DNA from: Trebouxia sp. TZW2008 | Lineage: Eukaryota > Chlorophyta > Trebouxiophyceae > Trebouxiales > Trebouxiaceae | Direction: 5' to 3' | DNA length: 64,000 bases | Assembly: GCA_002118135.1 (NCBI GenBank) | Contig: BDIU01000126.1 | Coordinates: 248,001-312,000 of the forward strand | Shown: piece after piece, positions 1-64,000 of the stretch | How the letters are laid out: each line of letters opens with the position of its first letter | Numbering within the stretch: the stretch's first letter is position 1 | Position numbers and translations under genes: made by a program | The notes under the pieces: generated by a model | What the model saw: the letters and a program-made list of their open reading frames with translations, nothing else | Told to the model about the DNA's origin: nothing | Databases searched by the model: none

Positions 1-672
1 GGACTGAAATTAGCAATGCTGCGATAGCTGTTTGGTGATGGTGAGCAGTGGCAATTGCTGCCATGCATTGGAAGCAAGAGACTGTCAGACTAGCAGAAGC
101 ATGCGCGGCATGGCGACTTCAGTGAATGTGTGCAGGCAAAATGATGATACAATAGGCAAGCTCAGATGAAGAAAAGCCCGTTTTGTTTGAATGCGGCATG
201 GCTGCTGAAGTACACAAGACTGTTGCACTTATGCCTATCAAGACAACAACCAAGTAACAACTTCAATTGACAACCTCTTGCTCTGATGTTAGCTACTCTG
301 CCCACAAGCAAAGTTGCAATTCAACAGCAGCACATGCTATCACTTAGTGATCAGCACAGCAAGAAGTCTGAATACTGAAGAGTGGCTGAACCATCGCTGA
401 ACAACTGTCAAAGCACTGCATGCTGGGCACTGGCTTAGCTACAAACAGTGTGCAGCACAAGGCAGGCTGCGTTGAAGCAGCACATGCCACTCACGTCAAG
501 AGCAATGTTGAATTAGCTGCACTAGGTTTGCGTACTCCAAAGATCGCTTGGTATGTTGAGCTGGCTCAACTCAGTGCTGAACATGTGCCACAGTGCTGCA
601 TGCCACATGGGCTTTCTGCTAGATGGCTTGCGCTGTAAGGCAGAATGTGGTACAGCAGCAGATGCAACTTAC
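1..672. other. Intron/continuation of the TMEM8-like gene; no further exon seen
   Basis: On the minus strand this stretch follows the donor of the last recognised exon of the EGF/TMEM8-like gene. I find no further convincing exon, so the rest of that gene probably lies left of the window. About 490-523 holds a decayed copy of the exon's last codons plus a GTGAG donor (see the repeat entry). About 390-420 resembles 555-600, which suggests a repeating unit of roughly 165 bp. Confidence 0.45.
490..523 (-). repeat. Donor-side partial copy of the exon ending at 673
   Basis: Read on the minus strand, this matches the end of the exon that stops at 673 (codons Phe-Asn-Ile-Ala-Leu-Asp) and again runs into a GTGAG donor. 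It lies downstream of the real donor inside the intron. It is one of many exon-edge copies in this window. Confidence 0.6.
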
Positions 673-1728
673 ATCAAGGGCAATGTTGAAGTAGCTCCAT
701 TGGCCTGGCTTTGTGATGTGCTGCTGCTCAGTGTCAAGAGGCAAATCTGCTACTGCCACATTACAACCAACATCACCCCACCCAGCCGCACACTCACAGA
801 AGGTGCACTCCCCCTGGGCAAAGGATGCATCTGTGCAGACGGAGTCAAAGACCTTGCACTGACCCTGATCTGAGCACTGACCCTTGGGGGGTTGGGTACC
901 CCCCTCCGCAAGGATGGGGCTTGGGCACCCCTGGGGGTCTGTAGCTGATTGGCAAGTAACCCTGAGCTGGTAGGTTAGGTTGTAGCCGCCATACGGCTGT
1001 GGGTTGACTACCTCAATGTACCAAGGGTCTGTGCACGCTGGGAATGTGCATGCTGGGTTACGCGTTTGCCGTGTTTGCTGATAGGGCCGTTTCAGCTGGT
1101 AGCCTATGTAATCATATGCCACAGCATTGTATGGGCTGAAAGTCCAGTCAGGATTGTTGTCAGGGTCTCTGGGCGGAGTGGCCTTGGGTATGGTCTTCTG
1201 AGCCATGAACAATATGGCATTGGCGCCAGTGTCTGCATTGTTTGCTGGCTGAGGGTTGGCGGCTCGGGATGTGTCCCACAGCTCCGCATTGAGAATACTG
1301 TGCATCATACACTGAGGTCAGAGGATGTGTAAGCTTGTGCAATGGGTTAATCTGGACAGCGTGGTGCTCTGCCAAAGAGAGTTGGGTGTGAGCGCACCTG
1401 CTGCCACTGCAGGCAATACTCTCAACCTGATAGGAAGCCTGACCCCCCGGCTGCAGAACGCCTGATTTCGTGTTTGGGCCTGGTGTGAGGGGCAGTGGAG
1501 GACTGATGCAGCTACACGTAGTTGCAAGCACTGCAGCAGGGTACACAGCTTGAATGCATCAGCAGCACACACAATCTGCAGGGTCATTCCTGTGGAACGA
1601 TAGGCACACAGCAGCAAGACATGTGCTCTTTGGCAATTGCACGAAACACGCTGTGCATTGCCAGTGCCGGTCTGATAGTGCTTCTCACCTGCAGCAAGTA
1701 TAAAGCCAACGGATGGCCGAAACCTCAT
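673..1728 (-). CDS. EGF-like domain protein, TMEM8/PGAP6-like, N-terminal part
   Basis: Three minus-strand exons chain with matching phases: 1689..1728, 1398..1530 and 673..1297 (40, 133 and 625 nt, ending in phase 0 at a GTAAGT donor). The start is an ATG followed by a hydrophobic stretch (VGFILAAVLATTCSCIS), a likely signal peptide of about 20 residues. Exon 3 ends with an EGF-like Cys pattern (CSDQGQC, then CTFCECAAGWGDVGC), followed by a GQWSYFNIAL motif. This order, a beta-rich ectodomain followed by one EGF module, is the one I associate with plant/animal TMEM8 (PGAP6, DUF3522) proteins, in which a seven-helix membrane part follows. That part is not in the window. The protein is probably secretory or at the cell surface. 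The family call is moderate; the signal peptide and EGF module are seen directly. It is divergent from the BRCT gene. Confidence 0.55.
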
Positions 1729-2080
1729 GACTTCCAGACTCCTGCGGACGAAGCACTGGTAACACACCGCATCATCGCATGATTGGCGATCGCAAAGAGC
1801 ATTTTGACAGACGCATTGACGGGAATTGCAAAGCCATGCTCATTGCTACCATGGCTTCCACAGCGACTTCAAATGCTGTCACCTGCGCTAGAATTCTGCA
1901 GGGCCAAACTCGTTTCAATTGCCTTCAGGGACAGATTTGACCTGTTACTTGTGCAGACTTGTATACTGCCGCACTCCTGCCCATCGTGGAGGGATTCAAG
2001 CTAGCTGCTTTGCACGACAGACGCCGCGACTTGCTGGAAGAGGCTGCCTCGAATGACGATCTCTGTCTAATTGTAGCGGC
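1729..2080. promoter_or_regulatory. Divergent intergenic region, shared promoter candidate
   Basis: 352 bp separate the start codons of the minus-strand TMEM8-like gene (1728) and the plus-strand BRCT gene (2081). I see no clear TATA box. Its position implies that both promoters lie here. Confidence 0.5.
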
Positions 2081-5000
2081 ATGATCAACAAGGTGTTGTC
2101 GGGTGTCGTGGCCTTGGTCAGCTTCAGGCCCGACAATACGTTCAATTTGAAGCAGACGGTGTCCACGAAGCTGACAGACTTAGGTGCAAGGGTCACAAGC
2201 AGATTTGGCAAAGATGTGACGCATATTGTGTTTCAAAAGCGGCTAAAGCCTACACCTGAACAGCAGCTTGCAGAAGCATCTGATCTCAGAGCTTTGTATG
2301 ACAAAACAGCCAAGGTGCAGATTGCAAGCAGCAGGAATCACTGTTGAAACTTACTTAGCCAGCCATCAATACGATAGAAGCTTGCCTGTTGCGCAGGCGG
2401 GCATGCCTGTGCATATAGTATCCTTGCTGTGGGTTGAGCGCTCTGCAGCAGACAAGTGCAGGGCAATGGTAAGTCTTCAGTAGCAGCTTATGCATTGGCA
2501 ATGGCTTGACATGAAGTTAACTTCAGATGCTGATGCTGACACGCAGGAGCAAAAGTACACTTTGCTTAGGCCCACAGATGCTGACCTGCTGGGCCCAGGT
2601 GCAGGTCTCACACCAGGATCATCAGGTATTTTTGCTGCTGATGAGACACGCTAATCTTGCTTCAGATTTGCACAAGCCAGAAATACCAACATGTTCTGTG
2701 ACAACTAGTTTTGGCTTGTGTTATGTCAGGGCGCAAAAGATCACGCCCCAGCATGCAGCCAAAAGACAGCAAGGATCTTGAGCTAGACGTGACAGATGCC
2801 ATGTACTCCAGCTCTCAGCAGATCAATGGTCAGCAAGCACCAGGCAAGCTGCTGGTTGATCACATACATTTGTTCCTTGTAAGAGTTCAAATCAATGCAG
2901 CAACCCATGACAGCTGAGCACTTTGAGTGTGAGGTCCAAATCATTGCAGCAAGTCGTGTCAGACACACCTTGGCCTATCAAGCCTCTGTACAGAAGACAT
3001 ACAAGCATCATGTCTTGCAGATATATGCCGTCAGTCGCCTTCAGACAACATTGTCCAGTATGCTGCATGAAGCGTGACAGACTGTAGCGTTTGATGTCAA
3101 CAGGACTGGACGTCGGAGAGGTAAACAGCCCTGCTACTGCCAGAGTCAGTCAGCGTAAGAAAGCTCAGCAGGCTCTGACGAAGTATGTCAGGCATGACAG
3201 TAGCAGTACAGGAGGCAAAGCTCGGCATCCAAAGCCAGCAAATGCAGCTGATGACACGCAGTCCTCATCCCTGCTCAATGTCAAGCCCGTGAAGGCAGGG
3301 CAGTCCATTGCAGCTGCCTTGTCGCGGCAAGCAGGCAAAGCACTACCTAAAGGCATTGCAGTTTCTGCCATGGCGCAGGCATCTCCAGCAGGGCAGCTGA
3401 AACCAAGAAGCACAGGTCAGTAGCCATTTCTTCATGACATTCAAGGCAAGCTGACGAGCCGCATAAGGACCTGTATGATGACCTCGCCTCCCTCCATGCT
3501 CAATACAAGTGGCTTAGGATAGCCCAGGACCAAACTGGTTGGACTTGATTGCTCCACTACGTTCCTAGCTGGGCCTGCTCAGCAGTGCTGGGCCTGTTCA
3601 GCACATGTTTTTGATGAGAATGAATGAACATCGAGGGGTTGGCACAGTGTTGATGGGCAAAATGCAAAATCTGTTGCATGACCCATGCACACAAAACATG
3701 GTTCACAAAGCAACAAGCACGTACATGCATTCTGTGAGCTGTCATTGCCTGTGATTGGTCATACACCTTTGGAAACGCAACTGGTACTCAATGTGCAGGG
3801 AAGAGAAAGCGTGAGCAACACGAGGCAGAAGAAAGCAGTCCTCCAGACCTTAATAAGCTGCATCTGCCTGCAACAACAATCAAGGCAAGAGGGCAAGCAG
3901 CCAGCAGCAAGCAAGTGCAGCCATCCACATTGGGCAAGCAGATTACCAACAAGGCAGCGATAGTGAGTGCACGTAACAGCAGAGGAGCAACAGCCAGGCA
4001 GGCTGAGCACACAGCAAACACAGAGTCTGCTGCAGCCTCAAATGCACAGTCAGTGGGAATGTCAGCAAGTGGAGTTGCAAAGGGTCCAGATCAAGAGCAT
4101 GCTGGACAGACAGGTGCACAGCTTATGCCAACTGATGCAAGTGAACTTGAACGCAGTGATACAGACATGGCAGACGCTGGCAATCCAGATGTGCCTAGGT
4201 CTGTCCATCAGATTGCTGTGCCAACAGCTAGCACTGCTGAGGGCAGGATAGAGCGCAGAGACCAGACAGAAGCAGGTGGCTCAATAGCTGCACAGGTGTT
4301 GCTGCCTGGTGGCAGCTCGCGCTTCTCTACCAGGCACCTGAAGCAAAAGCTTGATGCCAAGCTGCCTGTCAGCAAAGCCACCCCTTTGGGACTTCCGCCC
4401 ACGCCACTTCTGCCGCCTGCTAAACAGTAAGCAAGATTGTGGTGCAAGCATACATGAGCCTTCTGCAAAAGCTTGTCGCACTTGAAACTCATCATGCAGC
4501 AGTGACTTTGGCGGACGCAGGTCTTGCTTGTGAAGCATGTGTGATGGACCAGGGTGACTCAGGGCATCAGTGACACCAGCTTCTCAATTGCAAGCTTGCA
4601 AATGCATCCCAAGTGCAAGCACATCAAGAATAGGTTCAGCTCAGGTTAGCCAATGCAGGGGTGCTCCTATACCTGTTCCCAACTTCAGCCGCGTGCCCTC
4701 TCCTTGGACCAGCACACCTGAGGACTTTTCTCAGCCATCTCCAGCTGCTGGTCGGCCTGCAGCGGCAGCTGCAAGCACATTGCCGCCCAGGCCTTCAACT
4801 TCAGGTCAACCCTCAACAACATCACAGGTGAGCGATGTGGTGCACTTTTCTCTACGTAATATGGACCGGCGGAAAACCCTTGCCATCATCGATTCGGGGT
4901 TGTAGCTCAAATGGTAGAGCGCTCGCTTAGCATGCGAGAGGTACGGAGATCGATGCTCCGCAACTCCAGCATGTCTAGTTTTCTCCATTCAGGCGGTTTT

Positions 5001-8000
5001 TTTTTTGGTTTCTTCGTGAATGCCCAGGCAATTTTTTGGGGCAATTTTTTTGGTTTCTCCGTTGTTGCCCAAGGGAAAGCCTGTTTTGAGTGGCGACCTT
5101 TGTCTTGCAACATATGCTAGTCTGTGTTGGTAAATCTGATTTCTGGTCACAAATGTTGCCAGTGATTGCTGGACATTTATGTGGTCCAGGGTTTTTTGGT
5201 TTCTTCGTTGTTGCCCAGGCATTTTTTTATTTCTCCGTTGTTGCCCAGGCATTTTTTTATTTCTCCGTTGCTGCCCAGGCATTTTTTTATTTCTCCGTTG
5301 TTGCCCAAGGGAAAGCCCGCTCTAAGTGGCGACCTTTGTCTTGCAACATATGCTAGTCGCTGTTGGGATGTCTGATTTCTGGTCACAAATGTTGCCAGTG
5401 ATTGCTGGACATTCATGTGGTTCAGGGTCTGAAGCCACCCCATTGGCACTCTGCGACAAATCCAAGAAAATTATGAAGGGCTTTGACCTTCTCACAAGCA
5501 GCATGACTGCACGTCATGCAAACGTTGTGCTGGGCTGCTGCCCTTTCTGTGTTGGAGCTGGGTCCTGCCGCTGTTCAATGGACACTAATACGTGCCATAC
5601 AATCATTGCCAAACTCTGACACATGCCATCGAGACTGGTGTCTGGCTGAGGCATGCACGTAATAGCTTGCATCTCAGCCAAGGCAGTGCCTCTCCAGCGC
5701 AACTTTGCAAGGTGTTGCAGCAGCATAATATGCCATGCCGCCGCTCTTTGCGGTTAATGACGTGACGCCCATAACAGCCGGCCTGGCGGCTTAGGGACTT
5801 GGGCCACACACACCTAGCACATGTGTTGGAATGCGTGACCAATGATTCTTATTATGATTATTATTACTGTTGTTATATTCATTAGATCATCACTGCTTCT
5901 GGCCTTTGCAGGCAGCCACAGAGCAGCAGCAGCCTGTATCCAGCACACCAGCAGGCCCAGAGGCAGGCTCAGCCGCTGCTGCCACAGTGCCTTGGTCTGC
6001 CTGTCGCCTATGGGACCCCAACCCTACCCCAGATGCTGTACCCACGTCCAATGCTGCAAATGCCAAACCACCCACAATCAGCAATGGCAAGCCCAAGCAG
6101 CAGCAGCAAGGGCAGCAGCAGCAGGTGAGAAGCAGTAGGTTCAAAGACAGCCAACAGCAGCAACAGCATGTGATTGATGGCAGTCAGGTTCCAGCAGCAG
6201 CAGCAGCAGCAGCAGCAGAGGAGAGCACAGCAACAGCTTCTGAGGACACTGACATGCAGGAAGCTGACGCTCATGGTGATGATGGTGATGGTGATGATGG
6301 TGTGCAAGCGCACGCAGGCAGCACGACTGGCTTTTTGGGACTGTCCTGTGGTGAGCAAGCATGCTTGGATCTGCTATGCTACGCTATGCTATGCTGTGCT
6401 ATGCTGCATTCTTGACAAGACCAAACAAGCATCAGACATGCATTGTGACTTCAACATCTGTAGTTCAAGGTAGCTGCCCAAATCATGTGCCAACCCAGCG
6501 CCAACAGTCACCTTGCTAGAGTTCAAGTCATCTGCCGCTACATGCATCTTCAGGGCAGCTGGCATCATGGACTGCTGACAGCTGGAGATGCGCAAAGCAA
6601 GCAACCAGCTTGCTTTACAAAATACATTTCACTTTGTGTGCAGTTGAGCCTGAAGTGCAGCAGTTGGCGCACAATGCAGTGCAGTTCCCGAGGGGCCTGA
6701 GGCTGAATGCAATGCAGGGAGCCTGCTTCAGTTGCTGCATTTCATTGTGTGCGCATGAGCCTAAATGCACATCATCGTCTGTGCAGCTGAGCCTAAACAC
6801 ATTCACCTTATGTGCAGTTGAGCCTGAGGTACAGCAGTTGGCGCGCAATGCAGTGCGATCGTTGAGGGGTCTGAGGCTGTGTGCAGAGGGGCATGAGGAG
6901 GGCCAAATCACCCACCTTGTCCTGGGCCAGCAGCGCCGCACACTCAAGGTGAATTTGCTCAAGCCTTCAAACCCAAGAAACAGAACCTGCAGGCTCACAT
7001 TGTCAAGACACAGTGTTTGGACACAGCTCAAGCCTTGCTATCATTGCTTGCATGGGTGCAAGGGCTCACCTTGTCTTGAACCAGCAGGGTCATACTCTCA
7101 GGTTCCTGAATGTTCAGCCAAGTACAACAAGCTGATAAAATGCTTGCATGCCTGCACATGATGTAATGATTGTATACTTCTTGTTCGTAATTGTGCATGG
7201 CTTCAAGGTGTGCATGTGTATACGCCTGCCTGAGCACTGAATATGTGCAGGTGCTGCTGGCCATTGCTGCTGGCGCCAAGCTGGTCACACCAGAGTGGCT
7301 GACAGCCTCCATGGAAGCTGGTGACTGGCTACCTGAGGAGCCCTACCTTGCCCAGGTCAGCCCTGCTGCCTCACTCATAAATCCATGTGTCGACAGCATT
7401 ACACAGCACAGGCGCCTGTGCATTGCTGGTCTCGTTGAGCCTGTGGTGTGATCTGGAGTAAATTTGTTATGCGTTCCTCAGCATCCGATGACCATCTAGC
7501 CCACATCATATGTGAACAGACAGACCTTGTGTAGCAGGATTCAGGACTTGACCTGCAACAAAGCCTTGAGTCAGCAACTAGAAATGCCTTGATACCTCAA
7601 GCTCAACACTGCCGATGGCATACCAACGCGGGATGTTGTGCAGGGGCGCTTTGCTGAAGCAGCGCTGTCAGCTCGTGCAGAGCTGCATGATCAGGAATTG
7701 CAGCGGAAAAGGTTTGCTGCAGGCATCCCCCCAGGCTTGCTTGAGGGCAGGTGGGTGCATGTTCACGTGGCAGAAGGTGCTAAGAAGGGTTCATGTTCTG
7801 GGAATGGAGGTCCCTTGAGGCGCCTGGTAGCAGCTCTTGGAGGCAAGGTGTGACTCAATCAGATAAATCAAGAATCAATCACTAAACCAGTCGATCGTTC
7901 AATCGACGAAAAAACAGAATCTACAGTCCTGATTGTATGTCCTGAGTGGCTGTTTGAGACTCAAAGGTCACTTGGGCATGAGCCTATCTGCGACACCATC

Positions 8001-8513
8001 CACACCTAAGCTGATGCCGCAGATGGCGCCCAATTCCGCATGGAGCACAGTCATTACAGTCGTCGCTGCTAAGGCTGCTGCATCTGTATCACCTGCGTGG
8101 CTGTGTCCTGCACAGTGAGCCCTGAAGCATCAAGCATCAGGCTTGCTGAACGCAGGTGCTGTCAGCAACTGCATGCCTTGCATCAGTTGAGTCTGTTGAG
8201 CTGTAAGCAAATCTGATTCTTTTGAGCCTAGATCAAGCACTTTGACAGCAGTCATCCGCACTGAAATGACACGGAAGACATCAAGGCTGCTATGCAATCT
8301 AAAGTCGTGCGATGGCGAGAAATGTGAGCTGAGATGTTGCATGTGCATATGCAGAATGTTTCAGTAAGGGCTGGCGAAATATGCATAGTGTCAGGAGGTG
8401 GCAGCCGACCCAGCCAATTGGAAGCTTCTAGGAGAGCATTGCGAGAAGAATGGCTGCTGAAAAGTGCAGAGCAACACAAGCTTGAGCCAGAAGAATCTTA
8501 TGTCGTCACCTGA
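2081..8513 (+). CDS. BRCT-repeat protein, microcephalin-like
   Basis: The best exon chain is 2081..2314, 2397..2468, 2547..2625, 2730..2843, 3104..3415, 3799..4426, 4659..4827, 5912..6350, 6818..6948, 7251..7355, 7644..7842, 7918..7966, 8023..8114, 8329..8513, giving about 935 residues. Phases fit throughout, but the last four exons are tentative. Two donors are GC (after 2843 and 7842). Residues 1-102 form a BRCT domain (VTHIVF, then SLLWVERS), closest in my memory to microcephalin BRCT1. A disordered middle of about 550 residues has basic clusters (GRKRSRP, KRKRE), poly-Gln and poly-Ala. A second BRCT spans exons 9-10 (THLVLG, TPEWLTAS), and more BRCT-like sequence follows (VCPEWLFET, REEWLLKSAEQ). 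BRCT domains bind phosphopeptides, so a nuclear DNA-damage or cell-cycle role is likely. Orthology to MCPH1 is inferred. Confidence 0.75.
3508..3640 (+). repeat. Interspersed repeat family B, copy 1
   Basis: Shares AGGACCAAACTGGTTGG, a TACCTAGCTGGGCCTG-like core and a distal AATGAATGAA with 28310-28415, and in reverse with 58685-58800. It lies in an intron of the BRCT gene. It is probably a short mobile-element remnant; no terminal repeats or coding capacity are seen. Confidence 0.55.
4896..4968 (+). tRNA. tRNA-Ala (anticodon AGC)
   Basis: A 73-nt cloverleaf. The acceptor stem GGGGTTG (4896-4902) pairs with CAACTCC (4961-4967), including the G3-U70 wobble that is the alanine identity element, and the discriminator is A. 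The D arm is GCTC/GAGC, and the anticodon stem CTCGC/GCGAG carries the loop TTAGCAT with AGC at 4929-4931. A 5-nt variable loop precedes the T arm CGGAG/CTCCG. There is no intron and no encoded CCA, as expected for a nuclear tRNA. It lies inside an intron (4828-5911) of the BRCT gene, on the same strand. Confidence 0.97.
4979..4982 (+). terminator. RNA polymerase III terminator (TTTT) of the tRNA-Ala
   Basis: Four T residues begin 11 nt after the tRNA 3' end, the usual Pol III stop. Longer T runs follow from about 4997, so read-through would be short. Confidence 0.75.
4997..5310 (+). repeat. T-rich minisatellite, 30-bp units
   Basis: Four nearly identical 30-bp units occupy 5191-5220, 5221-5250, 5251-5280 and 5281-5310, each a T run followed by TTCTCCGTTGTTGCCCAGGC or a close variant. 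Looser units with the same core lie at about 4997-5070. The tract follows the tRNA-Ala inside the intron. Confidence 0.9.
5069..5432 (+). repeat. Direct repeat pair of about 125 bp flanking the minisatellite
   Basis: 5069-5193 and 5307-5432 are about 90% alike by eye (starting CCAAGGGAAAGCC and ending near GGACATT-ATGTGGT-CAGGGT). With the minisatellite between them they form one larger tandem duplication inside the BRCT-gene intron. Confidence 0.85.
5760..5880 (+). repeat. Interspersed repeat family A, copy 1
   Basis: Shares the core GGACTTGGGCCACACACACC, then TAGCACATG and GGAATG, with 22200-22395 and 47860-48012, and ends in a TTA/TTAT-rich tail. The variable A/T tail suggests a SINE- or LINE-derived remnant. 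It lies in a BRCT-gene intron just before exon 8. Confidence 0.6.
6368..6402 (+). repeat. CTATG microsatellite
   Basis: Imperfect tandem CTATG/CTATGCTA units just after the donor of BRCT-gene exon 8. Simple slippage repeat in an intron. Confidence 0.7.
6600..6815 (+). repeat. Acceptor-side partial copies of BRCT-gene exon 9
   Basis: About 6640-6720 repeats the start of the exon at 6818 including its AG (CAGTTGAGCCTGAAGTGCAG, then GCAGTTGGCGCACAATGCAG) with substitutions and broken frame. Shorter, more decayed copies follow at about 6760-6800. The exon at 6818 is taken as the real one because it chains in phase and continues to a donor. Confidence 0.75.
7065..7105 (+). repeat. Donor-side decayed copy of BRCT-gene exon 9
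   Basis: Resembles the last 30 nt of the exon ending at 6948 (ACCTTGTCCTGGGCCAGCAG region and CTCAAG-GT), ending in CTCAGGTTCC. It lies in the following intron. Confidence 0.5.
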
Positions 8514-9295
8514 TTTTATGTTTGACCGCATATGCATCTCAATTAGATTTTGAATTCACATGCTCGGGACCCTTTTCATCCGTTGCATTCAACGCACAAT
8601 TTATGCAAACATGGCATCTGCATGAGTGTAAATGTGTCACTGGGGATAGTGCTCTGCCTGCAGTTGCATATGCGTCGAAACGCCATGCATGCATGCGTAT
8701 AACAGTAGTACATTGGAAGCCCACTACTGATGGTCATCCTGCAAAAACATGACTACCAGCAACGCACAAATGTGAGGCCTGCTAGGATAGCTGGTGGGTG
8801 CAACAAACCCCCTGCTGTTGGGCATCACAGTCTTAGCCTGCTTGCATGTGAAAGCAGCGCACATCTGTTGCATGCAACAGATTGCCAGCGCCACAAAGCA
8901 GATTCACAGGTCTGTTGCAGCTTGCGCAGCCAAGACACTATTGCAAGGAGCTTTGGTAGTCCTGCATAAAGACAACCTTATTGGAATGTGACAATTGCTG
9001 TGCTTGCATCACCAAGCCCAACCTTCTGGGTCTGCTCGTTTTTCTAATCATTGATCAGTGTCCTTCATGGTAGTTTGCTCTCGTGTTGATGCTGAATGTT
9101 CTGTATTGCTCTGCCAAAGCAGAGGCCAATGGTCACGGCTGCAACTACTGTGCTCTGGCCATTGCGCCTTGCTGGCCGCCAGTGCGCTGGCTATAGCGTC
9201 ACTCAATGCTCTGCCACTGACGACTGGATATACCCAATGTCCAGAGCATGTTGGCAATGGTGCGTGTCAAATGAGGTTTTGTGGGCCATTTGCAA
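8514..9295. other. Convergent intergenic region, no gene seen
   Basis: This lies between the stop of the BRCT gene and the stop of VPS25 on the opposite strand, and should hold both 3' UTRs and polyadenylation sites. The open frames here are short and show no recognisable motif. Confidence 0.6.
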
Positions 9296-10436
9296 TCAGG
9301 CAAAGAACTTGACCCCAATATCATCTGCAGAATTGCCCTTAAACAGCTTGGCCTTGCGCTGCTGCTCCAGGATTCTGACTGATTCCAGCAGTAGTTCTTT
9401 CGGCATTCCCTCAAAATCTGCAGGTAAGCACATGTGACATGTCACAAGCTTGTTTGCAAGAAGGCAGGCAAAAGCATGATCATGCACACAAGATGCTCCA
9501 GCAAGATGCAGCTGAATTTAGTGTCAGAATTGCGCTGCCAATGCACATCAACTGGAGGCTCCTGATACAACAGCGTGCAGTAGCTTTCAGCGCCGCCACA
9601 ACAGCAAACACTGAGGTGGTGGTCGCTATCAGTCAAAAGGCAATAAGCAAGGTAGGCTTATGCTTAGAGCATGCTTCTCACCTGAGCCATGGGAGTCCTC
9701 TCCTTCTATGATTTCTTCAATGCTGGTCACAGAGTCTTGCAACCCAATGCTCATAGCCCATTCATGAAGAGCAGCAGCCCATTCAGGCATCTTTTTCCAC
9801 AAAATTAGACACTGGCTCTGTGCTTTACTGAGCCAAAGACCATTGCCTGACACAGGAGGAACAATTTTGATGCATAATTTGAAGCAATCTGGTTGCTGAC
9901 TGTGATGTGCGCTCTGCTGTGTTGCATGACATGAGCAACCCACCTTGCTTGACCAAGACTTGCAAAAATGTTATGCGTGCTTCCTTGTTTAGAGACCCTG
10001 AAAAGGCATGTGCATCAGTGAATGTGAGCAATGTACAGCTAGATACTTGCATGCAAGCTGCATACAAGCATTGATGTGTCATCAGGCAAGTTCCAGCGCA
10101 CTCACGGTTAATCTGCTGGTTAGCAAACAGAGCTGTGTCCTCAGCAACGTCAGTGCTCAACTTGTACACCTGCACAGCAGCCCTGGTAAAACAGTGCCAG
10201 AAGTGTGAGCTACTGTTGTTCCTAAAAGAAATACCTTGTGGTGCTTGCACCAGCGCAATATCAGCTCACACCAAAGTGCAACCTGCTTTCGTCTGGTCTC
10301 TTCGACTGGCTGAAGCCTGCAAGAGTGTAGGGGAGTCACAAAGTGCGTGACGACTCATTGAGACTTTGCGCACAACTCACGTGAAGTATGGCGGATAGCT
10401 CCAGAAAAAAGGGAAGTCAAAGTCTTGACGAGCCAT
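9296..10436 (-). CDS. VPS25: ESCRT-II subunit VPS25
   Basis: Six minus-strand exons chain in phase: 10381..10436, 10235..10316, 10106..10169, 9944..9997, 9682..9846, 9296..9417 (543 nt, 180 residues; family members are about 175-180). The protein opens with an aromatic-Pro segment (SYPPYFT), then LQPVEETRRKQVALW, a two-winged-helix layout, CLILWKKMPEW, a SVTSIEEIIEGEDS segment, and ends with KAKLFKGNSADDIGVKFF. This is VPS25 throughout. Two copies of VPS25 with VPS22 and VPS36 form ESCRT-II, which recruits ESCRT-III to endosomes for multivesicular body sorting. Introns are short (57-264 bp), and I see none of the exon-edge copies that fill its neighbours. It is divergent from PAN2 with 324 bp between starts. 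Confidence 0.96.
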
Positions 10437-10760
10437 GCAGATCAAAACTCAGGCTCAATAGCCACATCGCTGACCATCACTGAGCACTGCTGCCTTTGCA
10501 CATACTGTCAGATCAACAACAGCAGGAGAACGTGCAAATCATTTGACATCGGACGTTTGCACAGCAGAAGCGCGTTCATGGTGATGTCCGAGTGTGTGTG
10601 CAATATGGTCAAAGGGACTTCTCGCCAAAGAGAAAGCGTTGCTCAACCATCTTGCCGCTTCAGGCAAGGCGAGTGAAGCTGCGCACGCAAGCACCGCTTT
10701 GACACAAGCGGCCATACCCATGTGAAGCGTTTACGCTGAGCTTGCCAAGATCCGGCAGGC
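10437..10760. promoter_or_regulatory. Divergent VPS25/PAN2 promoter region
   Basis: 324 bp separate the two start codons, so both promoters must lie here. I see no canonical TATA box. There is no open frame of note. Confidence 0.55.
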
Positions 10761-13700
10761 ATGTATGGGGAGGTTGCTACACGAGAAGTCGCTGTAGCTC
10801 CGCTGCACGCCTCTGTTGCCGAACCGGTGAGCTTTTGACACACCACGTCTTTCGGCATGCCTTGCCTCCCATTGCTCTGCATCAAAGTAAGCACTGACTC
10901 TGCCCTACGGCATGCAGATCTCATGCTTGCAGTTCAGTGCGGGCCTGGAGGTCATTTGGGCAGGTACGAGCTCTTGAAGCAACATGAAGTGCAGCGCTGC
11001 GCAAATGCAACAGCGCCTTGTTTGTTATTTGCGCAGGCTCAGCCACAGGCGGGCTGTACACTTTGCAATGCCAGGCAGCTTTGCAGCGCTATGCATGTGT
11101 GCAAGCTCATGAAGGCAGAGTGCACGACATGTGTGCTGTTGGGGATGGTGTTTTGTCCTTGTCTAGTGATAGGTGGCGCCATCATGCTGCTGGTGGCATG
11201 TGCAAGCTCACATACATGGATCCCTCGGTACATTGTCAACCCATCGGTGTGACTGATGTATGTATGTATGTATGTATGTATGTATGTATGTATGTATGTA
11301 TGTATGTATGTATGTATTCATGCTGCCCCAGCATGACACATGTGTCTTTCACCATCTGCACGTGCCTTTGCGTGTCATGTGAGCATGATACCTAAGTAAC
11401 ATCACCCTTCCGACGCAAATGCATTCTCCTAAGGCATGCTGGCATGATGCCTTTGCAAGTCATCAGACATCTGGAAGCCAAGCAAGCACAGCCCTCTATG
11501 CACGCCTGCGAAAGTCAAGGCAAACTCGCTTGAGCACCAAGCCTGCTTTCAGGTGACAGACCTGGCAGCATGTGAGTTCGAACCAGGGAGCGCGTCACGT
11601 GTGATGCTCGGCAGGGAGGGTGGAGGCATGATTGTGTATGACCTGGATGCTCAGCAAGTCTCAGCCAAGGTACAGTGTGCATGCATGCCATCCTTGCCTC
11701 CAGTGAGCAGTTCCAAGCAAGCTACAGCTACGTTGCATGACATCTTCGTGTCAATGCATGGACTGCAAACACTTGACTTACTGAGCTTGCACCCTACATT
11801 CTGCAAAGCTGCTGGTGGAAAGCGTTGTTAGCTGACTGCCCCTTGCCCTTCAACAACAGGCTTTGTTGTCTGTACCCCACAGCCTGTGCACAAGTGTGCC
11901 TGAAGCATGTTCCTGCTGCCTCTGTATGCACTGCAGGCTTGACTGTTGCATGAGACCATTTGCCACGTGACAACCCAACGGCCAGCTTGCAAAGGCTCAG
12001 TAGTCGAGAAGCACTCTTGGCCATAGCTCGTGTGTGAAGGCAATGCCCTTGCACGATAAAGACTGAAAGCACAGTCCACAAAAGGGCAGCCAGCAGCACG
12101 CCAGAATCCAGTGGCAGGGCTAGTTAATAACATAGGCATTCAGAGCTACAGCACCTGCATTGAAGTTGCCATTAAGATTGTCAATTGCGCGTGTTGTATG
12201 CGGGCAGTGTGCATTGCAAGTGCGATCCAGGCTGAAAGCAGCTTTGTTGCATTCAGGCGGAGGTGGAGGGCGGGGTGCTAGTGATGAGGGCTCCTGCGGG
12301 ACGGGGTTTGGTGGCCATTGGCAATGCTGCTGGACAGCTGGTACTGGCAGACCCTAGAGCAGGTACTTTGCATACCGACTCAAGGCAAAAGCAACAATGA
12401 CAGTTCAAAGACTGACTCAGAAAGACTGAAAAAGTAGTCAAGTGAAGGAACAGGGGATCCACCCCTTGCATTGCCTGCATGGCGCTGTCTCAGACTCAGA
12501 GCTGATTGTCATTCTGCTCAGAGACCCCAATGCAAGGCTGATCATCACTTTGCTTTGAGACTGCAATGCAAGGCTGCTCAGTAGATTATTTTGACACTGC
12601 AATGTAAGGCTGCTCATCAGCCTGGTCACAGAGTGCATGGATCAGGGTACAAGGTGGAGCACACAGTGACATTTCACTCAGAAAGCCTGCAGGTTTTTCA
12701 TCATTTTCTTTGCAGCAGGAACACTCTCAGATTGTGTGAAAGCTTGAGTACAAAGCATTCAGAATCGTTATTGAAGTGTCAAAGACTGCTTATCGAGTGC
12801 CGGATGCAGGATACACGATGAATCACACGGTGAACGCTCACTTAGGAGGGCTGGAGCCTCTTTCCTTGCTTCAATTACAGCAGGAAAGACATCGAACCCT
12901 GTCAAAGCAGTAGCACAGAAGCTTTAAAGAAATGTGAAAGACTGCTTACAAATTGCATGGTTCAGGATACAAGGTGGAGCATACGGTGACAGCTCACTCT
13001 GGAGGGCTGGAAGCCTTAGACGCTCGAGGCAACTTCCTGGCCACCTGTGGGTACGGCATGCGTTTGGGCCAGGTGGCCCTGGACAACACGGTTAAGGTGA
13101 TCCCCACAACCTTACTGGAACAGCATCAAGTTGCTTTCTGATGACCCCCACGGCTTTCTGAAACAACACTACTGCCTTCTGGCAGAATCTTGCTGCCTCC
13201 TGAAACAGCATCATTGCAGTATACAGCTTGTAGTATCAGCTTGTATGATGAGTCTGTCAGCTGTTTGGGTGATCTCAGAGGGTTTGCATGCTGTACTGCT
13301 GGTCATGCTTGCACTGTCTCCTGGTCACTGTGGGCTCAATGACAAGTAAAGAGAATATCGAGGCAGGATGACCAAGGCAGTCTCTTTATCTGTCGTTCAG
13401 TCCAGAGTGAACGGGAGGCAGGTCAAGCAAGATCTGTAGTAGTCTGTGCAACCCCTCTGTGACCTTCCAAAAAGGCTGAAAATCATTCTTTGATTGATTG
13501 ACTTGAGCTGCAGCTGACTGCTGTCTCCATGTGTGCATGCTGGCTGCACAAACGAATCACAGTCAACAGGGCACATCAAATGAGTCACCAAAACCAAGTT
13601 ACGTTTCAAGCTACTGATTTATGTCCCTTCCAAGTGCCATGTCGTTTACAATGGCCATGCTCCAGCATCAAAAGGTGCAACGTTTTCTGAACTGCTGATA

Positions 13701-16700
13701 ATTCGAATCTGCCATGTACATCTCAAATGTTGTCTGCAGTTTGTTGACCTGAGCTTGACCATGTCAGCCACGACCTCGTAGACAAATTTTACCGACAGTG
13801 TAACCGGGCGGCAGTTGTGAGAAAACCTTTTGGCGGGTGTATGCAAGGCCTTTAGCCTGAAGGCTGATGAACACAGTGCCTCTCCAGTCTGGGCCTAGCC
13901 TGCTGCAGCCCCACATGCGGTTCACAGCGGTCATGATAAAGCCTAGAGCATTATCTTGAGCTATACACTTCGTAGATACAATGCTTGACATGTGTGGTTC
14001 AGGTGTCTGACCTGAATCTGTTCCAAGGCTGCTGAAAACAGTCCTCTTCCGCCCTGGGCCCAGGGCCCAGCCTGCTGCGCTTTTACATTGCAACTGGCTC
14101 GTCATTCACACAAAAATCATGAATTAATAAGTGATAATGAATGGTGATTAGTAATAAGGTGTTTGACCTCAGATCTGTCATGAGGCTGCTGAACACAGTG
14201 CCCTTCCGGCCTGGGCTCAGCCTGCTATGTTGCAAAAGGCTTGCCACTCATAATGGATATCATCAACCATCAAGTAATTTTTTTTGAGATCTGTCCTGAG
14301 GCTGCTGAACACAGTGCCCTTCCGGCATGGGCCCAGCCTGCAAAGGCTCCTCATCTCAAAGCCACCCTCAGTTGTAGTTCAGAAAGCCGCAAACAAGCTT
14401 TCGTTGGTGCCTTGCAGGATTTTGACCTGAGATCTGTCCCAGGCTGCTGAACACAGTGCCCTTCCGACCTGGGCCCAGCCTGCAAAGGCTCCTCATCTCA
14501 AAGCCACCCTCAGTTGTAGTTCAGGAAGCCGCAAACAAGCTTGCATTGATGCCTTGCAGGTGTCTGACCTCAGGTGTGCTCCAAGGCTGCTGGGCACTGA
14601 GCCCTTCCGGCTTGGGCCCAGCCTGCTGCGCTTCCACAGCAAACGTGCTTTGTCGTTCACAATGAATATCATCAATCAACAATCATCATCCACTATCATC
14701 AACCAACAGGTGATGCTTTGCAGGTGTTTGACCTCAGGTCTGCTCCAAGGCTGCTGAACACCGTGCCCTTCCGGCCTGGGCCCAGCCTGCTGCGCTTCCA
14801 CCCTAAATTCTCCAGCACCCTGCTCATTGGCAGCGAGGCCGGCATCTTCACCCTCTCTGACATCCAAGGCACTGCGCCTGGACCCACATACCAGGTGAAA
14901 CTACAGCATTTCACTGGTTTTGCACAAGCAACGGTGCTTTTACCTGCTTGCATGATACAATGAGGTGGTGATGGAGAACTCAGATTTTGAGTGTTGCGAT
15001 TATCAAGCTCAAGGCACGCTGTGCAAATTGCTTTGATTGATACCTCGGCAGGTGATCAGCATACACTTGAAGGACGCCTGTAGTCATCAAATCAGTTGAA
15101 ACAGCACATTGAGCCTGAGGTCATTTAGCCAAGCCGGATCACGCACAATCCTGGCCTCTCTCTGTCTGCAGATCAAGACAGAGGGTGATGCGGTGACAAG
15201 CTGTGCCTTTTCCAGCAGTGGGGAGATGATGGGCTCCGGGGGTAGTGGAGGGTACACCCAGCTGTGGGCCATCATTGCTACTCGTAGGGTCAACACAACC
15301 TCCCACACCCTGGAATTCCCTGACCCCTGTTGACAAGTCACATCACTTACAATCAACGGCTGATTCTTGACTGCAGATCGACACCGAAGGGGATGCAGTG
15401 ACAAGTTGTGCCTTTTCCAGCAGTGGGGAGATGATGGCTTTTGGGGGCAGTGGGGGGTTCACCCACCTGTGGGCCACCAGTGCTACTCCTAGGGTCAACA
15501 TGGCCTCCCACCCCCTGGAGTTCCCCAACCCCCCATCCAAGCCCCCCAGGCTCAATGAGCAGGACTCCTTCGCCTTACCCTTTCCCTATGGACTGACTCA
15601 GGCATGCACACGAACACCTCAAACGTAATGAAAATATATAACCATGTACAATGTATGAATTGGTATGAACACCTGTTGGCCACCAGTGCTACTGCTAAGG
15701 TCAACATGCCCTCCCACCCCCTGGAGTTTTGCCCCCCGCCCCAATACCAAAACCCGAGGCTCGACGAGCAGGACCCCTTTGCCTCACCCTTTCCCTATGG
15801 AGCAACTCAGGCATGCACCTCAGTGGATGGCGCATGATACTCACATGGGCAGTGCTGCACCTGGTGGTAATTATATGACAATTGCTACATGTGCTGGTGC
15901 AAGTGCGAATGCCACGCGTGGAATACATCCCGTCTTGACAGGCCAAGTCACCCTGCAGACCTTGTCGCATGCCTTCACGGCAAACACCCAAAGAGTTCTG
16001 GCTGTCGCAGGCTGGCTTACCTAGCTGTCTTGCACACTGCTGTCTGTGGCTTCTGTGAGCAAAACCTGCTGAAAGTCTCACTAGCTAGGCTCGCAAGGAG
16101 CTAATGCTGTGTCATCATTGCTCTGTAGTTTGTCCCACAGAAGCTTCCCAAAGCAAACCCCTGTGTACTGGCAAAATACCCTGACTTCAACAAAGCCAAG
16201 CATCCTTCACGCTGCACCAACACATCTCTGTACCTGTAAGAAAGGTAATTGCACTTGTGCTGAAGTTTTGGGCCACATTTGCCCATCAAGTTTTGTGACC
16301 CCTCCTTGTGCATCACTTTGTTCCTAATCCTGACAACTGTCAATCAAGTCAACAATTGGAATACGCTGCTGATGCAGTCCAAGCTGCTGTCAGGCTCCCC
16401 CTTCCCAGCACCCATGCAAATGCGGCAGCCTATGCATACGCGGGAGCTGTTACGGTATTCTAGGTCGTTTCATAGATGAATGCTGTTGATGCAGTCCAAG
16501 CTGCTGTCAGACTTCTCCTTCCCAGCACCCATGCACATGCGGCAGCCTCCGCGCATTGTGCCTGCGTCACTATTGAAGGAGGTGCGGCAGGTGGAGTTTG
16601 TGGGGTACGTGGCCAACCCAAAGTTCAGGAGGGGGGCGCCCCCAGGGGAAGCCACCAAGGCGGTGGCAGCCATGAGGAACATGCGGCAGCAGCCTAAACA

Positions 16701-19700
16701 GGCAACACCTAGCCCACTGACTCTCCGTGCCAGGTCAGCAACCTGGCTCAACAGCTGTGCCTGTACAGTGCTTCCTATTCATAATGACTGCTTTGCTTCC
16801 CTGTCCTCACATCCGATTGTCCTTATTCAGAGGTGCCACTGCAGCCAGACTCCAGTGATTGATTACCTGTTGCATTGTTCTTTCATCGAGAATGTCCTTA
16901 CATCAAGTAGCCTGACAAAGAGGAGTTACTGTACAGTATAGATCAGTGTTACCCCAAACATGAGCCCAAGAATCTATTTGCGGATGTAGTTGGGTGAGCA
17001 GGCACACAAGCGGCCTTCATGCTGATGTGTGGCTTAGCATGAATCAGCATACCAAGTGTGTACCCTGAGGAGGTGGTCAGTGATGCTGGGACTTCCCACA
17101 GTGCACAATCATTTGTCACAGTGCATTCAAAGGCGCTAAGCATGTTGTTCCTGCATTGAAGGCAAACTTACAGCTGCATCAGCGGATTTGGCTGAGTCAT
17201 GAGCTTGACATTGCAAAACACTCCCTGCTGAATACCAATGACACCTATGTGTCAGGCCAGATTCTGAGAGGAACCGTCCCGGCAGAAGGGCCCCAAGGGC
17301 TCCACATGGCTTCCCAGCCAATATTAGGTGCATGGTTATCTTGCACTGCCTAGAACAAGCCCCTGATCTTTGGCGATGAGTGATGTCTACGTAACATCAA
17401 AACCCATCCTGCCCAAGCCACAATCCCCTCGACCTGATACATGCTTAGCAGGACAGGGCCGGACTCTGAGAGGGGCAGTCCCCGACAGAAGGGCCCCAAC
17501 GTGGCTTCCCAGCAATTGCCTTTTGCAGAGAATGCATGTGCATCGACAGGCAAGCCTCAGACAGGCAGATGCAATTTGGCATGCAACCTGTCAACAAGCC
17601 CGAGCCCTAACATGATCTGTGTGTAGCCGGACAGGGCTGGACTTTGAGAGGGGCAGTCCCCACAAGAAGGGCCCAACATGGCTTCCCAGCAATTGTCTTT
17701 TGCAGAGAGTGCATGTGCATTGACAGGCGGGCCTCAGATAGGCAGATGCATTTTGACGTGTGACCTGTCAACAAGCCCGAGCCCTAACATGATCTGTGTG
17801 TGGCAGGACAGGGCCAGACTCTGAGAGGGGCAGTCCCAGGCAGAAGGGCCCCAAGGGCTCAACATGGCTCCCCAGCCGATACAGGCTGCAAAGGGTGCAT
17901 GTCCACCGCCAGGCAGGACTCAGATGGGCAGACGAATTTGACTTTAGCTTCTACAACCGGACACGCTTTGCTGGGCTGGAGAACGGCGTGGCCAACTGCT
18001 ATGTCAACTCCTTGGTGCAGGTCAGCCTCGATTCATAATCGTCGTGGTGGTGGGGTTGCGTGAGCTGCAATCTCCATGGCTGACATTCATTGTCTGACTT
18101 GAAAGCGCAAAAAGCTGTTACTCTGCGTTCAAGGAGCATAGCTTCTCTGCTTGTGCTGCTATAACACTGTAAGCAAATGATGTGCTCTGGGTGTCTGTGT
18201 CCTCTGTTCCTTTGAAGCAAATCTGAGTGGCCATGTCTTCTAGTGTCAATATGCAAAGCTTGCTATTTTGCAGCTTTGCGCCATCCTGACCGATCTGCAT
18301 GCAATCATCTTCATGGACATCACTTACATGCTTGCTGGTGATGCTCATTGACCCTGCTATGGCATGCAGGTGCTGTTTTTCATACCTGCTGTGAGGAGGG
18401 CAATGCTGTCCATCACGCCTGACCCCGACAAGGAATTCAGCCTGTCTTGCGAGATGTCTCTGCTGTTCCGCATGCTGTACACCGCACGGGGCAGCGTCTG
18501 CCAGGCCAGCAACCTCTTCAGGTGTGGCATTCTTGGCAGCAGTCTTATTCTGGCTGATGAGTACAAGTGACCCCACAGCCCGTTGCAGAATGACCACGCA
18601 AATATGTTGTGCGAGATGTCCCTGCTGTTCTGTATGCTGTACACTGCCTGGGGCAGCGTCTGCCAGGCCAGCAACCTTTTCAGGTGTGGCGCTCTAGGCA
18701 GTAGTCATATTGCCTGTGGCTGATGCATACAGCTGACCTTGCAGACATGCCTGTCCTTGGCAGAAAGATTATTGTACGATGTTGTGCAAGATGTCCCTGC
18801 TGTTCTGCATGCTGTACATTGCATGGGGTAACATCTGCCAGGCCAGCAACCTCTTCAGGTGTGGTATTCTTGGCGGAAGTCATATTGCCCGTGGTTGATG
18901 AGTGCAGGTGACCCCACAGCATGGGCGTTTGAAGTTGCCAAAGGATTGTAGAACTATGTCATGTGATATGTCGCTGCTGCTCTGCATGCTGTACTCTGCC
19001 CCGGGCAGCGTCTGCCAGGCAAGCAACCTCTTCAGATCGCCCAACACCCATGCTTGCTCTTTGCAACCCTATGCAGCTCTTCATCATTGCTGTCAGAGAA
19101 AGATGTACTGCAGGGCATTGAGGCAGAACAAAGAGGCAGCAGCACTGGGCTTGCTGGAGAGTCACGCTCAGCAAGGCCCAAGGGATAAAGATATTGAGGT
19201 ACAGCAGGATGCCCATGCTTCCTTCTTGTCTTGGGTGACAAAGCAGAATTTTCGTTACATTACAACAATTTTCAATATTGCTAGCTGCATCAAAGATGCT
19301 GCCAACGGTGATGTCTGCAAGTGAGTTTAAGAACAGCAACTTAGGCTTGGCAACAAGCGTACATAGCTCTCACGCACATCTGTCTGGTGTCAATGCATGC
19401 AGCAACTGCACAAAGCAACAAAGTATTCAGCTGCATGCCTTGCGCAGGCCGTTGCCTCTGTTCACACCTGTGACCACGCTATCGACCACATTAACACTGT
19501 CATCACAATCAATTGTTCACATACACCTTTCAACCATAAAACCAAACTTGTTGTGGCAAGCAGGTAGAAACACAGAAGGACCAATCTCTGCGGCGCCGCA
19601 TCCAGTCTCTGCAGTGCTTCCTGTTTGAGCAGCTGCATCGTGAGCTCACCCACACCCCACCACCTTCCCAAGACCCCCCTGGACCCCCAAAGGGCACTCT

Positions 19701-22700
19701 ACCACCCTCCATGGACCCTGGCATTGACAACTCAGCAAGCATGGCAGGCACTGCACAGCAGTCTGCTGCAGCCAAGGCTGAAGACAAACAGTCCAGCACA
19801 CAGGACGGTTCCAAACAGCTGCCAGGGAGTGATGCATCCTTAGATGATCTACCTCTTGAGGGTTCAACAAATTCTCAGCGGCAAGCCTCTTCAGAGGCCC
19901 AGACAGGAATGATCCCAAGCAGTCAGCCGACCTTGCAGCAGTCCTCTGTAGCAGAAGGTACTACAGAGCAGCAGCAAGGGGCAGAGGGCAGCTTGAAGCA
20001 AGAAGAAAAAGGAAGGGAAGCAACTTCAAGCCAGCAACCAGGGGCAGAAGGCGTTTCTGGGCAGCAGCAAGGGGCAGAGGGCGCTTCAGGGCAGCAGCTC
20101 GAGGCAGAGGGCAATTCCCAGCAAGAGGAAGATGGAGGGAAGGCAAGTTCAAGCAGTCAGCATCCAAATGACCCAGTTGCAAGCAGCAGGAGTACTGTCA
20201 TTGATGCCACCTTCGGCATTGGAGTGCGTCAAAGGACGAAGATTGCAAGTGGCAGCCAGCCTGACAAGTTCAGAGAGCACAAATCCTTTCAGGTAATTCT
20301 ATGCGCACACACACTGTTGCTTGCAAATGAAGTACTGTCATTGATGCCACCTTTGGCATAGGGGTGCATCAAAGGACCAAGATTGCAAGTGGCAGCCAGC
20401 CTGACAAGTTCAGGAAGCGCAAATCCTTTCAGGTATGCACACACATTGTTGCTTGCAAGTTGGAATACTGTCATTGATGCCAAGTTTGGCTTGGGAGTAT
20501 GTCAAAGGTCCAGGTTGCAGGCGGCAGCCAGCCTGACAAGTTCAGGGAGCACAAGTCCTTCCAGGTATGCAGGCGCACTACCCAGCACTACCCAGCATGA
20601 AGCTATGCTTCTGCTATTGCGCTGTGCAAGGACTGTCTGTGACCTCAAGAAGCTGGCAGGGCACACAAGCTCATAATGCGCCACACTCTTGCCTCCAAAG
20701 CTGCCTAAGTCTGCAATTATTGGACAGGGCTGTTGCTGTCAACCATCAGGGGAGCATTGCAGATGACATCCTGTCAGTTGTCATAGGACTTGCAAATTGT
20801 TCAGGACACAAGCAGCATTTAAGCACGCTGAAAACGTTATTTCTGCAGAGGTCCATGTGGCGACTGTAATCACGTCAGGTGTCTCGTCTAGGTGCCATGA
20901 AACGACCTCACAGAATCTTGCTGACCCACTGCACTTTGACTGGTGCAACGTATGACTTGAAAGGACTCTGCCATCAAAGACTTCCAGATCTCATTGACAT
21001 GCTATGCATGTTGGGCTTTACAGCAGTCTGAGTTCTTGAATTTCTGTTCTGCGACATGTAGGTGGAGCTACATTACCCTCCAGCAAAGGACAGGCCACCA
21101 CTGCCAATTCACAGCACCACTGGTGAAGCAATATCAGAGCCTGACTGCACTCTCAAGTTCTTGAAATGCCTACTCTGTAGCACACAGGTGGAGCTACATT
21201 ACCCTCCAGCAAAAGACAGGCCACTGCAAACTCACAGCTACCACTGATGGGGCACAATCAGACCCTGACTGCATTCTCAAGTTCTTCAAATGCCTACTCT
21301 GTAACTCACAGGTGAAGCTATGTTACCGTCCAGCAAAAGACAGGCCGCTGCAGACTCACAGCTACCACTGATGGGGCACAAACAGAGCCTGACTGCACTC
21401 TCAAGTTCTTCAAATGCCTACTATGTAGCACACAGGTGGAGCTACATTACCCTCCAGCAAAGGACAGGCCACTGCAGACTTTCTCAAGTTCTGAAAATGT
21501 CTACGCTGCGACATGTAGGTGGAGCTACATTACCCTCCAGCAAAGGACAGGCCGCCACTGCCAACTCACACCACTCCTGACGGGGCACAATCAGAGCCTG
21601 TCCCTGGTCCCAAAGGCAAGCGCCCCTGCTTCTGTCATGTGCTGGCTCGCTCCCTCAAGCCTCAAGCTGAGCTGCGAGCCTGGTTCAATGAGCAGCTAGG
21701 GTATCAGCCAGTGCAGCAAATCAGGATCCCTCTCAATATGCCAAATGTAAGCCTGCATGTCTTTGGGAGACTTCGTAAATGTCCCCCTGAGATAACTGCT
21801 CTCAAAGTTCAAGTGTTATTTGCTCATTCATATTTAAAGCAGGTTGTGATGTTGCAGCACACTGCGATGTCGCTCGACATGCCTAATGTAGGCCTGCATG
21901 CTATGTCTCAATGGTCGCCCCAAAGTGTTTTCCAATAGCTCAGAGCAGATGGTTAGTGATAAATGGGTTGCTGTTTCAAGTTCAGCTTGGTTGCTTTTGG
22001 ACATTTATCTCAGGTTGGATTGCTTACAGCCTCACCCATCATCAGCTGTTGCTGTCAAGTGATGCACTCACAGAACAGCATACATGGCATACATGGCTGC
22101 GACATTGGCAAAGGTGTATGTTTGTGCGCTCTGGCTCCCAGCAAGATGTGCCCTCATCTGCATTGTGGGCAGAGAGCAGACAGGATAGTCGGGTCAAAGG
22201 TTCAAACCCTCCAGGTCGATTTAGGAAGATCTGGAATGACATTGTTTTGTCTGACTTCCAAAACCTGAGCATCAGACGTCCCTACAAAGACGCTCAGAAC
22301 AAGCTTTGCCTGGCGAGACAGGACTTGGGCCACACACACCTAGCACATGGGCTGGAATGTGTAAGTGTTATTGATACTGTTATTGAACAGGATGGCAAAC
22401 CAGAGTTGCTGGCGGCTGTGCATTCAGCAAGCAGCATGTTTGAAGTTGCATGGCCTGCCACTTCAAACAAGCCACCTGCTGCCTGCACATCTACCAAGGA
22501 CTTCTAGCCTGTGTCTGTGATGCATCACCAGCACCACATGCAGCGCTTGGCTCAACACATGGGATTGGGACATGTTGCAGTGCAAGCATTAGGCCAAACA
22601 AGGGTATCAGTTGATGAGATTGATTCCAGAGTGAGTCTTTTGCCAATACAACGGCCATTACTGCTGCAGCTATTGCAAGTGTCTACAACAGGACAAGACA

Positions 22701-25700
22701 TGCCATGCTGCATAGCAAAAGCAAGCTTGCCGTGTGGCACGGCTGCTAGGTGTAATTCCAACTGCATGCAATGTCACATGTCTGGTGTTCTCTGACGTGG
22801 GCGGATGGAGGGGATTGCTGACTCAACAGCTGACATTGCCTGCACAAATGTGTCTGCTCAACGGGAGTTTGGTGGCGCATGCGTTAGCTGTGACTTGCGG
22901 GTTGTCGGAGCGGGCCTGATGTTACGTGCTGCCTGCTGTGGCTTGACATGCATGACTTAACAGTCATACAGTGTTGCATCCAGCGAGAACTTGGTTTGTA
23001 AGGTGCTGGGTTCTTGGTGCAGGTGTTGACTGTGACATGTTGGCTGTCAGATGGAGCTGCTACATCATTCAGGTGTTGCCTCTGGCAACAAATTGGGTTT
23101 CAAAGAGTTGGTTTGGTGTTGCAGGTATTGGCTGCGACTTGTGGGTTATCAGATGAGGCTGATCTGGCATGGTGGCGGCTGTGGCGCCCACAAGCGTGGC
23201 AGCATCCCTGGACAGCATCCATCACCTGCAAAGGTGTTCATGCATGATGTCTGTGCGATGGCGCAGGTGTTGGCAGTGACATGTGGGCTATCAGATGGGG
23301 CTGATCTGGCATGGTGGCAGCCCTGGCGCTCACAAGCAGGCCAGCGCCCCTGGCTGCCCTGGGCTATTGCCGTGCAGGTATACCCCTTCTGCTCTGCTTC
23401 TGTTCACAAAGGTAGGCAGTCTTGCAAAACAGCCTGAGTCTAGCTATCGCTGTACAGGTAAAGCCTTCTTCAACATTGCTGTGCAGCGGTGCCCCTCTGT
23501 GCCATTGATGTGCAGGTGTAGCCCTTTTTGCTGCTTGACTACAGCCCTCTTGGTCTTCTTTTGGGCATAAAGGCTCCTTTGTGATGAGATCTTGGTCATG
23601 GGAGTGTCTGTAGACATTAAAGGCTGCCTTGTGATGCCATACATGGTGGGCACCTCGTGTCTGTTCCTGAAGCCTTCACATGGCATGCTGATGTCGAAAA
23701 AGGATGCAATGCTTCACATGGTGCGTCAGATTTGATTGTGATGGTGCACATGGATCAATGGGTCGGTGATGCTACAGCAGACAAAGACTGGCTTCACAGA
23801 TGAGCCACGTGTCTTTGCAAGGCGTTGCCACGTGCTGTAGTTGGCTTGCTTGCTGACCACTCACATCACAGTGGTCATGTTCTGGGAGCAAGACAAGCAA
23901 GAAGTTTCACTGCTAACCAGCTTTGATGCCATGCACACGTGTCACAAGCGTCCTGCTGATGCAATTCAGTTGTGTCTGCTACTTGCAAAATAATGAGGAA
24001 TAAAATGTCCACATCTTACTGTTGTTCACCTTCTGTATCCCTTCACTCGGAAAGGATATAGATGGGCTTGTCATCCTGCTTTACGTTGTCCTGCAGGTGC
24101 ATGTAAATGAGTGGAAGGTGGAGGTGCAGGAGTCTGAAAGCCCCCAGGACCTGCTCAAGCAGCAAGAAGCCTCACCAGCTGCTCCCAACAATGCCAGGTG
24201 CTTACTGATCACGACTTCATCTCCAGTTGCCACTTTCATGCTGTCAATAGGCTGTTGCAGTATAGATGTGTTGAGATGCATTGTGAAGTTGGCTGGAGTC
24301 AGCTGCTCATACACTGCATCAGCTTGTCTGCATGTGCCTGTGTGAGCCAGTCTGCTGCTTGCGTGAAAGTATGTTTTTGTCTCGCTGAGAGCTTGAGGCA
24401 TACCTTTTGCAGGCAAAGGTGCAGCAAGAGTTGAGCAAGCTTAAACCTAAGTGCACTCACAGCCACGCATGCATGGCAACAATACAGCCATGAGTGCTGT
24501 CTTCCCTTTTAATGTTGGGTGGCTTGTGTGCTACCGTCCTATCAATCAAATGCAATGCTGCTGTGTAGGGCTGTGTATGAGCTGACAGCAGTGGTGGCCC
24601 ATGTGGTGGAGGCTGCAGAGGGGCACCCTGATGGCACCCCCCCTGAAGGCCATCTGGTAGCACATGTCAAGGTCAGCACACACACAGGGCCAAGGCTAGC
24701 ACATCTTTACATGCTGATGCTGGCATTGGGATCCTGAATGCAGTGAGAGTGTGTCAGAAGCAAAGCATTCAGGTGCAGGTTGTGTGTGCTGATAACAGAC
24801 ATCGTCCATGTCAAGACAAGGCATTGCTACTCTCAATCTGCAGCAGTGTGCATGCTGCCAGACGTGGTACCCAGCATGCTTGACACTATACAGTCGCGGT
24901 GCAGACACTTGGCTTCTGCCTGCTTGGCTGTGTGTTATTCGAGCAAGTGGGCACAGCACGTGCACAGGTGCTGATTTGCGACGTGACACCTGTTTGCCAT
25001 CTTTGCACACAACATGCACAACATGTTCACAGGCACTCAACATTCTGGCAGTGCAGGTGTTGCCTCAAGACATTGACAGCCAGTATGGAATTGCCCATTC
25101 CCCAGTTGGTCCCTCACCCAGTCAGAGTCCCCTGGCTCGTCCCTTTGGCTCAGGCCTATCCGGCCCGCCAAGCGCCTACTCCTCTGCCCTTGCTCGCAGC
25201 ACCTCGACCTCAAAGAACAGCAGCCTGTCCGCCAGCGGCACCGCCCTTTCTGGCTCAGCAGGCAGCAGCGGCAATCCGTCAAGGCTGAGCAGGTCGGCAA
25301 GCGGCGAAAGGGCTGCCGCCGAATCTAATGTGCAATCTCGCAGCGGCGATAGGCAAAGGCAGGCCAATGATGGGCAAAATGCTACAGAGACCGCACAAGC
25401 CGGGCTTAACAAGGAAGGACAGCACGAGGCATCCGGTGGTGCTGGCTTGACTGCACTTACAGAAGAGCAGGATGACCATTCAGAAGGCACTGCCTCTGAG
25501 ACGGTCAGCCTGCTGGACACTGCCTCCCTTCCCAGCCAAACTGACACCAACCCTGACGATGAGCCTAGCACTAGCAGACCTGCAGAGTCTGTTAGGCCGC
25601 CACCGCCACAAGGGGATACACGCAATCAGAGCTCACACACCAGTGGTCTCCTGCCAAGTTCACAGCAGCTGTCAGTACAGTCAGAAGCTCCACTGGCTCA

Positions 25701-28700
25701 GACCAATGAACCACCAGATACAACAGCAGGTGCAGATGCAGCCGCCCAGGCAGCTGCTGCATCTGTTGCTGCTGTGACTGATAATCAACAGCTGAAGCAG
25801 TCCAGAGATGCTGTGTTGAGTGGCGAGGATCAGGCCATGAAGGAATCTTTGGCTGCTGCCAATGCTGCTGGTGGTGAACGTGTGAGAGATGATGCATCTA
25901 CCTCAGCTGCGGTGCATCAACAGCAACAGTCTGCTACTGCATCCAGTCCCAGGAATGCAACCTCACATGCTGGCGCTGACACTGCATCAGCATCAGCTAG
26001 CCCTGCTCAACAATCACCACCACCAGCAACAGCGACAGCATCAGCTGCAGAGCATCCTGGTCATGAACATCCATTAACATCAGCTACAGCAGAAGGATCA
26101 CAAGCAGAGCCCGACGCTCAGCAGGCAAAACAAGCTGGGACAGTGCCACAAGTTGATCAGGATGCCCCCATGGCAGAAAGATACAGGTCAGGCCCCAGAA
26201 CAATCTTACTTAATGTGTATTCCCTGTAGAAGTCTGTCACCTGTTCTGTGGTGATGTAGCATGATGCCATGGCTCTCAGCTGTTGCTGATGCTTGTCTTC
26301 ATTCTTACAAGGAATTCAGGCATGTGAGCCTGCAGCCAGTGCTGCAATGGTGCCTGAGGTTGCCTTCTGTTCATTAGCATGCTCAAGGGTATGCTGTCAG
26401 CAATCATAAAGTTGTCATGGCAACTTGAATCTGCACATTGTAGTGCAGCTTACTGCATGTTTTGCCACCTCTAATTTGACAAGCAGCCTTCTGACAAGCA
26501 CCTTGAGCTGCAGGAGCTGCTGAACATGTCATTGTCAATGACAGGCTGATTGAGAGCATCTCAACTGAAGATTGTTCCAGAACAGCAGTATCAGCTTTGT
26601 TTCATGTCTGTTCAGTCCCAATCTGTATGCATAGAATTTGGCAATTGTGCATTGCTTTGGGCATCCTCTTGCCTTAGGTGTTAGGCACAAAACTGGATGG
26701 CAGGAATTCAAGTCTAGTGGCACCGCCGCCATCAGTCAGCACTTTGAGCACTGCCTTCAGCTGGCAGCTGTCTGATGGGGTGACCCCTCCTGCCCTCAGG
26801 CCAGCCCCGCCTAGCGCCGCCCTAACTTTGTTGGGGCTTACGTAGTCATTTCTGACAAGCTTTGAGCTGCAGGAACCTAAGCCTGGTGGCACCACCACCA
26901 TCAGCCAGCACTTTGAGTAGTGCCTCCAGCCGGCAGCTGTCTGATGGGGTACCCCCCTCCCCCTCCCAGGCCAGCCCCGCCTATCGCCGCCCCGACTGGC
27001 TGCTATTCAACGACTTCTGCATTACGCCTTGCGCCCCTGCCGAGGTCCTCACCCTTTTTGGCAATCAGAAGATCCCCTGCCTGCTGTACTACTCCAGGGT
27101 CAGCTCTCAATGCATTATTGTAAAGATGCCTTCCCTAATTCATCCAGCTCAAAATGCCTTTGTGTTGCTGCTGAACTGCTGCCTTGACTATTTGCTGCAT
27201 ATCAGTGACTTCTGCATTACGCCTTGCGGCCCTGCTGAGGCCCTCACCCTTTTTGGCAATCAGAAGATCCCCTGCCTGCTGTATTACTCCAGGGTCAGCT
27301 CCAAACTACACAGCATCACCTGAACTTTCGCTCACATGCACTGCATGGCCTACCCCTGTTGCAGTTCATTGTCGACCAGTGAAAAGAAAGTAACAGTAGT
27401 CACCTCTTGCTTCCGTTTTGGCACACACTCCTCAAGCCAGCTAGCTGATCCTGCTTTTGACAGGGAGTCCTCTAAGCATGCCTTCGGTAATGCCATACTG
27501 AATGTAGGGACACAGTAATGCCATACTGAGTGTTGGGGCACAGGCCCTCATGCTGAGAGTGCTATTGCACTCTGCAATGACATGACGCCGTTGCATGTGT
27601 GTCAGAGTTTATACTTATTATTACAGCTGACTAGGTAGACAGCTTGCCAACAACAACATGGCAGGCATGCTTTTGGCTGTTGCTGTGATAGGTTGAGCTC
27701 ATGTGCAAGTCTTGTGAGTATCAAGAATGTGACACTGAAGTGTAACAACATTTCAGCTCTGGCTTGAGCCAGGAAAGACTTGTCAGTGCAAAACCATGTT
27801 CAATCGTGATTGCCTTGTGTCAGGTTGACAGAGCTTTGACCCCTGCCGAGGCATCAGTACCCCCTGCCCCGCCGTCTGCAGTACTGAACCCCCAGAGCTT
27901 CCAGTCCCTGTGCTCAGGTCCACCCATACAGGCCCCAGGGGTCAAACGCCACCCCCTCAGCTTTGAGCCTCTGAGGCCTGAGGAGCTGACTGGGCCGGGC
28001 CTGTTGCTGGGCATTGATGCTGAGTTTGTAGCCCATTGGCCTGCTGAAAAGGCCATGCAGGGGTACGTCTCAGTTGACGTTATTACAAGCACGAGTCTGC
28101 CTCAAACAACTTGAGGATGCATGCTTGTCTTACTTCTCTAGCAAGTGAGAGATGCAGGGCGTGTCGTGCTCTGTTCTGTTCCTATCGTTGATGCTGAGCT
28201 TCAATGCAGGGGTGCGCATCTTGCACAGCTTTCTACTCCGTGCAGCACTAGGTGAAAGCCCTGCATATTCTGAGCTTGGCATGGTCACTGATACCTTCAT
28301 CCTGCATACAATACAAATGGTCTAGGATAGCACAGGACCAAACTGGTTGGGGACAGCTGGTTGCTCCAGTCTGTACCTAGCTGGGCCTGCTGATCCCGTC
28401 AAGCACACAGTTAGAATGAATGAAAATCAAAATCCCTCCATCCTTGTAGTGTGAAACGCGCATCATGCGATAAATGATAGAACCGTGTGCTTAGAAAACT
28501 CTCTCCATCCTTATAGTATTGAATGCGCGTCATGCAATAAATGAAAGAAGCGTGTGCAGGGGGTTGGAGGTGGAGGTGTGCAAGGCGCGGCTGGGGCTGG
28601 CTAGGGTGAGTGTGGTGAGGGGGGAGGGGCCAGATGCTGGCAGCCCTGTCATTGATGACTACATCCGCAGCCTGGAACCCATTACTGACTACCTCACCAA

Positions 28701-30668
28701 GTGGAGTGGCCTGGTAAGCGTTTGACTCATTGTCATGCTTCAGTCAGTGTGTTCATGTTCCTTCAATTGTGTTGATGGGATAAATGCTAGTGTATGCAAG
28801 CATGGAAAGGATTTGGCTTCACACCTCATTTGTGACAATCCCGCAAGTGCTTCACACCAATGAAGTTACAACAAGCAGCGAACAGATGAGTTGCTGGCTT
28901 GACATCAGCCATGCCAATTTATTCATCCAGCCACCTTCGCAAGCCTCCATGCTGAGCATAAGGACAAGCACAATGTCAAGCACTGCCACTGTCAATGCCA
29001 CCAGAGCAAGTTGACTATTCTGCACAACAGACTAAAGTGCCCTGCGCCAAAGAATATAACAGCAAACATCAAGCTTGAAACAAAGCAAGGGTCAATCCAT
29101 GCAAAACTCTGTGCAGGTGCCAGGTGATCTGGACCCTAAGGCGTCACCCCACTACCTGACAACCATGAAGAAGGCCTACCTCAAGCTACGCTACTTGGTT
29201 GACTCAGGCTGCATCTTTGTGGGGCATGACCTGCGCCACGACTTCAAGTCCATCAACATCATTGTGCCCCCACAGCAGGTCAGTCCTCACATGCTAATCA
29301 AGCTAGGTTGCATCATCGTGCTGTCTCTCAACGTCACTAGTGCCCCCATGGCAGGTCAACTCCTATGACAGGCCGACCCGCAAAAGATAACCAAGGTTAG
29401 CTGCATCAGTATTGTACAATGTATGGCTTGCAAGTCTGTTGCCAAGGGAAGTTTATGCCATGGGCTCATTGCCACCAACATCATCGTGCCCCCACAGCAG
29501 GTCAAACCTCATTCACTGAAAGTCATTCAGCACAGCTTGGTCAGTAAGAGTACTAGTGTTTATCCTCATCGCTGACCAAGCTCTGTTGTATGACCGCGCC
29601 GTGCAGACAAGTTTTCGCAGCGGTGACTCCTGACTGTACTGTGCAATGATTGCTTGCAAATGTAGCCGTGCCAAAAGCAACGTGCAGTCTTAGCATGCGC
29701 AATGTATTAGATGCTGTTCTTGCATGCTTGGGGCGCCAGCAGGATCAGTACAAAGCTGACAGGCATTCAGCTGTTACGGACTTCATGGCAGTGCCATACA
29801 ATAACCTAAGAGTTGAAGGATTTGCAGATAAAGTACAAGAAAAGCTTAAAGCTCCATCTTGACTTGTTTGTAGGTGATAGATACAGTGTTCCTGTTTCAT
29901 TTCAAGCGGCAGCGAAAGCTGAGTCTGCGTTTCCTGGCCAGCTATCTACTGGGAGAGGACATTCAGCAGAAGACGCATGATTCCATTGAAGACGCTCGTA
30001 CAGCTGTCAAGCTGTATCAGGTCAGCAGTACTGTTGCATGGATGAGAAATCCTAACTGTCTGGCCAAGACGGTAATTTCTCAATGTAACGACTGCATTGG
30101 TTAGTAAGAAAAATGTCCTTACCTTCGATTGTCCAGATGCAGAAATACCACTGCAGAATGCAGTGCTTGGATCCCAGTTGCATTGCCCTTACATTGAGAA
30201 TGTCCTTACATCAAGTGTCCTTATACTAAGAGACTACGGCAATGAGAGTGAGCATGCCTTTGAGGCTACAGCATTTCCATTAGGCTGCTGCTTGATAGCA
30301 ATAAACCAATACCCTGTGTGAGCTGGACTGCCTAGTGAGAGGTGCACAGTTTGAGGCATCAAGGTATCGGATTTGATCTAGAGGACCAAAATCACGACAT
30401 GGCATCAAGGACTAATGTTTGCAGAATTTGCATGCACAGCATTGTCTGATGGTGCTGAGTCAACAGTTTTAGGCTGATTTGCATGCATGAGCTGCATGCT
30501 TTTCTTTCACAATGCTGTTTGTGTGTCATGCAGAAGTACAAATCCTTGGTATCAGAAGGGCGCTTTCAGCAAACACTGTTGGAGATGTATCGCTGGGGAA
30601 AGCAGCATGGCTGGGACCCTGCAGCCCTTAGACCTGCTGCTGGTGCAGCTTCCCATCAAACACCTTGA
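10761..30668 (+). CDS. PAN2: PAN2, catalytic subunit of the poly(A) nuclease PAN2-PAN3
   Basis: 24 exons chain in phase to 1735 residues: 10761..10826, 10918..10963, 11037..11227, 11553..11669, 12257..12362, 12966..13096, 14724..14894, 15377..15601, 16495..16733, 17807..18020, 18370..18521, 19114..19198, 19564..20292, 21519..21746, 23267..23377, 24097..24197, 24569..24671, 25057..26186, 26873..27098, 27824..28062, 28560..28713, 29117..29278, 29874..30020, 30534..30668. The exon 8 donor looks like GC (GCATGC). Residues about 20-350 are the WD40 propeller (LATCGYGMRLGQVALD, LLRFHPKFSSTLL). Residues about 470-1460 are the UCH-like domain (FYNRTRFAGLENG, WLLFNDF), with two disordered inserts. Residues about 1510-1700 are the DEDD 3'-5' exonuclease (GIDAEF, GHDLRHDF, HDSIEDARTA). 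It trims poly(A) tails in the cytoplasm; PAN3 is not in the window. The introns carry many exon-edge copies. Confidence 0.97.
11256..11317 (+). repeat. (TATG)n microsatellite
   Basis: About 15 perfect TATG units in PAN2 intron 3. Confidence 0.95.
12490..12622 (+). repeat. Tandem repeat, about 40-bp units, in PAN2 intron 5
   Basis: Three units share GAGAC/GACAC, TGCAATGCAAGGCTG and CTCATCA-like sequence. They have some likeness to the 3' edge of the preceding exon (GCAGACCCTAGAGCAGG), but the match is too weak to claim descent. Confidence 0.6.
12637..12860 (+). repeat. Acceptor-side partial copies of PAN2 exon 6 (two)
   Basis: About 12637-12700 and about 12770-12860 each repeat the end of the intron (AAAGACTGCTTA in the second), the CAG or GGG site and the first 40-50 nt of the exon at 12966 (GATACAAGGTGGAGCATACG). 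Both have diverged and lost the frame. Confidence 0.8.
13835..14660 (+). repeat. Six decayed acceptor-side copies of PAN2 exon 7
   Basis: Copies at about 13855-13925, 14003-14100, 14159-14235, 14283-14400, 14418-14550 and 14560-14645 each contain a version of CTGAACACAGTGCCCTTCCG followed by TGGGCCCAGCCTGC. The real exon is at 14724. Spacings are about 120-165 bp. The fourth and fifth copies also share a 70-nt foreign segment (CAAAGGCTCCTCATCTCAAA and onward), so copies were copied from one another. Confidence 0.93.
15145..15335 (+). repeat. Upstream partial copy of PAN2 exon 8
   Basis: Matches exon 8 (15377..15601) from its CTGCAGATC acceptor through about 150 nt, then ends in a stop and unrelated sequence. 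It is open in the exon's frame over most of its length, so it is a recent copy. Confidence 0.85.
15665..15835 (+). repeat. Downstream partial copy of PAN2 exon 8
   Basis: Repeats the second half of exon 8 from TGGCCACCAGTGCTACT to the CTCAGGCATGC end, preserving the same unusual GC-type exon end. It lacks the exon's first half. Confidence 0.85.
16365..16445 (+). repeat. Acceptor-side copy of PAN2 exon 9
   Basis: GATGCAGTCCAAGCTGCTGTC and about 50 further nt match the intron end and start of the exon at 16495. The copy then breaks off. Confidence 0.85.
17250..17800 (+). repeat. Three acceptor-side copies of PAN2 exon 10
   Basis: Copies start at about 17255, 17452 and 17629; the real exon starts at 17807. 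The last two intervals are 177-178 bp. Units 2 and 3 share the exon start (CTGAGAGGGGCAGTCCC) and the intron end (CAACAAGCCCGAGCCCTAAC), so the whole block is a tandem array that includes the splice acceptor. Confidence 0.92.
18600..19035 (+). repeat. Three donor-side copies of PAN2 exon 11
   Basis: Each repeats the last 80-90 nt of the exon ending at 18521 (GAGATGTCCCTGCTGTTC to CAGCAACCTCTTCAG). GT donors follow at 18684 and 18859, matching the real one at 18522. The third copy reads TTCAGATCG and has lost its GT. Spacing is about 162-177 bp. Confidence 0.93.
20330..20585 (+). repeat. Two donor-side copies of PAN2 exon 13
   Basis: Both repeat the last 105 nt of the exon ending at 20292 (TACTGTCATTGATGCCACCT to TCCTTTCAG) and carry GTATGC donors at 20433 and 20565. 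Spacing is 140 and 132 bp. The copies are about 85-95% like the exon by eye. Confidence 0.94.
21048..21505 (+). repeat. Four acceptor-side copies of PAN2 exon 14
   Basis: Copies begin at 21062, 21188, 21312 and 21436, and the real exon at 21519. Each starts with an AG acceptor followed by GTGGAGCTACATTACCCTCC or a close variant and runs 60-100 nt into exon sequence before re-entering intron sequence. This is the cleanest acceptor ladder in the window. Confidence 0.95.
21865..21900 (+). repeat. Donor-side copy of PAN2 exon 14
   Basis: CTCGACATGCCTAATGTAGGCCTGCATG resembles the exon end and donor at 21735-21760 (CTCAATATGCCAAATGTAAGCCTGCATG). Confidence 0.7.
22200..22395 (+). repeat. Interspersed repeat family A, copy 2
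   Basis: The longest copy of the family (core GGACTTGGGCCACACACACC). It extends upstream over CATCAGACGTCCCTACAAAG and GCCTGGCGAGACA, which also match 47885-47945, and ends in a TTATTGATACTGTTATTGA tail. It lies in PAN2 intron 14. Confidence 0.65.
22860..23230 (+). repeat. Three acceptor-side copies of PAN2 exon 15
   Basis: Copies at about 22870-22920, 23015-23060 and 23118-23230 carry versions of GCAGGTGTTGGCAGTGACAT and TGTGGGCTATCAGATG. The last is nearly complete (TGGCATGGTGGCGGCTGTGG) but diverged. The real exon is 23267..23377. Confidence 0.85.
23440..23530 (+). repeat. Three donor-side copies of PAN2 exon 15
   Basis: Short iterations of ATTGCCGTGCAG-GTATACCCC are at about 23440, 23475 and 23505. 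The middle one has lost its GT. They lie just after the real donor at 23378. Confidence 0.75.
26690..26830 (+). repeat. Acceptor-side copy of PAN2 exon 19
   Basis: Repeats the first 130 nt of the exon at 26873 (GTGGCACCGCCGCCATCAG, CTGTCTGATGGGGT, GGCCAGCCCCGCCTA) with substitutions and small indels. Confidence 0.88.
27195..27300 (+). repeat. Donor-side copy of PAN2 exon 19
   Basis: Repeats the last 95 nt of the exon (GACTTCTGCATTACGCCTTG to TACTCCAGG) and its GTCAGCTC donor at about 95% identity by eye. The frame is intact, so this is a recent copy. Confidence 0.93.
28310..28415 (+). repeat. Interspersed repeat family B, copy 2
   Basis: Shares GGACCAAACTGGTTGG, TACCTAGCTGGGCCTGCT and a distal GAATGAATGAA with 3508-3640. 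It lies in PAN2 intron 20. Confidence 0.6.
28430..28490 (+). repeat. Copy of the acceptor-proximal intron before PAN2 exon 21
   Basis: TCCTTGTAGTGTGAAACGCG to CGTGTGCTTAG repeats 28507-28559 (TCCTTATAGTATTGAATGCG to CGTGTGCAG), so the acceptor region is doubled with a period of about 68 bp. Confidence 0.8.
29325..29515 (+). repeat. Two donor-side copies of PAN2 exon 22
   Basis: About 29465-29510 reads CACCAACATCATCGTGCCCC-CACAGCAG-GTCAA, like the end of the exon at 29278. A more decayed copy is at about 29330-29365 (GTGCCCCCATGGCAGGTCAA). Confidence 0.8.
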
Positions 30669-31138
30669 ACACCCTCATACAGTGACATGGCACAGCCTTT
30701 CAGCATGGAAGTCCGAAGTCGCCTGCCAGCTAGCTAGCGTTCATCAGCGCTGGCCGTAAGCACTGAAACTCTCGAGGCTTCATGAGACCAGCATCATGCC
30801 ATGCAGCGTCAATGCAAATGAGCTCTTTCTGATGAACAGATCTGCCAGATGTGGCAAATTTCGACTGCTTTGCACTAAGCAGATGCGTGAGGCTCCTTTG
30901 TTTGTGTTTGATAGCCAATGCAACAGGCTCTCGAAACGCTAAAGTAGCCAGCTGTCAAAGCCAAGCTGTATAAAAGCTGCATCGCCATTGCATTTGCGTC
31001 TGAGCCTCGCACAATTACGTTGCAGAGGCGATATGGATCCCATCTTATCGGCAATGCGAGGGAGTCAGCATCAGCCCTGATGAGGCCTGATTGCACTCGA
31101 CTTGGCTGCTTTGCGTGGATTGCTGCCTGACACCAACC
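30669..31138. promoter_or_regulatory. PAN2-CHLP intergenic region with CHLP promoter
   Basis: 470 bp between the PAN2 stop and the CHLP start on the same strand. It should hold the PAN2 3' UTR and CHLP promoter. A TATA box candidate is listed separately. Confidence 0.55.
30969..30976 (+). promoter_or_regulatory. TATA box candidate of CHLP
   Basis: TATAAAAG lies 163 nt before the CHLP start codon. The spacing allows a 5' UTR of about 130 nt. It is the only clear TATA element I noticed upstream of a gene in the window. Confidence 0.5.
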
Positions 31139-34100
31139 ATGGCTGCTTTCGGATCGACGATGTTTGCCAACTCCGTGCACGGTGCCAAAACCTTTGAGCA
31201 CACCTGCCCAGTGGGAGCTGTGAACAGCAGGCAGATCAGTGGGCTGCGAGCAAGCACGAGCTCTGCTGGTCACTTTGCCGGCCAGCGTGTGGTCTCGCAA
31301 CCCCGGAAATGCAAAGCCAGCCGCAACTCATCAGCTATGATGGTTCGCGCCATCAAGGATGGAGCGACGCTCGATCGACCTCTGCGAGTTGCTGTTGTGG
31401 GTGGTGGTCCATCTGGAGCTTGCACTGCTGACACTCTGGCCAAAGCAGGCATCGAAACCTATCTGCTGGAGCGCAAGATGGACAACTGCAAAGTAAGCCG
31501 CTTATTGCACTCCCTTGCCTTTGCCCAACGTATACGTTTGCACGCTGTTCACACGTGCTGTTTGCAGCAACATCGACTCAATAGTGTGTTTGTATCGCAG
31601 CCTTGCGGAGGCGCCATCCCCTTGTGTATGATCGATGAATTCGATCTTCCAGCAGACATCATCGATCGGAAAGTCACCAAGATGAAGATGATCTCCCCTA
31701 GCAACCGTGAAGTCGATGTGGGCAAGACTCTTAGCGAGACCGAATACATTGGTATGTGCCGAAGAGAGGTGCTAGACAACTTCTTGAGGCAGCGAGCCAA
31801 AAAGAACGGCGCCAAGGTCATCAACAGTCTGTTCATGAAGTTTGAAAGGCCACAGGGTGAGGAGGGTCCATACAAGCTGCACTTCAACAACTATGACCAG
31901 GGCGGCAAAGTTGGCAAGCCTGACAGCATTGAGGTCAGCCTTCACATCACCTGCATTGCTCAGCATGCTTGCACTTGCACGTTGCTCGTGCATTTGACCC
32001 ACTTGGTGTGCAGAGATGCACGCAGAGCTGTTCACGCTTCACTCCTTGTGCACTATCTCCTTACTTGTGCATGTTGACACAAGCAGTGTGCAAAGATGCA
32101 TGCAGAGCTGAGCTTGTTGTTCTCGTGCGTGTTGCAGCTGAGTGTCTAGGCTTGCAGACTTGCATATTCCTCGTGCACGTCAATACAAGCATTGAATGTA
32201 CATGCAAAGTCAAGCTTGCTCGCCATGCGGACTGCAGTTGACATCAAGGCTTGCAGCATGGCACGTTGAGTATGCATGTTGACAGTGTGCAAACACACAA
32301 GCAAAGTCAAGTTTGCTCCCCCATACATCGTACAGCTGAGCATCCAGGCTTGCAACCCTGCTTTTGCAAATATCATCAATTGATGTTCACAACAACCTGT
32401 GCATGCTCTGTAGGTAGATGCAGTCATTGGTGCTGATGGCGCCAACAGCAGGGTAGCTAAGGAAATTGATGCTGGCGAGTATGACTACGCCATCGCCTTC
32501 CAAGAACGAATCCGCATTCCTGACGAGAAAATGGACTACTACAAGGACCTGGCAGAGATGTATGTTGGTGACGATGTATCACCAGACTTCTATGGCTGGG
32601 TGTTCCCCAAATACGACCACGTGGCTGTTGGAACTGGCACCGTTGTCAACAAGACTGCCATCAAGCAGTATCAGCAAGCGACCAGGGACAGATCCAAGGT
32701 ACGTAGCATGTCCAAAACCAAGCATGTTCAAAACTTACTACGTACTTACGCTAGACTGTTGTCAACAGGGGATAGATGGAAGGTATGCAGCAATTCAAAA
32801 TCCATGGCTTTGATAGCTTCGCTATTAGACTGCAGCTTCACAGAAGAGGCCTTCCTTCTTTGCAAAGCATGCACACACTGTAATGATAGCTGCTAGTGGA
32901 TCACAGCATAAGAATGCCTGCAGAGTTTGTTGTCATGGATGCATTCTTTTCATTGGCTGCTTTGTAGGAGCACGTCTGCCCACATTTGCATTGGATTTTG
33001 TTGAGAAGCCACTCGTTCTGCAGCTTTCAGCCCTGATTATGGAGGGTTGCCGTTGAGAGCCCATCTGCACTGTGTTGCCACACAGCAAAAAGAGCCATGA
33101 ATCTTGACACAGCCGATGGTCACAGCACATTTATAGCATGGCTTGCGTTGAGCGTGCAGCTGTCAGTACAAAACTGCAACAGCTGATCAACATCAACACT
33201 GTCCATGGCTGCAATATGCGGCCTGCAGGGTAGCAGTCTTTGAGCGACAGGGCGCGCTGTAGCACCTTCATCCATAATCTGCTAGATTGTAGTATCAGCA
33301 GCTTTGCATGGAAGTGTGCACAGCTATGCTTGTAGCACTGGCTTGCTTGCCCTGCTGTATGGCTGTGGCATTCATTCATTCGTTGTGTACTAAAATCGTC
33401 GGTGCCAATTGGCAATTGACCATTCTGCATACCTCTTGAAGCAAAGGAGAGTAGACCAGAATTGAGTGGGGTAGCTAGAACATTGCAAAAGCAGTCCAGG
33501 CTCATTGTCACAAAGGCATTGGCAGAGCACATATGCACATTGCTGTCAATCAGCCAGTCATGTATGGCGCTTTGTTACAGACGCCTGAGCTGCGCAAGTT
33601 TGAGCCCAACTGCATCTTGAGGTTGGCTGTGCAGCCCAATCTGCTCTGTTAGCCTTCTTCAGGGTCACACAGGCATCCTCTTGGGCCTGGTCTGGTCTTG
33701 AAGCGTGCTTCCAACAGAAGGCTACGGCAACCTCAACCACATCTCTACGCCAGCATATTGCAGCCATTGTTGTGCTGGCCGCCCAAATGCCATGCGCTGA
33801 CCCCCCAAATGCCATGCGCTGACTGCCTGCTCAACTGCAAGCCATGCTGGCAATTACAAGCCATGGTGGCAGTTGCATTGCAGTCAGTGGATGGCACTTG
33901 ACTTTCAGCACCGATCCTGTAGCATGTATCAAGGCTGTGTGGCATGCATTTCCCACATATGGAAGTTGCTCTTCAATATCAGCCAACACCAGCATCAAAG
34001 CAGACAAAGTTGTGAGCAGTCAACAACAGTCAAAGCAAGGAGGGTGCTGATGTAGCTGATGTGGCATGCAGGACAAGACAGCAGGGGGCAAGATTATTCG

Positions 34101-35339
34101 GGTGGAGGCCCACCCCATCCCTGAGCACCCCCGCCCCCACCGCTGCAAGGGGCGCGTCACCCTGGTGGGAGATGCTGCTGGCTATGTCACCAAGTGCTCT
34201 GGCGAAGGCATCTACTTCGCTGCCAAGTCGGGCCGCATGGCTGCTGAGGCCATTGTCGAAGGCTCACGCCAGGTGTGTATTGGTGTGATACTGTAGTCAC
34301 GACACTGTAGTATCAACAAATTGCTATGACAACTACACTGACAATAATTATAGTGATGGAACACACAACCAAGCACAAGTGCTGATGATACATTGCCCAA
34401 CTTCTGTCTTCCCAGTCCTGGGTGTGTAGCAGCATGCAAAACAGAACATGATACTCATTGAGCACAATATCAACACAATTTGAATGTAGCTTTCCCTGGA
34501 CTTTTACTCATTGCCGTGCGACTCACTTGCTATGAGAGGCTGGTCGGGACTCAGTCTTCTCGCTCCCATGTTCAGCAACATGTCTTTTTCATCGTCGCTC
34601 AGGGCGACGTCAGCATATGACAATTGTGCAAAAGTTGCTGTCAGCCTTTTGTCTCATGTAACCCCTCATGCTGATGTTTCACCATGCAGGGCAAGGTCAT
34701 GATTGGTGAAGATGACCTGCGGAAGTACTTAGACAAGTTTGACAAGAAGTACTGGGCCACATACAAGGTCCTGGACATCCTACAGAAGGTCTTCTACAGG
34801 TATGCACCACCTCTGCATGCAGGCATTCATATACCTGTCGTGCACATGGCCTGTGCATGAGGGGCTCCTGGTATCTTTGTTTGGGTCCTCTGTTTGCACG
34901 TCTCCATGCTGCGCTGCAATTTTGTAGGCAGCACTTTGGCATTGCTGTGTCTGATGTGCCTGTTTTGTTAAAATCTGCACGTTTGTAAAGTGACAAGTGA
35001 GTTGTAAGTAAAATGGGAGCGCAGAAAGTCTGCTCATGCTAGATTGAGGTTCCACATCACTGTATGATCAATGAAAGTCTGTGCATGTCTTGACACCGCT
35101 TGTGTGTTTTGTCCAGGTCCAACCCAGCCAGAGAAGCCTTCGTGGAGATGTGTGAGTCGGACTATGTCCAGAAGATGACATTTGACTCATACTTGTACAA
35201 AACAGTTGTGCCTGGCAACCCCCTAGATGACGCCAAGCTTCTGATCCAAACAGTAGGCAGTCTGCTCAGAGGCAATGCCTTGAGACAAGGCGCCAAGAGT
35301 GTCAGCTTTGGAAACAGGCAGGAAAAGGTCGTAGCATAA
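31139..35339 (+). CDS. CHLP: Geranylgeranyl diphosphate reductase, chloroplast
   Basis: Six exons chain in phase to 501 residues: 31139..31492, 31601..31933, 32414..32698, 34072..34272, 34690..34799, 35117..35339. The first ~75 residues are Ser/Ala/Arg-rich with few acids, a plastid transit peptide. Then come the FAD-binding RVAVVGGGPSGA, CKPCGGAIPLC-type loop across exons 1-2, KMKMISPSN, YIGMCRREVLD, GDAAGYVTKCSGEGIYFAAK, and a C-terminal TYKVLDILQKVFYR. This matches plant and algal CHLP (ChlP/GGR) end to end. The enzyme reduces geranylgeranyl groups to phytyl groups with NADPH, for chlorophyll a, tocopherol and phylloquinone, at thylakoid or envelope membranes. The long intron 3 (1373 bp) has no other gene. 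It is convergent with GAPDH. Confidence 0.98.
32699..34071. other. CHLP intron 3, no gene seen
   Basis: 1373 bp between CHLP exons. Open frames are short on both strands, and I found no exon copies or mobile-element coding sequence. It appears to be plain intron. Confidence 0.5.
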
Positions 35340-36482
35340 GTCCAAGTGACTTGTCAGCAAAGACCAGAGAAAAGGCAGAGCCCATGTGGCATGGCTAATT
35401 GATTTTGCAGCAACAAGTTTCAGGCAGGAGAGTTGTGTGTTTCCTGCAGCAAGCTGCACCCAGTTTTAGCATCAACTTGCAGTTGACAACATGCTTGCGC
35501 TTTGCGCATTATCAGATAGGAACCTAAACTTGTTGAGAACATCAGTCTGCCTGCTTGGTACACTTGTCAGCAGCGGCTGAGTCTTTGCTGTCTCTGTAGT
35601 TTAGTTGGCAATATACAGTCCTGTATTGGGGTTGCCCCTACAAGTTTTCTCAGTCAATCTTGCTTTTGTTGCCCTGGTCTTCAACACATGCAGGCACAAG
35701 CAGCACAAGCTGCTTTAATTTCGTGGCTTTGAAGATCTCTGTACATGCTTGACGTTGGCCATTTGACATTCTGGAATTGAAACTATACAGTTCTGCAATA
35801 AGACAGTCGCACCTGCAGCTGCGCGAAATTATGCACCACTCTTGTCGGCACATCTAGCACTTCGCACGATGTCTAATCTGGACAGAACAATTGACCTCGA
35901 CCATCTTAACACTATGCTCTACATCATACTACATAGCAGGCTTGCATGCATTGTATCCAACAACATGTGCACTCACCAGGTCATCTGCAGGCCTTGCTGG
36001 CATTGACGCACCCACTGCAAGTTGTTGTGGCATTCGTTGGAGCCATCAGTGCCGTACGCAACTTGAGGTACTGGCCACACGCACTGTCAGCCGTAAAAAG
36101 ACCTTCCTGGACCATTGAGCGAACAAGTAACACACCATGCACATGCTGCGCAAATGTTATATCCAACTGTTCATTCTTGAGTGCTGCGTGACTGGCACAT
36201 TTGCAGCCTGAGTTATAGTATACATGTATCATGAAGCACTGCCCAGGCTACACACATCTGGGTCACTCAAGCACACAGCTGCCAAGCATACTTTATGACA
36301 ATGCCTGAGCATCTTTGTTGCTAATAACACACCATGACACACACATAGTCAGCTCACCCAAGCATTGCATTTATGCACTTAGTATTCATTTGACTTCCAG
36401 GCTAGTGCTGCTGCTTCAGCAAGTACTCAGTACAGGAATCTGGTTTGAGATTGCCAGGCAGATCTGATGTCCTGATTCTTGA
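35340..36482. other. Convergent CHLP/GAPDH intergenic region
   Basis: 1.1 kb between two stop codons facing each other, expected to hold both 3' UTRs. I see no gene or clear structured RNA. Confidence 0.55.
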
Positions 36483-40515
<4,033 letters not shown>

Positions 40516-40734
40516 GATGCTTGATGGATCTGATGTCACCGGTGTTTGATGTGCACGCAGAGAGCTGATTGAGGCGCAAAGCCGGTGCCGCTGCTGCTGT
40601 TACGTCTTCTGCTTGAACGGTTCGTAGTTCCTTGGCGAATTGCCTTTGCCAAAAAAAGTTTAATCGGCTCTCGATCGTCTGCAACGGACCAAAAATTTGC
40701 CTTGGGAATCTGCAGATTTGCCAACAATAGTGAC
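40516..40734. promoter_or_regulatory. Divergent GAPDH/unknown-gene promoter region
   Basis: 219 bp between two start codons. Compact divergent arrangement, no clear TATA box. Confidence 0.5.
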
Positions 40735-41170
40735 ATGGCATCTCTTCTGCCCTCTCTGGATAAAATGCTTTTGCAACAGTATGCACATCGTGCATTACAG
40801 GGCAACGGCGCGCACGCCCAGAGCCTTTGCATGCAGCTTGATTTCGACCTGTTGCCGGTAAGTGTTGTCAATTTCAAGTAGTCAATGATATCGAGATCGA
40901 TCTAAAGGCTTTGTCGCATGTCGTGAGCTTTCATGTGCGCAGACAGCTTTGATTGCAAGGTTGGCAGCAAGTTTCAGACAATATCATGAAACAATTTTGT
41001 CAGTACCGGTGGTCTTGGGTCTAAACGATGTCAGAATGCCAGAAAAGGTACAACAATCAGCCTGTCTGACTTGGGCCTTGCTTTTGTGTCAGCAGAACAA
41101 TTGCAATGAGCTCAGCCTTCGCATCTTCACTGCCTGGCCGCATTCCACAAATTTGTCTTGCAAAAGATGA
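40735..41170 (+). CDS. Unrecognised small protein
   Basis: Two exons are well supported: 40735..40857 and 40943..41047, joined in phase 0 with GTAAGT and AG borders. They encode about 76 residues without a signal peptide or membrane segment (MASLLPSLDKMLLQQYAHRA at the start, VPVVLGLNDVRMPEK at the end of exon 2). I do not recognise the family. The third exon is uncertain. An in-phase continuation from 41093 ends at 41170. Another frame gives a more protein-like end (RIPQICLAKDEIPLRY, stop near 41222) but does not match the phase. A different acceptor opens a third, longer frame to about 41315. The gene is divergent from GAPDH and just upstream of the MYND-RING gene. Confidence 0.5.
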
Positions 41171-41384
41171 GATTCCATTGCGCTACAAACAAAATCTTGA
41201 ACAACAGATGGCTTCGGAGCTTCTCCAGGCATGATCAAGTCTCGGCACATAGCATTCCAAGTTGCGTTGACGCCGCGTCTAGTGGCCGTCCATTAGCGTG
41301 TCTTTGTCGGGATTAAACATTTCCAGCGACGAGCAGCTGCCCGAAGCGTCGCACCAGGCGCCTGACCCGGAGCCACTGCTGCCC

Positions 41385-44300
41385 ATGAGGTCCTTGCCCG
41401 ACATCCCGGGCGTCCAGACACACGCCCTACCTGACCAGAACTGGACGGTCGATCACGCTTTGTGGGTTCAGGCAGGAGTAGTCTAGAATCTGCGAAACAT
41501 CGGATACAGGGGATGCAGCAGCACTGAGTGAACTTGCTTGCTCTTACGAACTCAGGCCACAGTCGCGACTGCACATGGAGTTGCTTGGGGTCGAGACAAA
41601 GACCAAGGCGCAAACCAGCCTACGTGGTCAAGATGCGCTGCATGCGCCTCATCCCTGTCGCAGTCAGACGCAAACACACGGTGCTCACAGTGTAAAAAGG
41701 TACGCTGGCACATTCGAGCTGTGCAAGCCAGCAACCGATTCCATTAGAGATCCTGATGACTATGTGCAGGTGTCTTTCTGCAACAAGACGTGTCAAAAGA
41801 CAGCTTTCCCCGTCCACAAGCACCACTGCCTGACTCTCAAGGATCAACAGGTGTCCAGATATGTACAGGTCAGCAGCACCACTGCAATTTCAAACGCCCC
41901 CAATGCAGTTGCAAAGCCTTGCAATATCTAGCACATGCAAGTGAACTGCATGCCTCAAGCAGGGAGAATCATGAGCAACTGCAAGCAGTCTGGTGCTGTG
42001 TGCTATGAAGCATCCTCCTGCATGAGCCTAGCTGGACTTGTCTAACACCTGACTTTTATGAATGACTGCAATGAAGCTACTTTTAAGTGAAGCCTGAGCC
42101 TTTCCATGGGCTACAGCTCAGTTTGCATCTGTAGGCACAAATTATGGCAGCAGTGTCAGTACCTGGCAACTCATCCAATCCACCATTCCCTCCGCACTTA
42201 AATCCGCTATTTAGGGCTGTTGAAACTGAATCTGACAGCAGAGATACAGAGCTTCTGAGTGCCTATGCCAACTTGGGCATTGCCAGATACTTCATGCATC
42301 ATGGCGAAATTCTAACAGTAAGCTCACTTGTGGCTCTGCATCACAGTATAGGGGTCCCTCCACTGATCTTGCGCCTGCTTCCCTGCACATACAGCAGTCA
42401 TTGTTGATGGTTTTGAGCATATTTGTGTATGCTACAGCAGTTGTAGTACCACATGTGAAGGGCTTAGCAAGCACTGCAAGCAGTTCATCTTTTGCTCACA
42501 TATGCAGTATATACACAATGCAAGCCAATTTGATTCATGTTGACCAAGAGAATTTTCCAGACGTTGAGCAGCAAAACATTATTTGTTGAACACTCTTATG
42601 TGAAAACTTCAATCAGCTCACCAATCTGGTTATGTGATACATATAATTCTGTACACGCAAAGAGCGCCAATTTGCCTGATGCCACCCATGCAATCTGCAG
42701 ATTGCCTGCACACAAACAATCTACACAGCTGAATAAGCAGCAAGATAGTCTACAGACCTCGAAAGAACGCGCGCAGACATTTGGTCCATGGACTCTACAT
42801 GTATGAAATGATTGACTGTCTTCTTGTCACTGAGCGCAATGCATGACATCTCCTCACACCGTTTAAAGCATTGTTCTGAGCATTTTGTGCTGTAGGCTTG
42901 GGACTATCTGGAAGCTGCTGCCGAACAGGGTGGAGAATGCAAGTGCTGGGGTGTTCAGAGCGAAGCCCTTCTGTGTGAGTGCCCCTGATTTGCTGCCTTT
43001 CTTGTCAAGTGTGCTGATTGCTGCCTCACATACAATCATCATGCAATCATGTCGACCATGCACTACATCTTACATCTCTGCAGTGTAATTTTCCCATTAT
43101 GGTTGCCCTTTGACTATATGGTGTTGTGCTCCGAGCTTCATTGTTGCTGTGTTGCAGTTCAGCAGAAGGTATGACGCCACACGATGCCCCTTGAACAGAT
43201 CCAATGAGTCATGCACTACACTTTCTGTTTCTACAGTCTGCTGTTCTCGTTCGCATTCCCCCTTTGTTATGTATTGATGCGCTTTGAGCCTCTTTGCCGC
43301 TGTGTTGCAGATCAGGTGAAGGTATGTCGCCACATGATGCCTCCTGACCAGATCACGACAACTATGCTGGAGTGCTGCAAGGATGCAGTGCGGCTGGCAG
43401 CCAGGCACAAAGATCTGAATTTGCAAGCGCAAGCCAGCCATGCTCTCAGTGGACTAGAAGCCTTGTTCAGTCCTGCAGAGTGAGTCTATGTGCCTACTTG
43501 CTTTGGCGACCAGAGTCTTTTTAGTCTTGCAAAAGCAGTCTTTCTCCCTGTTTGCTTTGAGTGGAATACATGATCTGTTCAGTCCTGCAGACTAAGTCTG
43601 TTTGCCTTTTTGCTTGAAGTAGGCTACAAGCTATATTCAGCCCTGCAGCTTGAATCTCTCTGTCCGATTGCTTTGAGTGGACTGGAGGCTCTGTCCAGTC
43701 CTACAGAGCAAGTGTATCTGCCCCTGAATGGGCAGACATGCAAAGAACTATTTTGTCTGACACCACATGCACCATGCGCCCTGCAACTTTACTCAAGACA
43801 AGCAAACTATACAGCTCTAACAAGCAAGATCTGACTCAAGCACCCTACACACTGGTACCAGCTGGCCTATGTTTCTGTGCGGCTGACAAGAGCTTTGCAT
43901 AGTTAAGGTCATGACTTGCACAGAGCTGTTGCTGAATCAGTCAGCGCCAAGTGTTGGCTTTGCTAAGCTGGGGCGTTCATCAGGGAGCTACTCTCAATGA
44001 ATTTGGCTCCCAGGACACCCTGTGTGACAAGCTTCGTTGAATATCTCCTGTACCAGTGTTCATGAATTAAGCTTCATCAGTCAAACTTGCAGTGCTGCTG
44101 CAGCTGTACCTTCTCAAAGCTGTCAACAGTCTTACTGTTGTGGTATGCCTTGACTGGTCCTGCTGTTTCATGTCTTTGTGCAAGGGCAACAACCCATCTT
44201 GATTGGCTTCGACTGCATACCACTTGAGTGTCAAGCTTGGCATCCTGCCATCCTAATAGAGGCTTCAAACAGCATGCCAAACAACCAGTAAGTGCTTGGC

Positions 44301-45786
44301 TTGTGATGCAGTGGCCTGAAGCAAGGTGAGGAAAGCAAAGAGAGATGTGGATCAGTCTCTTAATAGCAGCCTGGATCTGTTGTAATGGCAGTGCCCAGTT
44401 TGTCAATCTTAAAGGATGCAGCACTGGACATGTGCTAGAAAGCTGATCAAGCTGTTCACCCACATTTGAAAACAGGAGCGAACGGCACGCAAAGCAAAAG
44501 TCAAGTGCGCTGTGTGTGATGCAGTGGGCTGAAGCGGGTAGAAGAGAGCAGGGAGATGTGGAGCAGCCTCATGAAAGCAGCCTGGATCTGGTGTGATGGC
44601 AATGCCAAGGACACAGGACTGAACACATGTGCACGCAATCTGATCAAGCTCCTGATCAACATGGCTGGGATGTACACCTTCCTAGGCCGAACTCGAGAGT
44701 CTGAGTTGGTTCTGTGGGAGGCTTTGCAGGTGCACTCTCACCGTCTTGTGCAGCTGTTCTGTCCATGAAGCCCAAAGCTTTATCGTTATGCGTCAACTTC
44801 AGCAGAAGTTGTGTTGGAGCAGGCTTCATGCAGGCCTTGTGCAAATGTGCAACTCGATGTCTCCTGCGATCATGTTGCCTTAGTCATGCAAAAGCATGTT
44901 CAAGCTGCTGTGTGCTCAATGGGCTCTTTTGCCATGCTTCTGCTATAGGCAGGTCAAGCAGCAGCATGGCAAACTGCTTGCTGCTCTGTTGAGGTGTGTG
45001 TCTTGCACAACTGCAATAACATGGCAAATGTATGAACCACCTGTGACCTGATCTTGAGATTGCTCTTGCTTTTGTGCCTCTCCAGCCGCAAGCCTTGCTG
45101 CAGTCCTGCTGTTTACTTCAGTTCTGTGCGCCACATCAAGCCTTACAAGCGCAATGTGTTGCTGCAGTATAAGCACCTTGACTCAGATCTGCTGACAGAG
45201 TTTGACATCTTCTTGGCACTAGCTAACAACCTGCAGACCACTACAGCTTTTCAGCCGCACCAAGTCTTACACGTGTAATGTGTTGCTGCAGTATAAGCAT
45301 CTTGACTGAGATCTACTTGACAGAGTCTAATACCCTCTTGGCACTAGCAAACAATCTGCAGCCCACTTCAGCTTGATCTGCAGCATCAAACTTTATGAGT
45401 GCTATGTGTTGCTGCAGTATAAGCACCTTGACTCAGACCTGCTGACAGAGTTTGACATCCTCTTGGCACTAGCAAACAACCTGGAACTGCATGAGGAGAG
45501 CACAAAGGGGCCAGACATACAGGGTCTCAGGGACAGGGCAGCAGTGTACCGTGAACACCTGAGTACTGCTATGGGCGTAATGGGTCGCAGTGTACCTACA
45601 GAATGTGCTGTGTGTCTGGAGACAATTGATGTCAAACAGCCCACACAGGTTCCTGGGGGTTACAAGGGAAGATTGGTGGTACTACCGTGCTGCCATGTGT
45701 TTCATCATGGCTGTGCTATGGAGTGGAACAAAGCCCATACTGATTGCCCAACCTGCAGAACTCCTTTTGTACCATTCAATTCGTGA
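41385..45786 (+). CDS. MYND zinc finger plus RING-H2 finger protein
   Basis: The exon chain 41385..41477, 41556..41699, 41770..41850, 42135..42317, 42896..42974, 43311..43479, 44525..44729, 45418..45786 fits in phase to 440 residues. The first exon's start and donor are tentative. Residues about 60-100 form a MYND finger split over exons 2-3 (RCAACASS, CSQCKK, FCNKTCQ, HKHHC). The middle is helical with TPR-like character (LINMAGMYTFLGRTRESEL). Residues 381-434 are a RING-H2 finger (ECAVCLETID, LPCCHVFHHGCAMEW, CPTCR). A RING of this type suggests E3 ubiquitin ligase activity, and MYND fingers bind proline-rich peptides; both are inferences from family. A possible extra mini-exon at 44957-45000 (VKQQHGKLLAALLR) would need a further exon to restore phase. 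Confidence 0.75.
43125..43205 (+). repeat. Acceptor-side copy of MYND-RING exon 6
   Basis: TTGTTGCTGTGTTGCAGTTC and about 45 further nt repeat the intron end and start of the exon at 43311 (TTTGCCGCTGTGTTGCAGAT, then AAGGTATGTCGCCACATGAT). Confidence 0.85.
43540..43720 (+). repeat. Three donor-side copies of MYND-RING exon 6
   Basis: Three decayed repeats of CTCAGTGGACTAGAAGCCTT-GTTCAGTCCTGCAGA are at about 43553-43600, 43615-43655 and 43665-43712. The originals' GTGAGT donor has become CTAAGT, CTTGAA and GCAAGT. Confidence 0.8.
44300..44400 (+). repeat. Acceptor-side copy of MYND-RING exon 7
   Basis: GTGATGCAGTGGCCTGAAGC and about 60 nt more match the start of the exon at 44525 (GATGCAGTGGGCTGAAGCGG to CAGCCTGGATCTG), with stops in the copy. 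Confidence 0.85.
45140..45365 (+). repeat. Two acceptor-side copies of MYND-RING exon 8
   Basis: AATGTGTTGCTGCAGTATAAGC and 70-80 further nt occur at about 45151-45240 and 45277-45365, and the real acceptor is at 45417. Period about 130 bp. The first copy is still open in frame; the second has a stop (GACTGAGATCTA). Confidence 0.9.
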
Positions 45787-45810
45787 ACTCAGCTCACTTG
45801 ACAAACTCTC

Positions 45811-46035
45811 ATGTACCTCAACACTGCAATGGGCGCTATGGGTCGCAGTGAAGCAACAGGGTGTGCTGTGAGTGTAGACACGACTGACGTAAAAAAGCCA
45901 AGACAGGTTGCAGGCGCTTTCAAGGGCAGACTGGTGGTGCTTTGTGTGTTTCATCATGGTTGCGCTATGGAGTGGAACAAAGCCCATACTGATTGCCCAA
46001 CTTGCAGGTCTCCTTTTGTACCATTCAACTCTTGA
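45811..46035 (+). pseudogene. Decayed tandem copy of the RING-encoding last exon
   Basis: Starts just after the real stop (45786) and repeats the end of exon 8 for 225 nt, down to the same terminal Pro-Phe-Asn-Ser-stop. The RING is broken: the second Cys of the first pair is Ser (GCAVSVD), and the LPCCH segment is deleted to LCVFHH, losing zinc ligands. Third-position and coding changes suggest it is free of constraint. It probably lies in the 3' UTR or just beyond. Confidence 0.88.
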
Positions 46036-47321
46036 AATGCTGCACTTGTGATCTTCACAGTTACAGAGTGAAATGTCGTCGGTCTGGTTTTCCCTTATTA
46101 TGCACTGTGTTGTGTTCTGTACAGCGTGTTGTTCCAGCTATTGAGTGCTGTAGGGCACTGTATTGTGTTGAAATGCAGCATGGGTTGCAACTCAGAAAAA
46201 AGTCTCTGCGGGTGGCAGTTTTGTGAGTGTCCAGCAGGTTGTGTCCATGTTTTGCTTGCTCGCAGTCAGCATAAGGATTGGGCTGTTGTTGCAGTGCAGC
46301 AGAAGTATGCCTGAGTCACTGTAGTACTTTACTAATGTAACACAGTGTAGTGCTTCCTACAAGCTTTGATTTCTGCAAGCAGTATGATGCTTGTTTTCAG
46401 GCTTCTGAGCTGCGCTACTGATCTTGACGGCTTTTTGGGTATCTGCTGTATGTCGACATGTTGAGAGCCAACTGCATGTTGCTAATGAGAGTCTCTGGTC
46501 AATTCAGGCAAGTTGTTGGTGCTCTGGACACTTCATGATTGGTACTGCAATGGAAACAGCCCAGCTTTACAATCCTGTCCACTTAGTGGTTATGAGTGCT
46601 GTGCTGCACTCAGCTTATGCAAGACAGCTTTTGCACATGGCAATTGTATATGATTCATGATCAGGCAACACCGTCTGGCACACGTCCAAATGACTGAGCA
46701 GAGAACATTGAGTACAGATTTCATCCAGCTACTTGAAGCGTGTGCTGGCGTCTTTACTTGTGCATACTATGAAGTGAAAACGAGTCAGAGCTCAGTCATG
46801 CAGTTGCTGCTGCTAGAGACTAAAATTTGTATATTACACATGCCATGTGGCAAAGTTGCAACTGTGCCATAATCAAGTGTGATGTGCTGTTGCCACCAGA
46901 GCACGAGTTCATTGAACATAGCTTGTCGGAATCTGATCTGAGAATGACAACACCATACGAATACACTGCAGACACAGAGAGTCCAGAAGCAAAAATGAGG
47001 CTTTAAGCAGGATTCGTAACTGACAAGTGACCTAAGCAAGGGACTGTACTTCTATAGTCATCATCTTCAGCGCCTCAAGTGTTCAATACCTACAGTGTTG
47101 CAACAAACCAGCATAACAAGTAATAGATCTGCATTTATTACATACTACAATACCTCAGACCTTGATATTATCAGCAGACTGCTGAATACTGCTTACCATC
47201 AAGGCATACACAGGCTGAATACAATCCAAGTTTCTTGACATGAAACAAAGTGATTAGCTCCTGAACAGGATCCCCTCACTGTAAGCTCAAGGCCGCAGCC
47301 TGCTAACATACACAATCATGA
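46036..47321. other. Convergent intergenic region, no gene seen
   Basis: 1.3 kb between the broken RING copy and the methyltransferase stop on the other strand. Only short open frames without motifs are present. Confidence 0.55.
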
Positions 47322-49912
47322 TCAGCGTAATGCCCTCATGACCTTGATCAGCTCATCCAACTGATCCTCAGCTGTGTTGACACTGCCAAACGCTGCTGTG
47401 GCATATCTGTGACGCAGGCCAGAGCAATCTCCCTTTCCGTCTTCCTGCCCATTGCTAGCATTTCCATTGCCAGCATGTCCATTGTTCATGCCATGACTGA
47501 TTGATGATCCATCCACAACAAAGTGACCCCTTGCACCACTCACATGACCATCTCCATTACTGACTTGACCATCACCATTGCTCATGTGACCCATGTGACC
47601 ATCCTTGCTTCTGACATGACCGTCCAGAATACTGATGTGGCCGTCACCATTGCTGACACGACCATTGCCGTTGCTGACATGAACCTCGCTGCTGACATGA
47701 ACATTGCTGCCAACAGCACTACCACTTGACTTGCGCTTGGCAGGCAGGCTAGGCTGCTTCTTTTGGAACAGAACACCAGCAAGCAGGTACCAGTTGTCGG
47801 AGCAGAAGGCCTTGCCCTCATCCCTCATCTTCAAAATCCATTTTTTGACCTGCAGACCAGTTTGAGATCTGTCACTCTGACACACTTGAACATCAGGCGT
47901 CCATATCGCGACGCTCAAGACAAGCCTGCCTGGCGAGATAGGACTTGTGCCACACATACCTAGCAGTATATGCTGGAACATGTAATGATTACTACTGTTA
48001 TTATTATAACTCTGACACAAACGCACACTGTGGTCAGTCAGTGCCAGAGGTCAGTCTGTGTGCAGTCCATGTGCCTTGCTGAACCTTAGCAGAGGGTGTG
48101 AAAAGATTTTGGTGCGGCCGGATCTTGGCTGATGACGTTGCAGGCATAGGTAAATGTGCAGCATGGCTCAAGTACTGTAGCTAAAAGAGTCAGCTTCAAG
48201 CTGGGCTTGCGGTGGCAAAGTAATAGCAGACACTGCAATTCTGACAGATAGTCAAAACAGAACAAGCCAAGATTTCATGATGGACATTGCCATATGGCAG
48301 CAGTGCATGGATGGACATAGCATTGCAGTCATATATCAGCAACAGGCAATTCGGATTGAGTTATGCTGCTTACCTTGGGTTCTGAGCTGTAGTAGCCAAA
48401 TGGCATGGGAGTGATCATGAAATCAGTCACTTGGTAGCCATGGGCCTTAGCATGCTCTAGGGTCTCCACTGGGTTGGCGTATGATGACAACAGCAGAATT
48501 GCACTGTCAAAGCCCAAAGTCATCAAGTCCTGCAGAACACGGCAACCATTGCATAAGGCTCAAATGTGGCATGCATTCCAGCCAACTTAGGGTCCAGACG
48601 CGCAGCCAAACAGCATGCTTAGCAATCAGCACTCACTGCAGGCAGAATCACTCAGTTCTCTCTGCAAGCAGAATGACTCAGTACTCACTGCACGCAAACT
48701 GCTTCAACTCCAACTGCGAGCAAATGACCAGCAGCATGTTGCAGCGCAGCAAACATAGTCCACACAGATCGGCCTCTTGTCCATGCTGTTGGCACTGCTG
48801 TATAGTGAAAGCAATGCAGGGCATGTTCTATTACCCTTGTCAAGTTTGCACCATCCACACCACCGTGCAGAGCTGGCATCAAGATGTCGTTGTCAGGGGC
48901 GGGGATGTAAGGTGGGTTGGCGATCAAACAGCTGGCTTGAACATCATGCATGCCCTTGAAGAAACAGCTGTTGTTGATCTGCAAGCCAGAGAGCGCAGGA
49001 TACAGGTTAGGAACCTTGTGTTTGCATGCTTGCACATCCTCCATCGGCTGACAGTCAATGACAACAGTTGCTGCTTCAAGAAGTGACAATTCAGTCTGCT
49101 TAGTCAGGTTTAGTCATATGCAACATGGACGCATGCATGCATGCATGCATGCATGACAAAGCCCTGCACACGGGAAAGCTGCTGTGCCTGGTGGGGTCGC
49201 AAGAGACATCAAGACATGTGCATGTATTGCAAGTTAGAATGAGTCCGCAGTGAAGAGTGGCTTGCGCACATGATAGCAACTTTGGCATGGTTTCAGCTCA
49301 CCTTGTAGCGTGCAGCCAGGCGCATCTCAGCTGCTCTCACTCTTGCCACATTAGCAGCCTTGTTGTTGAGCTCAAAGCCATGAATGGTACCAGAGAACTG
49401 ACTGTTGATGAGGCAACCAATGACAGGGGAGCCATCTCCTGAGCCAAATTCGATCACTGTCTGCGTGCTGCTGCTGTTCTTGACAAGTAGCTTTTCAAGG
49501 CACTGACTGTAGAAGTGGGATTCCTCATCACAGAGGAATATGTCTTCGGGGTTGTGCCTGCATGAACAGAATTCACTTATACACTTGATGCCTCTGACGG
49601 GGTTACAAACCGGGTGCTTGAAGGCCTTGGTACCGCGAGTCTGGCAGGCATGCTGCAGGCAGCGTACCTGGCTTGCTTCTCGGCTGGCGCGGATGGGGCC
49701 TCAGGTGATGTGCAGACAGTTTGTGCTTTACTTTGCAGCAGTCCTCTCGGCACGGGTGACTTGGGCCGCTTGTTGAACGGGGCTGCACTCAACATCCCGA
49801 GGCGAGCTTCCGGTAACATTGTATGTCTGCTTCTCTGTGCGCTTGACGGTTTGTAGCTCTTGGCAGGCGCAGCGCTATGCAGCGGTCGATTGCTGATCAC
49901 AAGGCTTTGCAT
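47322..49912 (-). CDS. Small-domain methyltransferase (NPPY motif), plastid-type leader
   Basis: Five minus-strand exons chain in phase to 442 residues: 49668..49912, 49302..49557, 48835..48978, 48374..48529, 47322..47849. Residues 1-80 are Ser/Ala/Arg-rich like a transit peptide. Then come NPEDIFLCDEES, the SAM-binding VIEFGSGDGSPVIG, HGFELNNKAANVA, the catalytic-type IANPPYIPAPDND, LHGGVDGA, FGYYSSEPK and WYLLAGVLFQKK. NPPY is the motif of N- or Gln-directed class I methyltransferases. I recall uncharacterised plant chloroplast homologues with the same order but know no substrate. The last 110 residues are an added low-complexity tail of repeated Gly-His-Val-Ser-Asn-Gly-Asp-like units. The start chosen is the first ATG with a leader-like sequence. 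Confidence 0.8.
47860..48012 (+). repeat. Interspersed repeat family A, copy 3
   Basis: Matches 22200-22395 over CATCAGGCGTCCATATCGCG, GCCTGGCGAGATAGGACTTG and TAGCAGTATATGCTGGAACA, with a TTATTATTATAA-like end. It lies in the last intron of the methyltransferase gene. Confidence 0.65.
48632..48715 (+). repeat. Short tandem repeat, about 30-bp units
   Basis: Three units of the type CTCACTGCA-GCAGAATCACTCAG lie in a methyltransferase intron. Not related to its exons. Confidence 0.7.
49131..49154. repeat. (GCAT)n microsatellite
   Basis: Six perfect GCAT units (self-complementary) in a methyltransferase intron. Confidence 0.95.
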
Positions 49913-50386
49913 GAACCGCAGTGCCGTTTGCACAAGCTTGATCACCCGGCAAAGGCCAAAGGCCGCACACTCAGCTGCGAGGCTCGATTGAGCTGCAAAT
50001 GCTCTCGATTATTGGCAAGATCTAGAGGATGACTTTGCAGTGAAATGTGCCGGTTATTTTGCTTACGATGGCAGCAAACGGAAGCGATCGGCCAAACCGA
50101 GATTGTTGACGAGGCCAGATTGCAGCTGCTGCAAAGGCCACGACAAGGATGCAAATGAGGCAGAAGACTTTGCTGTTGCTTTCCACCAGATGCTGGGAGA
50201 CGAGCAGTATATGCCGCGCGATGCAATCGCCATAGATGCCTACTAGACTGGCTGTAGCACTTGGTCTCAAATCTTCACGTGCTAAATGCAGCTAAATTTG
50301 ACTTTGCAGCAGTGCGACTTTGGCGAAATCCTACTTAATTTTACCTAAATTTCTGTGTATTTGCCACGTGCTTTGACCCGAGTGAC
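49913..50386. promoter_or_regulatory. Divergent methyltransferase/redox-enzyme intergenic region
   Basis: 474 bp between the start codons. Promoters of both genes are expected here. It also holds an open frame without a start codon (listed next). Confidence 0.45.
49992..50246 (+). CDS. Possible exon or short open frame of unknown nature
   Basis: 85 codons are open from a stop at 49989-49991 to TAG at 50246, with no ATG before a late Met. The product would be charged (AYDGSKRKRSAKPRLLTR, then CSCCKGHDKDANEAEDF) and looks protein-like. I find no clear splice acceptor or upstream exon, and the region should be promoter. It could be the last exon of an unseen short gene, or chance. Confidence 0.25.
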   Translation, partial: AANALDYWQDLEDDFAVKCAGYFAYDGSKRKRSAKPRLLTRPDCSCCKGHDKDANEAEDFAVAFHQMLGDEQYMPRDAIAIDAY

Positions 50387-53300
50387 ATGACCGCTCTGCA
50401 AGCCTTCGGGCAGACAGCTTGCATCGCTGCCACGTACGATCGCGTCAGCTTTATCGGAAGGACCAACTAGCTTTCAGCGCACGCAGACCTCACGCTTCTT
50501 GACGCCTGACAGTCCTTCGGTTTTCGAGCCCTGTACGACTTGCCCAGACGGTGATCACAGTCAGGACCTCGTTTGCGTAAGTCCGCCAATCAGCACCTAT
50601 GCAAAGTCAATCGTCGGCGTCCGGACAACAGGTGAGCTAGCTGTTGCGAGCAGCTGTACACTCACCCGGTGCGTCGCAAATTGCGTCAGAGCTTGAACGA
50701 GCTGCGCGAAAAGCATGGTTGAAACCACCGATGCTGTTTGCAGGCACGTGCAGCCTGCCAACCGCATGCATCCAACCAGAGGATTGTTGCAAAGCCCCCG
50801 ACCGGCACACGCAGCTTTGCATCGGTTCCCCGACGTCAACACAAAGCTGCTAAGCGGTGTAGCTTGATCGTAGCAAGGCAAGAGTCAGCCAAGGCTGCTG
50901 CTGTAGCAACTGCTCCTTCGACTAATCTGGTACCCAAGCCAGTCACTTCAGTTTTGAGCGACCTTGCACCTTTCAAGGGGCTTCCCTCCTTAGGTAAATG
51001 GTCTGCCTCCTGCTTATGGTCTCCTGCTTAGGTTTCAGCACAGCTTCATGTGACAAGTTGCATTCATGCAAGGTGGACGTGACAACATGAACTGTCTTCA
51101 TGAATTCAGGTACCAGTACTGACTTTTCAGAGGCAGAAAGGTGCTTCACGAGGCTGTTGCAAGCAGAGAACCTTGATGCGCAGCTCAGGTATACCTGCAA
51201 GCATGCTTTCAAACTCTGGCAAGGATATTCATATAATGAGCTGCACTCGGCATAGAATGTGCACCTGATCTTGTCAGGTGCTGACAGGCGCTGACTCGAC
51301 CGTGTAATCAGCATCATGTCCAATGCTGGCTCATGCTGTTCATACTTGGTATCATGCAGGTCAGACAGTGACCTGCAGCAGGCTGCACATGTTGTGGAAG
51401 AGGCAGTGGCTGTTGCCTCAGGCCGTGCATTCAGCAATGCTTCAGGTGAGCTCTGCACTCTTATGATGGACTAGCCTATCACCTCAGAAGGGATCGTGTC
51501 AATTACACTGTTGAAGTGTTTTCTTGTGAGTACAGCAGCCACCAGCGGCCTTCCTGTTCCCCGCATGACTCACTCTGAGCCAGTGCTCTGCAGCATTGTT
51601 CGGTCAGCGCAACAGACTGTTACAAATCTTGTCCAGAAATGCATTTCAGTACATGCTTTTAGGATCAGCAAAGGCTGCATGTACTTTGTAACAGCTTGAG
51701 CGGCAAAGCTTATTGCTAGGTGCTTCTGAAAACAAAGGGCAGAGCTTGTTCGTGCATGTGATATGCTTTGTTGATCAACAACTAGTGGCCGTTGCTCAGC
51801 CAGCCATGTTGTTTGCACTGTGTTTGTTGCGCATGGTCTAAGAGTCTTGGCAATGCAGGTGACTCTGAGGAGGCAAAGATGGCACACATATTCCTGCAGC
51901 GCACATTGTACAGAATCAACAGACTCAACCTGTTCTGGTGAGTAGCACATATAATCAACTTTGAAGGTTGATGCACTGCATGTAAGCCATGCATGCTTGA
52001 TTAGTTGCTACTTGCTGTATAAATGAGCATCATGCAACACTGTATCTGTCATTACGCTCTGTTGAAGTCTTTTGGGTACAATCAAGACATAGGTACCTTT
52101 GCAGCTGCCAGCAATATTACACAAAGTTTTGATGTCATAAGTAGGATGCTTGCATTGCAGGTATGATGACTTGCGCAACTACAGCAATGAGCGTAGCATA
52201 TATCTAGCGCAGTTACGGAACAGTATTGAGGAGCCTTGGCAGCAATGGGAGCTAGGCCATTTTGACATAGAGTCATACAGGTCAAAAAGCCTTGATGAGG
52301 TACCTGCTGGCTTAAATTTTCCCTGCTGATAATGTTGAGCTTGCCAACAATGCCTTGCATGCCCTTTCAGTTGTTGCTTGGTGCATGCATTTCAGCTGTG
52401 TGCAAATGTTTGTGACAGAGAGCAAGAAGCAACTTTCTGTCTGATGTTTGTCCACTCTCTTTCCCACAGGGGCTTAAGGGATACTATGTTCAATGCAGCA
52501 TTTCCATCATACAAGGGGCTGTTATGTTTGAAGGCAGGGCTCTTGTGAAACACATTAGTTTGCAACAGCCTTGTACAGGAGATGTCATACTTGCACGCTT
52601 GACTTGTCTTTCATGTTTCTGCAAGTCACGTACAACAACACCTTTCTATGTCATCTCCATCAAGTTGCATATTTTCTACAAGGCCCTGCAAGCGACATCT
52701 GTGCCAATATCTTTTGTCAAGCATGGTGCTGACCACTGCATTGTCTTTGTGCAGTTGAAGGAGACAGTCAGGCAGCAGGCCGCGTATGATGTGGACCCTC
52801 CATTGGGGGAGACAGCTTCCTACATCAAAAACAACATGAGCAAAGAGGGCTATCGCCACCTTCTGGCTGTAGGCAAGTGCAGCTCCTGCCTCTTTGTCAC
52901 ATTTTATGGACTCTGCATCATTAGAGCCACCTCAACAGTATGCACTTCAGGATCTACAGCTGACTGCGGTAGGATTGGTGCCTTGAGCCAGCACCGATAT
53001 TGTACACTTGCCTGCCAAGCGTCTGACACCAGCAATTGGCTGCAGGAACGCCTAATTCTGACCCACAAAGCAACCAATGCACTGCCAGTTGCATGGTCAA
53101 TTCACATGTCATGAAATGTCACATGAGTTGTGCTTGGCTGCAACTCAATGCAAAATATGCGACAGACAAGCATTCTGTGTGATGAGTAACAGCAGGCCTG
53201 CCATTCATCAAGCAGTGTGGTGGCACAAGCAAATGAGACTGACTGCACATGCTGGCTTTGCAGGCTCAGTTGATGGTTTGGTAGAGGCCAGCAGGCAGAG

Positions 53301-55602
53301 CCGAGTGTGTGGAGGAGCTGCCAATGAGATCATGTGTGCCATTTTCAGGGTGCTCATGGAGGTGAGCCGCCTATTCAACCAGGCCAAGGACTTTTCGATC
53401 ATTTACATGCGTTTACATGCATGTTTGTCTACAGGCTGAAATGCAGCTGCCTTAAGACGCTTGCCCTGAAAGCTATAGGATTCCTGTGGTGTAGACTAGT
53501 TGCTATCAGGCTGGTTTGAGCGCACATGTTATTGTGATCTGTGCAGCCTGTCCTGACCAAGGAATCGTGCAGCTCCTCAGTTACACATCAGTTGCTACAG
53601 GCTGGAATGCATCTGCCTTGCTCGAGTGCTGAAGCCCTGAGGCCCCATCTGAATTGTACACCAATGCTAACAAGCTGCCTTGAGCGTACATCTTACTGTG
53701 ATCTGTGCAGCCTGTCCTGCATGTTCAAGGAGAAGCGCAGTGGTATCTTGATTGTCTCAAAGACAGAAGGAAAACCTGATCCATATGTTTTAGGCTGTGC
53801 TGCTGCTTTACCACAAGTGCTAATGTCAAATTGTATAACAGAACTAAATTTTCTTGATATGCCTTGAGCTTTGCATCAACTTTAAATGCATCACATGACA
53901 AGCTTATCACGAAATGCAGTTCACACGCACAGGTTCAGAGTTGCAGTTTCAGCTGATGCCTCCAACTCAGTCATGCTTAGATCCCGCTGCCACAAAATGG
54001 CACTATACTTGCTTGTATCTGTCTTACACAAATAATACCAACTTCAACAGGAAACAAAGTTCATCAATCTGCCTTCAGCTGAGACTTGCTTATTGGGATG
54101 ATGTAGGAGTATGGCACTGGCCGCTTCAACAAGAAGCATTCTACCTTCTTCGCCACAATGATGCGTGAGCTGGATCTCAATGAGGAGCCTGAGTTCTACT
54201 TTGACTTGGTACCCTGGCAGAGCCTCGCCAGCATCAACCACAACTTCCTGCTTACTGAGCGCAGGCGGCACTACTTGAGATATGCTGGAGGTCTCACCTT
54301 CTTCGAGGTACAAACCAAAGCTTCTGTACTGTGTTAGTGTTTGATTGGCATCGTTCAACATGTGTTGTAACACTTTCTGTCTTTTCATGAAGTGCTAGCC
54401 TGCTGTGCGTTTGATACAAGACAGGTTCAAGTGCGCAGCTGTTTGTCTTGCGCCTGATAGCATGCTGACTCGTGTGCTGAGCTACCTTGTAAGCACAAAG
54501 CATGACTTGCTAGTGCTCAACCTTTTCAACATGTTCACGCAGCTACCACACTGCTGTACCAGTTTGTGTAGAAGTTTACGCGGACCAAGGTTTTTGTTAT
54601 TGTGCACAGACTATTGCAAACAGCAGTGGTGACATGTTTGTCGCTAGCAGGGGCTAAGAGCTAACCCTGCCTGTGTCCACTCAGCCCAGCACATGCAACA
54701 AAAATGCCTGTGTTTGCTGAGGATTGCGATGTGGTGGCTGTGGTGCAGGTGATCGGCCACCAGTGTGTACAAATCATACTTGGCTGCTTTTGAATTGAAC
54801 ATGTATGCTGAGCAATGCTTCTTAATGGCTGTTGTGCAAATGCTTGGCCCAATGTGTGTACAGATCGTACTTGGCTGCAGCCCGCAGAGTGAGATGAAGT
54901 GAGGGGCACAAGTAGCGAACATGTATGCTGAGGGTTGCGTTGTTGTATGGTGCAGGTGAATGGCCCCAGTGTATACAGATCATACTTGGCTGCAGCACGC
55001 AGAGTAGGGCTGAGTGAGGGCGCTGCAGGCTACTGGGAGTTGCACATCAAGGAAGATGAGAGGCATGGGCGCCAGATGGTGGAAGATGTCGCTGTTCCCC
55101 TCATTGACCAGTGAGTCTCGATTTGCTCACAAGCTTGTGCAGCTGACTTCTAGACAGCAGTTGTTGCATGTTGACTTGTCATGGCCGACTTCAAGCATAA
55201 TTTGTCATGACTGTTGATGTTCACAGCAAATCTATGCCTTGCCTGCCAAGGGCCTTTTGTCTGAGCTCACTCCTGACCTTGACACTAGAACACAGAACTC
55301 TCTGCCATCAGGGGTCATGACAGGAGCCTCTGCTCATAGACACTATGTGTATGCCTTTGGGTTTGCATTGCCGAATTACACAATATGCATACGCATTGCC
55401 CATCAAGGCGCTCCCTATTGAGTGCATGGCTTTGCAGTAATGAATTCATGGCTTGCTGTGCAGCTATGGATCTGATGGCTGGGAGGTTGTGTTTGGGTAT
55501 GACCAGGAGAAGATGATGGGTGAGAGAGCTGGTGCTGCTCTAGTCACAGATCTGCAAGATGTTGACACAAAGCAGGCAACACCTGCCAGGTCCATGAAGT
55601 AG
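50387..55602 (+). CDS. Iron-containing redox enzyme, heme-oxygenase-like fold, plastid-type leader
   Basis: Eleven exons: 50387..50443, 50780..50993, 51110..51188, 51360..51445, 51859..51937, 52161..52300, 52755..52872, 53264..53361, 54107..54307, 54956..55110, 55464..55602. All phases fit except inside exon 6, where one extra T in a T run (52260-52264) shifts the frame. Allowing for it, the protein has about 454 residues. The first ~70 residues are basic and Ser/Ala-rich (transit-like). The rest is helical, with conserved signatures VDPPLGETASYI, GLVEASRQSR, EYGTGRFNKKHSTFF, FDLVPWQSLASINHNFLL, RRHYLRYAGG, GYWELHIKEDERHG and GSDGWEVVFGYDQEKM. The Glu/His-rich spacing fits the Haem_oxygenas_2 (iron-containing redox enzyme) family of non-heme di-iron oxidases. 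Substrate unknown. Intron 7 starts with a consensus GC donor (AG-GCAAGT). The first exon is inferred from phase. Confidence 0.75.
53430..53730 (+). repeat. Tandem duplication of 164 bp in intron 8 of the redox-enzyme gene
   Basis: GTGATCTGTGCAGCCTGTCC is at 53534 and again at 53698. Flanking matches (CAGGCTGAAATGCAGCTGCC against CAGGCTGGAATGCATCTGCC) extend the repeat. No exon is included, so intron-only duplications of the same size also occur. Confidence 0.8.
54725..54900 (+). repeat. Two acceptor-side copies of redox-enzyme exon 10
   Basis: About 54745-54790 (GTGCAGGTGATCGGCCACCA, then 25 nt) and about 54832-54895 (TGTACAGATCGTACTTGGCT, GCAGCCCGCAGAGT) repeat the start of the exon at 54956. 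The flanking intron motif AACATGTATGCTGAG is also repeated. Confidence 0.85.
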
Positions 55603-56480
55603 ACCGTAGTTGCCAAGTTGTATCTGACGGCCAAGTGCTTTGCCTGTTCAGATTGCTGCATCACCTAGAGCTGCTGTTTGTTTGCCTTACGCATGCATTC
55701 GTTGTGTTGGCTAGGTTGACTTGCAATAAACTTGGTTATTCTTGGTTATGACCCAGTCATTGCTATGGCCTTATGGAGTTGGCTTGCAATTGGTTCTGCA
55801 CAATAAGTAGCCGAGAAGGGTACATTTGAGGTGTACCACAAAGAGCGTGCAGCACCTTTTTGAGGTTTAGCTTGGCTGCTGCATGCCTGGTCAGCCATAT
55901 GGCTCTTTTTATACAGTACACTCAACAATACACTCCTGAGCAATATGTAAGTGAGCCTGAGCCTTCGATACCTCAATTGCGCCACGGCAAGCTTGACCCT
56001 GCCTGATCAGGTGTCAGAGACCTGATGCATTGTCAGCCCAGCATTGTGGCCATGATGCTTCAAGCAAAGTGAGCCATATGACAATTTGTGCATGGTAGGA
56101 TCAGGAGAACATGTCTGGCACAGCTTGTTGTGATGCCAAGGTATTCAGCAATGGGCCATGGACAGTGTGATTCAGTCAGTAACGCCAAGTGATACCCCAA
56201 GTCCTGCATAGCACGATAAGACGCAATGGCGGACTCTGTGCTGCTAAGGTGTTTAGCGACGGGTCATGGACAGTATGAAGTGGTCATCACACCCCACAAA
56301 GTAAAGTCAAAGCATAGTATGGGTGGCTGCAGAGTCTTGAATACGCATTTTGCTAACAGCATCCTGCTGGTTGGACCTGTTGGACCTGCGCACTGGTTGA
56401 CTGAGAGACATACTGAAAGCTAAAGCTACCCTGCAAAATCTAACAAGGACCTGTGGCCTGCTAATGTACATGAAACATCT
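55603..56480. other. Convergent intergenic region
   Basis: 878 bp between the redox-enzyme stop and the ORMDL stop. It holds both 3' ends. An AATAAA is at about 55727. About 56115-56170 and 56203-56280 look like diverged copies of one segment (CAATGG, TCATGGACAGT). No gene seen. Confidence 0.5.
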
Positions 56481-57142
56481 TCATGAGGCGTATTTGACTT
56501 CGCCAATGCCGAATATCCGGACTTTATGCATGCTGGAGAACTTGGCAATCACAAGGACCAAGACCACAGCTAGATTGACTCCCAGAGGTTGCCGTCTGTA
56601 ATCTGAACCATGAGCTGCCAGCAGAAATAGGACCACTGGCACTGCTGTGAAGAATTTCCTGTTGTTGGTGTTCTGCACACCATCATCCAGTTGTTCCCAA
56701 AAGGTCAGCTTGTCGTATTTGCCCTGGTCCATGTCAATAGGTGAGCCCTTGTGCCAGTGCAGCAGGTAATAGGTCACAACTCCGTGGATCAAGTGCACGT
56801 ATGTCCATGCATACCCTGCGATGGCCCAAGCGGTCAATACGCAAGCCAATATGCTTGCAGGCATTGCATAATGTTCCATCCGTGCACAGACGCAGCCACC
56901 CGACAACAAGATCGTGAAAATTCTGATGGAAGCAGCTTCTGCTGACCTGGCGTCAGGAATGTTGACAGCAAGGCCCAATTCAGCACAATCAGAGCAATGT
57001 AGAAAGCCCAAGCGCCTCGCGAGTTGATCCATTCAACGTTCTTGTTGACCGACACATTGGGCGAACGCGGGTAAACTCCGCCTGAGACTCTGTCCAACTT
57101 CAAGTGCGGAGGAGTTCTGGGGCTTGTCACTGGTGTGCTCAT
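56481..57142 (-). CDS. ORMDL: ORMDL-family sphingolipid regulator
   Basis: Two minus-strand exons, 56947..57142 and 56481..56815, encode 176 residues in phase (family about 155; the excess is the Ser/Pro N-terminus). Signatures are NKNVEWINSRGAWAFYI, LIHGVVTYYLLHWHKGSP, TFWEQLDDG, NRKFFTAVPVVLFLLAAH and MHKVRIFGI. There are four predicted membrane segments. ORMDL/Orm proteins sit in the ER and inhibit serine palmitoyltransferase according to ceramide level. In plants they also set growth and cell death through sphingolipids. A single 131-bp intron contains no exon copies. It is divergent from the nucleotidase gene. Confidence 0.96.
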
Positions 57143-57445
57143 GAACGAGTGCGTGCAGTATGAGACCTGCAGATTCTCAAAGGCACATATGCTGCGCTTT
57201 GCGGAACACGTTGGATTTCGACACCTCTTCAACTTCGGATCCTTGAAGGAAGCACAGTGAAACAAAAAGAAGAGTGGAGATGAAGCTGAAGCATTGCCAT
57301 TTGCAATGCCAGTAGTTGTGCAGCATCATTAGGCACTAAGGCGCCGTGCCATGGCCGTTCTGACGTTAGGATGTCGCGTGAAGGCTCAAGTACATGCACT
57401 GCGCAGCGCTTGCTGTTCAGAATGCAGGCTTTGTAGTCCCGCGAC
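57143..57445. promoter_or_regulatory. Divergent ORMDL/5'-nucleotidase promoter region
   Basis: 303 bp between two start codons. No clear TATA box. Confidence 0.5.
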
Positions 57446-60400
57446 ATGGCCCTAATGCCCATGCTGAAGGGTTGCAAAGTCCCCAGCACCAGCGTGCAGC
57501 TTCCAGAATGTAAACAGCGAGTTGCTTGGAACTGCATTAGTGTTCGCCGGGCATGCGCACCGCCCACGCAAGCAGCCCACCTGCAGTATCAGCAAAAACT
57601 GCGTGTCAGATGTTCAAGATCGCAACTTGTCTGCCGAGCAGCTGAGACTGCCGAGGCCAGCAAGGCGGAAGAGTCTGAGGTTTTCAGCACAAATGATGGC
57701 GTGATAGACGAAGTGGACGAGGATGAGGCAGAGGTCAGCCTGCAGCTGAAGTGTGTCTGTACACTATGAGACCACCATGCATATGCCACACCAAAAATGC
57801 TGCACCGATTTGCAGGTGGACTTCCTTGGCGAAAGCACGTCTGGGAATCTGCGCTTCGTGCAAAGAGTCAAATCGGAAGGAATTGTAAACGTGCTTGGTC
57901 TCCAGCAGCTGGATGACATCATCACAATCCCGTACAAACACCTGAAGGAATCACAGCAGGTTCGCAGACGACTCTTCAAGCTTTGCCATCAACAAGCATA
58001 TTCCTGATTGTGTCGAAGCACACCTGTGACTGCAGGCTCTCATGAAGGGCCTGAAGGTCTCCCCTCAATATCCCAAAGGCATGGCTAACCGTGCCATCTT
58101 CTGCAGCCGCACTCTCAATCTGCGTTCCATTCAAGCTATAGGTCAGTCCTTGACAACTCAACACGTTTGGCAAGCAGCATGGACTCACATAGGCATTGAA
58201 AGCTGTTGCTTAAGGATAGTAGAGCTTACACTGCCGTTGTTGCTAACACAGACCCCTGTCACCATTCACGGCTTGTGCAGGCTATGACATGGACTATACC
58301 CTTGTACACTATGATGTGGACGCCTGGGAGGGCAAAGCTTTCCATTACATGCTGCAGAACCTGCAGAGCATGGGATGCCCAACCGAGGGTCTTCATTTTG
58401 ATCCTACACTGGTGACTCGTGGCTTGATTGTTGACATGGAGCTGGGCAATTTGGTGAAGGCTGACAGATTTGGGTAGGTCAGCTTTGTTGCTTCATAGCC
58501 CTGGCTATCAGCAATGCCTCAGAAGCATCTCCCAGCATCACGTTGTGCTTGGGCACTGATTTCAGCCAAGTCAGGTGTATTGTACAGCTGCCCATAGTAG
58601 GCAATTGTCACTTGCAGAGTTCTGCAGCAGCATGTTCTCTTGACTAAAATCTTGGCAGTTTTGCTTTTAAGCAATTTGAATGAATGCTTTTCATTTGGTT
58701 CATTCATTCATGTCTTTCACTCATTTCAAAGCAAGCTAGACAGGTTTAACAGGCCCAGCTAGGTACATTGTCACACTGGTCAGCTCCAAAGCAGTTCTGC
58801 ATTCTTGCAGGCATATCAAGCGCAGCATGCACGGGACGCATATGATGAGCACTGGTGAGATTAGGGAAGCTTATGGGCGTGATTTGGTCAATCTAAGGAA
58901 TGAGGGGAGATGGACATTTCTGAACACTCTGTTTTCTGTGTCTGAAGCAGTCATGTACATGCAGGCAAGTCTTTTACAGCTGTGACAAACATTGCCCATG
59001 CAGACTTCCTGCCTTAAGTTTTGCAAACTGATGCTGCACTGTTTGAGGCAGCTATGCTTGTGCCCCATGTTTTTAGCACAAGGAAATAGTCGGGTGGCCT
59101 CAGCTTCTGCACTGCAGCATGTGCAGCATCAAGGGCACCAGCCGTTGACAAGCATTGATTGCTGCACTCCACTGTGCAGTGCAGTCAGAAGCTCAACTGC
59201 TTTTACTGTTGCACTTGTGCTTCATAGCTGGCTGGAGCTTGCATGCGTCCTCATGTTTCTCCACTGCTCATTCTACAGCATTGTGGAGGCCAACGCTTTC
59301 CTTTGTTTGGCTCAACATTACATCAACAGAGTGTTTGTCTTTTCTTAGAGATTAGCACTGTCCAGCTGCCTTCAGCTGCTGGATGCATTCACCTGTGCTT
59401 TCAAGCCAGGCAGTCCATCAATTCGCATCTAGCTCAGACTGTAAGCTCTCTTTGTCAACCAAAGCAATTCATGGATCAATTAATTGACTGACTGATCCCA
59501 CAGATGGAACGTTGATTGACTCACTAAATGACTGATGGGTTGATTGAATGATGATTGATTGATTTGCTGATGTGTTGATGTCACAGATGGTAGATCGGTT
59601 GGATCAAGGTGCTCTCCCTCGCCAGGACTTCAGCAACAGCTACACCAGCCTGTACAAGCTGGTGCAGAAGGCACTGTACCGCACTCATGTGGAGGGGCAG
59701 TTGAAGGGTGACATCATACAGGACCCAGCCAGCTATGTAGAACTGGATCCTGACATGGCCAAGACCCTGCTGGACCAGCGGCAAGCAGTGCGCCCTAGCA
59801 CACTTTGTGCTCTGTTGCATACTCATTGCTGTGCTGTTGTGCTTTCATTAGCGCGTGCAGCAGCAGCGTGTGCTGTGTACCCTTTGTCGTGTTGGCAGTG
59901 CGCCCTGGCACGCTTTGTGCTCTTCTGCACGCTCATCACCTTGCCCTTGCAGCAGTCCTGGCAAGCAGTGCGCTCTGGCACACTTTGTGCTCAGTTGCAG
60001 CCTCATTGACTTGCCCTTGCATAACATTCTGGCAACAGCGTATACTGTGTGCCTTTGCTGTGTGGGCAAGTCAGCTTGTGCCCTGCTTGGATACCTTTGT
60101 CGGCTCGTGCCCTGGCATGCTTTGTGCTCTCTTGCGTTCTCATTGTTCTGCGGTCAACTGGCTTGATCTCACCGTGTGTGCTGTGTGCCTTGCACTACGC
60201 CGGTCAATCACAATGAGCACAGAAGATTCCATTGTGACACAGCCTCCCAGTGGCTGGCCTGCATTCTAATTTGAGCTATTTGAGTCTTTGTTCTTGGCAT
60301 TTACATTGCTGGTCTTTGGAGACTGCATCTCTGCACACTGGGTCACAAGCTGTGTTTTTCAGCGTATCCTTTGGTTTGCCATCAGTTCTGCCATCAAGTT

Positions 60401-63201
60401 TGCCCAAATAGTGTCTTGCAAGCGTGACATGCTGTTCTGCAGGGCAAGGTGCTGATGCTGATCACAAACTCTGACTATCTGTACACCAATAAGATGATGT
60501 CATTTGCCTACAATAGATTCATGCCACCTGGCAAGACCTGGCGCGACCTCTTCGACATGGTAAGTCTGCACTCAAAGGTTGATGTTGTGCGTATGCCTGG
60601 CTTCCTGCATACTGCAATGCAGTTTGATGCTCTACAGGATGACTTCATCACGCAATTTAATGCATCTCTTTCGACTTATTGGGCGGCCTCTTGCACACAG
60701 ATGGGTTGTACTTTGAGGCAGCCAATGATTGCTGCTCTCATGTGCTGTTTGGTTGATGCTTTAGGGTTGCCATTGCCCTCAGGCTGCTTCCATCATGCCT
60801 GCATCCGTGTCATGCAGGTGCAATGACTTATTGCTGTTCTGCAAGTTGACATGCATTGTGACAGACATCTGTTTTTGCTGTGATGAAACGCTCCATATTT
60901 ATGCTGTGAGGCTACAATGGCCCTTCAGGCTTCTTTCACTAAGTCTGAATACATGTGAGGCAAGTCTCATGACCTGTTGCTGTTCCATATGCTGGCATGT
61001 ACCAATCAGTTGTTGTTCTAGAAAAGTGAAATTGTATAGACAAGGTCGCTGCTGCTTTCAGGCTGCTCTACATCATGGTTCATTCAGTTCTGAAAGTCTA
61101 CAGACAAAATTGCTGCTGCTTTCAAGCTGCTTCACAGCATATCTCATTGCATCTGCGGGTCATTGTGCAAGCTCGACAGCCACACCCTGACATGCATCAT
61201 GACTAACAATCAAGTTTTTCATGTTTGCAAAGCTCCAAAAAAACGTGCTCTCAGGCTACTGTTGCGCTCTAGCTGCTTGACAGCCTGTTAATGTCTGCAC
61301 CTGCAGGTCATTGTGCAAGCTCGCAAGCCAGAGTTCTTCAACAGCAAGATGAGCTTATATGAAGTTGTGACAGATGATGGATTGATGCGTCCAGCCATGG
61401 ACGCAAGGAGAGATGGCAGCCTATACTGTGGAGGCGGGGCTGCCATGGTTGAGCGAGCGCTCTCGCTAGACGGAGACGAGATCTTGTACGTGGGCGACCA
61501 CATATACACAGATGCTGCTCTGGCCAAGCTTAACTTCAGGTCTTACACTGTCCAAACCCCTGTGAATGCTGTTCAGCTCTAACTCCTGGCTACTGCAGCC
61601 AGGACATCTACAGTGTTATTGTTGCTTTCAACATCTTGGGAACAGGACAGACTCTGTGCTTTGCAATTGTCAGTATTTGCAACTTACAGGAGGTCATCAA
61701 GTGCGCTACCACATCAGCATAGCTCAATGGCACATGACATGAGTTGATTGCACGGCATGTTTGTCTCTTGCTTTCATGAGAGCATGGTAGAGCAACAGCA
61801 AATAGAGTTCCACAGGCTGGGCTGAGTTGCTCTAGCTCCCTACATTCCTTTTTGACAGTTTTTATGAGGACGATTGCATTTGACAGGCTCAGCAGAACAT
61901 TGTGTTCTGAAGGTTCAATCTGGAGCAAATCTTCGATGCATTTGCAATGCTGCAGGTGGCGGACGTGTCTGATTGTGCGTGAGCTTGAGCTAGAAATAGA
62001 TGCGCTGGCTCAAGGCCAGCCTCACAGGAATAAGCTCAAGGTGCATACTGACCCAACATACTCTGGGTTCCTGTACTTGCAGCTCCAATTCAGTGCCTTG
62101 CTGCTGACTCAGTGTTGCTCGCATGGCTTGTTCATCTCTGCTGCCTGTCATTGGCGTCAAGGAGCAGGGTGTGAGGGGCGTGGTGCATCATGTGTTTGCA
62201 GCTGTGCTTGTGATGTCAGGTGCACATGTGCAGCTGCCTTTCAATCCTGAAGCACGTAGGTGCAGGTGGTGCAGCATGACACTCGTTGCACCAGTTGAGG
62301 AGGACTCTCAGCGACTTTGAGACTTTTGCTTCTGTATAGTCAGTTGCAGGGACAGTCAAAGTAATTGCGTGCAACATTGCCAAAAAACCTAAGTGTTGCT
62401 TGGCCTGTCTTGCCCTTTTCTGTCGCCTCTTTTGTGACATTTGGCCAAGTGCTCTTGCAAACATGCACTTGCCCTCTGTGCAGGAATTGATGAATAAGAA
62501 AGACCTCGTTGGTGATCTGTTCAATCAGCTACGTCTAAGACGGCAGCGTTGTCGGGAGGCACAACCTGACAGATTCAACAAGGAGGATGCTGAGCTGGAA
62601 GACACGTTGGGCCAAATGCTGATGGTATTGGATCAACTGGACAGCCTCATTGGTAAGGCTTGGTGCAATTCTTGCTACATGCATACTGTGCTTCTCACGC
62701 CCTCAGAAGCGTATTCCTGCTACATGCATCAGGGGCGAGTCAAAGGTTGCTGTCATGTGGGGCTCAGGTCAACTTTGCAATCACCTTGTGGCGGGATCAT
62801 TGCATGCTTGTTCAGCACCTGTTGCGGCCGATCTGTAAAAGCTGATGCAACTCAGCTTCAAAACAAGCCAATCAAGCATTGACAGCAAGTTGTGCAGATG
62901 CAAAGCTTACATTGGGTGTCGACATTTCCTTCAACCTGCAGGTCCCATGCTGGAGCAAGATGGACGGAATTTCAACAAGTACTGGGGCTACCTATCTCGT
63001 GCAGGACTCAATGACAAGTCACAGTTCACCCGTCAAATTGAGAAGTATGCTGACATCTACACATCTAGAGTGGCCAATTTCCTCCGATACACACCTTTCA
63101 TGTATTTCAGATCACCATCGCAGTCTCTTGCCCATGACCGACACTTCTACGGCTTGGCAGAAGACAAATCTGGTAGTACAGATGCTGATGCAATTGACTG
63201 A
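57446..63201 (+). CDS. HAD-superfamily IG 5'-nucleotidase (NT5C2/NT5DC-like)
   Basis: Eleven exons chain in phase to 649 residues: 57446..57733, 57816..57959, 58036..58141, 58281..58473, 58811..58964, 59587..59787, 60443..60559, 61307..61539, 61956..62040, 62484..62652, 62942..63201. The first ~65 residues look like a plastid transit peptide. HAD motif I is GYDMDYTL (nucleophile Asp182, acid/base Asp184), motif II is LITNSDY, motif III Lys is in ARKPEFF, and motif IV is YVGDHIYTD. A helical C-terminus follows. This is the purine/IMP-GMP 5'-nucleotidase branch, which dephosphorylates nucleoside monophosphates. The exact substrate is not readable from sequence, and plastid location is inferred. 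Intron 5 has a GC donor (CAG-GCAAGT). Intron 6 carries donor-side exon copies. Confidence 0.92.
58685..58800 (-). repeat. Interspersed repeat family B, copy 3 (inverted)
   Basis: On the plus strand it reads TTCATTCATTCATG, then AACAGGCCCAGCTAGGTAC, the reverse complement of the family B core at 3508 and 28310. It lies in intron 4 of the nucleotidase gene. Confidence 0.55.
59440..59586 (+). repeat. Degenerate TGAT/TTGA repeat before exon 6
   Basis: Imperfect units of GATTGATTGA and ACTGACTGAT fill the 3' end of nucleotidase intron 5 up to the acceptor at 59586. Confidence 0.75.
59790..60170 (+). repeat. Donor-side copies of nucleotidase exon 6 (three)
   Basis: GGCAAGCAGTGCGCCCTAGCACACTTTGTGCTC after the real donor (GT at 59788) recurs at about 59894-59935, 59965-60005 and 60095-60135 (GCAGTGCGCTCTGGCACACTTTGTGCTC and variants). 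The copies carry only about 10 nt of exon and mostly the start of the intron, with irregular spacing of about 70-130 bp. Confidence 0.82.
61030..61190 (+). repeat. Tandem repeats and an acceptor-side copy of nucleotidase exon 8
   Basis: TCTGCGGGTCATTGTGCAAGCTCG at about 61150 copies the acceptor and start of the exon at 61307 (CCTGCAGGTCATTGTGCAAG). Before it, GCTGCTGCTTTCAGGCTGCT and its near copy repeat with a period of about 65 bp. Confidence 0.75.
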
Positions 63202-64000
63202 TCATGAGTGAGCTTATGTGAGGGTTAAGTCATGGACTGTGTCAACGTTTACCGTGGGGGGCTGCAATCCCTGTACTGACGCAGGAATTCGCTTGCATAC
63301 CCTTTTGCTGCAGGTTTCTGCAACTGTTCCATGCATTTGACTAGACCTTTCTGCTTGCGACGCTGAAAATGCTCTGCATATGCGCCACCTTGACAGTGCA
63401 CAATTTATATTGTCAGTGACAAGCCTTGTGTTTAACGCAATTCATGCAATTGAGATGCATATCAGCATTTATGCCTGGCACCCTGCAGCTGGCGTGACTC
63501 TGCACCTGGTCCATTGAATTGCTCAGAACATTAGGACACAATGCTGACTTTTCCAGGGGTGCTGCGCGCCAGCTGTTGCATTGTCGATTGTTCACGCGCT
63601 TCATTTGTATCATGTGTATATGAATAATCAGGAGAGCTCGAGGATCAACGACAGATGCGCTGCGTGGCACAATGAAGCCTTGCTGTCGAATCTTTCAGAC
63701 CTTGGATCAATTCTGATTTACAATACACTGACCCTGCACGTGCACACCTTCATCGGCCTTGATGAGAAGACTGACCGGAGGCTTCAGCGCTACTTCACTT
63801 CAAGATTGACTCAATCACCCCAATTACTGTAATGCACGTGCCGGATGAGCACAATATGATTTTTTCTTGGACGACCTCATGAATTGTCTTGTCGTGTCCT
63901 CCTCATGGAAGATCAACAAACGCGTCAAACTCACGTGTCAAAGCAATCTATGAAGGTTGATGAGATGTCTGTCATCGCGGCTATACATAAGCGCAACCTC
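63202..64000. other. Right-end intergenic sequence
   Basis: 800 bp after the nucleotidase stop. One open frame (63614-63832, about 70 codons) has no known motif and is no longer than many chance frames here. CACGTG occurs near 63835 and CACGTGTCA near 63935, so a promoter for a gene beyond the edge is possible. Confidence 0.45.

Follow-up and report, generated by a model that had tools for sequence, protein, structure and literature searches.

Many splice junctions in the nuclear DNA of the lichen alga Trebouxia sp. TZW2008 have partial, decayed copies of their own exon edge in the adjacent intron, often several in a row. These ladders are probably the product of frequent short-range direct duplication, filtered by splicing and by reading frame. 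In the window, which is the whole 64,000-nucleotide stretch analysed here, self-comparison finds 65 pairs of repeats at E<=1e-3, and 65/65 are in direct orientation. Copies accompany 20 splice junctions, which belong to 18 exons from six genes: 13 junctions in PAN2, two each in a MYND/RING gene and a 5'-nucleotidase gene, and one each in a BRCT, a haem-oxygenase-like and an EGF-like gene (Table 1). The weaker cases are one of the two 5'-nucleotidase junctions, seen only at E=3e-4, and the EGF-like junction, at E=2e-5. The initial annotation had spoken of at least 20 exons in at least seven genes; copies at 20 junctions bear this out, with slightly fewer exons and genes in the count for the window. 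Predicted genes for geranylgeranyl reductase, GAPDH, a methyltransferase and ORMDL have no pair at E<=1e-6. Beyond the 20 junctions, the MYND/RING gene has one extra copy, of the end of its terminal exon, sited past the stop codon.

The host assembly consists of 68.5 Mb in 527 contigs, and its closest named proteins come from Trebouxia. Genes were predicted with a self-built and self-trained gene finder. Since it labels some decoys as exons, the main statistics rest on a single gene, PAN2. The exons of PAN2 were identified with orthologs from Trebouxia sp. C0006 and C0005 (tblastn: P0001, P0002, P0012), and their exact ends were set by splice consensus or the gene finder; 19651-20181, within one exon, comes from the gene finder alone. 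For the 5'-nucleotidase and MYND/RING genes, relatives served as a check on the exons. The near-repeat survey took pairs at E<=1e-6 with partners within 1500 bp in 246 kb, that is, the window plus 20 loci (21 sequences). Tests of intron-half homology and of decay (60 copies, and 25 PAN2 copies) covered the window plus 15 loci, with a PAN2 model of 25 exons in which two acceptors and one donor lie a few bases off. Junction tests were confined to exons of at least 45 bp, and the lists of 37 and 60 copies to copies that reach the junction.

Table 1. Exon-edge copies in the window, with the gene that hosts 13 of the ladders
Feature	Positions	Strand	Basis or remarks
PAN2 deadenylase gene	10761..30667	+	24 exons used; hosts 13 junction ladders; Pfam PAN2_N, UCH_1, RNase_T on gene-finder pieces; tblastn with orthologs
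PAN2: two acceptor-side copies of exon 12966-13096	12619..12859 (12619-12679, 12760-12859)	+	self-comparison, family list
PAN2: five acceptor-side copies of exon 14724-14894	14000..14637	+	last three overlap 142 bp tandem array 14285-14626
PAN2: acceptor-side copy of exon 15377-15592	15159..15327	+	
PAN2: donor-side copy of exon 15377-15592	15670..15818	+	
PAN2: acceptor-side copy of exon starting 16495	16365..16431	+	93%; 13 bp intron in common; 50 bp spacer unlike either flank
PAN2: acceptor-side copies of exon 17807-18020	17255..17757	+	unit 178 bp, plus distant partial copy 17255-17323
PAN2: three donor-side copies of exon 18370-18522	18610..19035	+	units about 162-175 bp; last without GT
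PAN2: two donor-side copies of exon ending 20292	20331..20571	+	unit about 140 bp
PAN2: four acceptor-side copies of exon 21519-21746	21049..21480	+	units about 124-126 bp; intron in common with donor ladder 20331..20571
PAN2: two acceptor-side copies of exon 23267-23377	23022..23211	+	clearer copy 23121-23211
PAN2: acceptor-side copy of exon 26873-27098	26700..26822	+	
PAN2: donor-side copy of exon 26873-27098	27194..27304	+	92%; spans 100 bp of exon and 12 bp of intron; spacer of 83 bp without other genome match
PAN2: donor-side copy of exon 29117-29278	29472..29511	+	
BRCT gene: acceptor-side copy of gene-finder exon 6818-6948	6620..6705	+	
MYND/RING gene: acceptor-side copy of exon 44525-44729	44302..44395	+	
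MYND/RING gene: two acceptor-side copies of terminal exon starting 45418	45134..45361	+	
MYND/RING gene: copy of 3' end of terminal exon (start 45418)	45823..46048	+	downstream of stop codon
Haem-oxygenase-like gene: two acceptor-side copies of gene-finder exon 54956-55110	54711..54905 (54711-54787, 54845-54905)	+	
5'-nucleotidase gene: two donor-side copies of donor at 59787	59895..60008	+	mostly intron sequence
5'-nucleotidase gene: acceptor-side copy of exon 61307-61549	61113..61182	+	weak (E=3e-4)
EGF-like gene: donor-side copy of gene-finder donor at 673	476..518	-	E=2e-5

The proposed process would start with short-range direct duplications that strike this nuclear genome often. Within exons, nearly all duplications that remain would be those that keep the frame. 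At exon edges, a duplication would be retained if the extra copy falls on the intron side: splicing would take the last acceptor or the first donor and leave the coding sequence unchanged. The extra copy, including its splice site, would then become neutral intron and decay, and repeated rounds would build ladders. In this species splicing presumably skips the decoys, and the copying itself is taken to happen at the DNA level.

The survey supports frequent short-range direct duplication, as first annotated, with 174 direct near pairs against two inverted ones. The nearest copy is typically 140-212 bp away. That tandem duplication is the chief driver of intron growth, as the initial annotation proposed, is a conjecture; near repeats of any kind make up 9.1% of predicted intron bases, and 23.7% in PAN2. 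PAN2 introns that contain 60 or more repeat bases exceed the others in length (median 725 vs 377 bp, n=11 vs 12, p 0.0005), although longer introns also offer more room for repeats.

The copies in PAN2 have a strict polarity, and here the initial annotation was right: acceptor copies lie upstream and donor copies downstream, on the intron side. This holds at 13/44 PAN2 junctions, and copies on the opposite side are found at 0/44 (Fisher p 4e-5). Among gene-finder genes in the 21 sequences, where the rows seemingly re-count some exons of the PAN2 region, opposite-side copies occur at 17/663 junctions; these are probably decoys labelled as exons. When the repeat set is shifted along PAN2, the observed 21 polarity-correct pairs are reached in 1/4000 shifts, and when pairs are moved independently, in 0/2000 (mean 5.8, maximum 15). 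Whole-exon copies are almost absent, again as annotated. None of the 37 PAN2 pairs encloses an exon; over the 21 sequences a gene-finder exon lies inside nine of the 174 pairs, in no case an ortholog-supported one. The expected loss of frame-breaking duplications within exons is also seen: the offset is divisible by three in 20/22 pairs inside one exon, and pairs with an intronic copy show no frame keeping (offsets 42/51/45).

Evidence for decay comes from comparing the copies with the exons in use. Mismatches in 25 PAN2 copies, which are not independent within a ladder, fall on the three codon positions at 8.1, 9.7 and 19.5%; the copy changes at all codon positions, and the exon mainly at the third. 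Where an amino acid differs in PAN2, the C0006 ortholog agrees with the exon at 80 sites, with the copy at 8 and with neither at 18. Indels in PAN2 copies break the frame in 17/22 cases. The proteins of relatives skip over the copies. Arrays of decoy splice sites do stand beside the real ones, as the initial annotation had it. The AG is intact in 24/31 acceptor copies, not different from a neutral expectation of 0.84 (p 0.32). A GT stands at the aligned base in 18/29 donor copies, and two more where the alignment anchor is one base off make 20/29. Loss of GT is somewhat above the PAN2 neutral rate on either count (20/29 kept, p 0.04; strict position 18/29, p 0.004), so the decoy donors may not be wholly neutral.

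It is very improbable that selection maintains the copies as alternative or mutually exclusive exons. Decoys often keep AG or GT, with PWM scores like those of real sites, which would suit such a role. Against it stand the lack of whole-exon copies in PAN2, the frame-breaking indels, the placement of changed residues in the copies, and the retention of AG at a neutral-like level with GT below it. Functional decoys were likewise rejected, the codon-position and indel patterns looking neutral. An assembly artefact or a mobile element family of the introner type can scarcely be credited; no supporting evidence was found for either. The 60 copies are 73-100% identical to their exons in the exon part, unlike an assembly duplicate, and the spacers searched (3/3) and one array match only themselves in a genome search that skips very common words, which argues against an introner or transposon origin of the spacers.

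The manner of duplication is less simple than the initial annotation proposed. Its version, taken as plain head-to-tail tandem units of 80-200 bp that span junctions, arise evenly along genes and pass through purifying selection as the sole filter, is doubtful as an account of the whole pattern. Some evidence favours it. Several arrays are contiguous and head-to-tail, and those at exons 17807, 18370, 19564 and 21519 take in the intron halves. Of the 60 copies, 38 have intron-half homology (rank p<=0.05 relative to 30 controls), and 7/13 PAN2 families contain one or more such copies, as expected if the duplicated unit spans the junction. In acceptor copies with intron homology, the pyrimidine tract still resembles a functional one (0.57, n=19, vs -0.50 for random TGCAG sites; p 0.0004). 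However, the other 22/60 copies and 6/13 PAN2 families have no such homology; in these six families the visible copy is an exon edge plus 4-13 bp of intron. Decay is rejected as the reason, since simulated tandem duplication (random sequence, simple indel model) leaves detectable intron-half homology in 100/100 trials at each of t = 0.085, 0.12, 0.16 and 0.2. The spacer is unlike either flank above controls in 13/29 high-identity pairs with a spacer. Moreover, the similarity of intron halves cannot be predicted from the identity of exon halves (rho -0.04, n=60, where clock simulations give at least 0.54), and thus the copies cannot all stem from one tandem event of a single age.

Nor does the survival filter alone explain the pattern. 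It predicts more intron-interior repeats than are seen. When the 37 PAN2 pairs are grouped into 15 families (the author's grouping, with nine intron-intron pairs assigned to two ladders), 13 are junction families and two intron-only. Under uniform duplication with survival, the share of junction families should be 0.27, a value that simulated detection bias raises to 0.34 (P 4e-5 for the 13/15 observed). Detection bias is rejected as the sole source of the excess: in simulation the detection period of junction pairs is longer by a factor of 1.4, and even a factor of 3 leaves P 0.006 and a factor of 4 P 0.02.

The six PAN2 families without intron halves suggest either local copy-and-insert or a duplication that later lost its intron half. 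Copy-and-insert, in which an intron break is repaired by copying 50-150 bp of a nearby exon edge in direct orientation and the spacer is native intron, is a tentative possibility for the ladders as a whole. In 8/13 PAN2 families the alignment stops no more than 17 bp from the junction (binomial p 2e-5, assuming a uniform end over 150 bp); two of the eight, the 15377 acceptor and the 15592 donor, show weak intron homology, and with the remaining six p is 0.002. The three spacers searched, which match only themselves, agree with this reading, as do upstream tracts that resemble random TGCAG sites in acceptor copies without intron homology (-0.10, n=12, p 0.28), although n is small and some such copies have strong tracts (23124, 23022). 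It offers no reason why exon edges should be copied over intron interiors, and several break-repair routes should also yield inverted copies, of which there are almost none. It is unlikely that the ladders are old tandem duplications in which gene conversion from the functional exon keeps the exon halves alike while the intron halves saturate. This would account for the uncorrelated halves and the excess of junction pairs, but conversion tracts were sought in the exon halves of 49 copies and matches do not cluster (2/49 below 0.05; run test combined p 0.28). The copies carry the exon's residue at 94/120 sites where the exon departs from C0006, which also fits simple youth. It is also unlikely that the copying itself is aimed at splice junctions, through a process coupled to transcription or splicing that would place exon edges ending at the splice consensus into the adjacent intron, for example after breaks close to splice sites where transcripts pause or form loops. 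If so, introns of this lineage would lengthen by targeted copying at junctions and not by duplication at random.

Literature searches found single-locus precedents and no account of such ladders. Surveys by Gao and Lynch in 2009 reportedly found internal gene duplications that include exon and intron sequence to be common, and in this Trebouxia they are common too. An example of a related process is described for potato RdRp, where a tandem duplication that crossed an intron-exon boundary gave rise to an intron: the exon piece lying upstream became intron and the splicing signals were inherited (PMC4974935). The PAN2 junctions with copies are alike in that the segment crosses the boundary and the extra exon piece is intronic. 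The potato case is one locus counted as a new intron, whereas in Trebouxia many loci carry multi-copy ladders, on acceptor and donor sides, that lengthen existing introns.

In the Rogers/Hellsten model, as a review presents it, tandem duplication of an exon segment with AGGT creates an intron (PMC3443670). Splice-site choice turns a tandem duplication into intron there too, but the new intron equals one unit, unlike the existing introns of Trebouxia; in a register test for such intron creation, 1/370 introns marginally exceeded the highest value among about 4000 control pairs, and this origin was rejected. Novel intron positions in Drosophila are attributed to tandem duplication or intron sliding, with duplicated exon sequence that holds a proto-splice site becoming intron as in Trebouxia; five cases are inferred there, without remaining sequence similarity as support (PMC2891723). 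Small direct duplications, some with added mutation, also arise when Pol alpha-primase fills in breaks with 3' overhangs, though in mouse and human cells and with no link to splice junctions (PMC8355091). The main texts of two Trebouxia genome papers use the words intron, exon and tandem 0, 0 and 0 times (PMC11523091) and 1, 0 and 0 times, the one being in a reference title (PMC12712428).

The ladders form a dense record, in one genome, of duplicated splice junctions: which are tolerated, and how decoy sites decay. Each ladder amounts to a natural experiment on the choice of splice sites, and bears on how the spliceosome must distinguish the true site from similar copies about 60-220 bp away. 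Together they show how introns can lengthen without transposons. Because the pattern departs from a simple tandem model, the mechanism of duplication can itself be put to the test, in an algal genus that is small and has been sequenced, and the genome of one lichen alga shows local duplication filtered by the need to preserve protein.

All 65 matches in a self-comparison of the window are in direct orientation, and near repeat pairs in the 246 kb analyzed (the window plus 20 other loci) are direct in 174 cases versus inverted in 2. The clearest cases, visible by eye, are in PAN2, a deadenylase gene whose exons were identified by Trebouxia orthologs. Downstream of exon 18370-18522 (...GSVCQASNLFR) lie three copies of its final 75-79 bp, with donor and intron start. 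Two such donor-side copies follow the exon that ends at 20292. The same intron also holds four acceptor-side copies of the next exon (21519, VELHYPPAKDRPP...). The copy that continues the protein, judged by Trebouxia orthologs, is the first donor or the last acceptor of the row, or "ladder". The copy nearest to a junction lies a median of 163.5 bp away (interquartile 140-212; 38 junctions). Same-side junction copies are present in 12 of 21 sequences, including the window, so such copies are common across the part of the genome that was sampled.

The initial annotation held that copies are confined to the intron side of an exon edge and that whole-exon copies are nearly absent, and PAN2 bears out both claims. 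In 21 of its 37 repeat pairs, a piece that crosses a junction has an intronic copy on the expected side. Another 11 pairs are intron-intron, of which 9 fall within two ladders and 2 are independent, and the remaining 5 have an exonic piece starting or ending at most about 12 bp from a ladder-bearing junction. None has the wrong polarity, and none is exon-exon or whole-exon. The 21 polarity-correct pairs were matched in 1 of 4000 random shifts of the repeat set, and in 0 of 2000 runs moving each pair independently. Copies occur on the intron side of 13/44 junctions versus 0/44 on the other side (p 4e-5).

The assembly comprises 68.5 Mb in 527 contigs. Its size and GC content (about 50%) fall inside the range published for Trebouxia (PMC11523091). 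For PAN2, the nearest relatives belong to Trebouxia sp. C0006 and C0005; C0009 gives the third-best match to the 5'-nucleotidase, and C0004 the second-best to the MYND/RING gene. On these grounds the sequence is taken to be nuclear DNA of a Trebouxia. A self-trained gene finder predicted 402 introns when applied to 204 kb and 483 when applied to 246 kb, with the consensus TGCAG/G at acceptors and MAG/GTRAGY-like donors. In its genes, copies lie on the intron side of 50/678 junctions versus 17/663 on the other side; these 17 are probably mostly decoys (splice sites within copies) miscalled as exons. Pfam, run on 10 of the 17 predicted window genes, identified BRCT, PAN2_N, UCH_1, RNase_T, MYND, haem-oxygenase-like, ORMDL, and 5'-nucleotidase. 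Other labels (geranylgeranyl reductase, GAPDH, methyltransferase, EGF-like) were read off predicted proteins and are presumptive.

The most likely route to the ladders has four steps. Short-range direct duplications arise, perhaps by break fill-in, a source documented in mouse and human cells (PMC8355091). Those that break coding are lost, as reading frames show. When a duplication straddles an exon edge, splicing would keep using the protein-preserving site, as the orthologs suggest, and the spare copy then decays, as the pattern of mismatches and indels shows. The best support for the proposed loss of frame-breaking exonic duplications is that 20/22 pairs wholly within one predicted exon have an offset divisible by three (p 3e-8), versus 42, 51, and 45 over the three frame classes for pairs with an intronic copy. 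In the MYND/RING gene, a terminal-exon copy directly follows the stop codon, presumably tolerated under the same filter. No noncoding 5-mer is commoner than the acceptor core TGCAG (5.3 per kb vs 0.93 expected), and one may speculate that it provides microhomology.

The copies look neutral. Over 25 PAN2 copies (about 660 sites per position), mismatch with the exon at codon positions 1, 2, and 3 is 8.1, 9.7, and 19.5%, as expected when the exon is constrained and the copy is free to change. Indels are not a multiple of three in 17/22 cases, and stops occupy 2/641 codons. Where amino acids differ, the exon agrees with the C0006 ortholog at 80 sites, the copy at 8, and neither at 18. The exon departs from C0006 at 120 sites, and at 94 of them the copy carries the same residue as the exon; thus, most PAN2 copies look younger than that split. 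AG is kept in 24/31 acceptor copies, not different from the neutral 0.84 (p 0.32). GT is kept in 20/29 donor copies, or 18/29 by strict position, somewhat below 0.84 (p 0.04 and 0.004). This neutral value comes from PAN2, however, and many of the donor copies belong to other ladders that may be older. Decoy donors may nevertheless be purged to some extent. At 23022-23211, both decoy acceptors before exon 23267 outscore the real one (PWM 9.1-9.8 vs 5.4).

A simple model, uniform tandem duplication of 80-200 bp units filtered by survival, accounts for part of these data. Several ladders are good contiguous arrays, intron-half homology is seen in 38/60 copies, and the copied piece in the 5'-nucleotidase gene is mostly intron. 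However, the model predicts about 27% junction families (34% with simulated detection bias), whereas PAN2 has 13/15 (P 4e-5; P 0.006 or 0.02 if junction pairs are 3x or 4x easier to see). In 8 of these 13, alignment extends no more than 17 bp into the intron (13, 12, 13, 4, and 4 bp at acceptors; 17, 12, and 11 bp at donors), with exon parts of 29-156 bp. An anchored test found weak further intron homology in two of the eight (15377 acceptor, 15592 donor) and none in the other six.

Intron-half homology is absent in 22/60 copies (13/25 in PAN2), whereas simulation at the measured age makes it detectable in practically all cases. Intron-half similarity does not track exon identity (rho -0.04, against a mean of 0.68 and a minimum of 0.54 in the simulated clock). 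A spacer of at least 25 bp separates the two copies in 29 of the 37 pairs that reach 86% identity and 45 bp, and in 13 of these 29 it has no match to either flank above the 95% control; three spacers searched against the genome gave self matches only. Short-ended and spacer-bearing copies thus stand alongside contiguous arrays and intron-half homology, so that these ladders mix either two types of event or a single type followed by loss.

Other repeats were also observed. The four far-apart dispersed pairs share 79-95% identity and are perhaps transposon fragments.

Other repeats in the window and at a second locus (L004)
Feature	Position	Detail
Dispersed repeat pair	window 5795-5833 / 22321-22359	self-comparison
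Dispersed repeat pair	window 22263-22384 / 47884-48002	self-comparison
Dispersed repeat pair	window 3501-3579 / 28309-28391	self-comparison
Dispersed repeat pair	window 16802-16908 / 30114-30216	self-comparison
ATGT microsatellite	window 11256-11317	15.5 units
TGAG microsatellite	window 37493-37582	22.5 units
30 bp minisatellite, in frame	window 19964-20112	~4.9 units, Q/A/E/G-rich, within predicted PAN2 exon; C0006 ortholog gives no alignment here
30 bp tandem repeat with poly-T	window 5192-5307	near tRNA-Ala(AGC) gene at 4896-4968
Long array	L004:5555-8289	~266 bp units, 72-75% identity; differs from junction ladders

Junction-crossing tandem duplication is already known. Tandem duplication is accepted as a way for introns to be gained (PMC3443670; PMC2891723), and an acceptor-crossing case is described in a single potato gene (PMC4974935). 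Unlike that one locus, the sampled Trebouxia genome has widespread polarity-ordered ladders, and these seem to be the new part. The literature searched gave no account of them, although Gao and Lynch 2009 may cover part. In the main text of the Trebouxia genome papers PMC11523091 and PMC12712428, the words intron, exon, and tandem are absent except in a reference title.

Near repeats of any kind, counting visible copies and not older, invisible ones, account for 9.1% of all predicted intron sequence and for 23.7% in PAN2. The 11 PAN2 introns that contain 60 or more repeat bases, one of them with an intron-interior repeat only, are longer (median 725 bp) than the other 12 (median 377 bp; p 0.0005). 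The repeat content and length of the introns are compatible with growth by duplication.
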